Shown: positions 1 through 64,000 of the stretch, in pieces
Numbering within the stretch: position 1 is the stretch's first letter
Layout of the letters: each line of letters starts with the position of its first letter
Source: Psococerastis gibbosa
Taxonomy: Eukaryota; Arthropoda; Insecta; Psocodea; Psocidae
Reading direction: 5' to 3'
DNA length: 64,000 nucleotides
Assembly (NCBI GenBank): GCA_963971405.1
Contig: OZ020484.1
Location: 6,758,001-6,822,000, forward strand
Position numbers and translations under genes: made by a program
Notes under the pieces: generated by a model
Databases searched by the model: none
The model's input: only the letters and a program-made list of their open reading frames with translations
Told to the model about the DNA's origin: nothing

Positions 1-1047
1 TTAGCCTATTATTTACCATAGTACTCATAATAATTACCTATATAGGCCTAATGAGGTACATATATATTATAATAATGGATAAGTAGGTAAGCATGAATGT
101 GTTCAATTCGTACCGGTGCTTTAATTTAAAAATTAAATTTAATGTATTTATAAATATAAATATATAAATATAATGTATTTATTTTATTTTTATTTTTTTT
201 CCTTTTAAAAAAAGGTTAATCGCATACAAACAATTTAATGAATGTATCCGATTGACCTCTGCAGTCGCCTCGCTAGGTTATTACCCGTGTTGAGCTACGA
301 CACGTCTCCGATCCCATGGCGCACAAGTGCAAGCACGTTACCACCTGGCCATCGAAGTCGATGTACGATGTACTACACATGTTTAATTAAAGATTTAGCT
401 TAATGTAAAGTTGTATTAATACGTAATATCAAAGGTATTGTTAATATTTGGTGTGGCTATTTCCCATGAATTTTTCATTGCGTGCAATTTTTGTGACAAT
501 TCATAACTTTACTAATTAATAAAGTATACATTCCGCAGTAAACAAAAAAAGTCAGATTTTGGAGGGCCGAGTTCTTGCGGCCCATATCCTCACAAAGTAA
601 GCCTACTTGTTGCGGTCCACTGGAATTTGACCTGCCGTCGACCCCATTAGTATTTTGGACATTATTGTTAACCGGCTACAAGCGACTATGGACAAGCTTA
701 GACATGCTTACCGTTGACCCATTGCAATAGGCACTTAGCCTAGACCAATTCTGTGCCAAAAAACACCATGTATCTATGAAAGTTGAAAAGCGATTGCAAT
801 GAATTACAATTCATTTTCTATATTTCCCTATATTTCTGTCTTCTGAAGACAAAAATTCAGCTTTCTGAAGTTTGTCTCTCATTTCGTTTTTTCAATCTCC
901 CAATAACCCGCAGTCGATTCGTCCCTCCCTCACTCTAGTCACAAGTTGTACGTCTTCTTCTCTTCTACTCCTATTACAGAAGCTTGTGCTACGAATCAGA
1001 CCAACTTCTTCTTAGTGTGTCCGGGCCTAGGACACGTTGATCCAAAC
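1..1047. other. AT-rich intergenic or intronic sequence with two repeat fragments
   Basis: No coding signal is seen. Positions 211-361 hold a copy of the R1 repeat (listed separately). Positions about 650-730 hold a diverged fragment of another repeat (CTACAAGCGA...GACAAGCT...GCTTACC) that recurs at 13570-13730, 44862-45050 and 46945-47045. If gene 1 extends upstream, this is probably its last intron. Confidence 0.5.
211..361 (+). repeat. R1 repeat, possible tRNA-derived SINE, copy 1
   Basis: About 150 bp starting GGTTAATCGCATACAAACAA and ending CCATCGAAGTCGAT. The same sequence is found at 7184-7349 and 43618-43762 in this orientation, and at 10100-10192 and 48507-48652 inverted; a short piece lies at 2462-2512. 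Read on the minus strand, GATGGCCAGGTGGTAAGCG resembles the A-box region of tRNA-Ser/Leu, and GTGTCG-AACTC further on resembles a decayed B box. A tRNA-derived SINE is therefore possible but unproven. Confidence 0.55.
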
Positions 1048-1520
1048 TTACTTTTTACTTTTTCGTGTCCGAGAGATGGAGACTAGGCGAATCTTTGGGC
1101 CCAGTGCTCCATGTTGCTCCCAGTTGATCCAAAACGTTGTGGCCTTGTCGTTGGCGTCCAGAAGATCCATCTGGGATACGGCTTCTCTCAGCCTCGGCCA
1201 GACCAGAAGGTGGCCGTCGTCTAGCAGTTGTCCGCACTCGCAAGTTGGGTCCTCAACCAGTCCCCACCCACATAAGTTCGCACGGCATCTTGTGACCCTT
1301 GTTCTTAGCCTATTGAGGCTTCGCCATGCAGGGTACGACAGTTGGGCTCCGGGCGCTATTTTTTCCTGGGTGTTTGGTGTCAGGTTCTTCCACCTGTCGG
1401 TTCGATTTGCGCTGGCTGTTCCCTCCAAACGTGTCGTGCGGCTGAAGAAACTCTTTCTGGACTTCAGGCGGTTGCACCCAGCAGACCAACTAGCCGAGCG
1501 ATGTGAAATTTAAATTTGCA
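1048..1520 (-). mobile_element. 3' end of a non-LTR retrotransposon (LINE), fragment
   Basis: The minus strand encodes a run typical of the C-terminal tail of Jockey/CR1-like reverse transcriptase proteins. It has W-R-S-L-N-R-L-R-T-R-V followed by a cysteine/histidine cluster (C-x-C-G ... D-D-G-H-L-L-V), the degenerate zinc-knuckle tail of these proteins. The open part is 126 codons and the frame decays upstream. No reverse transcriptase core is present, so this is a dead fragment. Confidence 0.65.
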
Positions 1521-1687
1521 CGACAATTAGGCAGTGGGCATGTCCGTTCGGCACTCTTAATCTTCGTTACGTTATAGAATACTGCGGCCCGTGTTTAGCT
1601 TATGCGCTGCAGCCGTACTATTGAGACGGACGAATTGATTGAGTTTATAGATATTTAAATTAAGTAAAGCTAATTTTTATTTTTTAG

Positions 1688-1918
1688 GATATTCAATTCA
1701 AGGCAGCCATCGCAAAACTCCAGCAAACAACGGGGATGAGGATGGGACCTCTACCTACAACTGGTCTGATGAAGTATAGAAACCCTGTGAACCCCGCGCT
1801 AGTATTCGAAGGAACCCCCGTTCGGGATAAACATGAAGAGGAGCCTGTCCTCGACGAAGAAGATGAGGGCGGCATGAGCGCTGTGTTTTATAATATTGTT
1901 GATGCAGAAGCCTCATAG
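1688..1918 (+). CDS. Terminal coding exon of an unidentified gene (gene 1), 3' end only
   Basis: An open frame of 76 codons plus TAG follows a good acceptor (T-rich run ending in TAG at 1678-1687). It reads in phase 0 from GAT at 1688 to the stop at 1916-1918. The peptide begins DIQFKAAIAKLQQ, has a proline- and glycine-containing middle (TTGLMKYRNPVNPALVFEG), an acidic stretch (EEEPVLDEEDEGG) and ends in VDAEAS. Composition and codon use look protein-coding, unlike the surrounding repeats. No signal peptide or membrane segment is visible. Upstream exons must lie before position 1, because nothing between 1 and 1687 looks coding except a LINE fragment on the other strand. I do not recognise the family. 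It could instead be an exon captured in a pseudogene. Confidence 0.5.
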   Translation, partial: DIQFKAAIAKLQQTTGMRMGPLPTTGLMKYRNPVNPALVFEGTPVRDKHEEEPVLDEEDEGGMSAVFYNIVDAEAS

Positions 1919-2024
1919 TGCTAGCCTCTCAGGGGAAATCGCACCATGTGTAGACACCTGAACCTGTGGTGACTTGAATGCGAAAGATATTACGCATGAG
2001 TTTTTTTACTAAGTCATTCTATCG

Positions 2025-2147
2025 AAGTTAGGGCTATAAAGCCCTCTATTACACTCAACTAGGAAGGCCCGGGACCGCCTGCTTTACATGTCCTCCGAAG
2101 CATGTGAATGTAGCAAGTGTTGGACTGGAACCAATACCTTTCGGGTA
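2025..2147 (-). repeat. tRNA-like SINE, inverted partner of a head-to-head pair
   Basis: The reverse complement carries the SINE body (GTAAAGCAGGCGGTCCCGGG, then TTGAGTGTAA and AGGGCTTTATAGCCC). It ends at about 2147, where a plus-strand copy begins, so the two copies meet head to head at their tRNA-like ends. Confidence 0.75.
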
Positions 2148-2152
2148 CCACA

Positions 2153-2365
2153 AGACATGTAGCGTAGAAGTAGAAGACTCTGACTATCACCCGAAAGGTT
2201 GTTGGTTCGAGTCCCACACTAGCTGCATTTTCTGGCCATGCTGCGGAGGCATGTAAAGCAGGCGGTCCTGAGTTTTCCTAGTTGAGTGTAAGAGAGGACT
2301 TTATAGCCCTAACTCCGCTAGGTTGGCTTAGTAATATAAACAACAAAAAGTCCTTATTTATTTAC
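2153..2365 (+). repeat. tRNA-like SINE, + copy of a head-to-head pair
   Basis: Family consensus order: ACATGTAGCGTAGTGG, CTCTGACTTTCACCCGAAAGG, TTGTTGGTTCGAGTCCCACA, then a body ending GCTAGGTTGGCTTAGTAATA and an A-rich/TTTA tail. TAGCGTAGTGG fits the pol III A-box consensus TRGYNNARNGG, and GGTTCGAGTCC fits the B box. The CTTTCAC anticodon-loop-like motif points to a tRNA-Glu(TTC)-like ancestor. This copy has small changes in the A-box region. Confidence 0.8.
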
Positions 2366-3229
2366 CACCGACTGATCATTTTACTTCTTTGTTATCTATT
2401 TCAATGCAAGGCGAAAGAAAGCTGTTACAAGAAGTGTAGGTGTGTATTAATATTTACAAGCAGATTAATCGCATATAAACAATTTAATGAATGTATCCGA
2501 TTGACCTCTTATAATTATTTATTCAGTAAATCCGTGTCCCCGGCAGCAAAGGAACATAAGTCGCTGACAACATAACGGGGTAAAACAACAGTAAGCCCGA
2601 CTGACCCTGTTATAGACCATTCTATTGGTATCAGGTGGTATACAGTGCGACCAGGAGTGAAAGATAACGAAACACAGAGTTTCTGCGTTTTATAAATGTA
2701 TACTGTTAAAGGTACAATGTGTTTATCTTTAATTAATGGTCCGACAGTATTTAGGTCTTCCATGCTGCATATTCTGTACAAGAGGTTTATATAGGAGAGA
2801 TGGGTCAAAATATACTTTTTTTTTTAATTTTATGGGCCACCAGCTACGTCTCCTAGGACCTGCCATTGAAATAACGAGACAGGCAGCACAAAAATTTTGT
2901 CTCATTTCTCGTATATACTGTACTGTAATACCAATACTGTTGATGTGTTGGTTAAGAAAATAAACTTGGAAAAAATTAATTCAGAACTAATATATTGTAA
3001 AATTTATAATTTAATAAAGGAAAATAATAATTATTTATTGCAAAATTGTCAATTATGTATGTAGGCCAAATTAATTGATTTTAAGTGCTTAATAAGGGTA
3101 CCAACATACCTGTGGGGAAAAGTGGGCTTTATTTTAAATAGAACATCTACTATATTTCCTGCTTATTTTATTTTATTTTTCTCTTCACACGACTTATCTA
3201 CTTTGCCACAGGTATGCAAGCATCCTTAA
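2366..3229. other. Non-coding AT-rich stretch
   Basis: Apart from a fragment of R1 at about 2462-2512, no coding or structured feature is recognised. An AATAAA at about 2958 could be a distant polyadenylation signal for gene 1, but this is weak. Confidence 0.4.
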
Positions 3230-3420
3230 TGCTGTTAATATTCGAAAATGCCTACAAAAATTCTTCTCTGCTACTTACAGTAGTAACCAAACAAACTAGT
3301 AGACTTGCAAACGCCTTCTGCTTAACTGGTGCGGCAGTTGTTATCTTGGGATACCATCGTCGTTCAATCCCATTCAGTTCCTTACGGAACAGTCGTTACC
3401 TATACCTATAAAATGCCAGT
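3230..3420. repeat. Outlying copy of the 3'-flank tandem repeat of WDTC1
   Basis: Contains GACTTGCAAACGCCTTCTG, then CTTAACTGGTGCGGCAGTTG and GGGATACCATCG. These match the units at 5140-5760, on the other side of the Tc1 element at 3636-5134. The Tc1 element therefore appears to have landed in, or next to, an older tandem array. Confidence 0.6.
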
Positions 3421-3635
3421 ATGTTATATTATTTTTTAACTTTGTTTACACGTTAGTCTAAGAGATGCTAACCTCATCACGCCAAACTAGAAGTTTCCAT
3501 TCATAGCTTGTGTAGTGTACCCAGCCAACGCGCAGATATACAGCACAACTTTAATTTTGCACATAGGCCTACGTGGATTCGCAAGACGGCCATATTAGTA
3601 ACGGTCTCTTGCCCATCTAGGTAAATACTCGTATA

Positions 3636-5134
3636 CAGTCATGGAAAAAATAATATGAACGCGGACCTTTTCCCTACTTCCTCCGGAACTATTAGAGGTA
3701 ATTCCACCAAACTTGGACATGAACACCACTACCTAGAGGTACTTCATTGCTCTTACCATCAGTTATAAGCAATGCTTACTTCTTTTATAATTGAAGATAG
3801 TTGAAAATGGCTGGAAAAAATAATAAGAACGCGGGCAAATATTTTTCAATTTTTAGCTTCATTATGCAAGAACTTCAATACAAACTAACATTTGGTGGTC
3901 TGCCCATTGTTCCGCATTACAGCATTGCGCAGTTTTTCATCGACAGCACCAGGTATTGATATACAATGATGGGTATCATCTCCCGTGTCTTCTTCCCTTG
4001 AAGCCACAGTAGTTCCTTCTTCGAAATTTTTTCATTGGGTAGACGGCTCGTCAGGTCATTCCACAAGTTTTTGATGGGATTGAATCCGGGTGACTGCGCT
4101 GAACGCGGTAAAACGTCGACTCGGCTGTCCACAAACCACTACACTAGTTTGAAGGAGTTCTTGAGGTTATAGTCCTGCTGAAAAACCCATTCTACTGGCA
4201 TTTTCTCGTCAGCATTATGTCTTGGAATATGTCTCTGTAGCTTTCCTTCGTCAAGATATCTTCTATACGATGTTTTGGGCCAACTTAGTAGTAAGGGAAA
4301 CAGCCCCACACCAGGATGTTACTGCCACAAAACTTGACGGTTTTTTTTTTGGTATACCGGGATTTAAATCAGCATTGGGCGATCTTCTGAAATCGGTTTT
4401 ATATAAGCACTGCAGAGATAACTTCTGTTTCATCGCCCAACAAGAAGTTGCGCAATGTCCCCCTATCACAGTTCTTAGACACGAAGGCAAGATGGACTGT
4501 ATTTTCTTTTTAGGTGGAAGTGGAACATTTCTTGGAGATCGACTGGGTAGGAAGGCTTCCGTCCCCTAGTACTTCGTTCGCTGATGGGAGCGTTTAGGCT
4601 TCTTTTTCAGGTCTCGAGAACTTACAAACGGTGTCGCCTTCGAAATCCTTAAGAGCTATTGGTCAAAGTACTGTGTTGTCTTCCACTTTCTGCCCCTCGT
4701 TTCACTCCTGGGGTCTTGTTTCAAAGCTTGAAAAATTATTTCTCCCTATCTTTGCAAGAGGTTACCTATTCCCGCCATTTCTCACTTCTTTCCGAAGAAG
4801 TAAGATGGCACGTCTCTCCTCGACTTAACAATACTGTGATCGCTCCATATCTTCAGAAGTACACTGTATTAACTTATTAACAGTAGAATAGGGAAAAAAT
4901 TATCGTATCATAGCCCAAATAAAAATAAATAAATCTCGCGTTCTTATTATTTTTGCCAGCCATTTTCAACTATCTTCAATTCTTAAAGAAGTAAGCATTG
5001 CTTATAACTGATGGTAACAGTAATGATGTACCTCTAGGTAGTGGTGTTCATGTCCAAGTTTGGTGCCATTATCTCAAATAGTTCCGGAGAAAATTGGAAA
5101 AACCTCCGCGTTCTTATTATTTTTTCCATGACTG
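3636..5134 (-). mobile_element. Tc1/mariner-type DNA transposon, full length but dead
   Basis: Inverted ends of nearly 200 bp (outer tip CAGTCATGGAAAAAATAATA, with matching inner parts around GCAATGCTTACTTC) are flanked by TA on both sides (3634-3635 and 5135-5136), the usual Tc1/mariner target duplication. The minus strand keeps transposase remnants. One piece at 3917-4132 carries Q-S-P-G-F-N-P-I-K-N-L-W, the family's C-terminal SPDLNPIENLW motif with the catalytic Glu replaced by Lys. A second piece, around 4260-4490, resembles the VWGCF region. Frames are broken by stops. The tips diverge only slightly, so the copy is fairly young. Confidence 0.85.
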
Positions 5135-5139
5135 TATAT

Positions 5140-5760
5140 CGTTGGGGGATACCCATGACATTTCGTGGTTTCCCCTCCTCTTTTACTTATTAATGATGGG
5201 CGAAGTAGAAGAAACCAAACAAAATGTCAACGAAAACTCTCTCAGACTTGCGAACATCCTCTGCATAGCTGGCGCCGCAGTTGATGTCCGGGGATACCCA
5301 TCACAGCGGTTTTACGGGGTTTCCCCTCCTCTATCACTTATTAATGGTGGGGGAAAACAGTACAAGCCAAACAAACACAGTCGCAGACTTGCAAAAGTCT
5401 TCTGATTAACAGCTGCGACAGTTGATTGTGTGCTATATCCATCGCAGCATAGCTTTAGGCTGCCAAAACACCCACCCATAAAATGTCGCAGACATGCAAG
5501 TCTTCTGATTAACTGGTGCGACAGTTAGTGGTGTGTGAAATCCATCACAACGTAGCTTTACGCTGCCTGAACACCCACCCAACAAAATTTCAAGAAACAC
5601 AGTTGCAGACATAGAAACGTCTTCCGACAGTGGATAGTGTCGCAACGTAGCTGTAACTATCAGAACGCAGCCACCCAACGAAATGTCGACAAAAATTGTT
5701 GCAGACTTGCAGTAATCTTCTACTTAGCTGGTGCGGCAGTTGACCGCGGCTGATGTATGT
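5140..5760. repeat. Degenerate tandem repeat (about 100-150 bp units) overlapping the WDTC1 stop codon
   Basis: Units contain, in order, GCAGACTTGC, CTTCTGATTAACTGG, TGCGACAGTTG, ATATCCATCACAACGTAGCT and ACACCCACCCAACAAAAT. Core positions lie near 5248, 5385, 5488, 5605 and 5702; an older copy is near 3300. The unit at about 5702-5760 includes the last codons and stop of WDTC1. Read on the minus strand, several other units still spell N-C-R-T-S-stop, so the array probably grew from the 3' end of the gene. Confidence 0.75.
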
Positions 5761-5927
5761 CGTGACGCGTCCTCTGAGTTGTCGTCCCCGTCCCCGTCCC
5801 CAGCGGACGGAGGACGGAAGCCCATGTTGACGAGCATTAGGTCGAACGGGTCCGAGTTCATGCGTTCCTGGTTCGCGGACGCCCTCTCGTCCAGATTCAT
5901 TTCTGCCCACTCGTTTTCACTTCCATC
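5724..5927 (-). CDS. WDTC1: WDTC1 exon 11 (C-terminal tail and stop)
   Basis: Acceptor CAATTTGGCCACAG, in phase 0. It encodes DGSENEWAEMNLDERASANQ, MNSDPFDLMLVNMGFRPP, an Asp/Ser/Gly acidic run and NCRTS followed by TAA at 5726-5724. An upstream in-frame TAG rules out an earlier acceptor. The 3' UTR runs into the tandem repeat and no polyadenylation signal is obvious. Confidence 0.9.
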   Translation of the reverse strand, partial: DGSENEWAEMNLDERASANQERMNSDPFDLMLVNMGFRPPSAGDGDGDDNSEDASRHTSAAVNCRTS

Positions 5928-8900
5928 CTGTGGCCAAATTGAAAACTAGCTTTATTATGGGCTTCATAAAAATAAGTAAAATCAGCTAGGAAAAATCAGT
6001 AGGGTTCACTTGATATATGTGGGAGAATCTTCTCCCCAGTTCGGGTCAATTTTTACTCTAACATCTCAAAAAGGGGCCACACTAAGTGCACCCGGTGACC
6101 GTCGCGTCGTGGCTCTTATAATTACCAATACCAAAACATTATGAATCCGAGAGTGGTCGAATACACTCAAATCTTTGGACACATCAGAGCTCCCTGTCTA
6201 TAGTCCAAGCTCTGTGCCTCGGCGCGCAGGTCCACCTTCACAAACAAACTAAGTAGCCAATCGCAGATCTACCTTGTTTGTTTGTCCATGCACAGTAGAC
6301 CCACGCTTCGACCAACAACACCGAAACCAGACATAAAACTCATAGTGTGTCCAGAGCTTGAGATAGGTATACACATAAGGAGCATGCAAATTAAGAGCAA
6401 TTCATAGGCCTAGTTACTAGAAACAATAATTACCTGTAGGTTCATTTGTGTAAGGTAAATTCCGGCCATTTATTAACCAAAGAGTCGAATTTATAGACCA
6501 TTATAACAGCGTCTAGGCCAGACTGAGGAACGGTCCATGGCCAGTCAGTAAGGGAGAAATTATTCTTGTCATTCTGCGATCTCTATCTGTTTTATGCAGT
6601 CTTCTGCTGGGTCCCTTATGAACAGTTTAGTGTACCTAGGTGTCGGTATCTTTTGGAAACACAATTAATTAAATTACCAACCTCTGGTCGTGGACTCCAT
6701 AGGCGTACAACCGGATCAATTCCACTGGTAGCCAGCAGACAAGCAGTAGGGTGGGGCTGAAGACAATTTACAATTGAGTCGTCGCCTCTGAGAACCTGAA
6801 CGATATTGGTCGTCTGTCTGTCCCAGATGAAGAACCTCCCGTCATCAGACCCCGCCACAATGTACTGAGCATTACTGCAACAACAATATGAGGAGCTTGG
6901 TTACAAACGTGGCCAACTTCATTTTTTCACAAAATGGGGTTTTGATCCGACCTTGTAGAAAATTTTAATGTCCCCCTACACATTGTAAAATAAAGTGATA
7001 AAAGCAGCCAGATTGCGCACAGAAGCGCTGAGAAGTCGAGGGTTAGTCACAAACTTAATCAAAATTTTCAACAGAAAATCCGCTCTCCTGAAAAATTCTA
7101 CAACTTGGAGTTGGCCATGTTTGTAAACAGCCTCCTCAATTGTGCCCTAGCTGAGTACTAATACTTTTTACTTTTTTTATAAAAGGTTAATTGCATACAA
7201 ACAATTTTAACTAATGTATCCGATTGATCTCTTCAGTCGCCTTTGTAGGTTAGTACCCGTGTTAAGTTACGACACGCCTCCAATCATATGGCGCTTATAG
7301 TGACTCGCACAAGTACAACCACGCCACCACCTTGCCATCGAAGTCGATTAATTGTTAATTAAGACTATTTTCCTTAGGGCTGCTCCCACCAACTTGCAAA
7401 AAACTTTCCTTTGGTAAATGGCAAACGGCAAATACTTTCTGGATGTAAAATCGTGTTTACTGTCAATTGCTGTCTCACTTACGGAAGGAAGTTGGTGGAA
7501 GCCACGATCAGCAACCCTTAATGATGGGCTAGGATCTTCTCAGGCAGCACTTTTGATAGCTCAGGTAACTGAACTAATTTGCTTCACTGTGGTCTGGGAA
7601 TGCCTTACCACTCTTTAAGAGTGTACAACCCGTAGGAAAGTGGCAACCCGAAATTTAATACTTTTTATTTTTTATTGAATTAACTAAGCATGTTATTAAA
7701 GATTTGGCTCATCAAATTTTTAGAAGACTACTTCATGCATCATATAATAAGGTATTTTTAGTTTTCGAAATTGTAGTTTTTTTATAAAATCGATTATACG
7801 TGAAAAGTTATTGTTTATAAAATATTTGCATGTTTCTGAAAAAACTACAATTTCGAAATTAAAAATATCTTATAATATGATGCTTGAAGTAGTCTTCTAC
7901 GACTTTGATGAGTCAAATCTTTAATAACATGCTTAGTTAATAAATAAAAAATAAAAAGTATTAAATTTCGGGCTGCCAATTTCCTACGGGCTGTACACTC
8001 TTAACTATGTACACTTCTGTATGTACACCTGCTTTTTTTTCTACATGAAAGATGTTCATTATAAAATGCGAAGTAAAAGGGAGAAAATATTGTTGATGGA
8101 TACATGTAAAATATTTGGGAAAATGAGGTTCATTTGTGACGTCATTTTGTATATGGCAGCACCAGTTGCACTGATATCAAAGCGTTGATTTTTCCATAAG
8201 CCTCAATACTATTTTAAAATTATTTTATTTTTTGTATTATTTTAAAGTGATATTTTTCTATAAATCATGGAGAATATATATATTAAATTATATGCAGCGA
8301 AATAAGGTCCAGGCATAGTAAAAATATTATAAAAAATATTAAAAGAATTAATTAGATGCTAAGTGCTTAGCTATCACAAGCAAACGGCGGCCATTTCGAA
8401 TAATATGGATATCGGTTTGTTGTCAGCGAACCTTGTGACCAAAACTGTCCCTACAAAACCTCATACCTTCCAAAAAAATTGGCCTCTTTTATGTCTGTGG
8501 TGGTATTGCAGTGGCCGCAGAACCTCGTCTCGTAGTCGGACGCCTCTTTCCTCCACCTGTCTTCCTGCTGTGATGAAGTCGTTAGTATATCATCGCTCTC
8601 TATCGTTGAGTCTTTCGCATCGTCTTCAGATTCTGAAACAGAAAAATCTAATAGCAAGGTACCATCAGGTTACATCAGCCATTGATTAATGTTGACTCGC
8701 GATTTGACAATGTCAAGAGAGCAAAACGAAATATGTAGGTGATGAAACAGTAGAATCCGGGATGATGGCCGATCTAAAAAAGCGTACTTCTAAACGTTTC
8801 GTCAATACATCTAGAGTAGTGGTACGGACTCTGACTTTCACCCGAAAGGTTGTTGGCTCGAGTCCTACACTTTCTACAATTTCTGGCCATGCTTCGGAAG

Positions 8901-11900
8901 GCATATAAAGCAGGCGGTCCTGGGCCTTCCTAGTTGAGTGTAAGAGAGGGCTTTATAACCTTAACTCCGCTAGGTTGGCTTAGTAATAGAACAAAAAGCC
9001 CTTATTTTATTTATTTAACATCTGCGGTCGACATCTTCAGTGGCACTGCATAGACCTCTAATATTGTACCTCGGAGGCTCAGCAGCAATTGTTGCAGTTG
9101 CAGTTTCCATTCAGATCTACCATTCCACCAGCCTATCCTCCCTGATTCTACTATTTCATTATGTAACTCCGGTCCTGAAAGTCTTTGTAACTATATTTCG
9201 AAGACTTTCACAGCTGGAGGTTGTAATTATATTGAAATATGCCAACGGCCAAACAAAGTGCCACCAGAACAGGGCCTGTTCAAAACTGCAATAAACATGG
9301 TAGTGTGCACAGTGTTGGCAGCGGAACATGGTGGGACATGATAACGCGCTGAGACTACCAGCCAGTCTACGTGCTGGTCGAGTCTCGGTCACCTCCGAAT
9401 TAACCGTGTGACTTTACTATGTTCCCCAAGTGGTTCAGAATCCAAGTCGACGGATACACATTTTCCACAGCGCGGCGCTGCTGTCGACGGAGCCAATAGG
9501 ACTGAGGCAAAGGTGAACATTTCTTCTTAAGGTAAATAGTACAATGCAATAAGTCCATAAGAATTTGTTGGCGAAGGCTGGTTAATGGCAATGGTGTGAT
9601 ATTATTTAACAACGGGTCAGTTTGACTTACATTGCAGTGTTAACAGTCATTAGGTGCCCATTCCATTGACCGGCTAGGGCTATTTACAAAAACGGTGACG
9701 TGGTAGCAGACATTCATGACTTAGGCGGGGTTTCCACCGACCTCACATTGCAGAATTGACGGAAATGTTTATTTTCCTCTATGCCATAGTTAAAATTGAT
9801 CAATGATCATGCAGTAAAATCACAAACAAACTAAAAATAAAAAATGGCGTCATGGGATATGTTAAGTACAAACATTTTAATAGATTTCTAAAAAAAGAAA
9901 AATTCAAATTTCCGTCAATGTCATTTGCATTCTGCAATGCGAGGTCGGTGGAAACTTCACCTAAGTCTTGAATGTCTGCTACCACGTCACCGTTTTTGTA
10001 AATAGCCCTAGCCGGTCAGTGGAATGGGCGCCTTCGAGAAATGCTCAATGTATTACGGCCTTCGATGGCATAGTGTGCAAGTCCCTACTCATCATTCATG
10101 CTATCGGTGACCTGTCGTAACTCAACACTGGTATTACCTACAGAGGCGACTGAAGAAGTTATTCGGATACATTCATTGAATTGTTTGAATACATTTTTTT
10201 TTTTAATCAAAGCGGAGTCATGGTTCTTCTTAGCATTCCCTCTCAGTGTCAACGGTGGTCCCGGGGCATTTTGGTCTAGTGCCCCAGCATTGGCGTTTAT
10301 GGAATTACTGGTTGCATAATTCAATTTCATCAGTTGTAGCTCCACTTAGCATCATTATAGGGATTTTTTATCTCCTTAAGAGGATTTTTATTTCATTAAC
10401 TCAACAAGTTATTAAAAATTTGGCTCAATTAAGTTGTAGAAGACTACTTCGTGCATCATATAATCGGGATTTTTCCCTCTCGGTTTTGAAGTTTTTGCAA
10501 AAAAAAACCTGACTACGCGAAATTTTAGTTCCCTCTGGTTTTTATGAAAGAACTAGGATACCAAAAATTTAATATTTCCTATTATATGATGCATGAAGTA
10601 GTCTTCTACAACTTGCAAGAGCCAAATCTTTAATAACATGCTTTGTTAATTAATTAAAAAATAAAAAGTCAATAAAAACAACAAATTTTGGGGTGCTAAT
10701 TTTTGTGCATAGCATATCCTCTTAACCTGAAAATTTTGAGGGGGCACCCGCCCCAGTGCCCTTATTGACGAGCCGCCACTGGACATTTCGTAAAAAAAAA
10801 AAAAAAAAAAAAAAAAACACTTTTGGAGTCCTCGGTTCTCAAAACGTGTAAATCCGCGTAAATCTGGAAATCAATCTTTCGGTCATCACAAAGCTTTCTT
10901 ATACTAACGGCGTCGAATGACCTCCAGGCCAAGGACGGGCGTTGGCGTAAATAAAGTAAGTTATACTAATGGTAATCTGTTATTTGAGGAGCTTGGTTAC
11001 AAACGTGGCCAACTCCATTTTTTTAAAAAAAATGGGGTATTGATCCGACCTTGCAGAAAATTGTAATGTCCACCTGCACGTTGTAAATTAAAGTAACAAA
11101 ATCAGCCAGATTGCGCACAGAAGCGCTGAGAAGTCTAGGATTAGCTATAAACTTAATGCAATTTTCTACAGTAAATCCGCTCTCCTGAAAAATTCTACAA
11201 CTTGGAGTTGGCCATGTTTGTAAACAGCCTCCTCATTTAATACTCCTAATATTGCTTGCTATTCTGATCAGTTCTTATTTTTTTAAGGCTATGTTTTCTT
11301 TTAGGGTTTGTTGAATTGGAAGGGGGGCCCAGCACGGGAACCAGTCCTTTGGGATCCCCTCTTTACAAATGTAAAACTACCTTATTAGTTGTACACTTGT
11401 ATAAATAAACGATTTTCATTTAATTTCATTTCATATACCTAGGAGAGCAATAAGCTTACCAGACATGGCGTCTTGCTGCGCCTTTTCCTGTTTCCGCATC
11501 CGTTCCTCTGCCTGCTTCATTTTGCGTGCTGCCTCAATGTCCTTTTGTAAAGCCTTAAAAGGTGCATTGCTGGCCTCTTGAGGGAATTTCTCTTGGAACT
11601 CGCAAAGGCACTGGTACGCTTCTTCCGTAAAGTTTAAATCTAATAAGCTTTTGGCTAACCTATAAATAAAATTATCAATAGAGAAAGAAATGGTAGAAAT
11701 GTCGTCTGTCAAGAAATAAATAGAGAACCATTTTTTTTTTCGTTAATGTTCTTTTCTTAGAAGCACGAAGCAACTACTAGGGACAGTAACATGAAATGCA
11801 TTACCTAAAAAATCCTTTACAATTATTGGGTTCTATGTCCAATGTAACACAGCAATCTCTAAGTGCGGCATATGCATCTCCATCCCTGAAACAAACCAGG

Positions 11901-14900
11901 TCCGTTACGTACAATGGGGTTCATTTGTGGCGTCATTTTGTAGATGGCAGCACCAGTTGCAATGATATCAAAGCGTTGACTAAGTTGGAGCTAAAGCTCT
12001 TTCAAGCTGACTCGTATCAGTACATGATGAAGCTCAGGTGGGTAAGATAGTCATCCACGGGTCAGGCAATGATGCAACATGTAGGCCCATTTATGTTTCC
12101 GAGACTTCAAGACATGTAGAGTAGTGGTAGGGACTCTGACTTTCACCCGAAAGGTTGTTGGTTCGAGTCCTACACTTCCTACATTTTCTGGCCATGCTTC
12201 GGAGGGCATGTGAAGCAGGTGGTCCAGGGCCTTCCTAGTTGAGTGTAAGAGAGGGCTTTATAGCCCTAACCCCGCTAGATTGGCTTAGTAATAGAACAAA
12301 AAAAATCCTTATTTATTTATTTATTTATTTATTTGTGCTTTGAATCAGCAGTCTGCAGTACCACAGTGCAGGAGATGCATAATTTGACCCAATGTGATAA
12401 ATACAGCGTTGCATTTATTTTAATTGCTGATCCGATAGTAACTTACCATTTGCGCTTTAAATAGGCCTGCGCACGATTGCAATACATTAGGGCCCACGTT
12501 GGACAAATACTTAGAGCTTTGTTATATTGTCTTATGGCCGTGCTATAGTGTTTCTTCTCGAATGACGCCTTACCCTGCAACCAATGAACGAACGACATTC
12601 AAAATTGTATAATGGAAAATATATGAGGAATATATTATGTCTGCACACCATACTTCAAAAACCATGAAGATACTGAAAGCACTTTTCACGTCTTCCAAAA
12701 CTGTGGCCTAACACATTCTGTGCGTCAAAATGTAGGGAAACATTTTTTCATGCCACCCCACCGAAACGAACTACGCTCTCGTATACCATTTATTGGGGAA
12801 TGGCAAAAATATAAAAAATATAAAAATCTTCTACTTAGAGACATGACCACATTAAATGGTTATAACGAGGAGGTTACCTCTTCAACCAAAGTTAATTTAA
12901 TGTCAGTGTTATATATACCATATAATACTACAATGCAATAAGTTGACGACTAGTATTCACAGGAGTTAATAAGCAATTCAGTAAGCATTCAATTTTTGAA
13001 GGTTAATGACATACAAACAATTTAATGAAAGCAAAGAACTTCTAATATAATACACTGGAAGAACCATTGGCGCTTGTGTCGCATGGACATTTGAAAACCC
13101 AAATATCCGCCATATTTAGGTCAGCACAGCAGGCGGTATTCTGTATTTTATTTAAAAACTAAGAGAAAATGTCTTTTTGTTGCCCTTATTATTGCCTATA
13201 ATTTAATTTTGCATTTGCTACATTTGAAATTTAATAGGATACAGTTACTGTTTTGGATGATTGAACTTATTGGATGCTATTTTTTCTTTTTAATCCACAT
13301 AATTTTCAGCTATTTTGGGAAAGCATATTTCCCATAATAGTGAAGTTAGACAGCCTAAATATTAAATAAAGACACATTTTTTTTAGTTTTAAAAATCTTG
13401 GGTTAGGTAACAAAAGAAAACTATTGAGTTTCATTAGGCGCGAAAGTTTAAGGCTTAAATATGGCGTTTTTCTATTGGTCCCCTGCTTCCGCAAGTAAAT
13501 CATATGGTGGTGTAGGGGCTCGAATGAAAGTATCCCATTGACCAGACTCTTATCTGTACTTGGTTAAGTCATGCTTCCGCCTGTTTCATGGTAAGATTGT
13601 CTCAGCTTGTTCATTATCGCTTGTAGCCGGCATAGGTTGACATCCAGGACGCATACGAGTTTGCCAATGGTCAAAAATTCATACGGAAACAATACAAATA
13701 ATGTCCGAAATCCATGGGGTCGTTGGCATTGGACAAGAGATCTATGGGCCACTATAAGTAGGCCTGGGTCCGTAAAAAGTCCTTTCAAAGATCAACAACA
13801 ATAACTTTTGCCCTCTTCAGTCACGTCTGTAGGCTAGTACCGTTGTATTATGCATTATAAACAAACTTACAGCCATTCGTAGGGGTTCTAAAGCGGTCAA
13901 ATCCGATTCGCTCGGTTTTGATGGTGCTGTATTCCTAGACTGGTCCTCGCTACTGTCATTTTGCCGCTGGGTCCCGTTAAGATAACCGTTGGCGCCGCAG
14001 CATGGGTCTGTTTCCGTACGAAAAACAAATTTAGTTAAATAAAACATTTCTCAGTTATCGGTTTTCATTGGCCACCCTCGCAACACGTTGTTTGCACTAA
14101 GGCGGGGTTTCCACCGACCTCTCATTGCAGAATGCACTTACGTTGACGTGGTAGCAGACATTCTAGACTTAGGCGGTGTTTCCACCGACCTCGCATTGCA
14201 GAATGCACTTACGTTGACGTGGTAGCAGACATTCAAGACTTAGGCGGTGTTTCCACCGACCTCGCATTGCAGAATGCACATGACATTGACGGAAATTTTT
14301 GTTTTACTCTATGCCATAGTTAAAATTGATCAATGAGCATAGAGTAAAATTACAAACAAACAAACTAAAATTAAAAAATGGCGTCATGGGATATGTTAAG
14401 TACAAACATTTTAATAGATTTCTATAAAAAGAAAAATTCTAATTTCCGACAATGTCATTTGCATTCTGCAATGCGAGGTCAGTAGAAACCCCGCCTAAGT
14501 CTTGAATGTCTGCTGCCACGTCAACGTAAGTGCATTCTGCAATGAGAGGTCGGTGGAAACCCTGCCAATTTAACATGTGAAAAAATTCCACGTTAGGTCA
14601 GGTCTACGCCTTCAAAAACTGTGGTTAAGCAGTGTTAGATCCGGCTACATAATATGTAATATATATATAATATGAGTTGCCTATTAGCAAAAGCAATCCT
14701 GTCCACCCAGGTCGATTTTTCAGAAACCCCAAAAAACTGCTGTGCCGCAACGCCATGAGGTATAACATTAATGTTTTAAAAGCTAATTTTAACAGTATTA
14801 GAATTGCTTTTGCGTCTCAATATCTGATTCATCGGATAGAGTATTGAAAAATTATAAAAAAAAATGGCACGAATATCTCAAAACTGAAAAAAATGGAGAG

Positions 14901-17900
14901 GATTGCTTTTGCTAATAGGCAACTCATATACTACATAATATGCGTTTAAATGTAGAGTTTTTTTTAATTAGGCCTATAGTTGATACTAAAAATATTTGTT
15001 ACTATGAGTATTGACTATGTCAATCTCTAGTTGGTAGTAGCAAAGATGGGCTCAACTCTATCAAGAACCTACGATAGTCCTTTAGCATAGTGGAGTAGCA
15101 TCAGGTAGCTGGGGCATGTGAGTTTAATGGCAGACAGCAGGGCAACAAGAGCATCTCTGCACAAGGTGCCCCAGGAGAGAAACGAGGGACATATGAGGGA
15201 TGTGACATTACCACTAAAAATAATTTTAATTCATCAAAAAAATATCCTAGACGGCAGCGAATGTCCCACCTCTCCAACATAGAGCGATGAACGGACAACT
15301 GGGCGACGTCGAGAGTCGAGAGAGAACTGACGAACCTAGGTGTCATTGACTCAGGCGCCGGCTAGGGCTATTTACAAAAACAGTGACGTGGTAGCAGACA
15401 TTCAAGACTTAGGCGGGGTTTCCACCGACCTCGCATTGCAGAATTGACGGAAATGTTTATTTTCCTCTATGCCATAGTTAAAATTGATCAATGATCATAT
15501 AGTAAAATCACAAACAAACAAACTAAAATTAAAAAATGGCGTCATGGGATATGTTAAGTACAAACATTTTAATCGATTTATATAAAAAGAAAAATTCAAA
15601 TTTACGTCAATGTCATTTGCATTCTGCAATGCGAGGTCGGTGGAAACGCCACCTAAGTCTTGAATGCCTCCTACCACGTCACCGTTTTTGTAAATAGCCC
15701 TAGCCGGTCGGTGGAATGGGCGCCTCATGAAAAAGTGAAGAGATACCGCGCGGGCTACCAGAGCGATATGAAAGAGCAAGCCTCTGCCATTCACAGACTG
15801 CAGCGCCAAGGAGTAAGTATGTAAATTCATGCTCGTTACAGCCTGTCAACGGCCATGACCTCCTGTGCTGTGCCCTGCGAGGAAGCGGAAGAGACTGCCT
15901 GGCACATCGTAGCAAATTTGGCTGGCTAGACTCAGAAACATCAATTTTTGAGACCAGGAAACACCTTTCGTGGACTTCTAAGAGGAAATCGGGCAGGCGT
16001 AGGTTGGCCAAGTCAAATGTCTAAGTAATTTTAGCCCCAGCGAATACTTAGTATATTCATTCATAGTACTCACCAGTACTTTGCTGGCTAAACGTTCGTA
16101 TTCTCCGATTATTATTAACATCGAAAAGATATATCTGTTCGCCACCCAGGTTCACCAACAGGTCGTTACCCGAAGGTGAGAAGGTTAGGTATGTGGACGA
16201 CAGGTTCCGGTACTTCTTCCGAAGGTCACGGTGTTTGTGATGGAGGTGACCTGCCACAAAGTACTGGACACAGCCGTCGGATAGGTTATTAGCCGCGTTT
16301 TTATAGACATACTTGTACCTATCCCAGCTGCTGCGAGGCCTGCCATCCGGCGGATACTGAAAGCATAACCAAATGACATGTTTGTTAGGCGGGGTTTCCA
16401 CCGACCTCTCATTGCAGAATGCACATACGTTGACGTGGTAGCAGATATCATTAATAAGGCGGGGTTTCCACCAACCTCTCATTGTAGAATGCAAATGACA
16501 TTGACGAAATTTTTTTTTACTCTATGCCATAGTTAAAATTGATCAATGATCATAGAGTAAAATCACAAACAAACTAAAATTAAAAAATGGCGTCATGGGA
16601 TATATTAAGTACAAACATTTTAATAGATTTCTATAAAAAGAAAACTTCAAATTTCCGTCAATGTCATTTGCATTCTGCAATGAGAGGTCGGTGGAATACC
16701 CGCCTAGGTCTTGAATGTCTGCTACCACGTCAATGTCTTTGCATTTTTCAATGAGAGGTCGGTGGAAACCCCGCCTTATCGTATTTGATACGGGTGACAT
16801 GAATCTCTAGAGTATCATCTGCCTGATCATGGTGATTCGGGATTAATATAATACCGGGGTTTATTCTTTAATCCTGCAGTAGTAAGAGTAAGTTGGACTT
16901 TGCCTTTACCAATAGACCACCTTTCTTTATTAAAATCCCTGAACATAAAACCAGAGAGTGAGAGATGAGTGTCAACCAGTCAACGCAGGTACCAGATACT
17001 TTCAAGAGCTGCCCAGAGACATTAGAGAGATGGAAGCTAGAGAAGAAAAATAAAGCGACTTCTCATAGAAAAATGTTGGCATGTGGAGAACATGAGGTGA
17101 AACATAGGCAACAATTTCTGATATTCCTCGATGTGGGTAGATCTGAACATTATTTTGTTGCGTTCGGTATGCATCTTAGATGTTAGTTAGCTGTAAGTTA
17201 GTTGAGCGCCTATTGTTTCATAATGAATCATTTCTATTTCTATTCTAAGGTCTTTTAATTCTGCTTCATTTACCTCGACGGTGATGGGACGAATCATGCG
17301 CCGATCGTAGAGACGAATATAGGGGTCGTTGGCCCCGACAGCCAGAAGTTCGGGCCGGACCGGGTTAATGGCCAAACATTTGGCTTCAGCAAAACGGCCC
17401 AGATGCGGAACTAAGTTAATGAGGACCTTATTTGTCTGGGCTGTGCACAAATGAGGCGCCCGCAGGTCAAATTCCCTATAACAAAAGCAATATAAGTCTC
17501 TATAGAGCACTTAGTGGCTAGGGTAACATTTTAAGAAAGAAAATTGTCCTAATTTTCCATATGTCCATATGGACGAATTTTGGGCCTTCCGACCCCCTCT
17601 TACAATTAACATATAATGTTACATATGTTAAATATTACATTTTTACCATATAAAAAAGGTACAATTTTAACTGGATTAAAATTTATCGTACCCAACGACA
17701 GATAGCAATTCGGGACAGACATAAGTGGACGACAAAACGGAAGGGAACAAAAGTATGATGAAGGAAAGATTCTTAATCACTCTATGAAGTACATAACTAC
17801 AAAGGCTTCCACGGCCGTAGTTACTTGACGAAGCAGTAGAATCCAGCATAATAGGCCGTGGTCGCTTTAGCATACGCATACGCATACTTCCAAACGTTCC

Positions 17901-19238
17901 CGGAAATCAGGTTGAGGTAGCAGGGAGCCAATCAGGTGCGAGGAAGACTCTGCCTCCAACCCCACCACCCCGCAGCTTGGTATATATATCAGGACATATC
18001 CCCTTGCCCAAACAGTTGCTGTTGAGCCTCCAATACAATCTTAGACGTCGACGCAGTTCCACTGAATATGTCAACCACAGATGTTGACGAAACATTTAGA
18101 AGTACGCTTTCAGAACGACCAGGGCCTATCATCCCGGATTGTACTGCTTCGTCACTCTATGAAGTATTATATTCAGTTGGACTGACAGCTCTGACACTCA
18201 CATGACCATGCCATCTTCAGCGGCGCTCCAAAACAGGTACGGGATATTCCACTGAATATGTCAACCACAGATGTTGACGAAACGTTTAGAAGTACGCTTT
18301 CAGAACGACCACGGCCTGTCATCCCGAATTCGACTGCTTCGTCCCTCTATGAAGCATTTTATTCAGTTGTACTAACAGCCCTGACACTCACATGACCATG
18401 CCATCTTCAGCGGCGCTCCAAAACAGGTACGGGATATTGGGCGCGGTGGCGACTCTCTTAACCCGGCCCGTGTGACAGGTACAGATGACTGTCGTCTCGC
18501 CGCTATCTATGTCGTGGACACGGACCCGGCAGTCGGCGGCGCCGGTCACGACCGTCCGGTCCATAGTGTTGGGCAGGAACTTGACCGTGAACACGTTGCC
18601 CGTGTGCCCAGTCTCGAACGTCTGCAGTCGCCGGTACCGGAAAGGGTCCCACAGGATGAAGCGCACGTCATCGGATGCGGACGCGAGGATTCTGCAACGA
18701 AAATCCGTTAGAATCGCAGGAACAAGCTACACGTAACTAAGCCACGTCTGGGGCTGGTGGACAACCAACGCTTCATTGTTATACAATACCCAGAATATTA
18801 TTAATTCATCGTCGAGCTCATTTCAATCCAGTGTAAACCCCCATTTCATTTGAGGAGGGGGTCATTACACCCCTGACCACCCTTTGGATCTGCCCATGGG
18901 GGAACTTAATAACGGTTAATATGCCTGCCATTAGTTATCACCTCGAACCGGAAGAACTGGAGGTACAGGAAGGAGTGGAGGAGGCTCATAAATTACACCC
19001 GGTAACTAGATGAGGATATGATAATGATGACAAGTACTTACGTTCCTTTATCATTCCATTCTAAACAATTGACACAACCTTGGTGGCCAGTCAATTCCTT
19101 TTCAAGGCCAAGCCGCTTTATAAAACTTTCGGTGACTTGTAGGGAGACTTGAGTCTTTTTCGCATACTTCTCATCGATCTGCCTTTTCGACAAGTAGTTG
19201 AGCATTGAGCCGGAACCCAAAGACTTTCTCCTACCCAT
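5724..19238 (-). CDS. WDTC1: WDTC1/adipose orthologue, WD40-TPR protein, 11 coding exons
   Basis: Joining 19238-19042, 18691-18392, 17475-17274, 16356-16074, 14007-13871, 12574-12447, 11885-11805, 11659-11460, 8632-8467, 6874-6682 and 5927-5724 gives 2,091 bases, one frame of about 696 residues. Vertebrate WDTC1 is slightly under 700. Residues 45-330 hold WD40 repeats (for example LTGHQGCVNCLEW and LASASDD). Residues 374-500 hold the TPR region, then a Lys/Glu/Gln-rich helix. Residues 550-630 hold the conserved CGHCNTTTDIKEANFFGSNA block and two more WD40 repeats. Residues 663-696 are an acidic tail ending NCRTS. In the family, WDTC1 (Drosophila adipose) restrains fat storage and acts as a DDB1-CUL4 substrate receptor (DCAF9). 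The sequences FDLR and YDRR sit where DCAF proteins carry their DxR boxes. No frameshift or internal stop is seen. Confidence 0.93.
5928..6681 (-). other. WDTC1 intron 10
   Basis: No recognised repeat. It holds a moderately GC-rich stretch at 6160-6380 with no coding evidence on either strand. Confidence 0.6.
6682..6874 (-). CDS. WDTC1: WDTC1 exon 10 (C-terminal WD40 pair)
   Basis: Acceptor TATTGTTGTTGCAG. It encodes SNAQYIVAGSDDGRFFIWDR, DDSIVNCLQPHP and LATSGIDPVVRLWSPRPE. The only exit that stays in frame with exon 11 and matches family length is GAG|GTTGGT, an unusual donor. A better-looking donor four bases on (GTTG|GTAATT) would shift the frame to a stop early in exon 11. A different MITE ends 14 bp upstream of the acceptor. 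Confidence 0.88.
6889..7137. mobile_element. MITE family TGAGGAGC, copy 1
   Basis: About 250 bp. The left end reads TGAGGAGCTTGGTTACAAAC and the right end is its imperfect inverted match (GTTTGTAAACAGCCTCCTCA). A second copy at 10985-11235 has the same length and about the same internal sequence (AGCCAGATTGCGCACAGAAG). It has no coding capacity. Superfamily not assigned. Confidence 0.8.
7184..7349 (+). repeat. R1 repeat, copy in WDTC1 intron 9
   Basis: Same order of motifs as the copy at 211-361, with a few changes (GGTTAATTGCATACAAACAA to CCATCGAAGTCGAT). Lies 47 bp from the MITE at 6889-7137. Confidence 0.65.
7615..8004. mobile_element. Palindromic MITE flanked by TTAA, copy 1
   Basis: Almost the entire 390 bp is an inverted repeat with arms of about 170 bp: GAGTGTACAACCCGTAGGAA on the left matches the inverted TTCCTACGGGCTGTACACTC on the right. 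TTAA stands at both outer edges (7615-7618 and 8001-8004), as expected for piggyBac-type insertion. A diverged relative lies at 10376-10725. Confidence 0.8.
8123..8464. mobile_element. MITE family ATGAGGTTC, copy 1, abutting WDTC1 exon 9
   Basis: Ends ATGAGGTT and AACCTCAT form short inverted tips. The interior includes TTTGTGACGTCATTTTGTA, GATATCAAAGCGTTGATTTT and a long AT-rich centre. Other copies: 53782-54111 (inverted), 62551-62873 and a fragment at 11914-11980. The edge at 8464 is two bases from the end of exon 9. Confidence 0.85.
8467..8632 (-). CDS. WDTC1: WDTC1 exon 9 (CGHCNTTTDIKEANFFG block)
   Basis: Acceptor TTTTTCTGTTTCAG. It encodes an acidic Ser-rich stretch (ESEDDAKDSTIESDD), a linker, and CGHCNTTTDIKEANFFG, which is close to invariant in WDTC1 proteins. 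The donor reads GTATGAGG: its GT is followed directly by the terminal ATGAGG of a MITE at 8123-8464, so the transposon tip supplies donor positions +3 onward. Confidence 0.93.
8807..9011 (+). repeat. tRNA-like SINE copy
   Basis: Begins inside CATCTAGAGTAGTGGTACGG, keeps the B box and body, and ends with an A-rich and TTTA tail. It sits within pieces of the ACGGCC-type repeat (8745-8806 and 9020-9060). Confidence 0.8.
9230..9425. repeat. Copy of a dispersed repeat also found at 26300-26520 and 45480-45600
   Basis: Shared blocks include AACATGGTGGGACATGATAA, CGCGCTGAGACT, GGTCACCTCCGAATTAA and GTGTGACTTTACTATG. The orientation is opposite to the copies at 26300-26520 and 45480-45600. No coding potential; family unknown. 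Confidence 0.55.
9653..10032. mobile_element. PIF/Harbinger-type MITE
   Basis: Left end GGTGCCCATTCCATTGACCG; right end the inverse, GGTCAGTGGAATGGGCGCC. The left flank is TTA and the right flank TTC. The inside shows a second pair of inverted blocks (GCGGGGTTTCCACCGACCTC) and the core TTAAAATTGATCAATGATCA. About 380 bp, no ORF. Three-base TTA/TAA duplications on other copies point to PIF/Harbinger. Confidence 0.85.
10100..10192 (-). repeat. R1 repeat, inverted fragment
   Basis: Reverse complement of the R1 core: GTCGTAACTCAACACTGGTA, GAGGCGACTGAAG, CATTCATTGAATTGTTTG. Confidence 0.55.
10376..10725. mobile_element. Palindromic MITE flanked by TTAA, copy 2
   Basis: TTAA at 10376-10379 and 10722-10725, tips GAGGAT and ATCCTC. 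Long inverted arms include AGAAGACTACTTCGTGCATC on the left and its inverse GATGCATGAAGTAGTCTTCT on the right. More diverged than the copy at 7615-8004, to which its arms are clearly related. Confidence 0.75.
10770..10930 (-). repeat. Fragment of the (GTCT)n element
   Basis: The reverse strand carries part of the element's left side: ACATTTCGT, a long A run, then TCTCAAAACGTGTAAATCC and ATCACAAAGCTTTC. Truncated at both ends. Confidence 0.7.
10985..11235. mobile_element. MITE family TGAGGAGC, copy 2
   Basis: Same ends and interior as the copy at 6889-7137, in the same orientation. Located in WDTC1 intron 8, about 225 bp from exon 8. Confidence 0.8.
11460..11659 (-). CDS. WDTC1: WDTC1 exon 8 (last TPR and charged helix)
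   Basis: Acceptor ATTTTATTTATAG; donor GTAAGC at 11459 leaves one base. It encodes LAKSLLDLNFTEEAYQCL, FQEKFPQEASNAPF and then a Lys/Glu/Gln-rich run (ARKMKQAEERMRKQEKAQQD) that looks like a coiled coil or single helix. A second possible donor lies 21 bases further on, but only the first keeps frame with exon 9. Confidence 0.92.
11805..11885 (-). CDS. WDTC1: WDTC1 exon 7 (TPR)
   Basis: An 81-base exon reading DGDAYAALRDCCVTLDIEPN then NCKGFFR. Acceptor GGTTTGTTTCAG; donor GTAATG. It splits an Arg codon into exon 8. A fragment of the ATGAGGTTC MITE family ends about 28 bp upstream of its acceptor. Confidence 0.92.
11914..11980. repeat. Fragment of MITE family ATGAGGTTC
   Basis: Reads ATGGGGTTCATTTGTGGCGT then ATGGCAGCACCAGTTGCAAT and ATCAAAGCGTTG, matching the first 65 bp of the MITE at 8123-8464. 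It lies in intron 6, about 28 bp from the exon 7 acceptor. Confidence 0.75.
12110..12336 (+). repeat. tRNA-like SINE copy in WDTC1 intron 6
   Basis: Nearly full length: GACATGTAGAGTAGTGGTAG, TTGTTGGTTCGAGTCCTACA, and a tail of A run plus (TTTA)n. Confidence 0.85.
12447..12574 (-). CDS. WDTC1: WDTC1 exon 6 (TPR 1-2)
   Basis: Acceptor TTGGTTGCAG; donor GTAAGTTACT splits TG|G (Trp). It encodes GKASFEKKHYSTAIRQYNKA and ALMYCNRAQAYLKRKW, a clear TPR pattern (A-x-x-x-Y at the helix turn, NRA-AYLK in helix A of the next unit). Confidence 0.92.
12640..12945 (+). mobile_element. LINE 3'-end fragment
   Basis: The plus strand reads a Cys/His-containing piece (CTPYFKNHEDTESTFHVFQN then CGL) and a charged tail to TAA. 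This resembles the C-terminal Cys-His finger of I/Jockey-type LINE proteins. The last 80 bp (CTCTTCAACCAAAGTTAATT onward) recur at 61690-61765. Located in WDTC1 intron 5, sense strand opposite to the gene. Confidence 0.55.
13565..13760 (-). repeat. Dispersed repeat, copy of the 44862-45050 sequence
   Basis: The reverse strand matches blocks at 44862-45050 (ATGTCAACCTA, CGCTACAAGCGATAA, TCCAATGTCAACGACCCCAT-like segments). About 190 bp; no function seen. Confidence 0.5.
13871..14007 (-). CDS. WDTC1: WDTC1 exon 5 (variable linker)
   Basis: Acceptor GTACGGAAACAG, a weak polypyrimidine context. The one-base carry-over gives GDPCCGANGYLNG. It ends ...ALEPLRMA in phase 0 before donor GTAAGT. It is Ser/Thr/Gln-rich and low in conservation, as the linker before the TPR domain is in other WDTC1 proteins. 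The next exon begins GKASFEKKHY, so LRMA-GKASFEKKHY forms the first TPR helix. Confidence 0.85.
14101..14566. mobile_element. PIF/Harbinger-type MITE with a triplicated left end
   Basis: The left terminal segment (GCGGGGTTTCCACCGACCTC to CGTGGTAGCAGACATTC) is repeated three times at a step of about 71 bp (from 14101, 14172 and 14243) before the usual core. The right end is CGGTGGAAACCCTGCC. WDTC1 intron 4, about 95 bp from exon 5. Confidence 0.8.
14670..14929. mobile_element. MITE with 34-bp inverted ends, TA-flanked
   Basis: Left end TGAGTTGCCTATTAGCAAAA(GCAATCCT) and right end its inverse, AGGATTGCTTTTGCTAATAG(GCAACTCA). The arms agree at all but one or two positions over about 34 bp. TA dinucleotides at both edges suggest Tc1/mariner-type mobilisation. 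Single copy in the window. Confidence 0.75.
15354..15724. mobile_element. PIF/Harbinger-type MITE
   Basis: Tips GGCGCCGGCTAGGGC and GGTGGAATGGGCGCC, flanked by TCA on both sides (15351-15353 and 15725-15727), a three-base duplication. Same core as the copies at 9653, 16388 and 19406. WDTC1 intron 4. Confidence 0.85.
16074..16356 (-). CDS. WDTC1: WDTC1 exon 4
   Basis: Acceptor TGCTTTCAG, phase 0; donor GTGAGT leaves one base. It encodes YPPDGRPRSSWDRYKY, DGCVQYFVAGHL and TYLTFSPSGNDLLVNLGGEQ, then IYLFDV, which matches the well-conserved WDTC1 block before the TPR domain. A PIF-type MITE begins 32 bp upstream of the exon (at 16388). Confidence 0.93.
16388..16775. mobile_element. PIF/Harbinger-type MITE with TTA duplication
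   Basis: GGCGGGGTTTCCACCGACCT at the left; GGTCGGTGGAAACCCCGCC at the right. TTA on both sides (16385-16387 and 16776-16778). The left edge is 32 bp from exon 4 of WDTC1. Both ends show two nested copies of the terminal motif. Confidence 0.88.
17274..17475 (-). CDS. WDTC1: WDTC1 exon 3 (WD40 region, DxR boxes)
   Basis: Acceptor TTTTGTTATAG; the codon AT|G is completed across the junction, giving MEFDLRAPH. It ends in phase 0 at ...RPITVE before donor GTAAAT. It encodes AEAKCLAINPVRPELLAVGA and YIRLYDRRM, the region of the fourth WD40 repeat. Reading past the donor also stays open for a while, so the exon end rests on homology and on exact phase with exon 4. Confidence 0.9.
17590..17910. other. 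WDTC1 intron 2, AT-rich with an ACGGCC-type repeat fragment
   Basis: Positions about 17800-17900 carry GGCTTCCACGGCCGTAG, GAAGCAGTAGAATCC and GGCCGTGGTCGC. These blocks are shared with copies at 8745-8806, 18057-18340, 29430-29540, 41705-41850 and 50445-50660. The rest shows nothing recognisable. Confidence 0.5.
18057..18436. repeat. Two tandem 190-bp copies duplicating the end of WDTC1 exon 2
   Basis: Positions 18057-18246 and 18247-18436 are near-identical (both begin TTCCACTGAATATGTCAACC and end GGTACGGGATATT). Each contains an ACGGCC-type repeat piece and the last 45 bases of exon 2 with its GTGAGT donor. The copy at 18247-18436 includes the real exon end; the other is an intronic duplicate with a second intact donor. 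Confidence 0.9.
18392..18691 (-). CDS. WDTC1: WDTC1 exon 2 (WD40 repeats 1-3)
   Basis: Acceptor TTTTCGTTGCAG; donor GTGAGT after GTCAT, leaving two bases. It encodes ILASASDDVRFILWDP, GHTGNVFTVKFLP, VVTGAADCRVRVHD and RVKRVATAPNIPYLFWSAAE. It is GC-rich, unlike its introns. Its last 45 bases and donor are duplicated downstream in the intron (see the 190-bp duplication). Confidence 0.93.
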
Positions 19239-19258
19239 TTTTACATTCAAATATTTAT
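19042..19258 (-). CDS. WDTC1: WDTC1 exon 1 of the coding part (start ATG at 19238)
   Basis: The exon starts after an acceptor (TTATTATTTTGCAG, ending 19259), so a non-coding 5' exon lies upstream and was not located. The first in-frame ATG is at 19238 (AAAATGG context), giving MGRRKSLGSGSMLNYL. A TTG three codons... upstream of it at 19250 is not a credible start. Coding runs to 19042 and splits a codon after two bases (donor GTAAGTACTT). It covers the N-terminal helix and the first half of WD40 repeat 1 (GLEKELTGHQGCVNCLEW). Confidence 0.9.
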
Positions 19259-19405
19259 CTGCAAAATAATAAGGAATAAAAATTATTTTAATTTGACTAA
19301 ATCCATCTTATCTGTCTAGAAAACATCATTTCCCGGGGCCAGTAAAGGAAGACGGACGCAGAGGACCTTAATTGACGATTTTACTATATACTTTCTTGTT
19401 GTTTA

Positions 19406-19789
19406 GGTGCCCATTCCATTGACCGGCTAGGGCTATTTCCAAAAACGGTGACGTGGTAGCAGACATTCAAGACTTAGGTGGCGTTTCCACCGACTTCGCA
19501 TTGCAGAATTGACGGAAATGTTTATTTTCCTCTATGCCATAGTTAAAATTGATCAATGATCATACAGTAAAATCACAAACAAACAAACTAAAATTAAAAA
19601 ATGGCGTCATGGGATATGTTAAGTACAAACATTTTAATAGATTTCTATAAAAAGAAAAATTCTAATTTCCGTCAATGTCATTTGCATTCTGCAATGCGAG
19701 ATCGGTGGAAACGCAACCTAAGTCTTGAATGTCTGCTACCACGTCACTGTTTTTGGAAATAGCCCTAGCCGGTCAATGGAATGGGCGCC
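19406..19789. mobile_element. PIF/Harbinger-type MITE with TTA duplication
   Basis: GGTGCCCATTCCATTGACCG at the left and GGTCAATGGAATGGGCGCC at the right, flanked by TTA (19403-19405) and TTA (19790-19792). It lies 147 bp upstream of the first WDTC1 coding exon, so it may be in an intron of the 5' UTR. Confidence 0.88.
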
Positions 19790-20150
19790 TTACTTGTTGT
19801 AATTGTTCACTTCTTGATTGAATAATTTTAACACAAATAGATGCTTAGGACTATTTATTTATTTAAGTAACCTACGTGGAACCCAAGAGTACCGGCCAGG
19901 TCAGAGATGACGGGAGAAGATAGAAATAGATGCTGCAAACCAATTGATAGATTGAGTCTCAAGAAAAGGAAGGTTGTCTGTTCAAGCCACTAAGATCCCC
20001 AGCAGCGCATTTGACTAAAAAACCGTAGGCACCAAATTTGGTTGAACTGTATATGGTTTATTTACCTTAAAAGAAACAAAACTCCTAAAAGAATTAAACG
20101 TTCGCGAATAATAATTACTTACTTAAAAACTACTTGAGCGCCATATTTCC
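19790..20150. other. Stretch with nothing recognised
   Basis: AT-rich; no repeat copy, ORF or promoter signal that I can support. Confidence 0.5.
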
Positions 20151-20159
20151 TCTAATAAC

Positions 20160-21650
20160 CTAAAAATTAATGAAAGCCGGGACAATTTGGGTATTGCACA
20201 CTTAAATATTGAGCTCGCCCATAAACAAAGGCGTGCGTACGTGTTAGGGGATTTTAATGCATGTTGCCAAAAGAAAGAAAGGGACTTCACGACATTGGCA
20301 GAGTTTGGCTACATATTATAAAAATGGTTTAGCGAAGAATTAAAATTAATCAGGGACTCGTTGAGAGATATGTATTGCTATTATAACAGCTTTCCGACTG
20401 TAGTAAATAGGAAAAGGTATAATAAAATGAAGTTTCAATACAGAAAAGCCATTAATGATGCAAAAATAAAATTAAATGACAACGAAATAAAAAAAGCTGG
20501 AAACCCAACCAAAAAAATGTGGAGCATTATAAACTTAAAAAGAGGAGTTGTTTAAGTGCCAAATGACAGGTCTAGCCGGCCGAAACCAAGTCATCTCAAT
20601 GAGTTTTTCATAAATATACCGCGAAATCTGAAACAAAACTTAACTGACCCAGTAAAATATGAATGATGCACTAGACTTCTCAGTGATTCATTGTCAGCGA
20701 TTCCATTTTGAACCTATCACTGAGAAACACCTCGCTGAATTGGTGAAGGAAATAAAAAATAGCTCCGCGACGGACATAGATGGAATAAATACTCAGATAG
20801 GGAAGATAATAGCCTACTTAATAATAGACTACTTCATTTTCGCCGACGATAAAACCACCAGTTGTCGAGGCGGACTTGAATGTGGCTAAGCAGAGAAATG
20901 AAGTTATTAGAGAAAAAGTAAAGAGCTGGATGAATGCAAACGGTCTCACATTGAATGAAGCCAAAACTGTAGATCTAGTTTTTACAATGCGTGAAATGCC
21001 TCCGAACATTGTGGAGAGCGTTAAGATTCTTGGCGTTCATCTTGACCCAGGCATGTCCTGGCAGACACACTGTGACCTATTGTGCAAAAAATTAAGTTCC
21101 CTATCTTTCTTACTACGTAGCCTGTCGTCCAGTGTCTCGGTCAGCGTTTTACGTTCATGCTACTTTGCATGCTTTCATAGCCATATCGAGTATGCTCTCT
21201 CGGTATGGGGCCACTCAGTGCATACAACACGAGTGTTCGGCTTGCAAAGGAGAAGCATACGAGTGCTGGCCTCCAGAGGCTAAATGGAAGACTGCAGAGA
21301 GGACTTCATCTCTCTTGACATTTTGACACTGCCCAGTGCCTACATACTAAAATGCCTGTTGTATATGTTCGATGAACGAAGCTCTTACATAACAAATTCA
21401 GCCGTGCATAACTATAACACCAGAAATGCTGGAAATCTTCAGGTGCAGTTCACTATAATAAATAGAGTCAAAGATTGCGGAAATTATCGGGGCATAAAGT
21501 TTTTTAATTACCTTTCAGAAGGCACAAAGGCACTGAGCAGGAGCAATTTCAAGGTTCGGGTGAAGAAGGCTCTCATACGGAGGGCATACTATACCCTGAC
21601 CGATGCATTGGAGGATAGGCTGAGAGAGTTATAATTATAATTGTGTATTG
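20160..21650 (+). mobile_element. Degenerate Jockey-like LINE with internal deletions
   Basis: Pieces in order on the plus strand: an endonuclease remnant (HLNIE ... GDFNACC) near 20200-20270; a spacer with RKRYNKMKFQYRKAINDAK at 20361-20555; a pre-RT block (ELVKEIKNSSATDIDG) at 20720-20790; FADD near 20838, the catalytic box of reverse transcriptase; then an open block (20876-21283) with LNEAKTVDLVF, ILGVHLDP and YALSVWG, and a tail with LDILTLPSAYILKCLLYM and HNYNTRN. The RT core between the spacer and FADD is mostly missing and frames shift, so it cannot be active. Confidence 0.85.
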
Positions 21651-21659
21651 TAATATTTG

Positions 21660-22795
21660 ACAAGAATCTTCATCGGCTACTTATACTATATTATATTATA
21701 TTTAACTTATGACATAATTTATAAAAAAAAATGACGTAATGTATGCCATATATGGTTCTAACATTTAAATACACGATTGATTGATACCTACTGCGTGCAT
21801 GTGTCAAATTTTAGTTAAGAGTACTTATTAATGCATATGAGCCTTTTTTATTTAAAGGAACATGTCAGAATCATGCAAGCAAACAAGACTTGCTTCAAAT
21901 GTAAATTTGCTGCCAAATGGGGCGTATACTTTCAAACTAAATATGCTTTTTCGTGCCCTTTGTGTATAGCGGGGTAGTTATAAAGTGAACCTTTATATTA
22001 TATTTCCTCTTGACCAACATTAGCAGCGTGTTTTTAGCTTGGAATGAATCAGCAAGAATTCAAACCACACTTACAAAAGTTAATTATTCACCCTTTACAG
22101 CAAGCATTAATACGAATTGAAAGCCGACACTACAGTCCTCGGCATGCATCTTACCATTCACATCCAAAATTCATTGACACATCAGCAGAATGCTTGGAAA
22201 TGCTATATGTTGCCTATAGTTGCAAAACGTCTAAAATGTTATTAAATACGAACCAGCAATTCAAATCAATGATTTTAATTTAATTCATTGACTTCTTTAT
22301 TGATCAGAGATCTTGGGATGACATAACAGAGCAATTCTTAAATCATTATCAACCCCAGACTTTAGATTCATGGCTTCTACAGCAAACTCATTAATAGTTG
22401 AGCACTAATTAACACAACACGTTAAATATTGCACAGTAATAAGTGAAAGTAAAGTAAAAGGACAAATTTGTTGTCGAAAATGAAGAAGAAAGCAAAATAG
22501 CAGCAGCCGCATGACGTGTCAATAGAATTTACAAAAACATTTTTAAATTTTAAGCGGCAAAATTTAAATAGTTTTAGTTTTTTATAATAATATAATTTAA
22601 TATTTATTCCATTTCTAAAATTATGTTATTAAAACACAGATTTCATCGATGGGACGATTACATAGTCTATATAATAAATAAAATGTATATTAATACCAAT
22701 ATATTGAAATAGGCCTACTACAGTAGGTAGTAGGTACCGTAAAATAATGACAGGGATCTATAATTGGTAGGTAAAGGTTAATGGCAATGGTACAA
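21660..22795. other. AT-rich stretch, no feature recognised
   Basis: Contains only short spurious frames. No splice-bounded coding block, repeat copy or tandem structure was found by eye. Confidence 0.5.
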
Positions 22796-22800
22796 TAATA

Positions 22801-23662
22801 TTGCTTTCCAATTTATATGTAGTATAAGGAAAGCTTTGTGATGGTCCAAACTTTCGATTCAACGGATTTACTCGTTTTGAGGTCCCAACTCCCAGGAACC
22901 CAAAAAAGTGTTTTTTTACTAAATGTCAGTCTGTCTGTCTGTCGCTCTGTCTGTCGCTCTGTCTGTCACTCTGCCTGTCACTCTGTCTGTCTGTCAATCG
23001 ATTTCCGGGCAAACTACTCGGTCGATTTTGATTAAATTTGGCATGTTGGTTCACAAAAATCATACCTTTGGGCTAACTCAATTCAGGAGGGTTTTATTCT
23101 CAAAAAACTCCAAAAAAAAGTCTAAAAAAAATCATTTCTCCAACACGGCTCCAACGATTTCTTTTAAATTCTCATATTGTAGTCGTTATTAATGTTAACA
23201 AAGTGCGGTGGGACGCTGGCCCCTTGATAGTTTGCTTCTGGGGGTTAATTAAATTAATTTAATAAAAAATGACTAAAAAATAATTTTTCTGCGAAACCTT
23301 CCTATCCATCACTTCTACCTTCAGGCATGATTTAGGTGTTAAATTGAGCAACGAAACCGGACAGGTTGCTTTCCCAAAAAACTAGGCCTTCTGGTTTTGT
23401 GCAAAAAAAAAAAAAATTGAAAAAATGTTAGAAAATTCACGCTGAAACGCATTGCGGGCCTGCCATTATTGCTGTGCTGACCTATCTAGAATTTACCTCA
23501 CCTCCAGTGTCTTCAGGTGGACAACCCCCCCCCCCCCCTCCCCGAAGATATCCGAAATTTAAACATAGGAAAATTATTTACCATGAAATTACTCATTTTC
23601 TCTATCTACTAATTGATAAATTGGATAGCACGTTCGAGTAAACTCGGACCGGTTCTTTTTAT
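22801..23662 (+). mobile_element. (GTCT)n-bearing interspersed element, full copy
   Basis: The left end is a hairpin (GCTTTCC ... GTATAAGGAAAGC) followed by TTTGTGATGGTC. A (TCTG)n microsatellite follows at about 22924-23003, then the conserved block TTTCCGGGCAAACTACTCGG and TGATTAAATTTGGCATG. Next come GGCTCCAACGATTTC, a C-run near 23526 and the right end GGAAAGC-like plus TTCGAGTAAACTCGGACCGG. No ORF. Layout resembles mini-me-type elements with a GTCY microsatellite. Confidence 0.8.
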
Positions 23663-23720
23663 GGTATTCAGTCCAAGCATGGACATATCAAGTAGACGTA
23701 CAGTACTAAAAGGATTTATG

Positions 23721-24440
23721 CTTTCCAATTTATATACGTTGTACCTATAAGGAAAGCTGTGTGATGGCCGAAATTTCTACAGATTTACACGTAGGCCCTA
23801 TTGAGGTCCCAGGAACCCAAAAAAGTGGTTTTTACGAAAATTCATTGACGAAATGTCTGTTCTGTCGCTCTGTCTGTCGCTCCGCCGCTCTGTCGCTCTG
23901 TCTGTCTGTCTGTCAGACTGTCTGTTCATCGATTTCCGGGCAAACTACTCGGTCGATTTAAATGAAATTTGGCATGTAAGTTCAAAAAAATCATATCTCG
24001 GGAGAATTTTTTTTTTTTTGGGCTAACTCAATTTTGGGGGGTTTAAATCTCAAAAACTCCTAAACAACATATAAAAAAATTATTTCTCGAAAACGGCTCC
24101 AATGATTTCTTTTAAATTCTCATTATATTGTAGTCGTTATTTATGTTAACAAAATGCGGTGGGTTGCTGGCCCCATGATAGTTTGCTTCTGGTGGTAGAA
24201 AAATAAAAATAAGTCAATTTTCATGAAAAATGACTAAAAAATTATTTTTCTACGGAACCTTTCTATCGATGATTTCTACCTTCAGATATGTTTTAGCTAG
24301 GTGTTCATTAGAGTAGCAAAACCAAAAAAATGTTTGGTTCGGTACAAAAAATTATTTTTTGAAGAAATTATTGAAAATTCACGCTGCAATACATTGCGTG
24401 CCCTGTCATTGTTACTACTGTTACAATGAATTGGTCTAAT
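23721..24440 (+). mobile_element. (GTCT)n-bearing element, 3'-truncated copy
   Basis: Starts GCTTTCCAATTTATA with the left hairpin slightly altered. The (TCTG)n/(TCGC) core is at about 23853-23925. It loses homology before the usual C-run and right end. Confidence 0.78.
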
Positions 24441-24627
24441 CGTTATAAAATATGCAATTGAGTTTTAATGGGTTTTTAATGTATTGAAGATTAGCCAAAA
24501 TGAATTAACACCTTATAATACGGTATTACAATAAATGAAATCATCTTCTGCCCATATTCTTCTCCTTGAAGTTACAGCCGGATGGCTGGTAGGCAGCAGC
24601 ATGTGGCTTCGATGCTTCCACTCCCCG

Positions 24628-24991
24628 CAGTGCCGGATCACCAACTAGGCACACTATGCAACTGCCTAAAGGGCCCAAAATTAAAAAAAAAGTTAATTTA
24701 TTATGTAATTTGTTAAAACTTTTCATACTAGGCTACCTTGAAGAATGTGATTTTCATACCATTGTAAAACTCAAATTTTTAAAACAGAACGTTTTCCCGC
24801 CAAAACTTTAAAACAACATTATTTTAAAATATAATTTAAAATATAATGTGCTTTGTATATAGTATTGTTAGTTCTTGGCTGCATTGTTAGTCACCTTGCC
24901 TAGTAAAACTATAAACATAGAGCCCATAGAGGGGGGAGGGGAACTACCAATTTCATTGCCTATGGGCCCAGGGAAGGTCAATCCGGGCCTG
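24628..24991. mobile_element. hAT-like non-autonomous element
   Basis: Ends CAGTGCCGGATCA and its inverse TCAATCCGGGCCTG. Subterminal GGCAC/GCCTAAAGGGCCC on the left and GGGCCC plus GGCAATG-like inverse on the right. TCCACTCCCC stands just outside both ends (about 24617-24626 and 24992-25001), a likely target duplication, offset by one base from an exact 8-bp hAT pattern. No transposase. Confidence 0.6.
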
Positions 24992-25001
24992 TCCACTCCC
25001 C

Positions 25002-25925
25002 TTGATCCAGGCGCGCCCTCTTCAGCTCCATGCAGTATATGTATTGGCCCCTATAGTCTCCATAACTTGCTGCCCATTGAAGGCACCAAATAAATCTTGA
25101 TAACTTAGTTAGGTACTGGTATTACATTAAATTAAAAAACTCAAACCTATTTTGGGGTGATCCAGGAAAATCCTATAATATTTCGCCCCTACTTTATCCA
25201 AATGTTTCCAATGGAAAGCCCCCCTCCTTGGTATAAGTTAATTATAGCCTACTTGAATGTTTAATAATAAATATATAATTATAGTCTACAATGTTAAATT
25301 ATATAGTATTTCTCTCCTCTCGGTATAAATTTTGAATACCGTTATTGCTCTTAAAGGTTGATGTGCCACTCTCAGCATGCGCTTCGGCTTGAAGGGAGGG
25401 GGCATCACAGCTTTGTAATTCATGTTTTACCTACTTTTGATAAATACACGTATTTTCATTCTTTATTATAACAATTTATCTATCCAGAGCTGTTGGGTAC
25501 CGTACAACCTTGTATCGCCCGGAATTTTTCAGTCCGACTCCTTCATTTTGACATTTTCGTCTTCAATTAAGGCACCATTGAGACCCATGTTGTCTCCTGA
25601 GGATTATATGGTCCACGGCGGAAATAGCTACCTGGAAGTGTCCAGCCATCATGTTTTGTCTTTATTCATACCTACTGGAGCGCGGCAAAAGAATCCGTTC
25701 CTAATGACTTTCACTAGCTACTGGACAATTACCCATATACTGTATACATCTTAATATTAGGGTAACTTTCAATAAAGTTATTATTAATTAAATAAGTAGG
25801 TAGGTATACAGGTAGGCCAATTGAGATAGACGGGGTACGAAATACAACTTTAGTTATTCGATACGGATAGTTTAATTTGTGATTAGAACTAGAAGGATCG
25901 TGCCGCATTAAATATACAATTTCCT
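25002..25925. other. Stretch with no supported feature
   Basis: Reading frames of up to 110 codons are present, but they lack family resemblance and splice context. No repeat copy was identified. Confidence 0.45.
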
Positions 25926-25929
25926 TGGC

Positions 25930-26568
25930 CATTCACGAGGGCTCCAAACGGATTCGCGCCAAGCCAAACGACGCGTCCTGTTCCTTTTGGCGTTAGCGCC
26001 ATTTAGAGGGGTCATTCACGACTATACGCTGAACCAGTCGCTCCAAATCTTTCAAATTGTACAGTGTGACGATATGGAAGAGGTACTTTTACACTGTAAA
26101 ATTTGAAAGATTTAGAGCGACTGGTTCAGCGTAGCCGTGAATGACCCCTCTAAATGTCGCTAACGCCAAATGGAACAGGACGCGCCATTTGTTGTTGTTT
26201 CCAACTGCTGAAAGCAACCCTGTCAGCCTGGCAGGGGGAGTGAGCCTGTTTGTTAACTTGAGGCACCCTAAAGGCAGACTCCATCACCTCTCGGGAAAGG
26301 GGAGTTGACTGACAGGGGGGACTTTCTGATTATAGTGGATTCCGGACCACTTGGGGAAAATGGTAAAGTCACACGATTAAATCGGAGGTGACCAGGACTC
26401 GACACGCACGTAAAGTCTCAGCGCGTTATCATGTCCCACCATGTTCCCCTGCCAACGCTGTGCACACTACCAAGTTTGAAACATGTTCTGCTTTCATGGA
26501 ATCAACATGGTAATGCCGTTGGCGACGGTTTGGCTTGGCGCCAGTCCGTTTGGAGCCCTCGTGAATCG
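25930..26568. repeat. Fold-back element with nested inverted repeats
   Basis: Outer arms of about 40 bp (25930-25970, CATTCACGAGGGCTCCAAAC, and 26528-26568, GTTTGGAGCCCTCGTGAATC) enclose an inner palindrome. Its arms of about 97 bp (25971-26067 and 26091-26187, CGCGTCCTGTTCC inverted to GGAACAGGACGCG) are separated by 23 bp. Between the inner palindrome and the right outer arm lies a dispersed repeat (26300-26520). Confidence 0.8.
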
Positions 26569-26585
26569 TGTGTAGGCTACGCTTA

Positions 26586-26785
26586 GGCGGGGTTTCCACC
26601 GACCGGCTAGGCCTAAATACAAAAACGGTGAAGAGGTATCAGACATTCAAGATTTAGGCGGGGTTTCCATCGACCTCGCATTGCAGAATGGAAGTGGCAT
26701 TGACGGAAATGTTTGTTTTACTCTATGCCATAGTTAAAATTGATCAATGATCATAGAGTAAAATCACAAACAAACTAAAATTAAA
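26586..26785. mobile_element. PIF/Harbinger-type MITE, left half
   Basis: Starts GGCGGGGTTTCCACCGACCG after TTA (26583-26585) and proceeds through TTAAAATTGATCAATGATCA to AACTAAAATTAAA. There it is interrupted by a (GTCT)n element. The missing right half is at 33389-33579. Confidence 0.8.
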
Positions 26786-26930
26786 GAACCGGTCCGAGTT
26801 TACTCGAACATGCTTTCAAATTTATCAAAATTAGTAGACAGAGAAAATGAGTAATTTCAAGGTAAATAATTTTCCTATGGTTAAATTTCCGATATCTCGG
26901 GGGGGGGGGGGGGGGGTGTTCGTCTACCTA
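26786..26930 (-). mobile_element. Right end of a (GTCT)n element, interrupted
   Basis: GAACCGGTCCGAGTTTACTC, then ATGCTTTC-AATTTATCAA, the A-rich part, a run of about 17 G near 26900 and a piece matching the inverse of AGGTGGACAAC. It breaks off at about 26930 and resumes at about 32658. Confidence 0.8.
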
Positions 26931-27299
26931 GCTCCCTTGCACCGCGCTAAGCATTGGTTTCCCTATACCTTCTTAAGATATTTCAGAATTTGCATGGCAG
27001 CCGCGGCTCCTAGATAAGCTAAGCACTATTTTAATGAACCATTTATGAACCATTTCCTACTAGATTTTAATGAATTTTGTCATCTTAGAGTGCGGCAGTA
27101 CATCCAGAGGTTAGCTCCTATGCACCGCCGTGGCCGGCCTGGCTCCTGTGAACCAGACAGTGTGCTTCAATTGCTAATAGCAAATTGGCTGTATTGCTGG
27201 CCACAATAGAGCAAATTCAATTTTAGCGCTGTTTTTAAAAAAATAGAAATGGTGTACATGGTATAATCAAATAATTGCACGCAATCAAGACTACCATCA

Positions 27300-27640
27300 G
27301 AATGCAGCTATTGGTCGGAAAAGTGGCCAAGAACAATGAGATTACCCAAAATTATGAATTTTTGGTTTTCACAAACTTCGCTCCAAATTACACTATTCGA
27401 ACATTTTCTTAAATTTCTGGTTCAAAATACTGTTATTGGACGGAAAAAGATGCCAAGAGCGTATCAATTTCCAAATTTCAAGATATTTGTGGTGTTCACT
27501 AATTTCACCCCTAAATGCACAATCGGACAAATTAAATAATTAAATATCAGAATCGATATCTCTCTTACCGGTCGGAAACGTTGTCAAGAACGAGATACTT
27601 TTGGCTTTAATTCCATTATTCGAACATTTTTTTTCAATTT
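27300..27640 (-). repeat. Diverged inverted relatives of the 124-bp minisatellite
   Basis: Two to three decayed units in the opposite orientation to the array at 29925-31615: GGTCGGAAAAGTGGCCAAGA, TTTTTGGTTTTC, CACTATTCGAACATTTTCTT and again CGGACAAATTAA. Matching is imperfect but keeps order and spacing. Confidence 0.6.
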
Positions 27641-28300
27641 CTGGTTCAAGCAGGTCAGTGATTCAACACCAACAGTGGGTCCGCCCCCCCCCCCCCACCC
27701 AAAATTTACCAAAACAGAAAATTGTTCAGATATTTCTTTTAAAAAAATTCCCCTGCTTCCAATTTGTTAATAAAGTTATCGTCTGCAAAATCAAAAACTT
27801 TCTGCCGACAAACTATTTCAGGCCTATCTTTTAAAAAACATTCCCCGGGGTAGACCTCGGGCCCCCCTTGTAAGCTGTAATATTCTTCACATGTAAAATA
27901 TAAACACATAACTGCTATCAAGTTGCGTAAGTGCGTAAATTCCACTATTTTGAACCTATTCTTTTTCTAAATAATTCCCCGGGGGAGACGCGCCTGCCCC
28001 CTTTCTCGTAGTTGGTCTGCTATTCTTCGGCTGAAAACCTAAACATTATTAGAATACGTTTCAAGACGTATATACACCAAAATGTGAAAACTCCACAATT
28101 TCAGGCCTATTTTGTTTCAAAAACCGTTCCGGGGGAGACCTCCGGGCCCCCCTTTGGCCTCCCGACCCGTGGGTGGGAAAATTAAGATCATGCCTCTAAT
28201 TAGGAGATGCGTAAACCCATGAGAACGGCTTTCCTCTTTTCTACTGTTTTACGAAAATACGGTGGGGGGGGGGGGGAACACCACCCCATTCGAAAACCTA
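27640..28300. repeat. Decayed tandem blocks with GGGGGAGACC and C-runs
   Basis: Blocks of TTTCAGGCCTAT...AAAAAACATTCCCCGGGG(T)AGACCTCGGGCCCCCC recur two or three times. The same type of block makes a clearer array at 60830-61180. Homopolymers of C (27685-27696) and G (28262-28275) are included. Confidence 0.5.
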
Positions 28301-28565
28301 TCGCAAGCGGGCAAACTTTATGTATTGATGTGCCATGAAAATTGGACCCCCAAAAAAAAAATTCTGAACAGCGGCCCCTAAACATCATGGTTTCGTTCAA
28401 ATTTACACCCTTATTTATTTATTTATATTTTTCAGGCTTCAAATTTCTTCCTTTACCTATGCCGATTGACATCCAAGCATATAACATCTATAACGGTTAT
28501 TGTTAATGTGAGCCTAATTCTTGTCTCAATATTTCAGAACCATTTTTGTCAGGGAGGATTTTGTC

Positions 28566-28765
28566 AGGACATGTAGATTAGTGGTGCGAACTCGGACTTT
28601 CAGCCGCAAGGTTGTTAGTTCGAGTCCCACACATGATGCATTTTTTGGCCATGCTTCGGAGGGCTTGTAAAGCAGGCAGGCCCGGGCTTTCCTAGTTGAG
28701 TGTGAGAGAAGGTTTTATAGTTCTATAACTCCACTAGGTTGACATAATACTGCAATAGAATAAAA
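28566..28765 (+). repeat. tRNA-like SINE copy
   Basis: GACATGTAGATTAGTGGTGC, GTTAGTTCGAGTCCCACA, GCAGGCAGGCCCGGGCTTTC, tail ACTGCAATAGAATAAAA. More diverged than most copies. Confidence 0.75.
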
Positions 28766-29261
28766 GTAATTATTTCAATTTTCGCATATATTTATTTTAT
28801 AGGCCTATAGACTATGTATTTTGTAAGTGCATTTTTTTTCAATTTAAATACCTTCATAGGCTAAGTTAGATAAGCAAAAGTTTCTAGTTGGCAATATAAT
28901 TGCTGAATTCAGAATCATGAACATATATTTACATCAGCAGCAGTTAGGCATGATTCATAGGAGCTGCGTGCCCACCTACAAAGCAGGCAGCCAAATGGCT
29001 ACCAACGCAGATTTTGGAACTGATAAGGGCAGTAGGCCTACTCATCATGGTTCTAGTTCACACTTCACTATTAGGCCTATTTGTTGCAACAGTTTTGCCT
29101 GTATTTCCTTTGCCAATATTATTGAATTTAACATTGTTATGTAGGTAATGCGTTTTAAACCCCTCACTATGTCTTTCCTATTTTTCACACAAGAAATCCC
29201 CTGGTGGCATGTAGCCATGTGTAATAAATTGTAATTGGCATGTGAAGCTGATGCGAAGTCA

Positions 29262-29580
29262 GGGCATGTAGTATAGGGTAGTGGTACAGACTCCACCCGA
29301 AAGGTTGTTGGTTCGAGTCCCACACTTGCTACATGTTCAGGCCATGCTTCGGAGGGCATGTAAAGCAGGTGGTCCCGAGTCTTCCTAGTTGAGTGTAAGA
29401 GAGGGCTGTATAGCCCTAACTCCGCTAGTTTGAATGAAGAACCAGTGGAAGTTCGCTTTCATTTCGACCACGGCCCATCAACCCGGATACTACTAGTTTC
29501 TCATTCGACTCCGGCCGTGAAAGCCTTTGCTGTTACATTTTCCGCTAGGTTGGCTTACTAATAGAACAAAAAGTCAATAA
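29262..29580 (+). repeat. tRNA-like SINE copy split by an ACGGCC-type repeat
   Basis: The SINE runs 29262-29428 up to CTCCGCTAG, is broken by about 115 bp (29430-29540, with CGACCACGGCCC and CTCCGGCCGTGAAAGCC), and resumes with CCGCTAGGTTGGCTTACTAA at 29543. CCGCTAG is present on both sides, which would suit a 7-bp target duplication. Confidence 0.75.
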
Positions 29581-29924
29581 AAAAGCTTCCGGCCCCACTC
29601 CATCATTTGAAAGTAAGATTAGATTAATAGGAATAATGATACAATGTATCGTACCATGAATGAGTGGTTCCCGCTCAAAATGGGCATGCGTGAAGCGCAA
29701 CTCGGGCATCCCCAAAGCCCATTTTATGTGACAAAATCAAATTTTACAGAAAATATCCATTTTTTAGCTGTTTCATGATTAAAGTTATGCAACTATGTCA
29801 TAACATTACATACGCATTAGAATGAATGATGGAAACGGTGTCAGAAAATACATTAGTACTGTTTAGCATACTTTGGATACTATGGAATTGGGGTTCACCC
29901 TAGTACAAAACATAACTTACTTGG

Positions 29925-31615
29925 AACGAGGCGATTAGGGGGAAAAGAAAACTAAAAGCATCCTTGTGGGCAATTTCTTGGCTCTTAGTCACATTTCCGA
30001 CTGCTCTCCGAAGAATAAATTGAAGGAATTTTTCGAATTGTGTAATTAGGGGCGAAGTTAGAGAAATCCAAAAATTTTAGTTATGGGCAATTTCTATAAT
30101 CTTGGCCACTTTTCCGATCAAACACTGCTCCCTGAAGCATACATTGAAGAAAGTTTTCGAATTGTGTAATTAGGGGTGAAGTTAGAGAAAACCAAAAATT
30201 TTAGTTTTGGGCAATTTGTCGGCCCTTGGCCACTTTTCCGACCAAACACTGCTCTCTGGAGCATATATTGAAGAAATTTTTCTAATTATGTAATTAGGGG
30301 TGAAGTTAGAGAAAACCAAAAATTTTAGTTTTGGGCAATTTGTCGGCCCTTGGCCACTTTTCCGACCAAACACTGCTCCCTGAAGCATATATTGAAGAAA
30401 GTTTTCGAATTGTGTGATTAGGGGTGAAGTTAGAGAAAACCAAAAATTTTAGTTTTGGGCAATTTGTCGGCCCTTGGCCACTTTTCCGACCAAACACTGC
30501 TCCCTGAAGCATATATTGAAGAAATTTTTCTAATTATGTAATTAGGGGTGAAGTTGGAGAAAACCAAAAATTTTAATTTGGGGCAATTTGTCGGCTCTTG
30601 ACCACTTTTCCGACCAATCACTGCTCTCTGAAGCATATATTGAAGAAATATTTCTAATTATGTAATTAGGGGTGAAGAAAGAGAATTCCAAAAATTTTAG
30701 TTTTGGGCAATTTCTATAATCTTGGCCACTTTTCCGACCAAACACTGCTCCCTGAAGCATATATTGAAGAAAGTTTTCGAATTGTGTAATTAGGGGTGAA
30801 GTTAGAGAAAACCAAAAATTTTAGTTTTGGGCAATTTGTCGGCCCTTGGCCACTTTTCCGACCAAACACTGCTCTCTGGAGCATATATTGAAGAAATTTT
30901 TCGAATTGTGTAATTAGGGGTGAAGTTAGAGAAAACCAAAAATTTTAGTTTTGGGCAATTTGTCGGCCCTTGGCCACTTTTCCGACCAAACACTGCTCTC
31001 TGGAGCATATATTGAAGAAAATTTTCTAATTATGTAATTATGGGTGATGTTGGAGAAAACCAAAAATTTTAATTTGGGGCAATTTGTCGGCTCTTGACCA
31101 CTTTTCCGACCAATCACTGCTCTCTGAAGCATATGTTGAAGAAATATTTCTAATTATGTAATTAGGGGTGAAGAAAGAGAAATCAAAAAAATTTCGTTTT
31201 GGGCAATTTCTCGGCCCTTGGCTACTTTTCCGACCAAACACTGCTCCCTGAAGCATATATTGAAGAAAGTTTTCGAATTGTGTAATTAGGGGTGAAGTTG
31301 GAGAAAACCAAAAATTTTAATTTGGGGCAATTTGTCGGCTCTTGACCACTTTTCCGACCAATCACTGCTCTCTGAAGCATATATTGAAGAAATATTTCTA
31401 ATTATGTAATTAGGGGTGAAGAAAGAGAAATCAAAAAAGTTTCGTTTTGGGCAATTTTCGGCCCTTGGCTACTTCTCCGACCAAACACTGCTCTCTGGAG
31501 CATATATTGAAGAAAGTTTTCGAATTGTGCAATTAGGGGTGAAGTTAGAGAAAACCAAAAATTTTAGTTTTGGGCAATTTTTGGGCCACTTTTCCGACAA
31601 ATAACAGTACCATGA
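29925..31615. repeat. 124-bp minisatellite, about 13.5 units
   Basis: Unit landmarks: AATTAGGGGTGAAG, AAACCAAAAATTTTAG, TTGGGCAATTTGTCGGCCC, CCACTTTTCCGACCAA and CTGAAGCATATATTGAAGAA. The GGGG landmark recurs near 30045, 30170, 30294, 30418, 30541, 30664, 30790, 30914, 31038, 31161, 31287, 31411 and 31531, steps of 120-126 bp. The 68-codon open frames inside are by-products of the repeat, since 124 is not a multiple of three and each frame ends in the next unit. Confidence 0.93.
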
Positions 31616-31619
31616 AGTT

Positions 31620-32380
31620 TTGTTGAAAATGTTTGTAATCACATCACGTTCCAATTTTTCTTATGCTTATATTTAATGAAACAATACTACAGAGTGTGTA
31701 ATCAAGGGAGCTGCAATTTCTTAATTTTTGACAATTATTTGACTCTTTTAGTGCCGGTAGGCTACTATTTTTAGTTGGTGTTTAATTTTTCATTTCATGT
31801 GAGGGGCTGCAACCCAGTTGACCCAGTAAGCCTGTCATGGCTGGGGTCGTACAGTAGCTATGAGTTCCTCATTTGTCATGACAACCATGAAGAGTTTTAC
31901 ATCATAGTAATAAGTAAGAGTATTAAGTGTTGATTCAGCATGTAAAATATTCAATTTAGCACATTATCGGTAGAAGTTGTTCAGTTAAATGCGACCGGGC
32001 CGTGAAGAGAATAAAAATACTTAAAAACGCCGCGCCGTGGCATGTCTAGACCCCATGATCCACGCACTACTAGGTCTATTACGGTCCGCAACATGCCCGA
32101 CATCAGCGTTTTTCCCTTCTGATAAGGGAACGGTACCCATTTCAGGGATGAGTGGACCCTGGTGGATCCGTTGCTGCATGTTTGAAAATTAAGGGTCTTG
32201 AGGAAAAATCTATAAATTGATTTAGTAGTAAAATACAATGAGACGGATCATATCAAATCAATTGATGTTAAAGTACAGTGCTTTCACCATTTAAAAAAAA
32301 GCGGAAACTGCTGTAAAGTACAGCAAAAGGCCTTCATAATTGCAGCAAAATAATAAAAGGTGCCTGTTTCAATAACTTCA
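31620..32380. other. Stretch with no supported feature
   Basis: Between two tandem arrays; no copy of a known family in this window. It belongs to the 5.7-kb segment inserted in a (GTCT)n element. Confidence 0.4.
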
Positions 32381-32610
32381 GCTCCTATGAACCAAAAAGG
32401 TGGCTGTCCATAGGATCTGCGGCTCCTTTGCACCACAGGGCAGCTCCTATGAACTTGCGCAGCTCTTATGCATCAAAAGGTGGGGCGTGCCTAAATGTCC
32501 ATGGGAGCTGCAGCTCCAATGAACCAAAAGTTAGCTCCTATGCACCTGTCCATAGGAGCTGCCAGCTCCTATGAACCAAAAGTTAGCTCCTATGCACCTT
32601 TGAGGTTTTT
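32380..32610. repeat. Short minisatellite of AGCTCCTATG units
   Basis: The motif AGCTCCTATGAACCAAAAG, sometimes in the form GTTAGCTCCTATGCACC, recurs six to eight times. It is mixed with its inverse CATAGGAGCT, so the array is rich in short hairpins. One stray unit (GTTAGCTCCTATGCACC) lies at about 27111. Confidence 0.75.
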
Positions 32611-32657
32611 TTCCTCTGGATCGTAAGATGTATGGTTCAAGGAGCCCCGCACGCGTA

Positions 32658-33388
32658 AAGTTGTCCACCTGACGTCACTCGTCACTGGTGGTGAGGTAAA
32701 TTCTAGATTGGTCAGACCAACACATCAGCACTCAGCAATACTGGTAGGGCACGCAATGCATCTGAGCGTGAATTTTCTATCATTTTTTCAAAAACATTTT
32801 TTTGTACAAAACCAATTACTTTTTTGGGAAAGCAACCTGTCCGGTTTCGTTTTAACAACTAAAACATACCTGAAGGTAGAAATCATCGACAGAAAAGTGT
32901 CGCAGAAAAATTATTTTTTAGTCATTTTTCATTAAAATTTAGTCATTTTTATTTTTTTACCCCCAGAAGCAAACTTTCAAGGGGCAAGCGACCCCCCGCA
33001 TTTTATCAACATTAACAACAACTACAATATATGTGAATTTAAAAGAAATCGTTGGAGCCGTTTTTTGGAAATAATTTTTTTAGACGTTTTTTTGAAGTTT
33101 TTTGAAAATAAAATCCCCCCAAATTGAGTTAGCCCAAAATAAAATAAACGGTCCCGAGGTATGATTTTTGTGAACCTACATGCCGAATTTCATCAAAATC
33201 GACCGAGTAGTTTGCCCAGAAATCGACGCACAGACAGACAGGCAGACAGACAGACAGACAGACATTTCGTAAAAACCACTTTTTTGGGTTCCTGGGACCT
33301 TAAAACATATAAATCCGTTGAAATCTCGGAATCGAAAATTTCGACCGTCACAAAGCTTTCCTTATACTACGTATATATTGGAAAGCAA
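32658..33388 (-). mobile_element. (GTCT)n element, left and central part of the interrupted copy
   Basis: Resumes with GTTGTCCACCTGACGTCAC. It then has the inverse of the central blocks, CCGAGTAGTTTGCCCAGAAA, (GACA)n at about 33230-33263 and the left hairpin (CTTTCCTTATACTACGTATA). It ends at GGAAAGC(AA), directly joined to the right half of the PIF-type MITE. Confidence 0.82.
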
Positions 33389-33579
33389 AAATGGCGTCAT
33401 CGGATATGTTAATTACAAACATTTTAATAGATTTCTATAAAAAGAAAAACAAACATTTCCGTCAATGTCATTGGCATTCTGTAATGCGAGGTCGGTGGAA
33501 ACACCTCCTAAGTCTCGAATATCTGTTACCACGTCACCGTATTTGTATTTAGCCCTAGTCGGTCGGTGGAAACCGCGCC
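33389..33579. mobile_element. PIF/Harbinger-type MITE, right half
   Basis: Begins AATGGCGTCATCGGATATG and ends GGTCGGTGGAAACCGCGCC followed by TTA (33580-33582), matching the TTA before the left half at 26586. Joined to 26586-26785 it restores a normal MITE of about 390 bp. Confidence 0.82.
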
Positions 33580-33627
33580 TTAATCAACCTAACTCCATAG
33601 TATTATAATAGTTAGACTTATTTATTG

Positions 33628-33765
33628 CTTTCCAATTTATGCGTAGTATAAGGAAAGCTTTGTGATGGTCAAAATTTTTGATTCCGAGATTTCAACGGAT
33701 TCACGTTTTGAGGTCCCAGGAACCAAAAAAAGTGTTTTTACGAAATGTCTGCCTGTCCCCAAAGT
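33628..33765 (+). mobile_element. (GTCT)n element, left-end fragment
   Basis: TTGCTTTCCAATTTATGCGT through the left hairpin to ACGAAATGTCTGCCTGTC, then ends abruptly. Confidence 0.75.
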
Positions 33766-34109
33766 TGAGTTATTACAGGATTATTACTCAGAGAGTTGAG
33801 CTTGAGATAGATCTAAAGATCTTGGGACCATTTGAGCAGTGTAATTATTGTGATCACACCAGTGTATCCCAATCATTCTTACTATGCCCAATGCCAATTA
33901 ATTAAATAAATAAATAAATGATGATTTTTTTTGTTATATTATTACGAGGCCTATATAGCTAGCGGAGTTAACTGTTGCAAAACAACAGCTTGACCTTGGT
34001 TGCAAATACATTCATGTCCTCCAATGGCGAGTCAATCAAACGACCTGGTCGATGTATGAAGGTACCCCAGGTACCCCGAAAACAGTCACAGGGCTGGGCA
34101 GTGGCCAAC

Positions 34110-34225
34110 GAAGTTGAGTTAACCCAAAATAGAAAAAAATGGAGATATGAGATTTTATGACTTTCCAACATTTCGACCATATCAAAGCTTACTTCATACT
34201 AATGTATAAATAGGAAAGAACTGAT
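34110..34225 (-). repeat. (GTCT)n element, short inverted fragment
   Basis: GTTGAGTTAACCCAAAATAG, TTTCGACCATATCAAAGCTT and a decayed left hairpin. Ends about 140 bp upstream of the first exon of the secreted-protein gene. Confidence 0.6.
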
Positions 34226-34229
34226 AATG

Positions 34230-34367
34230 ACAATATTCTGAAGGCTCAACAGCCGGAAGCTGTGTGCTTAAGCAAAGGCAGTGAGTTAGGTACCTACTGT
34301 GGTCACGTGGTAAATCGTACCTACATGGCTCCGGCTTCATCATTTGCTTCCAAACGTGCTACCAAGA
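34230..34367 (+). promoter_or_regulatory. Putative promoter and 5' UTR of the secreted-protein gene
   Basis: The only non-repeat stretch next to the proposed first exon. It has an E-box CACGTG at 34304-34309. An upstream ATG at 34325 opens a 19-codon frame whose stop (34379-34381) lies just past the main ATG at 34368, so if transcribed it would be an overlapping uORF. No TATA box was seen and the start of transcription cannot be placed. Confidence 0.35.
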
Positions 34368-34397
34368 ATGGCCGTCTATAGCTTCCTCATTGTATTG
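34368..34397 (+). CDS. Secreted-protein gene, exon 1 (first 10 codons)
   Basis: ATG in good context (AAGAATGG), then MAVYSFLIVL, ending in phase 0 at donor GTAAGTACAG. Too short for ORF callers. Its hydrophobic run joins without a gap to LACLFATHATP of exon 2. A (GTCT)n element starts 39 bp past the donor. Confidence 0.65.
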
Positions 34398-37300
34398 GTA
34401 AGTACAGTTTAAGCATTATTTTATTATCATTTATTATTGCTATCCAATTTATACGTAGTAGGAAAGCATTGTGATGGTCGAAATTTTCGATTCCGAGATT
34501 TCAACGGATTTACACGTTTTGAGGTCCCAAGAACCCAAAAAAGTGGTTTTTACGAAATGTCTGTCTGTCGCTCTGTCGGTCTGTCTGTCTGTATGTCAGT
34601 CTGTGCGTTGATTTCCGGGCAAACTACTCTGTCGATTTTGATGAAATTCGGCATGTAGTTTCACAAAAGCATACTTCGAGATTATTTTTTTTTTTTTTTT
34701 GGGGGGCTAACTCAATTTGGGGGTTTTATTCTCAAAAAACTCCAAAAAAAACGTCAAAAAAAAATTATTTCCCGAAAACGGCTCCAACGATTTCTTTTAA
34801 ATTCGCATATATTGTAGTTGTTATTAATGTTGATAAAATCGCTTGCCCCTTGATAGTTTGCTTCGGGGGGTAAAAAAATAAAAATAACTCAATTTTAATG
34901 AAAAATGACTAAAAAATAATTTTTCTGTGAAACCTTTCTATCGATGATTTCTACCTTCAGGTATGTTTTAAGTGTTAAATTGAGTAACGAAACCGGATAG
35001 GTTGCTTTCCCAAAAAATATTTGGCTTTGCACAAAAAATTATTTTTTGAAAAAATGTTAGAAAATTCGCGCTCAAATGCATTGTGTGCCCTGCAATTATT
35101 GCTGTGTGGTAATTAATGTGTTGGTCTGACCTTTCTATAATTTATCTCACTTCCAATGACGTCAGGTGGACAACCCCCCCCCCCACCCCGAAATAACGGA
35201 AATTTAACCACTGGAAAATTATTTGCCATGAAATTACTCATAATCTGTATCTACTAATGTGCATCAAATGGCCTACCACCCAAGGACGGGCGTTGGCTGA
35301 AGAAGAAGAAGAAGATCTACTAATGTTGATAAATTGGAAAGCATGTTCGAGTAAACTCGGACCGGTTCTTTCGTATTGGTCTCGTTCACCTGTGTAGAAC
35401 AGTACGTACATACTGTACATGAGGTTGCTTATATTACCGGGCAATATCGACTGAAGCTGAATCGTTCACTTCGTTCGTTTGGTAAAGTTACAAATGCGCA
35501 TAACAATGTCTGTATTAATTATTACGGTACCTCCTTTCAATACAGTAAAAGTCAATTACGTTTACTTATGATAATTTACACTTAATCCCTAATAAATAAC
35601 TAGGCCACCTTACCCTTTCTCAGCATCGCAATATTCACAGCTTATTCACAACAATATTCACAACTTCGAATTAAACTATAGCACTGTTATTACTAAAAAC
35701 TACCCTGCATCCATAAAAAATAAAAAGCCCTTCAGTAATAATCTTCTTCTTCTTCTTCCTAAAATAAAAAGAGATACGACAGATAACATATCGAGACATG
35801 ACTTTTGTGAACCTGCAGCCTGATCATGGCGATTAATTAAATACCATGTCCGGTGATGGGATTAATTTAATTGTGTAAAATAAATGAAAAGCCAATTTCA
35901 GAATTTTTAAATTGTGATGTTGGCAATGCTAAACAACTGAACTGACGCGACGCTGCCGTAGCAAATATAAATAGCAAATATAAACACACATCGCCCTATA
36001 GAAATAAACATGTTTTAATATTTTGAATAAATATATTAAGGATTATAAATACTTTGTCTAAATCTAAGGCAGAAAAAATTAAGAACCCCACCAAAAATAT
36101 AGATAATTCAATTGTTTAAATTTGAATTTTCCGCGCTTAGCACTGCGACGATTACCAACATCAAAAATTACAAAAATCTGAAATTAGCTTGTGTGACATG
36201 GTATTAAATTAACCCCGGGATTATAATTGCCATGATCAGGCTGCTGCATGCCAAATATGATCAAAATCCACAGAGTAGTTTTCCCACCTATCGACGAACA
36301 GACACAAATGCAGGCAGGACATGTAGAGTAGTGGTACAGACTCCGACCCGAAAGGTTGTTGGTTCGTGTCCCACACTCACTACATGCCATGTTTTGGAGG
36401 GCATGTAAGGCAGGCGGTCCCGGGCTTTCCTAGTTGAGTGTAAGAGAGGGCTTTATAGCCCTAACTCCGCTACGTTGGCTTAGTAATAGAACAAAAGAAC
36501 CGGTCCTAGTTTACTCGAACATGCTTTCCAATTTATCAATTATTAGGCAAATAATATGAGCAGTTTCATAGTAAATAATTTTCCTATGGTTACATTTCGG
36601 ATCTCTCGTTGGTTATGGCCTTGATATCCTCTATCCCAAAGCACTGAATTGATCGATGGTATTCCAAATCCTAGAACGGGCACACCAATACATTTTAACA
36701 TACGAATAGTCAGGCTCGGATCTAGATTTTTTTTAAATAGGGGTGAAATTTTAGACATTTTCAGAGCAATAAGGGTTCTATATAATATAGTTAATTAATA
36801 AGATCGAGCACATGGGAGGCCCGGGGGTCTCCTCCGTGAGAAAATTTGTTAAAAATTAGACTGAAATAGTGGGGGTTTTCGCATTTTGAGGAACCTAATG
36901 GGGGGCTATAGCCCTCACAGCCCCCCCCCCCCCCGTAAATCAGCGCCTGTGAACAGTAATTATATTGGCAGGGAACGCAATGTATTGGAGCGTGAATTTT
37001 CCATAATTTCATTAAAAACTATTTTTTGCACAAAAGTTAATACTTTTTTGGGAGTGGAACTTGTTCAGTTTTGTTACGTTTTGTTACTTTATTTAACACC
37101 TACAACTTACCAGAAGGTTTCACAGAAAAATTACTTTTATTCATTTTTAATTAAAATTTAGTTATTTTTATTTTTTTACCCCCAGAATCAAACTATCAAG
37201 GGGCAAGCGACCCCCCGCATTTTGTTAACATTAATTACGACTACAATATATGAGAATTAAAAGAAAATCGGTCGAGCCGTTTTTGAGAAATAATTTTTTT

Positions 37301-40300
37301 AGACCTTTTTTTTTGGAGTTTTTTGAGAAACAAACCCCCCCCCCCCAAATTGAGTTTGCCCCAAATAAAAAAACTTGTCCTGAGGTATGGTTTTTGTGAA
37401 CCTATACATGCCAAATTTAATTTAAATCAACTGAGTAGTTGGCCCGGAAATCGATGAACAGACAGAGCGACAGACAGACTGAGCGACAGACAGACAGATA
37501 TTTCGTAAATATCCCTTTTTTGGGTTCCTGGGACCTAAAAAGGTGTAAATCCGTTGAAATCTCGGAATCAAACATTTTGACCATCACAAAGCTTTCCTTA
37601 TACTACGTATAAATTGGAAAGCAAAAGGTCAATATTTATTTATTTATACGAACAGTCCGACACGACAGTTAGACTTTTCGTAAAAAACAATTTTTGGGTT
37701 CCTGCCGTTCTACCATGGCGATTAGTATTATACCGTACCTTATTCTTGGATTAAAAATCTACCTAAACATAACAATTTTGAACAGCACAAATTATCTTGT
37801 TCACATTTTTAATCCTAAGTAATGATTAATAATAATCGCCATAGTAGGCCCACTGGGATCTCAAAACGTGTAAATCCACTGAAATCGCGAAATGGAAAAT
37901 TTCGACCATCACAAAGCTTTCCTTATATTGACCTATAATTAATAGTAAAGCAATAAAACTACCAATAATCATGGCGGAATTCTGCCCAAGGTAGACTCCG
38001 TTAGTCTTCAAATCGACTGCATTGGTTTATTTTCTTCCTGTAATGATATAGAGCCTAATTAGGCCTTTGCGGTCATAATAGTCTCAAGCAGACCACAAGG
38101 ATAAAATAGTCATCATAATAATGTACTGTATATGGACAGAAATAGACTCTGCATTCAAATTTCCTGCATTAGGACATCGTATGCGGTTACCATTATTTAA
38201 CACTTTGCCAATCACCAATAAACTGGAACACAGACTTGTATTGTTGCCAGAAATTCCAGAATTGTAGCCTAGTTAGTTGAAGCCCATCGAAGTTATTAAT
38301 GGGGAATAGAATCGATAGAATTTCAAGCAATGGCGGAACCACGGGGGGGGGGGTCAGGGGGTCAATTTACATTAGTAGATTCATAACATAGTTAAAAAAT
38401 AAATAAAACTCAACTCTTCAACAAACAAATTACCTTTTAAACTTAAATACAACTTGTGAAACCCCCCCCCCCCTAAATTTTCTGCTGTATCCGCCCTTGA
38501 TTTCTCGATGCTTAGCTTTTGGACGAAGGAAAGAATGAAACTGATGTCTCAATAATGAGTTCGCTCGCAGGGGCGTCATTTGGGGTTACCCCCCCCCCCC
38601 TAAGCTTTTAGAAAAATGGAAATTGCAGTTTGTACAATTTAAAGTGAGTAAGGGTAAGCCACTGTTGTTTAGGCGCTTATTCCACCTACGTCAATAGTCA
38701 ATAGTCAATGTGGTATTGACGGACATTTCAATTTTTCGTTGGTACACTACATTCCACTTGTTTTTTCAACTATTGATCACTTTTCTTCTATTGACACGTA
38801 TTGACACAAATTTTTGAAATTTGGCGCATTTGTTTTTTGAAATGTTGTTTGTATTTGTTTTCTTCGTACACTTATTATTTTCAATAAAACCTAATAATAG
38901 TAGGAGATCCGAAGTAAGATCGACCTTCACCGATCTGTTTAATGGATGAAAACTGTTTTATAAACAATCTATTAAAATGTTTGTACTTAACATATTCCAT
39001 GACGCCATTTTAGTTTGTTATTGTTTGCAGCGCGTGATTTTACTCTATGATCATTGATCAATTTTAACTATGGCATAGAGTAAAATTGAAATGTCCGTCA
39101 ATACCACATTTACTATTGACTATTGAAGTAGGTGGAATAAGCGCCTTATATACAGTAGTCTAGCACTCCAGCATACCTTTTTTATTAAAAAAAAAAAGAA
39201 TTGAAGTGAAAAGCTATATTTAGCTCAAAAGATACGTGACAAACATTATTTTAGAAATAATTACTTAAACTTGTGGTCCAGCTATATTATGACGACGCCC
39301 TTGTTAGGCGTAGATTGTGGGTTCGAATCCCGCCTAGCCCAGTTTTTCTATATCCTCTAATTTCGGTTATTACTTAAACATGCTAAAAAAAAATTTTTTT
39401 GTTGCTCCCCTGAATAAAATTTTGCATTCATCCTTGCTTCGAATGCATGAACAGTAGGGGGGGGCGCTTAGAGTAAGAGTTTGTTTGGTACCGGGGGCCA
39501 TTATATTGCCCAGGTAGGCACAGCGAGGTATCGCATACCAACTTTTACGACGTGCTTGCGTAGTTAAGTAATCTTCAGGTATACCCCGACGAAGGTCTTT
39601 CTATAATAATAAAATTTGGTACGGTTTGATGACCGGTGTCTTAGGCCAACTGATGGCACAATTCATTAGCTAGGTACTTCAGCCAGTGGCTTACGTTTAA
39701 AAGATTAAATTACTCGTGACTTCGTGGTATTTCATTTCAATTAACAAACAAAAAATTATCTACCTGCATTAAATGAAACTTGTTATAATAACAAGACTTA
39801 TTAGTACAGCCCAGCAAATAAACGTTTAGATATTAAATAAAAAGGTTTTATAATTACTAACACTAGTGGGTTTCTTAACGATTATTTGGATTTATAACTC
39901 CTGTTATTCTAACAAATTTTATTAAAACACTATTTTTTTTTTCAACGGCTTAAATGAAGGGGAGCTCAGGGGGTTCGAGCCAACAGTGATTCGTACGCGA
40001 TTTCGTTGAGAGAATTCATCATTGCCTTGGGCCTCTGGCGTCGATAGCTATAGTCTAGGGGTCTTGCCCCCCCCCCCCCCAAATAAAATATATTACACAT
40101 ATATATGTATATGTTACCGGGCCTCGTAGCAGTACAAACAATGGACCCCCCCTTCCCCCCTCCTATATACCCCCTCCTTTTTTACCTTCTTTCCCCTTTT
40201 TTATATTCCATATGCGATAATTTAAGTTATAGGTTAGATATTTTATAAGTAGTTACAAGTTAGATATAAGTAGATATAAGTTAGATATTTTACTATGTAT

Positions 40301-40588
40301 ACTGTTATGAAGTTATGGTTAACATGAAAAAAAAGACTTTATAGTCTTATTGTTCACCATTTGTATAGCAATAAAGTCGTTTATCCATTCATTCATTCAT
40401 TCAATCAATCATTCATTCAATCATTCATTCATTCATTCATATATTGTTGCTTTCCAATTTATACGTAGTATAAGGAAAGCTTTGTGACGGTCGAAATTTT
40501 CGATTCCGAGATTTCAACGGATTTACACGTTTAGAGGTCCCAGGAACCCAAAAAAGTGGTTTTTACGAAATGTCTGTCAGTCTGTCGT

Positions 40589-40639
<51 letters not shown>

Positions 40640-43600
40640 GTGCGTCGATTTCCGGGCAAACTACTCTGTCGATTTTGATGAAATTCGGCATGTAGGTTCA
40701 CAAAAGCATACTTCGAGATCATTTTTTTATTTGGGGCTAACTTAATTTGGGGGGGGGTTATTCTCAAAAAACTCCTAAAAAACGTCAAAAAAAAAATTAT
40801 TTCTCAAAAACGGCTCCAATGATTTCTTTTAAATTCACATATATTGTAGTCGTTATTAATATTAACGAAATGCGTGGGGTCGCTTGCCCCTTGATAGGTT
40901 GCTTCTGGGGGTTAAAAAAATAAAAAAAAATAAATTTTAATGAAAAATGACTAAAAAATTATTTTTCTGCGAAACCTTTCTATCGATAATTTTTACCTTC
41001 AGGCATGTTTTAGGTGTTAAATTGAGTAACGAAACCGGACAGGTTGCTTTCCCAGAAAAGTATTTGGTTTTGTAAAAAAAAAAAAAACGTTTTTTGAAAA
41101 AATGATAGAAAATTCACGCTCAAATGCATAGCGTGCCCTGCCAGTATTGCTGTGTGGTAATGTGTTGGTCTGACCTATCTTGAATTTACCTCACCTCCAG
41201 TGACGTCAGGTGGACAACCCCCCCCCCCCCCCCCCATCGACATCGGAAATTTAACCATAGGAAAATTATTTACCATGAAATTACTCATTTTCTCTATCTA
41301 CTAATTTTGATAAATTGGAAAGCATGTTCGAGTAAACTCGGAGCGGTTCTTTTTGTTTTGCAATAGGATCTATGTTGGAAAATTCCAAATTGATAGTAGC
41401 AAGACAAACAACTGTTTTTCGCTAAACATCAGTTAAGAGCCAATCAGAGTATACCACTCCCACGTGCTCCACTTCATTATTAATAGCCTATAAGCTACCT
41501 ACCTTATCTATCATATTTTATGTTCTATTGTTATTACTGTGAATTAGCCTCTTAAGTTGGTGCATCCGCGTTCCATTCGTCCTTTTGCAATAGGACCTTT
41601 TTGACACTGTCACTTCAACAGCCATCGTTCGAATTTTTTTAAAACAACTTTTAGGCATACCGTACATAATAACATATTTTGTATTGTAACTGAAAAGGCT
41701 CTCACGGCCGGAGTCAGATGAAGAAACAGTGGAATCCGGGATGATGGGCCGTGGTCGATCTGAAAGTGAATCTTCAGTGGCGCTGCGGAGACTTCGAACA
41801 CTGTACCGGAAGGACCACGGCCTATGAGCCCCGATTCTACTGTTTCTTAATATTTTGTGTTCCTAGATTAAATCGTCATAATGGTCTTATTCAAGACTTC
41901 AACCCATGGAACTCATCCACCTTATTTCCAACGACATTTGGGCTTGAAATATATTTTTTTCTTAACATAAGACCTTTTGCAAAACGTGTGGCTGGCAGGA
42001 TTTCAATGATGTAATAAAATAATTTCGGTTAATTTTTGGCGTACACCCTGTTGAAAAACCAGTGGCGAATTAAGAATCTATCCAATGGACCGTGGTTGAG
42101 TTGTATGTAATCTTCCAAACAACAACAGTTGTGGGCCTAAAGCTGGGTTAACATGCATATTTCGATGCTACAGGTATTTATGGCTGGAGCAATTTGTCAT
42201 AAATTCGTTCCAGCAATTAGAGCTAAAGTCATGCAATGTCATCCATTCACGGCTTTGTTATCCTATTATAATGTAAAAAATATCTGCAATCCACCGTAGC
42301 TTATATAATTAGTACCTAACTACAACCGATGGACGATTTGACTTTTTCAGATTTTAGATTAGCACGGGCATTTTCATAACTTATACAAGGAAGTGAATGG
42401 CCGCAGAATATGTACGTACTCGTATGTACTGTAAAGTAGATAGGCCGATTGTTGTTTTTTACGGGTGTACCCCTATATGCTGTCCTACTTATGCATTGGT
42501 AGGTAGGTACCGAGATAGATAATAATATTACGGTTGCTTGGTTAACAATTCTCCTAGGGTTAAATTTTGGTTGCCTCGACTTTCCCTATCCGAAAGCACT
42601 GAATTGAGCGATGAGGCCACTGAATAGTCTATAACGGGCATCAGGGGGGGGGGGGGGGGCACGGTTCAACTTGCCCCAGCTCCCTTTCCTCGAGTAATGT
42701 AAGACGTGGTTCATGTCTCCCCGGGCCCCTTTGCAGCAATATGAATGTAAGCACTCCTTTGTTAGCTTTGTAAAATCCACAGCTATACTTTACTACTATT
42801 AAAATGCGTAAAACCCTACTATTTTGCACTTATACCTCAAATTTTTCCTTATCCTGCCTGATGACGTCATATGGTATACTAAGTTTTGCCCCCGCCATCA
42901 TTCTACAACTTTACGCCACTGACGGGCATACCAATTTATTACAACATGGTAATATAATAATGGCTGACAGGGAATGCAATTTATTGAGGCATGAATTATC
43001 CATAATATTTTGTTATCAAAATAAAAAACTTTGCTTGGGAAAGGAACTTATTCAGTTTGGTTCCTCTATTTAACACCTAAAACATGCCTGAAATTAGAAA
43101 GCATCAATGAAAAGCTTCCGCAGAAAAATTATTTTTTGTCATTTTTCACGAAAATTGCGTATTTCTTATCCCCCCCCCCCCCCCCAGAACCAAACTAACA
43201 AGGCGGGCGACCTATCGCGTGTGGTTTACATTGATAACAGGTACGGTACTGTATAATATGATATGTATGTGAATTTAAAGATAAATTGTAGGAGCCATTT
43301 TTTAGAGAAAAAAAAGGAAAAAAGTTTAATTTTAGCCGTTTTTTTGGAGTTTTTTTAATAGTAAATACCCCCAAATTGAGTTAGCCCAAAATAAAATAAA
43401 TCCCGAGATGTTATTATTTTGTGAACCTACATGCTAAATTTCATCAAAATCCGCCGAGTAGTTTGCCCACAAATCGACGAACAGGGAGACAGAAATGTTG
43501 TAAAAAAAACTCAAAACGTGTAAATCCACTAAAATCTCGACATTCAAAATGTCGACTATCACAAAGCTTTCCTAATACTACGTATAAAAATGAAAGCAAT

Positions 43601-46600
43601 TAAAGGGTAGTAGCATATAAACAATTTAATGAATGTATCCAATTGACGTCTTCAGTTGCCTCTGTAGGTTAGTACCCGTGTTGAGTTACGACTCGTCTCC
43701 GATCGCATGGGGTGTAGAGGCTCGCAGAAGTACAAGCACCCTCCCACCTGGCCATTGAAGTAGATATAAATACAATCAATCAATCAAATATATTTATTCC
43801 AATTTTTCCAAGAAGACAAGTAGGTATACATAAAATGACAAAATTAAAATAAACTATAAATACGTTAAATTAAATTAAGTTATATTACATTCATTACTTT
43901 ACAAGGAATTATAACCAGCCTATCTTAAAATTGCAACATGATTAAGCTATTTGGGGTAAATTGGTTACAGCGTTTAAACCTTGATTCATGCAGTACTTGC
44001 ACGCGACCAGACCATACCGGTCCCAGGTTGCAACCGGCAAGGTCATTCCTCAGTTCGTCGAGTTGTCCGTAGTCCAGTCTTTTATTAAGGCGCGGTTTCC
44101 ACCGACCGGCTAGGGCTAAATACAAATACGGTGACGTGGTAGCAGACATTCAAGACTTAGGCGGGGTTTCCATCGACCTCGCATTGCAGAATGCAAATGA
44201 CATTGACGGAAATTAGAATTTTTCTTTTTATAGAAATCTATTAAAATGTTTGTAATTAACATATACCATGACGCCATTTTTTAATTTTAGTTTGTTTGTT
44301 TGTGATTTTACTCTATGATTATTGGTCAATTGTAACTATGGTATAGAGTAAAACAAACATTTCCGTCAATGTCATTTGCATTCTGCAATGCGAGGTCGGT
44401 GGAAACACCGCCTAAGCCTTGAATGTCTGTTACCACGTCACCGTATTTGTATTTAGCCCTAGCCGGTCGGTGGAAACCCCGCCTAACCTTGATTCCTCCC
44501 GGCTGTTTACAACTTGTCCAACTAGTCGACGAATAATTTTATGCCATGCTCCTAGATTAATTTACATGGCTTTACATGGCTAAATAGTAGAGATTATTCT
44601 TTTAAGGACTCTTTATGGACCCAGACCTACTTATAGTGTCAGGACATGTACAGTTGTGCTACAGACTCCGACTTTTACCCAAAAGGTTGTTGCTTCGAGT
44701 CTCACACTTGCTACATTTTCTGGCCATGCTTCGGAGGGCATGTAAAGCAGGCGGGCCCCGGGAATTCCTAGTTGAGTGTAGGAGAGGGCTTCATAGCCCT
44801 AGCTCCGTTAGGTTGGCTTCGTAATAGAACAAAAAAGTCAATATTTATTTATTTATTTATAGTGGCCCATGTCCCTTGTCCAATGTCAACGACCCCATGG
44901 ATTACAGACATTATTTGTATTGTTTCCGTATCAATTTTTAGCCATTGGCAATCTGATATATGTCCTCGATGTCAACCTAGACCCGCTACAAGCGATAAGG
45001 GACAAGCTGAGACAAGCTTACCAGAGCAATGAAGTATGGCTAATTAGTAAGTTTGTGCCATACAGCCTGAACAGTCGCTTCACGAATTCTGAAGTCATTT
45101 CGGGTTAGTGCCTTTGTTTCATGCACACGGAGAATGTAGGGAAATACATATTGTACATATAGGACGCAACTTAAAAGAAACTTTCAATATAACTTGAGAC
45201 TTTTAATGCAAAATAATAGTAAATAGTGAATATTTACACCTACAAAAACTAGTCGCAATTTCGAGTGATACTCGAGTCGACTAAAGCTAAAGCTCGCCTA
45301 ATAGGCATTCTTAATTTCAATTCAAAATAATGTAAGAAAATCCACCCTGATCCCAAAAAGCGTACGTGCACCTGCCTTCTAGTAGTAGTAGTGTTCGTCG
45401 GGTTAATAACGACTTAGGCCTCATTTGGGCCCATAGAGCGACCCCGACTTGACTGTCCTATGCCAGCCCATAGGACAGTGGACCTCCTGATTATAGTGGA
45501 TTCCGAACCACTTGGGAAACACAGTGAAGTCACACGATTAGTTCGGAGGTGACCAGGACAAGTCCTACCATGTTTCTCTAAGGGAAACTGAGAAATACCG
45601 TGGGCTTGGAAGCCCCTTCTAGCATTGAGAGCTTACCTTATATAATGTGTCTCTTTTCAATTAGATAATTAGAACGTACTGTATTTAGCGTGAGAAAGAG
45701 CCTCATTCTAATTATTGCATTACTAATTTACGGGGTAAATGCTACATGTTTTTTTTATTATACAAAAGATACATTTGACTTAGCAAAGGCTTAGGAAAAA
45801 ATACACATTATATAAAATTAATTGACCCTCACATACTACAAAGTAAATAAAAAATAAATAAGGACTTTTTATTGTTTCTATTACTAAGCCAACCTAGCGG
45901 AGTTAGGGCTATAAAGCCCTCTCTTACACTCAACTAGGAAGGCCCGGGACCGCCTGCTTTACATGCCCTCCGAAGCATGGCCAGAAAATGTAGCCAGTGT
46001 GGGACTCGAACCAACAACCTTTCGGGTGAAAGTCAGAGTCCGTACCACTACGCTACATGTCCTGACAACAATACTCGAAGCTATGGAGAACAGAATCAGT
46101 GCATTTGAAATGTGGATATACAGAAACTTTGGAGAGATCGTGTGATTCGTGTCCCTAATGGGAGAAGGCGAGTTGCTGCTAACGGTTAATTAAGAAACGG
46201 AAACTAACATACTTCGGTCCTGTGATGAGGAAAGAAAAGTATCTTCTGCATGTAATAATCCAAGGGAAGATAGAAGGATAGAGGGCTCCCGGCAGTAGAA
46301 AAAAATCTTGGTTGAAAAACCTGAGGTAGTGGTTAGGGAAAAACACGACTTCACTTTTCAGAGCAGCAGTCTACTACTACACCAACCTAGCTCAGTTAGG
46401 GCTGTAAAGTCCTTCTTACACTCAACTAGAAAAGCCCGGCCCTGATTTACATCTGAAGCATGGCTAGAAAATGTAGCAAGTGTGTGACTCGAACCTATAC
46501 CCTTTCAAGGGAAAGTCAAAGTCCGCATCACTATACTATATCCGTTCGGACAACTACAAAACAATGAACAATCGTAAGCAATCGTAACATTTTAATGGCC

Positions 46601-47176
46601 AGACCATGCGATAAATCTTCTGGCTCCAGGTAACACCATGTAAAATGTCCATTGCCCTCGCCTGGAACATTGGGGTGAACGGACTGTTGGACTGTACCTA
46701 CACATATTGTAGAGCCGAGTCCGCTGGATTACGTAACTGCACTGTGTTTATTCAGTTATGGCACCTTGGTTGTATAGGGGGAGGGGGAGGGGGTTCCTCT
46801 TTTTCAGCATGTAATATGCTTAATGCCATGCCAGTAGAAATCAAAATATTGAAAGACATTGAAAAAATATTTAAGGCAGCAGTGAAAAAGCTAAACCAAC
46901 CTTTCTGGTAAAATATAGCTACTTGTCATATTGTATTGTTTTTTTTTGCCATTGGCAAACTGGTGTAGGTCCTCGATGTCAACCTACACTGGCTACAAGC
47001 GATAATGTGCAAGCTGAGACAAGCTTTCCATTGACGCAATGGAACAGAAGCATGATACGAGTCTGCTGGTTGAATAACAATTTATTGTAACTTTTTAACT
47101 CCCTTTAATTCCCATTCGTTCATTTTAATTATTCATTTGGGTTTATTTATAAGAATATAAACATAATTCCGAATAA

Positions 47177-47229
<53 letters not shown>

Positions 47230-47657
47230 CGATGTAATTGAAAAAGACATAAGAATGATGAATTCTAATTGTAAAGACATTAGAGTACTGCACCTTAATA
47301 TAAGAAGCTTAAAAAAAATACTACAATGAGTTAGAAATAATTAAAACACAAGTAAACCCTGAAATAATATCGATATGTAAAAATATATAAATATATATAT
47401 AAATAAATAAATATATAATATAAAAAATGAAGAAAAAATTGGGAAAGCAAAACAAGTAATAAAAAAATGGTTGCTAGAGACTCAATAGGCAAGACCTATT
47501 GAACCCACAATATCCTTAAAAAGTTGCAACATTTAGTGAAGAAGACGCCACCCCCGACAAGCGGAAGCTTTGGGGTGGTCGTGAATTGTAATTAGTCTAT
47601 TTTTATTTTGAATTAATATAATCCCCTAGCTGGTGGAGTAACCAGTTAGGGAAAAAA

Positions 47658-47746
<89 letters not shown>

Positions 47747-49921
47747 AACTGTACAAATATCTTATAATAAAGAATAACTATTTTATATATTTAAACAAAA
47801 TTGTTGGAAACACACAGAATAAGAGGCAACTGAGAAACGTAGACACATTGAGACAAAATATTCCTATAACACATAATAAGTACGGCAGACGCCTCAATGA
47901 AACAGTTTTACCAGAGATATTTAACAAATTGCCACTTAAACTAAAAGAATTGAACAAAATAGGGAAAATAAAAAAAGAATTAAAAAAATACTTAATTTTA
48001 AATACAGACTATTAGCCATTTCATTATACATATAATTTTACATCAATATATAATAATATATAATAGTATAAATAATAAATATATATAAATACATCCTTCA
48101 GAGTTCAGAAGGATCTCACTCATTGCAGAAAGCTAGAGTGAGTACTATATAATGGTTTATTATTATTAATTATTATTAATTATATTTATATCTTGCAGAG
48201 CCACTGCACTATGATCGCTCGATAAGCGTAAGCTTGAGCGTGATAATGCTGATTAATAACAAATTGTTGTTCACAATATATGCACCTTGTCCGGGGTTAC
48301 CGGTCAAGGAAAAAAGTGAAGTGAAGTGATTATTATTATTATCCGAATGTGATACGGATACAAAATTGGAAATTTAGGCCTACTACGAATTTTTGTATTT
48401 TTTATGAATTTTTCATAAGACCATTTTCGCGGCTGGGGTATTAAATTAATTTAACCAAAAATACCATCATTTGTATACCGTACAAAATATTTTGAACCTT
48501 CTTCGATCGACTTCGACGGCAAGATGTAAGCGTGCTTGTACTAGTGCGAGTCTATACAAGCCATCGGAGACTTGTCGCAACTCAACACGGGTACTAACTT
48601 ACAGGGGTGACTGAAGACATTCATTAAATTGTTTGTATGCGATTAACCTTTAAAAAAAAGTTTTTGCTGAGTGTATTTCAATAACTGTTAAGTTTGTTTA
48701 TAGGCCTACCTTTTGAAAATTTCCGGCCTTAAAAAGAGCCCTTCTCGGGTAGTCGAAGGTTCAGGTGCAAAATGCGATGTTGGTACTCATTTAATGAGCA
48801 AAAGTTTAGCTTGAAGGCCACATAGCCTACAGGTAGGTTGGTAGGTACCAATGTCATTGTTTATTCGAAGCGTTGAGTGTCGAAGCTGCTCAATGCTAAT
48901 GGACATCCTTGGAATTAACGCCCACTGCACGTTGCAGCTCAGCTTGATGATTAGTGCCAATTTTTAATTTAATCAAGTACCTAGCTGCTAATTAAGGCTG
49001 AGATTGGCAAAAATAAATGTTCACAAAAATCATGTCTCGGGACTGTTTATTTTTACTTTGGGCTAACTCAATTTAACAAATATACAGTACATTAGGTCTG
49101 CAGACTAAATTCGACAGTGTCTGAGGACATCAATCATACCGAAGAAGAGGCAAACGCGTCCAGTCCGGTCCTGAGCAGACCTTAAAAACCTCAATTAGGC
49201 TACCGTACAAAAAATAGTTCCAGGCTAATAAATAAGCGCCGCCAACCATTCCATTTTTTAGCACATTAAATGTTTATTACAGGCAGGCACCTTACCAACG
49301 AGGGAAGAACTACTAGTTTTTGCAGTAGTTTAGAAAAACTGGAAAAAGCGGTTTGATGTGCGTTTGACTGAATTATCCTTATTAGACTATTACATAAACG
49401 ACAAATTACATAAAGACGTAAAGATTCCACTTCCCTTTCTGCTTCTAAGGTCACAATCACACAATCAATTGGTTGGCAGCAACTCCCTGCATATTATCCT
49501 CCCGGTTTTTCGGTCCTCCTCTTCTTCTTCTTCTTCCTCTTCTTCTTCTTCTTCCTCTTCTTCTTCTTCTTCATCTTCCTCCTCCTCCTCTTCTTCTTCT
49601 TCTTCTTCTTCTTCTTCCTCCTCCTCTTCTTCTTCTTCTTCCTCCTCTTCTTCTTCTTCTTCTTCTTCTTCTTCTTCTTCCTCCTCCTCTTCTTCTTCTT
49701 CTTCCTCCTCTTCTTCTTCTTCCTCTTCTTCTTCTTCTTCCTCCTCTTCTTCTTCTTCTTCCTCCTCTTCTTCTTCTTCTTCCTCCTCTTCTTCTTCTTC
49801 TTCCTCCTCTTCTTCTTCTTCTTCCTCCTCTTCTTCTTCTTCTTCCTCCTCTTCTTCTTCTTCTTCCTCCTCTTCTTCTTCTTCTTCCTCCTCTTCTTCT
49901 TCTTCTTCCTCCTCTTCTTCT

Positions 49922-49953
<32 letters not shown>

Positions 49954-52900
49954 TTCTTCTTCTTCTTCTTCTTCTTCTTCTTCTTCTTCTTCTTCTTCTT
50001 CTTCTTCTTCTTCTTCTTCTTCTTCTTCTTCTTCTTCCTCCTCTTCTTCTTCATACTAATTTTTGCCACAGAAGTCGCTAAGCCGTACCTCCAAATTGAA
50101 ATCGTTGAATTGTGTTGTGTATGCAGTTCATTGACGTTGGGGGTACATACTAATTAGACAAAGCAGAAGACTAGAGAATCTTCAATTGTTTTCACCTTCA
50201 AAAAACAACCGCTGTGTTTACTCACAAGTGTCAATAAGTGTAAGCCTGATTACCACATTACCACATACTGTCGATGTAGCGTGTATGTGTTTTTCCGTAT
50301 TCATAATGACTGATGGGCAAATATTTATTTTTCCGAACGATAGGATCATATACATTACTAGGAAAAATTATATTGGATTACTTGGATTGAACAGTTGCTT
50401 ACACAATATAATAGGTTATCTAGGTAATTAAAAAGGCTTCCAGATGGGAGACCGATGATGAGACAGGCGAATCCGGAAGATGGGTCGTGATCGATCTGAA
50501 TGTTTACTTCCAAGCATTTCAACAACATCTGCGGTTGGCATCTTCAGTGGTACTACGTAGACTTCCAAGATTGCATCTGAATTGTCCAGCTAAGTTTTAC
50601 ACTTTCAGATCGACCACGGCCTATTAGCCAGGATTCTCTCCTGTTCCAACCAGAGGCGTTTCTTCAATATTTTTCAGGAGGGTGTAGAAGGTGACAATTT
50701 CCTCGTCAATTTTTTATTTTTTCAATCGCAATTTACCCCCTGTGACACCAAGTGACATCCTGTACGCCTCTACAGCTTACGATTCTCGCAATCTCAATCT
50801 CGAATATATTTTTATTGTCACCAAGAACATCAGAAGTCATAACCATCTTCGTAGACAATTCTCCTTCTTCTAATGCCTCTTCTATCGAAGATTCGCGATC
50901 ATCATGGTAATTTGGACCCAAGAGAATGCTGATCTGAAAAGGGAAGTCGTGTTCTAGCCGTACCACTGCCTCAGGCTTTTCAGTCAAGGTGTTTTTCTTC
51001 TGCCGGGAGCCCTCTGTCCTTCTATCTTCCCTTGGATTATTACATCCAGAAGGCGATACTTTTCATTCCTCACCACATGCGGCCGAAGTATGTTAGTTTC
51101 TGTTTCTTAACCGTCAGCAGCAACACGCCTTCTGTATCCATTCGCCTCAGGACCTCAGCATTAGGGACACGATCTCTCCAGGATATGCGCAGTATTCGTC
51201 CCACATTTCCAATGCACTGATTATGTGACACCATAGCTTGTGTCAAAGTACACCCTCCATCCCATAAAGACAATCGCAGACAATGAACGGATGTAACTCC
51301 CTTGGCCTTGCACGCGCCAACTTAGTTACTATACTTAAACTTTGTAGATAATCTTCTTGATGCGACAACTAATATGCGTAAGATTTATAGACGGGCTACT
51401 GTACGTTTAACTTGTGCCATAGTGGCATCAATGTCGTCTATGTACGAGCCAGAGAAAATGAAGGTCTCCGGGAAGTCGGAATCAATGGATTGGTAGGCTA
51501 CTATTAGCACTGCCTACACGAAGACATTATTCTTCCGTTCTGATAATATCTAATAAGGGTCGCTACCACCATTATCTTCTTCTCATTCTTCCAATGCCTC
51601 TTCTATCGAATCGAAGACTGGCGATCATCATTGCAATCGTAGACACGTGGATACTCTACTTGGGACTCCCCAAAAAGAAGTCAAGTATGTTGAGTATCAT
51701 TCTTCAAATGCCTCTTCTATCGAAGATTTGCGAACATCATGGCGATAGATAGTAGTTACCATACTTCCGGACTCCCCAAATGGAGTCTAGTATGTAGAGT
51801 ATCAAATGTCATTAATCATTATGACTGTACTAGGGAATTGTAATGCAGTGGTTTCTCGTTGCCTTCTGCATCCTTGTGCCGTTGACTCTTCATTGAGTTC
51901 CTCCGCCTTCGGGGCCCAACCCCAGGAGAAAAGTGTCTTAGTAGAGGTTGCTTATTTAGTGTCGGCAACTATTCGCGCCGTCAGATAGCCATACTCGGGC
52001 TACTGGCCTACTGCAAGCCTACACAAGACGGTAGCCAGGATTTTTTCGGGGGGGGGGGGGGGGTAGAAATTTCATTGGGTATTACATAGTGGTTTTTATT
52101 TTTCCTCCCAAATTCCGATTCTATCTAGTATGAAGCCATTTCAATTCGGGGGGGGGGGGGGTTGAACCCCCATTGGCTACGGCCTTGAGCCTGCACCACT
52201 AGACTCACCCTCCAATTATGCCGCTGCTTGGTTGGGGACTGCTTATTCGTTGTACTCACAGCTAGCCACAATATCTGGTGGCCTTTGTGCTATCCGCCCC
52301 CTGCTAGTAGCCCTAGCATTATCAAAATTAACAAATAATGACTTTTTGTTCTATTACTGAGCCAACCTAGCGGAGTTATTTCCGTATTTCCCGTAAATTT
52401 TACATGACCACGGCCAATCTATGCTAGTGGCAGTCATATTCTACGCACCAACATTTAGAGGAACAACTCTTATATAGCCTAATAGAAGAGAGCGGCTGAA
52501 GAAGGAATTCCTGGATAACGGAAGGAGGACGCAGGAGCTCGAACGAAGCAAGAGCTGAAGAGGAAGGCACAGGACCGAGAGATCTGGAGGATGGTATGCA
52601 GGGAGTTGCTGCCAACCAATCGTTGTGATTGTGACCTCAGAGGAAGCCCTCTCTTATACGTTCAAGACTAGCGGGAATACCCAGCCCGCAGCCAACCTAT
52701 CAGGTTCTCCACCTGGGCACACAACCTATTCTTATTCCAATAAAACAATATACTGGCCATAAGTTTCCTCAAGGACTTGCACGACTACAACCTTTGATAT
52801 TGTTCGAGTACCAATATGGTACCTATGATAACAAAAAATGGGTACCTACTTCAATACGTCTGACACTTCAATAAATAGTTCTATTCATGTACTCAGTCAG

Positions 52901-55900
52901 GTTCTGGTTCAAGGGGGAATGGAAAAAAAATCCAATTAGGGCTTGACTCGACGTGCTAGGTATATAAGTACATATGTATAGCAAGTAGCACGTACGAACC
53001 TTGTTCCTCTTGGACGAAAAAACTGCTACAACCCAACAGGAACAGTGTCAGAACAGTGTAAACGGTCATTGAGACCATCGAAGAAATTAAATGGAACACT
53101 GCACCGGCCCTAGCACGTGGGAACACAGCTGCTGGTTCCTCATAAATTTTGAATTGAATTTCATTTATTTTAATTAGACATTTTAATTTCAATTTAATTT
53201 AATTTTTTATTTATAGTGATATATTTTGTGTAAACCTGCATACATGGTCTTAAAGGATGGAATCAAATTTATTTGATTTGATTTGATTTGACATACAGCT
53301 GCTGCAGGATATTTAGTGTTGACAAGTTGCTGCAAGCTAGAGATTCCAACAAGATGCACTTTGTTTCCTTACGCCAATTACTTTGATTCCTGAATTAGCT
53401 GATGCTGACCAAATAAGGCGTGTACCTATTCCACTGGTCAATATTCCGTCATTTATTATTTAAAAAAAGTTGAGATTTTTGTTTTAAGGAGACTATTATG
53501 TATATACTTATACTTATGGGGGCTATACCCCCCCCCCCCATTAGGTTCCTCAAAATCCGTAACACCCCAATATTTCAGCCTTATTTTAAAAAAAAAAAAA
53601 AAAAACGTATGTCATCTTAGCCCCCCCCCCCCTTGGTCTCATTCTAGATCCGCACCTGTACTTATATTATAATATTATATATATTATAATATATATAACA
53701 TATTGTAATATATAATATGGTAGCAGACTTTTTTTAATCCCAAATGACGGATTATTGACAGATGGAATAGCCGCCTAAGCTATGAGGTTCTGTAGGGACA
53801 GTTTTGGTCACTAGGTTCGCTGACGACAAACCGATATCCATATTATTCAAAATGGCCGCCGTTTGCATGTGAAAGCTAAGCTCTTAGCATCTAATTAATT
53901 CTTTAAATATTTTTACTATGCCTGGACCTTATTTCGTTGCATATAATTTGATATATATATTCTCCATGATTTATAGAAAAATATCACTTTAAAATAATTC
54001 GTAATTAAAAATAGTTTTAAAATAGTATTGAGGTTTATGGAAAAATCAACGCTTTGATATCATTGCAACTGGTGCTGCCATCTACAAAATGACGTCACAA
54101 ATGAACCTCATTGTTTTGTTTTTTTTTCAGTTGGCATGCCTGTTCGCCACTCATGCAACGCCCATCAATAAAATCCCTGACAACTATGACATCAATGAAA
54201 ACATGATCCCCGATGAAGATGTCGGAGACATTGAGGGCCTACTGCCGCCTCTGGAGACCTCCGTGGACTACTACTCCACAGGACTGGCAGGAGGCTCGCA
54301 AGAACCGTCAGTGGAAGTCCGCAACAGCTCGTACATCATGGACACCATCAGCAAAGTCTTCCGTCTCGCCAACTCGAGAGACGAAGATAAGGACACGGAG
54401 CCAAGTCAAGCTGACAAGGACTTCATGGAGCAGATGGCACAAGGTTAGTCGTACACAAACGCATCTGCTTCTACTAGTGATTGGATTTTTGGTTGGACCG
54501 AACCGCGTACCGAAGAAAGGAGAACCGAACCGAACCGACGAAAGTCCTGTTTGGGCCCGCGGCCCTCTGATCGTCTGTCCGTGGTTTCTACCAACAGCTG
54601 CCGATTCAGCAAGTCTTGCTGCTGCATAGCTGCTGCATAGCTGGCTCGGCATAGCATGTGTGATTATGAGTGTGATTTCCATGTGCAGTGGAAACAAAAA
54701 AATATAAAAGGTAGGCCTACCTACCAAAATTTGGTACCAATAAATGGTACCAAACAGGCCGACCGAAGAGATCCGTTATAAAACATAATATGACTGTACC
54801 AGACGTTCTCTATTAACAACTGATGTTCTTTACTGCAAAGAGTTTCAAACTCTACCACTAATAAAATTTAATAGATTCAAGGATTTTCTTCCTTAATAAG
54901 TTATTATATATAAAAAAAAATTGCACTTAATTCCACAACATTGGCCTAATTCTAAAACTCTCTCATGGATTTTTGTCCTTCTACAAGTAATGGATTTCCC
55001 CCCACTTTTTTTCAATTTTACTAAGATTCAAAAAGTTCTTTTATAAACGAACTAGTTAGAGTTTAATGACACCTTATGAAGCTTGCGGGACTAAACAAAA
55101 TATCCTTTTTGTCCCAATGTTAAAGTTGTTACACCATTGCATACTTTCAAAATTGCAGGCTCTATTGCATTGTTTGCTCTGTTTGGTAAATGTACTAGAC
55201 TGCAGCGTGTCTTTATGCGTTAGCTAGGCCCATATCTCTGTCCACAAAAATATGTTTTGACGGTACAATTCTGAATCCACCCCTTTATTTACAGTAATAA
55301 AGTCAGGACATGTAGCGTAGTGGTACGGACTCTGACTTTCACCCGAAAGGTTGTTGGTTCGAGTCCCACACTGGTTAGATTTTCTGGCCATGCTTTGGAG
55401 GGCATGTAAAGCAGGCGGTCCCGGGCCTTCCTAGTTGAGTGTAAGAGAGGGCTTTATAGCCCTAACTCCGCTAGGTTGGCTTAGTAATAGAAACAATAAA
55501 AAGTCCTTATTTATTTATTTATGTATTTATTACAAGCTGTAGGCTACCATAGCTGGGACGTAGGTTCGTATGGGTACTGATATTATTGTATAAATATAAA
55601 ACATTCTTAAACTTTGAACATCCCCTTATTTTAATAGACGACGACCCTGACTGTAGCTTTACTGTTTTTTTTTTTTTAAGTTATGGTAGGCCTAGATAAT
55701 TTGAAGTTACCTTACAATAATTACAGTACATTACATAACACAAGGCAGAAAAAAAAACAGTTGAAATAACCTAGGAAGACAGAATCTGAATTTACATACT
55801 ACAATAATACCAAACTTGTGTAAGTTTATGTGTTTTCATAACAGTCATTTTTTTTTTATATAGGCTATATAAAATCACCATAGAGCTGCTGAGGGTACTG

Positions 55901-56575
55901 TAGTTTTCCATCACACAAGCGAGACAGCGTACTTATAAATAAATCCCTTCTGACAAAAAAAAAACTTTTTCTAATGGGCCTACATTTACATCATAATTCT
56001 AGCAGTAAAATAAGCATTTCATCTGTTAAGGTTTCGCAAGTCTCTTCGGGACCAACCTCCCTAAAACCGATGACGACAGCAACCGCAGACCCGTCTTCAA
56101 GATCAGCTCCGACGGTTTGTCACTTGAATTCGCAGCCACTGACGACAAAATCGACGAAGTCAATGTACGCGAAGAAACTTCTGCCTATACTACTCCTGCT
56201 ATCATCGACGAATCAGAAGGACTCGACAGAACTACCTTGCAGGACGACATGACCACAAGCGAAGAGCCCATGCAGTCTGATGAAGCCCAACCACGAAGCG
56301 ACGATTCCGATGCTGGTACTGACTTCTTGAAGACGCTTTGGGACACCGTTAAGACATCACTCGAATACGCAAGTAGACTTATTTTTGGTGGGGACCAGCC
56401 TGCTGAGAAGTCTTCGGCTGATTCCGTGACCACCGTAGCACCATCTTCTTCCAACGTTGGTGGCGGGTTGGTAGCACTAGAGGAGCCTCTGACGAGACAT
56501 CACCTGCCGTCGCAGGAGTTTGAGAAGGGTGGGCGGGACGTTGATGCGCTTTTGTACGGCAGGGGGATCGCTTGA
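34368..56575 (+). CDS. Novel acidic secreted protein, 3 exons with a 19.7-kb first intron
   Basis: Joining 34368-34397, 54131-54443 and 56031-56575 gives 888 bases, about 295 residues. The N-terminus MAVYSFLIVL-LACLFATHA-TP is a textbook signal peptide with likely cleavage after THA, and is created exactly by the exon 1/2 splice. The mature chain is acidic, rich in Asp, Glu, Ser and Thr, with one early N-glycosylation site (NSS). It has two predicted amphipathic stretches (YIMDTISKVFRLANS and FLKTLWDTVKTSLEYASRLI) and a His/Arg-containing tail. There are no cysteines outside the signal peptide, no transmembrane segment and no known domain. I do not recognise the family. The 5' exon is inferred; exons 2 and 3 are better supported. 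Confidence 0.72.
34436..35371 (+). mobile_element. (GTCT)n-bearing element, full copy
   Basis: The left hairpin is slightly shortened (GCTATCCAATTTATACGTAG). (GTCT)n at about 34558-34600, conserved GATTTCCGGGCAAACTACTC, C-run at 35176-35185, right end TTCGAGTAAACTCGGACCGG. A GAA-rich insertion (about 35265-35320) lies near the right end. Confidence 0.8.
35790..36318 (-). mobile_element. (GTCT)n element fragment carrying a CCTGATCATGG MITE
   Basis: Element sequence TTTTGTGAACCTGCA is interrupted at about 35818 by a 420-bp insert. It resumes at about 36242 with CTGCATGCCAAATATGATC and AACAGACACAAATGC. The insert has inverted ends GCCTGATCATGGCGATTA and AATTGCCATGATCAGG and a CTGCA duplication at both edges. 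Its interior is AT-rich and has no ORF. Confidence 0.7.
36319..36496 (+). repeat. tRNA-like SINE copy, tail split by an insertion
   Basis: GACATGTAGAGTAGTGGTAC to GGCTTAGTAATAGAACAAAA. The tail continues at about 37623 (AAAAGGTCAATATTTATTTA) after a (GTCT)n element. Confidence 0.82.
36497..37622 (-). mobile_element. (GTCT)n element inserted in a SINE tail, itself interrupted
   Basis: GAACCGGTCCTAGTTTACTC at the left and TACGTATAAATTGGAAAGC at the right fix both element ends exactly against SINE tail sequence. An internal insertion of about 340 bp (36613-36955) carries GGCTCGGATCTAG and C/G runs (C run at about 36927-36943). (GACA)n at about 37459-37497. Confidence 0.82.
37655..37925 (-). mobile_element. 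(GTCT)n element fragment with a small MITE inside
   Basis: ACTTTTCGTAAAAAACAATT then GGTTCCTG, interrupted at about 37697-37851 by a small element with inverted ends (CTACCATGGCGATTAGTA and TAATCGCCATAGTAG). It resumes CTGGGATCTCAAAACGTG and ends at the altered left hairpin. Confidence 0.65.
38328..38620. repeat. Palindromic G-run/C-run sequence
   Basis: GGCGGAACCACGGGGG on one side and CCCCCTAAATTTTCTGCTGT with ATCCGCCC on the other suggest a small inverted-repeat element of about 180 bp with homopolymer runs near its ends. A second C-run is at 38590-38600. Exact ends unclear. Confidence 0.45.
38672..39145. mobile_element. PIF/Harbinger-type MITE, second subfamily
   Basis: Ends GGCGCTTATTCCACCTACGT and its inverse ACTTCAGG-type end GTAGGTGGAATAAGCGCC, flanked by TTA on both sides (38669-38671 and 39146-39148). 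It shares the TTGATCAATTTTAACTATGG core with the first subfamily, but its terminal blocks (TCAATAGTCAATGTGGTATT) differ. 474 bp. Confidence 0.85.
39290..39375 (+). repeat. Fragment of a second tRNA-like repeat
   Basis: GTAGATTGTGGGTTCGAATC(CCGCC) contains a perfect pol III B box, followed by CAGTTTTTCTATATCCTCTA. The same downstream block forms the inverted element at 61580-61682. Confidence 0.5.
39380..40376. other. Stretch with no supported gene
   Basis: AT-rich with C/G runs at 39459-39464 and 40068-40081 and a pyrimidine-rich block at 40140-40200. No repeat copy recognised. Confidence 0.45.
40380..40441. repeat. (ATTC)n microsatellite
   Basis: About 60 bp of ATTC repeats with a few ATCA changes, ending directly before the left end of a (GTCT)n element. 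Confidence 0.9.
40447..41353 (+). mobile_element. (GTCT)n-bearing element, best complete copy
   Basis: 907 bp. Left hairpin TTGCTTTCCAATTTATACGT/AGTATAAGGAAAGC; (GTCT)n with a short (CT)n at about 40570-40640; GCGTCGATTTCCGGGCAAAC; CGGCTCCAATGATTTC; C-run at 41218-41236; right end AAATTGGAAAGCATGTTCGA and AGTAAACTCGGAGCGGTTC. Both ends share an inverted GCTTTCCAATTTAT-type block. No ORF of note, so non-autonomous. Confidence 0.85.
41705..41850. repeat. ACGGCC-type dispersed repeat copy
   Basis: CTCTCACGGCCGGAGTC, GAAACAGTGGAATCCGGGAT, GGCCGTGGTCGATCTGAAAG, TCTTCAGTGGCGCTG and, inverted, GACCACGGCCTATGAG plus ATTCTACTGTTTCTT. The arms form an inverted repeat around a short centre. Confidence 0.65.
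41851..42884. other. Stretch with no supported gene
   Basis: No splice-bounded coding block seen. A G-run at 42644-42658 lies in a block like those at 27640-28300. Confidence 0.45.
42885..43605 (-). mobile_element. (GTCT)n element, truncated copy lacking most of the microsatellite
   Basis: CAGGGAATGCAATTTATTGA, C-run at 43170-43185, GAGCCATTTTTTAGAGAA, CCGCCGAGTAGTTTGCCCAC, then only GGGAGACAGAAATG where the (GACA)n tract should be, and the left hairpin CCTAATACTACGTATAA. The right end is missing. Confidence 0.75.
43618..43762 (+). repeat. R1 repeat copy
   Basis: ATATAAACAATTTAATGAAT, GTTAGTACCCGTGTTGAGTT, ACCTGGCCATTGAAGTAGAT. Same family as 211-361. Confidence 0.65.
44099..44483. mobile_element. 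PIF/Harbinger-type MITE with TAA duplication
   Basis: GGCGCGGTTTCCACCGACCG at the left and GGTCGGTGGAAACCCCGCC at the right, flanked by TAA (44096-44098) and TAA (44484-44486). Core ACTCTATGATTATTGGTCAA, inverted relative to the copies at 9653-19789. Confidence 0.88.
44640..44868 (+). repeat. tRNA-like SINE copy
   Basis: GACATGTACAGTTGTGCTAC, TTGTTGCTTCGAGTCTCACA, GCAGGCGGGCCCCGGG, tail (TTTA)n. Confidence 0.8.
44869..45050 (+). repeat. Dispersed repeat, reference copy
   Basis: Directly follows the SINE: CCCATGTCCCTTGTCCAATG, TTTGTATTGTTTCCGTATCA, CGATGTCAACCTAGACCCGC, GACAAGCTGAGACAAGCTTA. Other copies: 13565-13760 (inverted), 46945-47045, and a fragment at about 650-730. Confidence 0.5.
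45051..45850. other. No gene; one dispersed-repeat fragment
   Basis: Positions 45480-45600 match the repeat at 26300-26520 (GATTATAGTGGATTCCGAAC, GTGAAGTCACACGATTA, TCGGAGGTGACCAGGAC). A small hairpin (TGTCCTATG ... CATAGGACA) lies at about 45450-45475. Confidence 0.5.
45855..46065 (-). repeat. tRNA-like SINE copy, near consensus
   Basis: The reverse complement reads GACATGTAGCGTAGTGGTAC, TTCACCCGAAAGGTTGTTGG, GTTCGAGTCCCACACTGGCT, TCCTAGTTGAGTGTAAGAGA. A box and B box both intact. Inserted beside an RTE-type LINE fragment. Confidence 0.85.
46068..46372 (+). mobile_element. LINE fragment (RTE-like C-terminus)
   Basis: Broken frames spell LEAMENRISAFEMWIYR, RDRV-RVPNG, KKRKLTYFG, VIIQGKIEG and APGSRKKSWLKNLR. 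This order (AFEMW ... W-x-DRV ... KRKL-YFGH ... IIQGKI-G-RG-GR) is the usual tail of many RTE/Jockey-type LINE proteins. A related inverted fragment lies at 50735-51275. Confidence 0.7.
46375..46545 (-). repeat. tRNA-like SINE copy, diverged
   Basis: Inverse of the body (ACCAACCTAGCTCAGTTAGG, CTCAACTAGAAAAGCCCGG) and tRNA part (ACTCGAACCTATACCCTTTC). Several deletions, older than its neighbour at 45855. Confidence 0.7.
47175..48175 (+). mobile_element. Deleted LINE with (ATT)n tracts
   Basis: An endonuclease start (VLHLNIRSLKK ... NPEIISI, 47270-47375) is followed, after deletion, by a C-terminal block at about 47790-48015 (NKRQLRNVDTLRQNIPITHN, GRRLNETVLPEIFNKLPLKL, then stop). (ATT)n microsatellites flank and interrupt it (47177-47229 and 47659-47745). 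A frame beyond the stop is absent. Confidence 0.75.
48507..48652 (-). repeat. R1 repeat, inverted copy
   Basis: ATCGACTTCGACGGCAAGAT, TTGTCGCAACTCAACACGGG, GTTTGTATGCGATTAACCTT. Confidence 0.65.
48655..49435. other. Intronic stretch, no feature
   Basis: Within the giant first intron of the secreted-protein gene. A short (GTCT)n-element scrap (ATCATGTCTCGGGAC ... GGGCTAACTCAATTTAAC) is at about 49022-49077. Nothing else recognised. Confidence 0.45.
49440..49512 (-). repeat. LINE 3'-end scrap, inverse of 52560-52640
   Basis: GGTCACAATCACACAATC then TTGGTTGGCAGCAACTCCCT and TCGGTCCT match the inverse of the end of the LINE fragment at 52480-52680 (R-E-L-L-P-T-N-R). Confidence 0.6.
49513..50057. 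repeat. TTC/GAA tract of about 545 bp with 21-bp higher-order repeat
   Basis: Pure polypyrimidine on the plus strand (one A at about 49573). From about 49730 to 49930, CCTCC blocks interrupt TTC runs at a regular 21-bp step (CCTCCTCTTCTTCTTCTTCTT without gaps). The right part is uninterrupted (TTC)n of about 100 bp. Apparent poly-Ser, poly-Leu and poly-Lys frames are by-products. Such mirror-symmetric tracts can form triplex DNA. Confidence 0.95.
50440..50660. repeat. ACGGCC-type dispersed repeat copy
   Basis: GAATCCGGAAGATGGGTCGT, GATCGATCTGAATGTTTACT, ACATCTGCGGTTGGCATCTT, and an inverted arm TCAGATCGACCACGGCCTAT plus GGATTCTC. Longest copy in the window. Confidence 0.65.
50735..51275 (-). 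mobile_element. LINE fragment (RTE-like C-terminus), inverted
   Basis: The minus strand reads NVGRILRISWRDRVPNAEVL, RRMDTEGVLLLTVKKQKLTY and FGRM, then a broken tail including NNPREDRR. Same tail family as 46068-46372, better preserved. Confidence 0.75.
51276..52020. repeat. Intronic stretch with a short tandem block
   Basis: AATGCCTCTTCTATCGAAGA with GCGAACATCATGG recurs near 51595, 51710 and, outside, 50870. ACTCCCCAAA-TGGAGTCTAGTATG-type flanks recur twice, giving about two units of 110 bp. Nothing coding. Confidence 0.5.
52020..52192. repeat. Small element with G-runs and inverted GTAGCCA ends
   Basis: GGTAGCCAGGATTTTTTC, then a run of about 16 G. Later a run of about 12 G, GTTGAACCCCCATTGGCTAC. 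The outer GGTAGCCA and TGGCTAC(GG) are inverted repeats, so this looks like a short MITE. Confidence 0.55.
52340..52380 (-). repeat. tRNA-like SINE tail fragment
   Basis: GACTTTTTGTTCTATTACTG(AGCCAACCTAGCGGAGTTA): the inverse of the SINE 3' end only. Confidence 0.7.
52480..52680 (+). mobile_element. LINE 3'-end fragment
   Basis: Frame: a charged stretch (AEEEAQDREIWRMVCRELLP, TNRCDCDLRGSPLLYVQD) to TAG, followed by CAATAAAACAATATAC about 60 bp later. It resembles the basic tail of a non-LTR element, with a matching inverted scrap at 49440-49512. Confidence 0.5.
53510..53640. repeat. C-run element fragment related to 36700-36955
   Basis: GGGGGCTATA then a C-run (53529-53539), ATTAGGTTCCTCAAAA, an A-run, a second C-run (53619-53631) and ATTCTAGATCCGCACCTG. 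Blocks are the inverse of those at 36705-36950 (GGCTCGGATCTAGA ... AGGAACCTAATGGGGGGC). Confidence 0.6.
53782..54111. mobile_element. MITE family ATGAGGTTC, inverted copy ending 19 bp before an exon
   Basis: ATGAGGTTCTGTAGGGACAG to CACAAATGAACCTCAT, 330 bp, inverse of 8123-8464 and 62551-62873. It ends 19 bp before exon 2 of the secreted-protein gene and contributes two in-frame ATG codons upstream of it. Confidence 0.85.
54131..54443 (+). CDS. Secreted-protein gene, exon 2
   Basis: Acceptor TTTTGTTTTTTTTTCAG. Phase 0 start LACLFATHATPINKIPDNYD. It ends ...DFMEQMAQ plus one base before donor GTTAGT. The frame is also open upstream to ATGs at 54089 and 54101, giving an alternative signal peptide MNLIVLFFFQLACLFATHA without splicing. 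That reading would use the MITE and the polypyrimidine tract as coding sequence, and I rate it less likely. Confidence 0.82.
54444..56030 (+). other. Intron 2 of the secreted-protein gene
   Basis: AT-rich, with a single full SINE (55303-55522). No other feature recognised. The acceptor at its end (TTTCATCTGTTAAG) has an AAG rather than a CAG. Confidence 0.7.
55303..55522 (+). repeat. tRNA-like SINE copy, near consensus
   Basis: GACATGTAGCGTAGTGGTAC (A box TAGCGTAGTGG fits TRGYNNARNGG), TTGGTTCGAGTCCCACACTG (B box), tail AAACAATAAAAAGTCC and (TTTA)n. Best copy for defining the family. Confidence 0.88.
56031..56575 (+). CDS. Secreted-protein gene, exon 3 and stop
   Basis: The frame continues exactly from exon 2 (G|GT), reading GFASLFGTNLPKTDDDSNRR, then an acidic Ser/Thr-rich central part, FLKTLWDTVKTSLEYASRLI, a Ser/Val/Thr linker and a final LPSQEFEKGGRDVDALLYGR-GIA with TGA at 56573-56575. 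An in-frame TAA just before the acceptor means the exon cannot begin earlier. Confidence 0.82.
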
Positions 56576-57130
56576 GTGATTGTTTTAGAGATGGGAGTAA
56601 ATGATTGGAATGTACTGAATATGTGTCTCCTCTACAGAAAATCTGGTTATGCAACAGTACCCAGTAATTATGACTGATGTCAAATGATTCACCTGCATTC
56701 TGCAAGAAGGATACTGTAATACTCCTAAGTTAGTTAAGTTGAAGCCAGAACGAGTTGTTTGAAAGATCTGTTTTCTCAACTGCAAGGGTAAATTTAAAAT
56801 CTAACCCATGCTTAAATGTTAGGGAAGTTTTAATGTTTAATTGTTTTAATGGAATTCACCTAAAAAATTACTGATTATGCAACTGTGCACTTTTAGAGCC
56901 CATTGGGTTGACCGTTCATGCAGAGGTGCTAAATTTAATTTCTTACCATATTATATTGTACATTTTGTGTGACTGACAACTTTGTTGAAGGTCTCCTGCA
57001 AAATAATGGTTATGTAATCATAATTTTTATATTCTGCTGACCCTTCCTTTTTCAGTAAGAATCTGCACAGCTCAGTATTGAATGGAAAAAAAAAAACGAA
57101 AATCTGCGATACACTATAAATAAAATATAG
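56576..57130 (+). promoter_or_regulatory. Probable 3' UTR with polyadenylation signal at 57119
   Basis: AATAAA at 57119-57124 in an AT-rich context about 545 bp after the stop. A second AATAAA at about 57438 sits by a SINE and is less likely. No repeat copy lies between the stop and the signal. Confidence 0.5.
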
Positions 57131-57447
57131 TTTTAAGTCACAATTGGGCGTATTGTATGTTTAGAAGTAATTTTACCGTTGAACTAAGCTGTGATTATTG
57201 TCCTACACGATAAGATTTAATATACTATGTATTGTAAAGAAGTATGCTATGTAATGCTATTTATCTTTTTGTAAAAAAAAAAGGAAGAAAAAGGAAGAAA
57301 AATGTTACATAATTACCATATTCCCATTGAATTCTGATAGCCCGCTCAATGTGGTCAATAGTTTTTGCCTTATATTGTTAACCAATTGTATAAAGAGCAA
57401 ATCTACCAATCTACTAGGCCTTTTAAAAATTTTTAAAAATAAAGTAT

Positions 57448-57640
57448 TGACTTTTTTGTTCTATTACTAAGCCAACCTAGCGGAGTTAGGACTGTAAAGC
57501 CCTCTCTTACACTCAACTAGGAAAGCCCGGGACCGCCTGCTTTCCATGCCCTCCAAAGCATGGCCAGGAAATGTAGGACTCGAACCAACAACCTTTCGGG
57601 TGAAAGTCAGAGTCCCTTCCACTATTCTACATGTCTTGTA
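57448..57640 (-). repeat. tRNA-like SINE copy
   Basis: Inverse of the tail (TTTTTTGTTCTATTACTAAG), body and tRNA part (GACTCGAACCAACAACCTTT, CGGGTGAAAGTCAGAGTCC), with a 16-bp deletion before the B box side. Followed by a G-run at 57653-57663. Confidence 0.8.
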
Positions 57641-57701
57641 AGTGAAATGCGTAGGGGGGGGGGGCGGTACTCAGATTTGCTCTGAACTGAAAGCCCACTT
57701 A

Positions 57702-58015
57702 GGTGCCCATTCCATTGACCGGCTAGGGCTATAGGGCTATTTACAAAAACAGTGACGTGGTAGCAGACATTCAAGACTTAGGCGGGGTTTCCACCGACCT
57801 CGCATTGCAGAATTGACGGAAATGTTTATTTTCCTCTATGCCATAGTTAAAATTGATCAATGATCATACAGTAAAATCACAAACTAAAATTAAAAAATGG
57901 CGTCATGGGATATGTTAAGTACAAACATTTTAATAGATTTCTATAAAAAGAAAAATTCTAATTTCCGTCAATGTCATCTGCATTCTGCAATGCGAGGTCG
58001 GTGGAAACACCTCAA
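57702..58015. mobile_element. PIF/Harbinger-type MITE, right end truncated
   Basis: GGTGCCCATTCCATTGACCG after TTA (57699-57701), the usual core, then ends after GCGAGGTCGGTGGAAACACC without the outer right block. A short duplication (GGGCTATAGGGCTAT) lies near the left end. Confidence 0.8.
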
Positions 58016-58299
58016 CATTTCAATACATGACATGTGGCCTTCATTAACACCAATTGGCCACAGTTCTTGAGGTCCTTACACAGAGTTTTATGAATCTGCG
58101 GTCAGGGGAAAAACGATGAGGGTGAAACCTTAAGATCAATTTTTCTCAAAACTAACTTTTATGGACTAGTCTGGACCAATATAACGCCGCTTTGAGTAAT
58201 AGGAACTGAAAATATCTGTATTGATTCGTTATGAAACAACAGGTGTTTAACTAACTCAAGACTGCCTGCAGCTAACATAGTCAAAATACGATGGGCAAC

Positions 58300-58563
58300 A
58301 AATGAGGAGCGTCTGAGCAAACGCGAAAAAGGACAACAAAAATTGGTAATTGAGATAAGATTAGATGCTGATGGTGGAAGATGGTATATTTCACTGGTTT
58401 GAGTGAGACTGAGCAAAAAAAAAAGTAGGCTATGAGCCAGTCATTTTAATTGTTCAAAACTCATGGTCCAAGCAAAAACTAATATAGCCAAGGAATGGTT
58501 TTTCGTCAATTGTGAAAAATGTGATTTGAGTCCTTTGTTCGCGTTTGCTCAGACGCTCCTCAA
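58300..58563. repeat. Inverted repeat with 25-bp perfect arms
   Basis: TGAGGAGCGTCTGAGCAAAC(GCGAA) at about 58302-58326 is repeated exactly inverted as (TTCGC)GTTTGCTCAGACGCTCCTCA at about 58538-58562, with partial matches beyond (AAAGGAC / GTCCTTT). Loop of about 210 bp, no ORF. Confidence 0.75.
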
Positions 58564-58857
58564 ATAGGCCTATATATCCGCTTCGAGGAACAACTATAGC
58601 GATTATTTTTAAATTAACCTGGGATTTAAAATGTAAACAAGATAATTTTACAATGGAAATGCTATCCAAAATTGTTTTGTTTACATTCCTAACCCCACGA
58701 ATATGTTAATACTATAGTAGGGCTCTTTATAGTGCATTATACTGTAGTAATTTGTTGACTGTTGTGACTAAATGGGCTAGTAGGCCCGCTGTAATCAAAA
58801 GCGGTTGCCTAGTTCCACATCATGTCCTCCTGTTAGTACATTTCCATTAACAGTAAA

Positions 58858-59050
58858 TTAACGTGACAAGATGCGCGGAGATAAAAATGCGTTCTATATT
58901 TTATAACCAAAAACAAACACAGGATCTATCTATTGTAATATCAATAATTCAGTAAATTTACAGCGATTTTTCCAGCAACATTAAATTAATGTAACAAGAT
59001 GTGCGGAGATAAAAATGCGTTCTACATTTCATAACCAAAACAATAACACG
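58858..59050. repeat. Partial tandem duplication, 128-bp step
   Basis: GACAAGATGCGCGGAGATAA with ATGCGTTCTATATTTTATAA at 58863-58913 recurs with six or so changes at 58990-59041. Each is preceded by AACAGTAAATTAACGT / AACATTAAATTAATGT. Confidence 0.75.
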
Positions 59051-59129
59051 CAAGGCCAGACAGTGTATATTACACTACTACACTACGACAGGTTTTTCGC
59101 AATTGCACTAGGCCTAAACATTTTATTTT

Positions 59130-59262
59130 CTTGAATTATTTTTCTTTCCATTTTTATATTTTTGCAGAAAATCCCAAAAAAAAATTCCTTTCTGCGGGGG
59201 CCCCCGGCCTAAGGGGGCCCTTATGCCTTGCATAACTTGCTACCCTTCTGTTACGCCACTGG
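59130..59262. repeat. End of a hAT-like element fragment
   Basis: GCGGGGGCCCCCGGCCTAAG, GGGGGCCCTTATGCC and the end CTTCTGTTACGCCACTGG. Inverted, the last reads CCAGTGGCGTAACAGAAG, a common hAT-type tip. The other end was not found. Confidence 0.4.
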
Positions 59263-60829
59263 ACAGGATCTACCTACAACAGAACAATAATCAAAACATC
59301 CTCTTTCTAACAGTAACACCTCCACATGGAAACATTTTTCTAGATGTTCTTGGGAAGCTCTTGGAAGTTTCTGGCACCTGCGTTGACTGACTTACTCATA
59401 CACTTTATCATACCTGCTGGTTCTCAAAGTTATCACTGCCCTTAGTACGACTAATACGAGGGTTGCTATTTATACCCAAAATCTTGACAAAAATTTTTTG
59501 AGTAAAAGCGACTGTCTTGCATTTAAACTAACTCTCAATAAAAGTCAATGTACTTTTGCCATCTCTAAAACTAGGTATTTTCTGTCACTTCATTTGAGGT
59601 ACCGTAAAATGGGGCGAAGTGAATCAGTTGTGACGGTTTTCACCAGTCAGCAGTCGATTCCGGATATATAAATATCTATCAACCACCGATGAGTGTCGAG
59701 TCTATGCTCCGCTATTCTCTTTAAAACTTCTCCCAGTTTGTCCAATATATAACAGCCGATGCATGAACGCCTTTAGAGCATTAACGAAATATAAGCATTT
59801 AATGCACTAAATAACCTCATGTTTAACTTAGCCTCCATGGGATTAAGGGTTCCAAAACCTGCCGTTAGGGAATGTTAGATTTTAAAACACGTGTAGTTGC
59901 GACGAAACAGGGCTGCCACATTCCGTGGTTTACCTCGGAATTCCGTGGGAAATAATTTTATTCCGAAAAATTTCCGGGGTCAACAATTTTTGAGGTTTTT
60001 CTGTGGGATTTTAGGAAAATTTGTTTTAATTTTATTTTTTAAGATTTTTGTCGAATGACCATTGATTCTCTCGCGGTTTCATAAAATTGTCGCAAAAATT
60101 CAAAAAATATAAACACTATTTCCACCCCGAGCCTTACACCTCCATATGATTTGCTATTGAACTATATATATCATATATCAATGTGATTTGCATGCTGAAG
60201 CAGGGGACCAATCGAAAGTCCACCATATTTTGGCCTAAAATTTTTGCGCCAAATGAAACTCAATAGTTACGTTATGACAGTTAATTGTCAGCTATTTATT
60301 ACGACTTAGCTGTCGTGTGTTTCCCGCCGCTAGCGCACTAAAAATTATTCTAGATTTCTGCATGTTTTTAAAAATTTACTAGCTTGAGTAGCTTCAGCTT
60401 TGTATAATGAATAAAAGTTAGATGAACCTGAAATATGATGCCGAGAATTTCATATAAGCCTATAAAAGTGTGAGGGTGAGAAAAAAGTCAAATCAAATGA
60501 TTAAATCATGGGAGCCTATAGGTTTGTAAGTTTATACATACATACATACATTGGCGTAAATAGGGGGGTCCTGGGGGGGGGGGGTTAGAGGCTAAGGAGG
60601 CTAAGCCCGCATTCCCCCCAGGATTTCTGGTGACAAAGACGTTATGGAGGCGAAAGGCATAGTATCCACAATAACGAAAGGGAAATTAATTCTTGGTACC
60701 GGTATGCTTATTTTACATGAAAGACATCATGAAAAAATCAACACATTGACTTATTTTCACAAAAATATATTACTCAAAATGCTTAAGATCCCAATAGGCC
60801 TATTTCAGACCTATTTTCAAGCTTTTTCT

Positions 60830-61185
60830 TCGGGGGAGACCCCCGGGCCCCCTCAGTGGTAGGTTTATTTGTCGGTACAATCTCAACTGCACTGCATGCA
60901 AAATACGTAAAACCTCACTAATTTGGACCTATACATCAATTTTCCTTCTCCGGGGGAGACCCCCGGCCCCCCATTCTCCAGGGTTTAATATGCGTAAAAC
61001 CTCACTAATTTGGGCCTATTTATCAATTTTTTTTCTACGGGGGAGACCCCCAGGCCCACCTATCACCAGGGTATAAAATGCGAAGAACCTCATTAATTTG
61101 GGCCCGTTTATCATTGTTTTTCTCCAGGGGAGACTCCGCGGGCGCCCCCTTCTCCAGGGGATAAAATGTGTAAAACCTCACTAAT
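60830..61185. repeat. Tandem array of about 90-bp units with GGGGGAGACCCCC
   Basis: Four units, each with GCGTAAAACCTCACTAATTT, GGCCTATTTATCAATTTT and CGGGGGAGACCCCCGGCC. The GGGGGAGACC landmark is near 60834, 60954, 61039 and 61124. Each unit can form a G/C-rich hairpin. Decayed relatives are at 27640-28300. Confidence 0.75.
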
Positions 61186-61579
61186 TCAGGTTTACCATAA
61201 CATTAATGGCTTGGATTCACGGAGAACAGCTTAGATCTGATAATGACAACCCAAACAACGTAGCCCCCCCCCCCTCCAGAAGGTTACCCAGCCCCCTATA
61301 ATGCTTTTCTCAGCACTCCAAGTATTTTTAATTGTCAACTGCCAATTTTGAATTTGCCACAATTAAAGGTACTTACTTATGGTATACGTGGGTGTAGCTT
61401 AGGAGCCTTAGACTATACCGCTCTCTAGCTTCTGAAAATTAGCAAGATTAAAAGATGATATGAAAAAGAACTCAGAACTTGGCGTATTGGGTCTCGTTAG
61501 ATTTAACAAAGAACACAAAACAAAAATGAAAAGTTTACAATGGTTGAAATGGTTTTAGAAATTCCTTTTACAGTATAAT

Positions 61580-61682
61580 TGAAATTAGAGGATAGATAAC
61601 AACTGGACTTAATTCGAGTCTACGATCTACGTCTAATCCCGCCAAGTCCAGTTTTTATCTATCCTCTAATTTCAGTTATAAC
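61580..61682. mobile_element. Inverted-repeat element, 37-bp arms
   Basis: TATAATTGAAATTAGAGGAT(AGATAACAACTGGACTT) and its inverse AAGTCCAGTTTTTATCTATC(CTCTAATTTCAGTTATA) differ at only two positions in 37. The 29-bp centre (AATTCGAGTCTACGATCTAC...) resembles the B-box region of the repeat at 39290-39375, whose 3' half forms the arms. Confidence 0.8.
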
Positions 61683-61946
61683 GTGCTGGTTGCCTCTTCA
61701 ACCAAAGCTAATTTAAAAAGTCAGTGTTATATACTCCATATAGTACTGCAATATAATTAATTAGATGTCAAAAATAGAAAGTCTCCAGTTATATGTAGAA
61801 AACTGGTGAAGTAGGCATGGTGACGTACTGCAGTCGATACTCTCAAAAATAATAAAAATTCGCCTATGCTTAGCATACTACATGAAAACAAACTTAAATC
61901 CAGTTTAATTTGTAACATCCTTGGTGTTCAAAAATGATATATAAGG

Positions 61947-62083
61947 CGCATATTCCATCAACGCCAATAGTGATAGTAAATGTAGTATTGACGTGGTAGC
62001 AGACATTAAAGACAGTATAAAAATGCCTGCTACCACGTCAATACTACATTTACTATCACTATTGACGTTGGTGGAATATGCGT
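61947..62083. mobile_element. Short PIF/Harbinger-type MITE, near-perfect hairpin
   Basis: GGCGCATATTCCATCAACGC to GCGTTGG-type end GACGTTGGTGGAATATGCGTC, flanked by TAA on both sides. About 137 bp, the arms span almost everything (TGACGTGGTAGCAGACATT against CCTGCTACCACGTCA). It is related to the subfamily at 38672-39145. Confidence 0.8.
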
Positions 62084-62189
62084 CTAAAAGGGACCAACAT
62101 TTAAAAAAAATTCCGGGGTATTCTGAGGAACTATTTAACAATTTCCGAGGAATACGGCAGAAGTCATTTGGCAGCCCTGCGACGAAATT

Positions 62190-62550
62190 TCCTTTGAAAC
62201 CTTGTCGCAGTCGTAGTTTTAAACGGTTTTTTTAAGCTCAACTAAATAAATTGAATTTAATTAATTTATAGGAAAAAAAATTAATTTTTGTACCTTTTGT
62301 ATCAGGGTTTAAATATAAAAATTTATATAAGGTTATCTCGAATGGTTGATTTAATTATAATTATTAATGTAGAAATATTAATATTTAATATATAATTAGA
62401 AATGAAAAGTTAGTCGTTTAACTTTAATTCTAGTTATTAAATAAATTAATTCAATTAATTATAAAAATGAGTTTAAATGGTTTTAGTAAAATATTTAAAC
62501 AAGCGGCGTCTGCTTATACTACCCTGATTCAAAAAGGTTGGACCACCTCA
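62190..62550. other. Very AT-rich stretch
   Basis: About 80 percent A+T by eye (62230-62500). No recognised feature. Confidence 0.5.
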
Positions 62551-62873
62551 ATGAGGTTCATTTGTGACGTCAGTTGCAATGATATCAAAGCGTTGATTTT
62601 TCCATAAGCCTCAATACTATTTTAAAATGATTTTTAATTACGTATTATTTTAAAGTGACATTTTTCTATAAATCATGGAGAATATATATATTAAATTATA
62701 TGCAGCGAAATAAGGTCCAGGCATAGTAAAAAATATTATAAAAAATATTAAAAGAATTAATTTGATGCTAAGAGCTTAGTTTTCGCATGCAAACGGCGGC
62801 CATTTTGAATAATATTGATATCGGTTTGTCGTCAGCGAACCTAGTGTTCAAAACTGTCCCTACAGAACCTCAT
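62551..62873. mobile_element. MITE family ATGAGGTTC, copy 3
   Basis: ATGAGGTTCATTTGTGACGT to CCTACAGAACCTCAT, same orientation as 8123-8464 but with a deletion of the CATTTTGTAGATGGCAGCAC part. TCA lies on both sides. Confidence 0.83.
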
Positions 62874-63189
62874 TCACAATGCATTTCAATTTTTATCTCT
62901 GTTAATACAAATTGTAGGTCCCTGAGTTTACTCTGGAAATTAGCCAGATACTCCCTTAATGACATTTCATCAATTCAATTTAGTCTTTCATCTATTCCTC
63001 GACACTTTCGAGAGGTGCACAATTAACCAAATCAAAAATCTTGGACCACTTAGCGTTATTCTTTCCGTGAACATCCAGGCAAGCTTGTAAAAAATGCACA
63101 TTGCTTACATGCAGTGTGTAACCACATTTCCAAAACATCATTGAGGAATGGCCAGAGGATCTGCTGTAGCGAAGAGCGTTCAGAAACTG

Positions 63190-64000
63190 CTAATTTTCCA
63201 TGATCAAGCAAGAAAAAGTGAGAGAGCGATAAAGAGAATCCTCCAATTATCAAAGTCTACCTTCCACAATATTTTTGGTACGCTGTGCAAACGCCCAGAC
63301 CACTGATCCGGGGGAAAGCGACGGGGCGACCACGGTAGGGAATTCGTAGAAATCATTAAAGCCAAACACATAACTGCTCTACAGCTCAAGGAAGCTTGGA
63401 ACCAACCAACATTGTCCAATAGCCCAGGTTCTGTGAGTACTACTGTTAGACGAATCCATTCTGCCCGCCATGGTTTTTACACTGCCAAGGGCAAACCCCT
63501 ATTGACACCCGTACAGATAAAGAGATTTGCTTGGGCAAGAGACGTTGAATTGGACTGGACAGGACTGGATCTAAGCGCGTAGTATGAATATCTGGCGAGA
63601 CAATCAAGCCCCACTGTATCAAGAAAACCGTAAAGTTTGGGTGTATGAGTGCATCAGGATCAGGTGTATTTCATTTTGTTGAGGGTACTGTTAATGGGTA
63701 GACGTACATTAAGATTTTAGAGGACAGTTTGAAGCCTTCCCTTACAAAGATGGTGTCGAATGGGAATTTTATATTTCAGCGATACCGCGTAACTTGCCAT
63801 ACCGGCCGAATCGCTAAGGCACGGTTTCAAAATAATAGTACTAAACCTCTCCTTTGGCTTTCAAGCAGCCCTGGCCTTTCCCCAATCGAAAATATTTGGG
63901 GGGAAAATGAAGAAGTTGAGAAACACTCTTGTACGGACAAAGGAGGACAACTGAGGACAATTTTATTAGAAATTTGGGATTCGTTCACTGCAGATGATTG
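63190..64000 (+). mobile_element. Degenerate Tc1-like transposase, runs off the window
   Basis: Broken plus-strand frames give, in order, a helix-turn-helix-like start (SERAIKRILQLSKSTFHNIF), RPDHxSGGKRRGD, VSTTVRRIHSARHGFYTAKG(KPLLT), RFAWARDVELDW, FGCMSASGSGVFHFVEG, and near the edge SSPGLSPIENIW, the Tc1 SPDLNPIENLW motif with its Glu kept. Several stops and shifts; a different lineage from the element at 3636-5134. Confidence 0.8.

Follow-up and report, generated by a model that had tools for sequence, protein, structure and literature searches.

A probable three-exon gene of an arthropod encoding an acidic secreted protein with a split signal peptide, and a mobile element abutting its second exon

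The analysed window is a stretch of 64,000 nucleotides (G000:C1:6758001-6822000), and the genome searched comprises 409 Mb in 68 contigs. On the - strand, WD40 hits above the Pfam cut-off were found in two pieces (6619-19307). Further exon-like frames of this gene lie at 17190-17510, 16060-16521, and 11434-11742, and the encoded WD40 protein is presumably WDTC1-like. A tandem array (30000-31587; 124-bp unit, 12.8 copies) separates it from a + strand gene; this is very probably a genuine arthropod gene, present in single copy and encoding an acidic secreted protein. The features of this second gene and its surroundings are collected in Table 1. Near the end of the window, Tc1/Tc3-like transposase fragments occupy 63307-63998; the piece at 63307-63579 matched the Tc3 helix-turn-helix below the Pfam cut-off. 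No Pfam match was obtained for the frame 63702-63998, which we take to be a Tc1/Tc3-like transposase fragment. Elsewhere in the genome, 43 matches resembling mitochondrial COX1 were found, including the mitochondrial one; many are nuclear, and one nuclear piece is nearly full length, in two parts (G000:C14:11085363-11086704). The mitochondrial contig (C68) carries ND2, COX1, COX2, and ATP6 frames in the invertebrate code, with nine in-frame TGA codons in COX1. The gene order appears to be that usual for insects, and the host is taken to be an arthropod, probably an insect.

Table 1. Positions of the secreted-protein gene and adjoining features in the window.
Feature	Position	Strand	Remarks
Dispersed repeat	33966-34109		At least 39 other genome places at 75-86% identity, from 40 scored of 386 candidates
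End of second dispersed repeat	34164-34245		At least 39 other places match within this stretch; 40 of the 175 candidates were scored
Putative 5' untranslated part of exon 1	34246-34367	+	Within 34246-34426, where no other copy was seen
Coding exon 1	34368-34397	+	MAVYSFLIVL, predicted N-terminal half of the signal peptide; GTAAGT donor in phase 0
Intron 1	34398-54130	+	19,733 bases; many dispersed and simple repeats
Short MITE-like element	53782-54111	+	330 bp, in intron 1; ends 19 bases before exon 2
Coding exon 2	54131-54443	+	LACLFATHA (predicted remainder of the signal peptide) through MAQ, plus 1 base of the following codon
Intron 2	54444-56030	+	1,587 bases; dispersed repeat at 55300-55531
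Coding exon 3	56031-56575	+	Stop codon TGA
Candidate polyadenylation signals (AATAAA)	57119 and 57438 (to 57443)	+

Joining the three coding exons gave a single frame of 295 amino acids plus a stop codon. Exon 1 has 30 nt in phase 0 and reads ATGGCCGTCTATAGCTTCCTCATTGTATTG followed by GTAAGT; the acceptor of exon 2 reads TTTTTTTTTCAG followed by TTG. Exon 2 ends with the donor CAAG/GTTAGT, and exon 3 opens after the acceptor TTAAG with GTT. All the intron ends are canonical GT-AG, and the frame is undamaged over the 295 codons; the exon 3 acceptor is weak, with TTAAG and 60% pyrimidines upstream. The frame of exon 2 reaches a stop 1 codon past its donor, and the frame of exon 3 has an in-frame TAA and is then open from its acceptor. 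The earlier note had described a 30-base exon with an ATG and a GTAAGT donor, a phase-0 exon that completes the signal peptide, an in-frame join of exons 2 and 3 to a stop at about 295 residues, and a repeat-filled intron 1. These claims hold: the coordinates, splice signal, and frame of exon 1 are as described, exon 2 joins it in frame, 295 residues and a TGA were computed, and 34% of the bases of intron 1 are copied elsewhere within the same window.

The N-terminus of the joined protein reads MAVYSFLIVLLACLFATHA-TP. The signal peptide was assessed by computed hydrophobicity, and the predicted cleavage site, as placed previously at MAVYSFLIVLLACLFATHA-TP, looks normal. The start codon of exon 1 is flanked by A (-3) and G (+4). 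An upstream ATG in weak context lies at 34325; its 18-codon frame (34325-34381) runs across the main start in a different reading frame, and could act as a damper on translation if transcription begins before this ATG.

The coding character of exons 2 and 3 was assessed by three-base periodicity, against random window segments that excluded those touching the 3' part of the gene or the long simple repeat. The signal was 5.8 for exon 2, which was matched by 0.18% of 2815 segments, and 6.6 for exon 3, which was matched by 0 of 2753. For the WDTC1-like neighbour, two exon stretches gave 5.5 (matched by 0.29% of 2800 segments) and 3.2 (2.7% of 2852); the periodicity of exons 2 and 3 is thus at least as strong as that of the neighbour's two stretches. 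The GC contents at codon positions 1, 2, and 3 are 0.56, 0.42, and 0.59, and that of the window is 39%. From 40 shuffles of the window, 1.8 frames of at least 138 codons were expected per shuffled window, versus 0.125 frames of at least 181 codons; stop-free length by itself is weak evidence for exon 2. None of the three exons has a repeat copy within the window.

The predicted mature protein has 276 amino acids, pI 4.1, a net charge of about -34, 0 cysteine, 1 N-glycosylation sequon, and 1 dibasic site. The protein had been called acidic and rich in Ser and Thr; its acidity is borne out by the pI and the charge, but its Ser+Thr content (18%) is only mildly raised. The further claim that it fits no known family agrees with the searches: 0 Pfam families, with the chitin-binding R&R consensus absent, and 0 sequence matches among PDB chains were obtained at E up to 10. 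No paralogues were found in its own genome at E up to 10, where the matches were its own two larger exons (3 of 3 candidates scored). In collections where arthropod genomes are not expected, the whole protein gave 3 pattern matches in viral contigs and the exon 3 piece gave 53 in prokaryote contigs, with 0 confirmed in either case; the exon 3 piece had 0 matches in plasmids. As far as these searches reach, the predicted product is an orphan protein.

The pieces from exons 2 and 3 were modelled separately with AlphaFold2, each from a single sequence, with pLDDT of 61.3 and 49.5, respectively; values below 50 were obtained for 26 of 104 exon 2 residues and 113 of 181 exon 3 residues. Helices were modelled at residues 66-86 and 93-103 of the exon 2 piece, and at 95-119 and 169-176 of the exon 3 piece (the latter with very low confidence), together with three strands at residues 22-48 of the exon 3 piece. 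The protein is probably disordered over most of its length, apart from a few helices and perhaps a small region of three strands. Such a largely unstructured, acidic protein most likely would act outside the cell, as a component of the matrix, the cuticle, a gland secretion, or the haemolymph; this functional idea is weak, because the structure models have low confidence. A resemblance to the icarapin-like venom-gland proteins of bees is conceivable.

Of the new findings, the mobile element abutting exon 2 is the most useful. Its terminal inverted repeats (ATGAGGTTC/GAACCTCAT) are 9 bp long, and at least 39 other long genome copies share 93-97% identity with it; these are the most similar copies, since the best 40 were scored of 1861 candidates. 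Whole or partial copies in the window lie at 8122-8469, 11911-11979, and 62549-62873, and the longer pieces are 91-97% identical. Alignment of the window copy with 11 of the 39 others (12 copies) showed common ends, with small end changes, and unrelated flanks; GAACCTCAT is kept in 10 of the 12. By eye, no clear target-site duplication was seen in the flanks of the aligned copies. The element is short, has terminal inverted repeats, and has many similar copies; it is like the MITEs, as that class is generally described, in its 330 bp, its 9-bp inverted repeats, and its copy number. Other features of intron 1 were also observed. A possible second inverted-repeat element (53426-53770; arms of about 45 bp, 85% alike) lies directly before the first, a long (TCT)n repeat, some 530 bases in length, spans 49520-50052, and 39270-39337 is a weak tRNA-like match (Rfam, 31.3 bits) with no ARAGORN call, perhaps a SINE.

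The position of the element bears on where translation begins. The pyrimidine tract and AG of the exon 2 acceptor are outside the element, and the zone in which the branch point of intron 1 is expected is inside it. The element ends with CTCAT, whose A, at 54110, precedes the final intron base by 20 nt; we take this to resemble the metazoan branch-point motif. One alternative is an unspliced start at ATG 54089 or 54101, with a leader MTSQMNLIVLFFFQLACLFATHA-TP read across the pyrimidine tract and exon 1 being a chance occurrence. The frame is open over 54032-54445 with a complete hydrophobic leader, and ATG 54089 has A at -3. However, both ATGs are inside the mobile element: all 12 aligned copies (window copy counted) have ATG 54101, and 10 of them have ATG 54089. 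The element-free flank reads ...A*AVLFFFQ before LACLF, with one stop and zero ATG, so the unspliced start could not be older than the insertion, unless the insertion also altered the flank. Such a leader would moreover take in the CAG of a good acceptor together with its whole pyrimidine tract. The start at 54089, which the earlier note had set against its own gene model, is therefore weakened together with that at 54101, because both ATGs belong to the mobile element, and an unspliced start is considered unlikely.

To evaluate the spliced start in exon 1, both strands of the 54,131 bases leading to exon 2 were scanned. An ATG, 4-25 codons without D or E, a hydrophobic core, a phase-0 donor, and a hydrophobic join to exon 2 were sought. 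On the + strand, exon 1 was the sole candidate, a lax donor threshold included. The - strand of the same stretch had one site (two nested ATGs) with lower donor score and hydrophobicity, and a second site appeared at the lax threshold. An earlier version of the scan gave 1 candidate on the + strand and 0 on the - strand. In 100 shuffled sequences, 0.04 candidates per sequence were found, none equal to exon 1 in quality. These figures overstate the case for exon 1 somewhat, because the criteria were fixed after exon 1 was already known and the donor matrix was taken from general background.

Upstream of exon 1, a TATA-type motif (TATAAATAG, 34205-34213) lies within the end of the second dispersed repeat, and it was present in 3 of 3 inspected repeat copies (L027, L028 on its other strand, and L029). 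Such motifs are expected 0.39 times per 350 bases of the window. The motif was ruled out as promoter support, since it is frequent and its location in a dispersed repeat end makes it weak promoter evidence. The interval 34110-34426 had been a candidate for a wholly unique stretch; this was ruled out by the second, shorter repeat, and 34246-34426 alone is therefore free of seen copies. For 34246-34426, no copy turned up within the window, where the comparison overlooks short repeats, nor in the 40 genome matches that were scored. Downstream of exon 1, repeats start at 34427.

It is quite unlikely that exons 2 and 3 are right and the first coding exon lies elsewhere, either upstream of the window or in a form too unusual for the scan. 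The evidence for exon 1 comprises 30 bases, and the nearby TATA motif is repeat-derived; yet 0 other good candidates were found in the 54,131 upstream bases, even at the lax donor threshold, and the WDTC1-like gene lies upstream on the other strand, with recognised exons at about 6.6-19.3 kb. A decayed or never-expressed gene (a pseudogene or chance frame) would agree with the lack of relatives in the genome, viral, prokaryote, and plasmid searches, but is very unlikely given the 295 undamaged codons, the strong periodicity, and the frames that stop at the splice sites.

The best explanation is a spliced three-exon, single-copy arthropod gene for a secreted protein (probability roughly 0.83). 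Transcription would begin upstream of 34368, and the 19.7-kb intron 1 would interrupt, in phase 0, the coding sequence of the signal peptide between codons 10 and 11. Removal of intron 1 would fuse MAVYSFLIVL with LACLFATHA into a 19-residue signal peptide, and the remaining 276 amino acids would be secreted. A fairly recent mobile element would have landed within the last 350 bases of intron 1; because it landed so near the intron end, the expected place of the branch point would now be in the element's end. The reading of a split signal peptide and an acidic secreted protein is well supported, and none of the tests run contradicted it. From the sequence we infer the transcription, splicing, secretion, and site of action of the gene.

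A further idea, which is quite improbable, is that the insertion gave the gene a second, intron-free N-terminus and also the branch-point motif CTCAT for the older splice. If so, the element's Met would read Leu-Phe-Phe-Phe through the pyrimidine tract and provide a second, complete signal peptide as an alternative to the spliced version, and the CTCAT of the element, 20 nt before the intron end, would be used in splicing the older exon. A single insertion would in that case serve the old splice as well as make a rival start. The three-exon gene adds one well-defined orphan secreted-protein gene, which gene finders would easily miss because its start codon is 19.7 kb from the remainder. It may also be a clean case for studying how an intron keeps splicing after an element lands 19 bases before the acceptor, at the expected site of the branch point.

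Orphan secreted arthropod proteins form a class with a signal peptide, an acidic body, and no recognised domain, and the protein described here has these features in common with them. It is not assignable to one orphan family, because 0 sequence matches to named proteins were found. Typical cuticle proteins are far less acidic. The signal-peptide introns of the CPR genes are usually short, and intron 1 is far longer; a 19.7-kb intron seems unremarkable for a repeat-rich genome of such size.

The layout of the gene was compared with that of the insect CPR genes. According to PMC2259329, 86% of the Anopheles gambiae CPR genes with introns have a split signal peptide, the first coding exons of these genes have 3-36 nt, and phase 0 is the commoner intron phase. 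Most Drosophila CPR genes have one intron, after the first few signal-peptide codons, and one such intron is termed short, as stated in PMC2793513. The first coding exon found here (30 nt, phase 0) is within the range given in PMC2259329, and is therefore a known form. The earlier note had treated the split-signal anatomy as remarkable; this view is not supported, as short first exons within the signal peptide are common in at least one large family of insect genes. The layout is familiar, and no new kind of system is indicated. The CPR genes differ in having the R&R consensus, whereas the Pfam search (E up to 10) gave 0 families for the secreted-protein gene, which by this test is not a CPR gene. 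The two are alike in their tiny signal-peptide first exon, phase 0, few exons, and secreted product.
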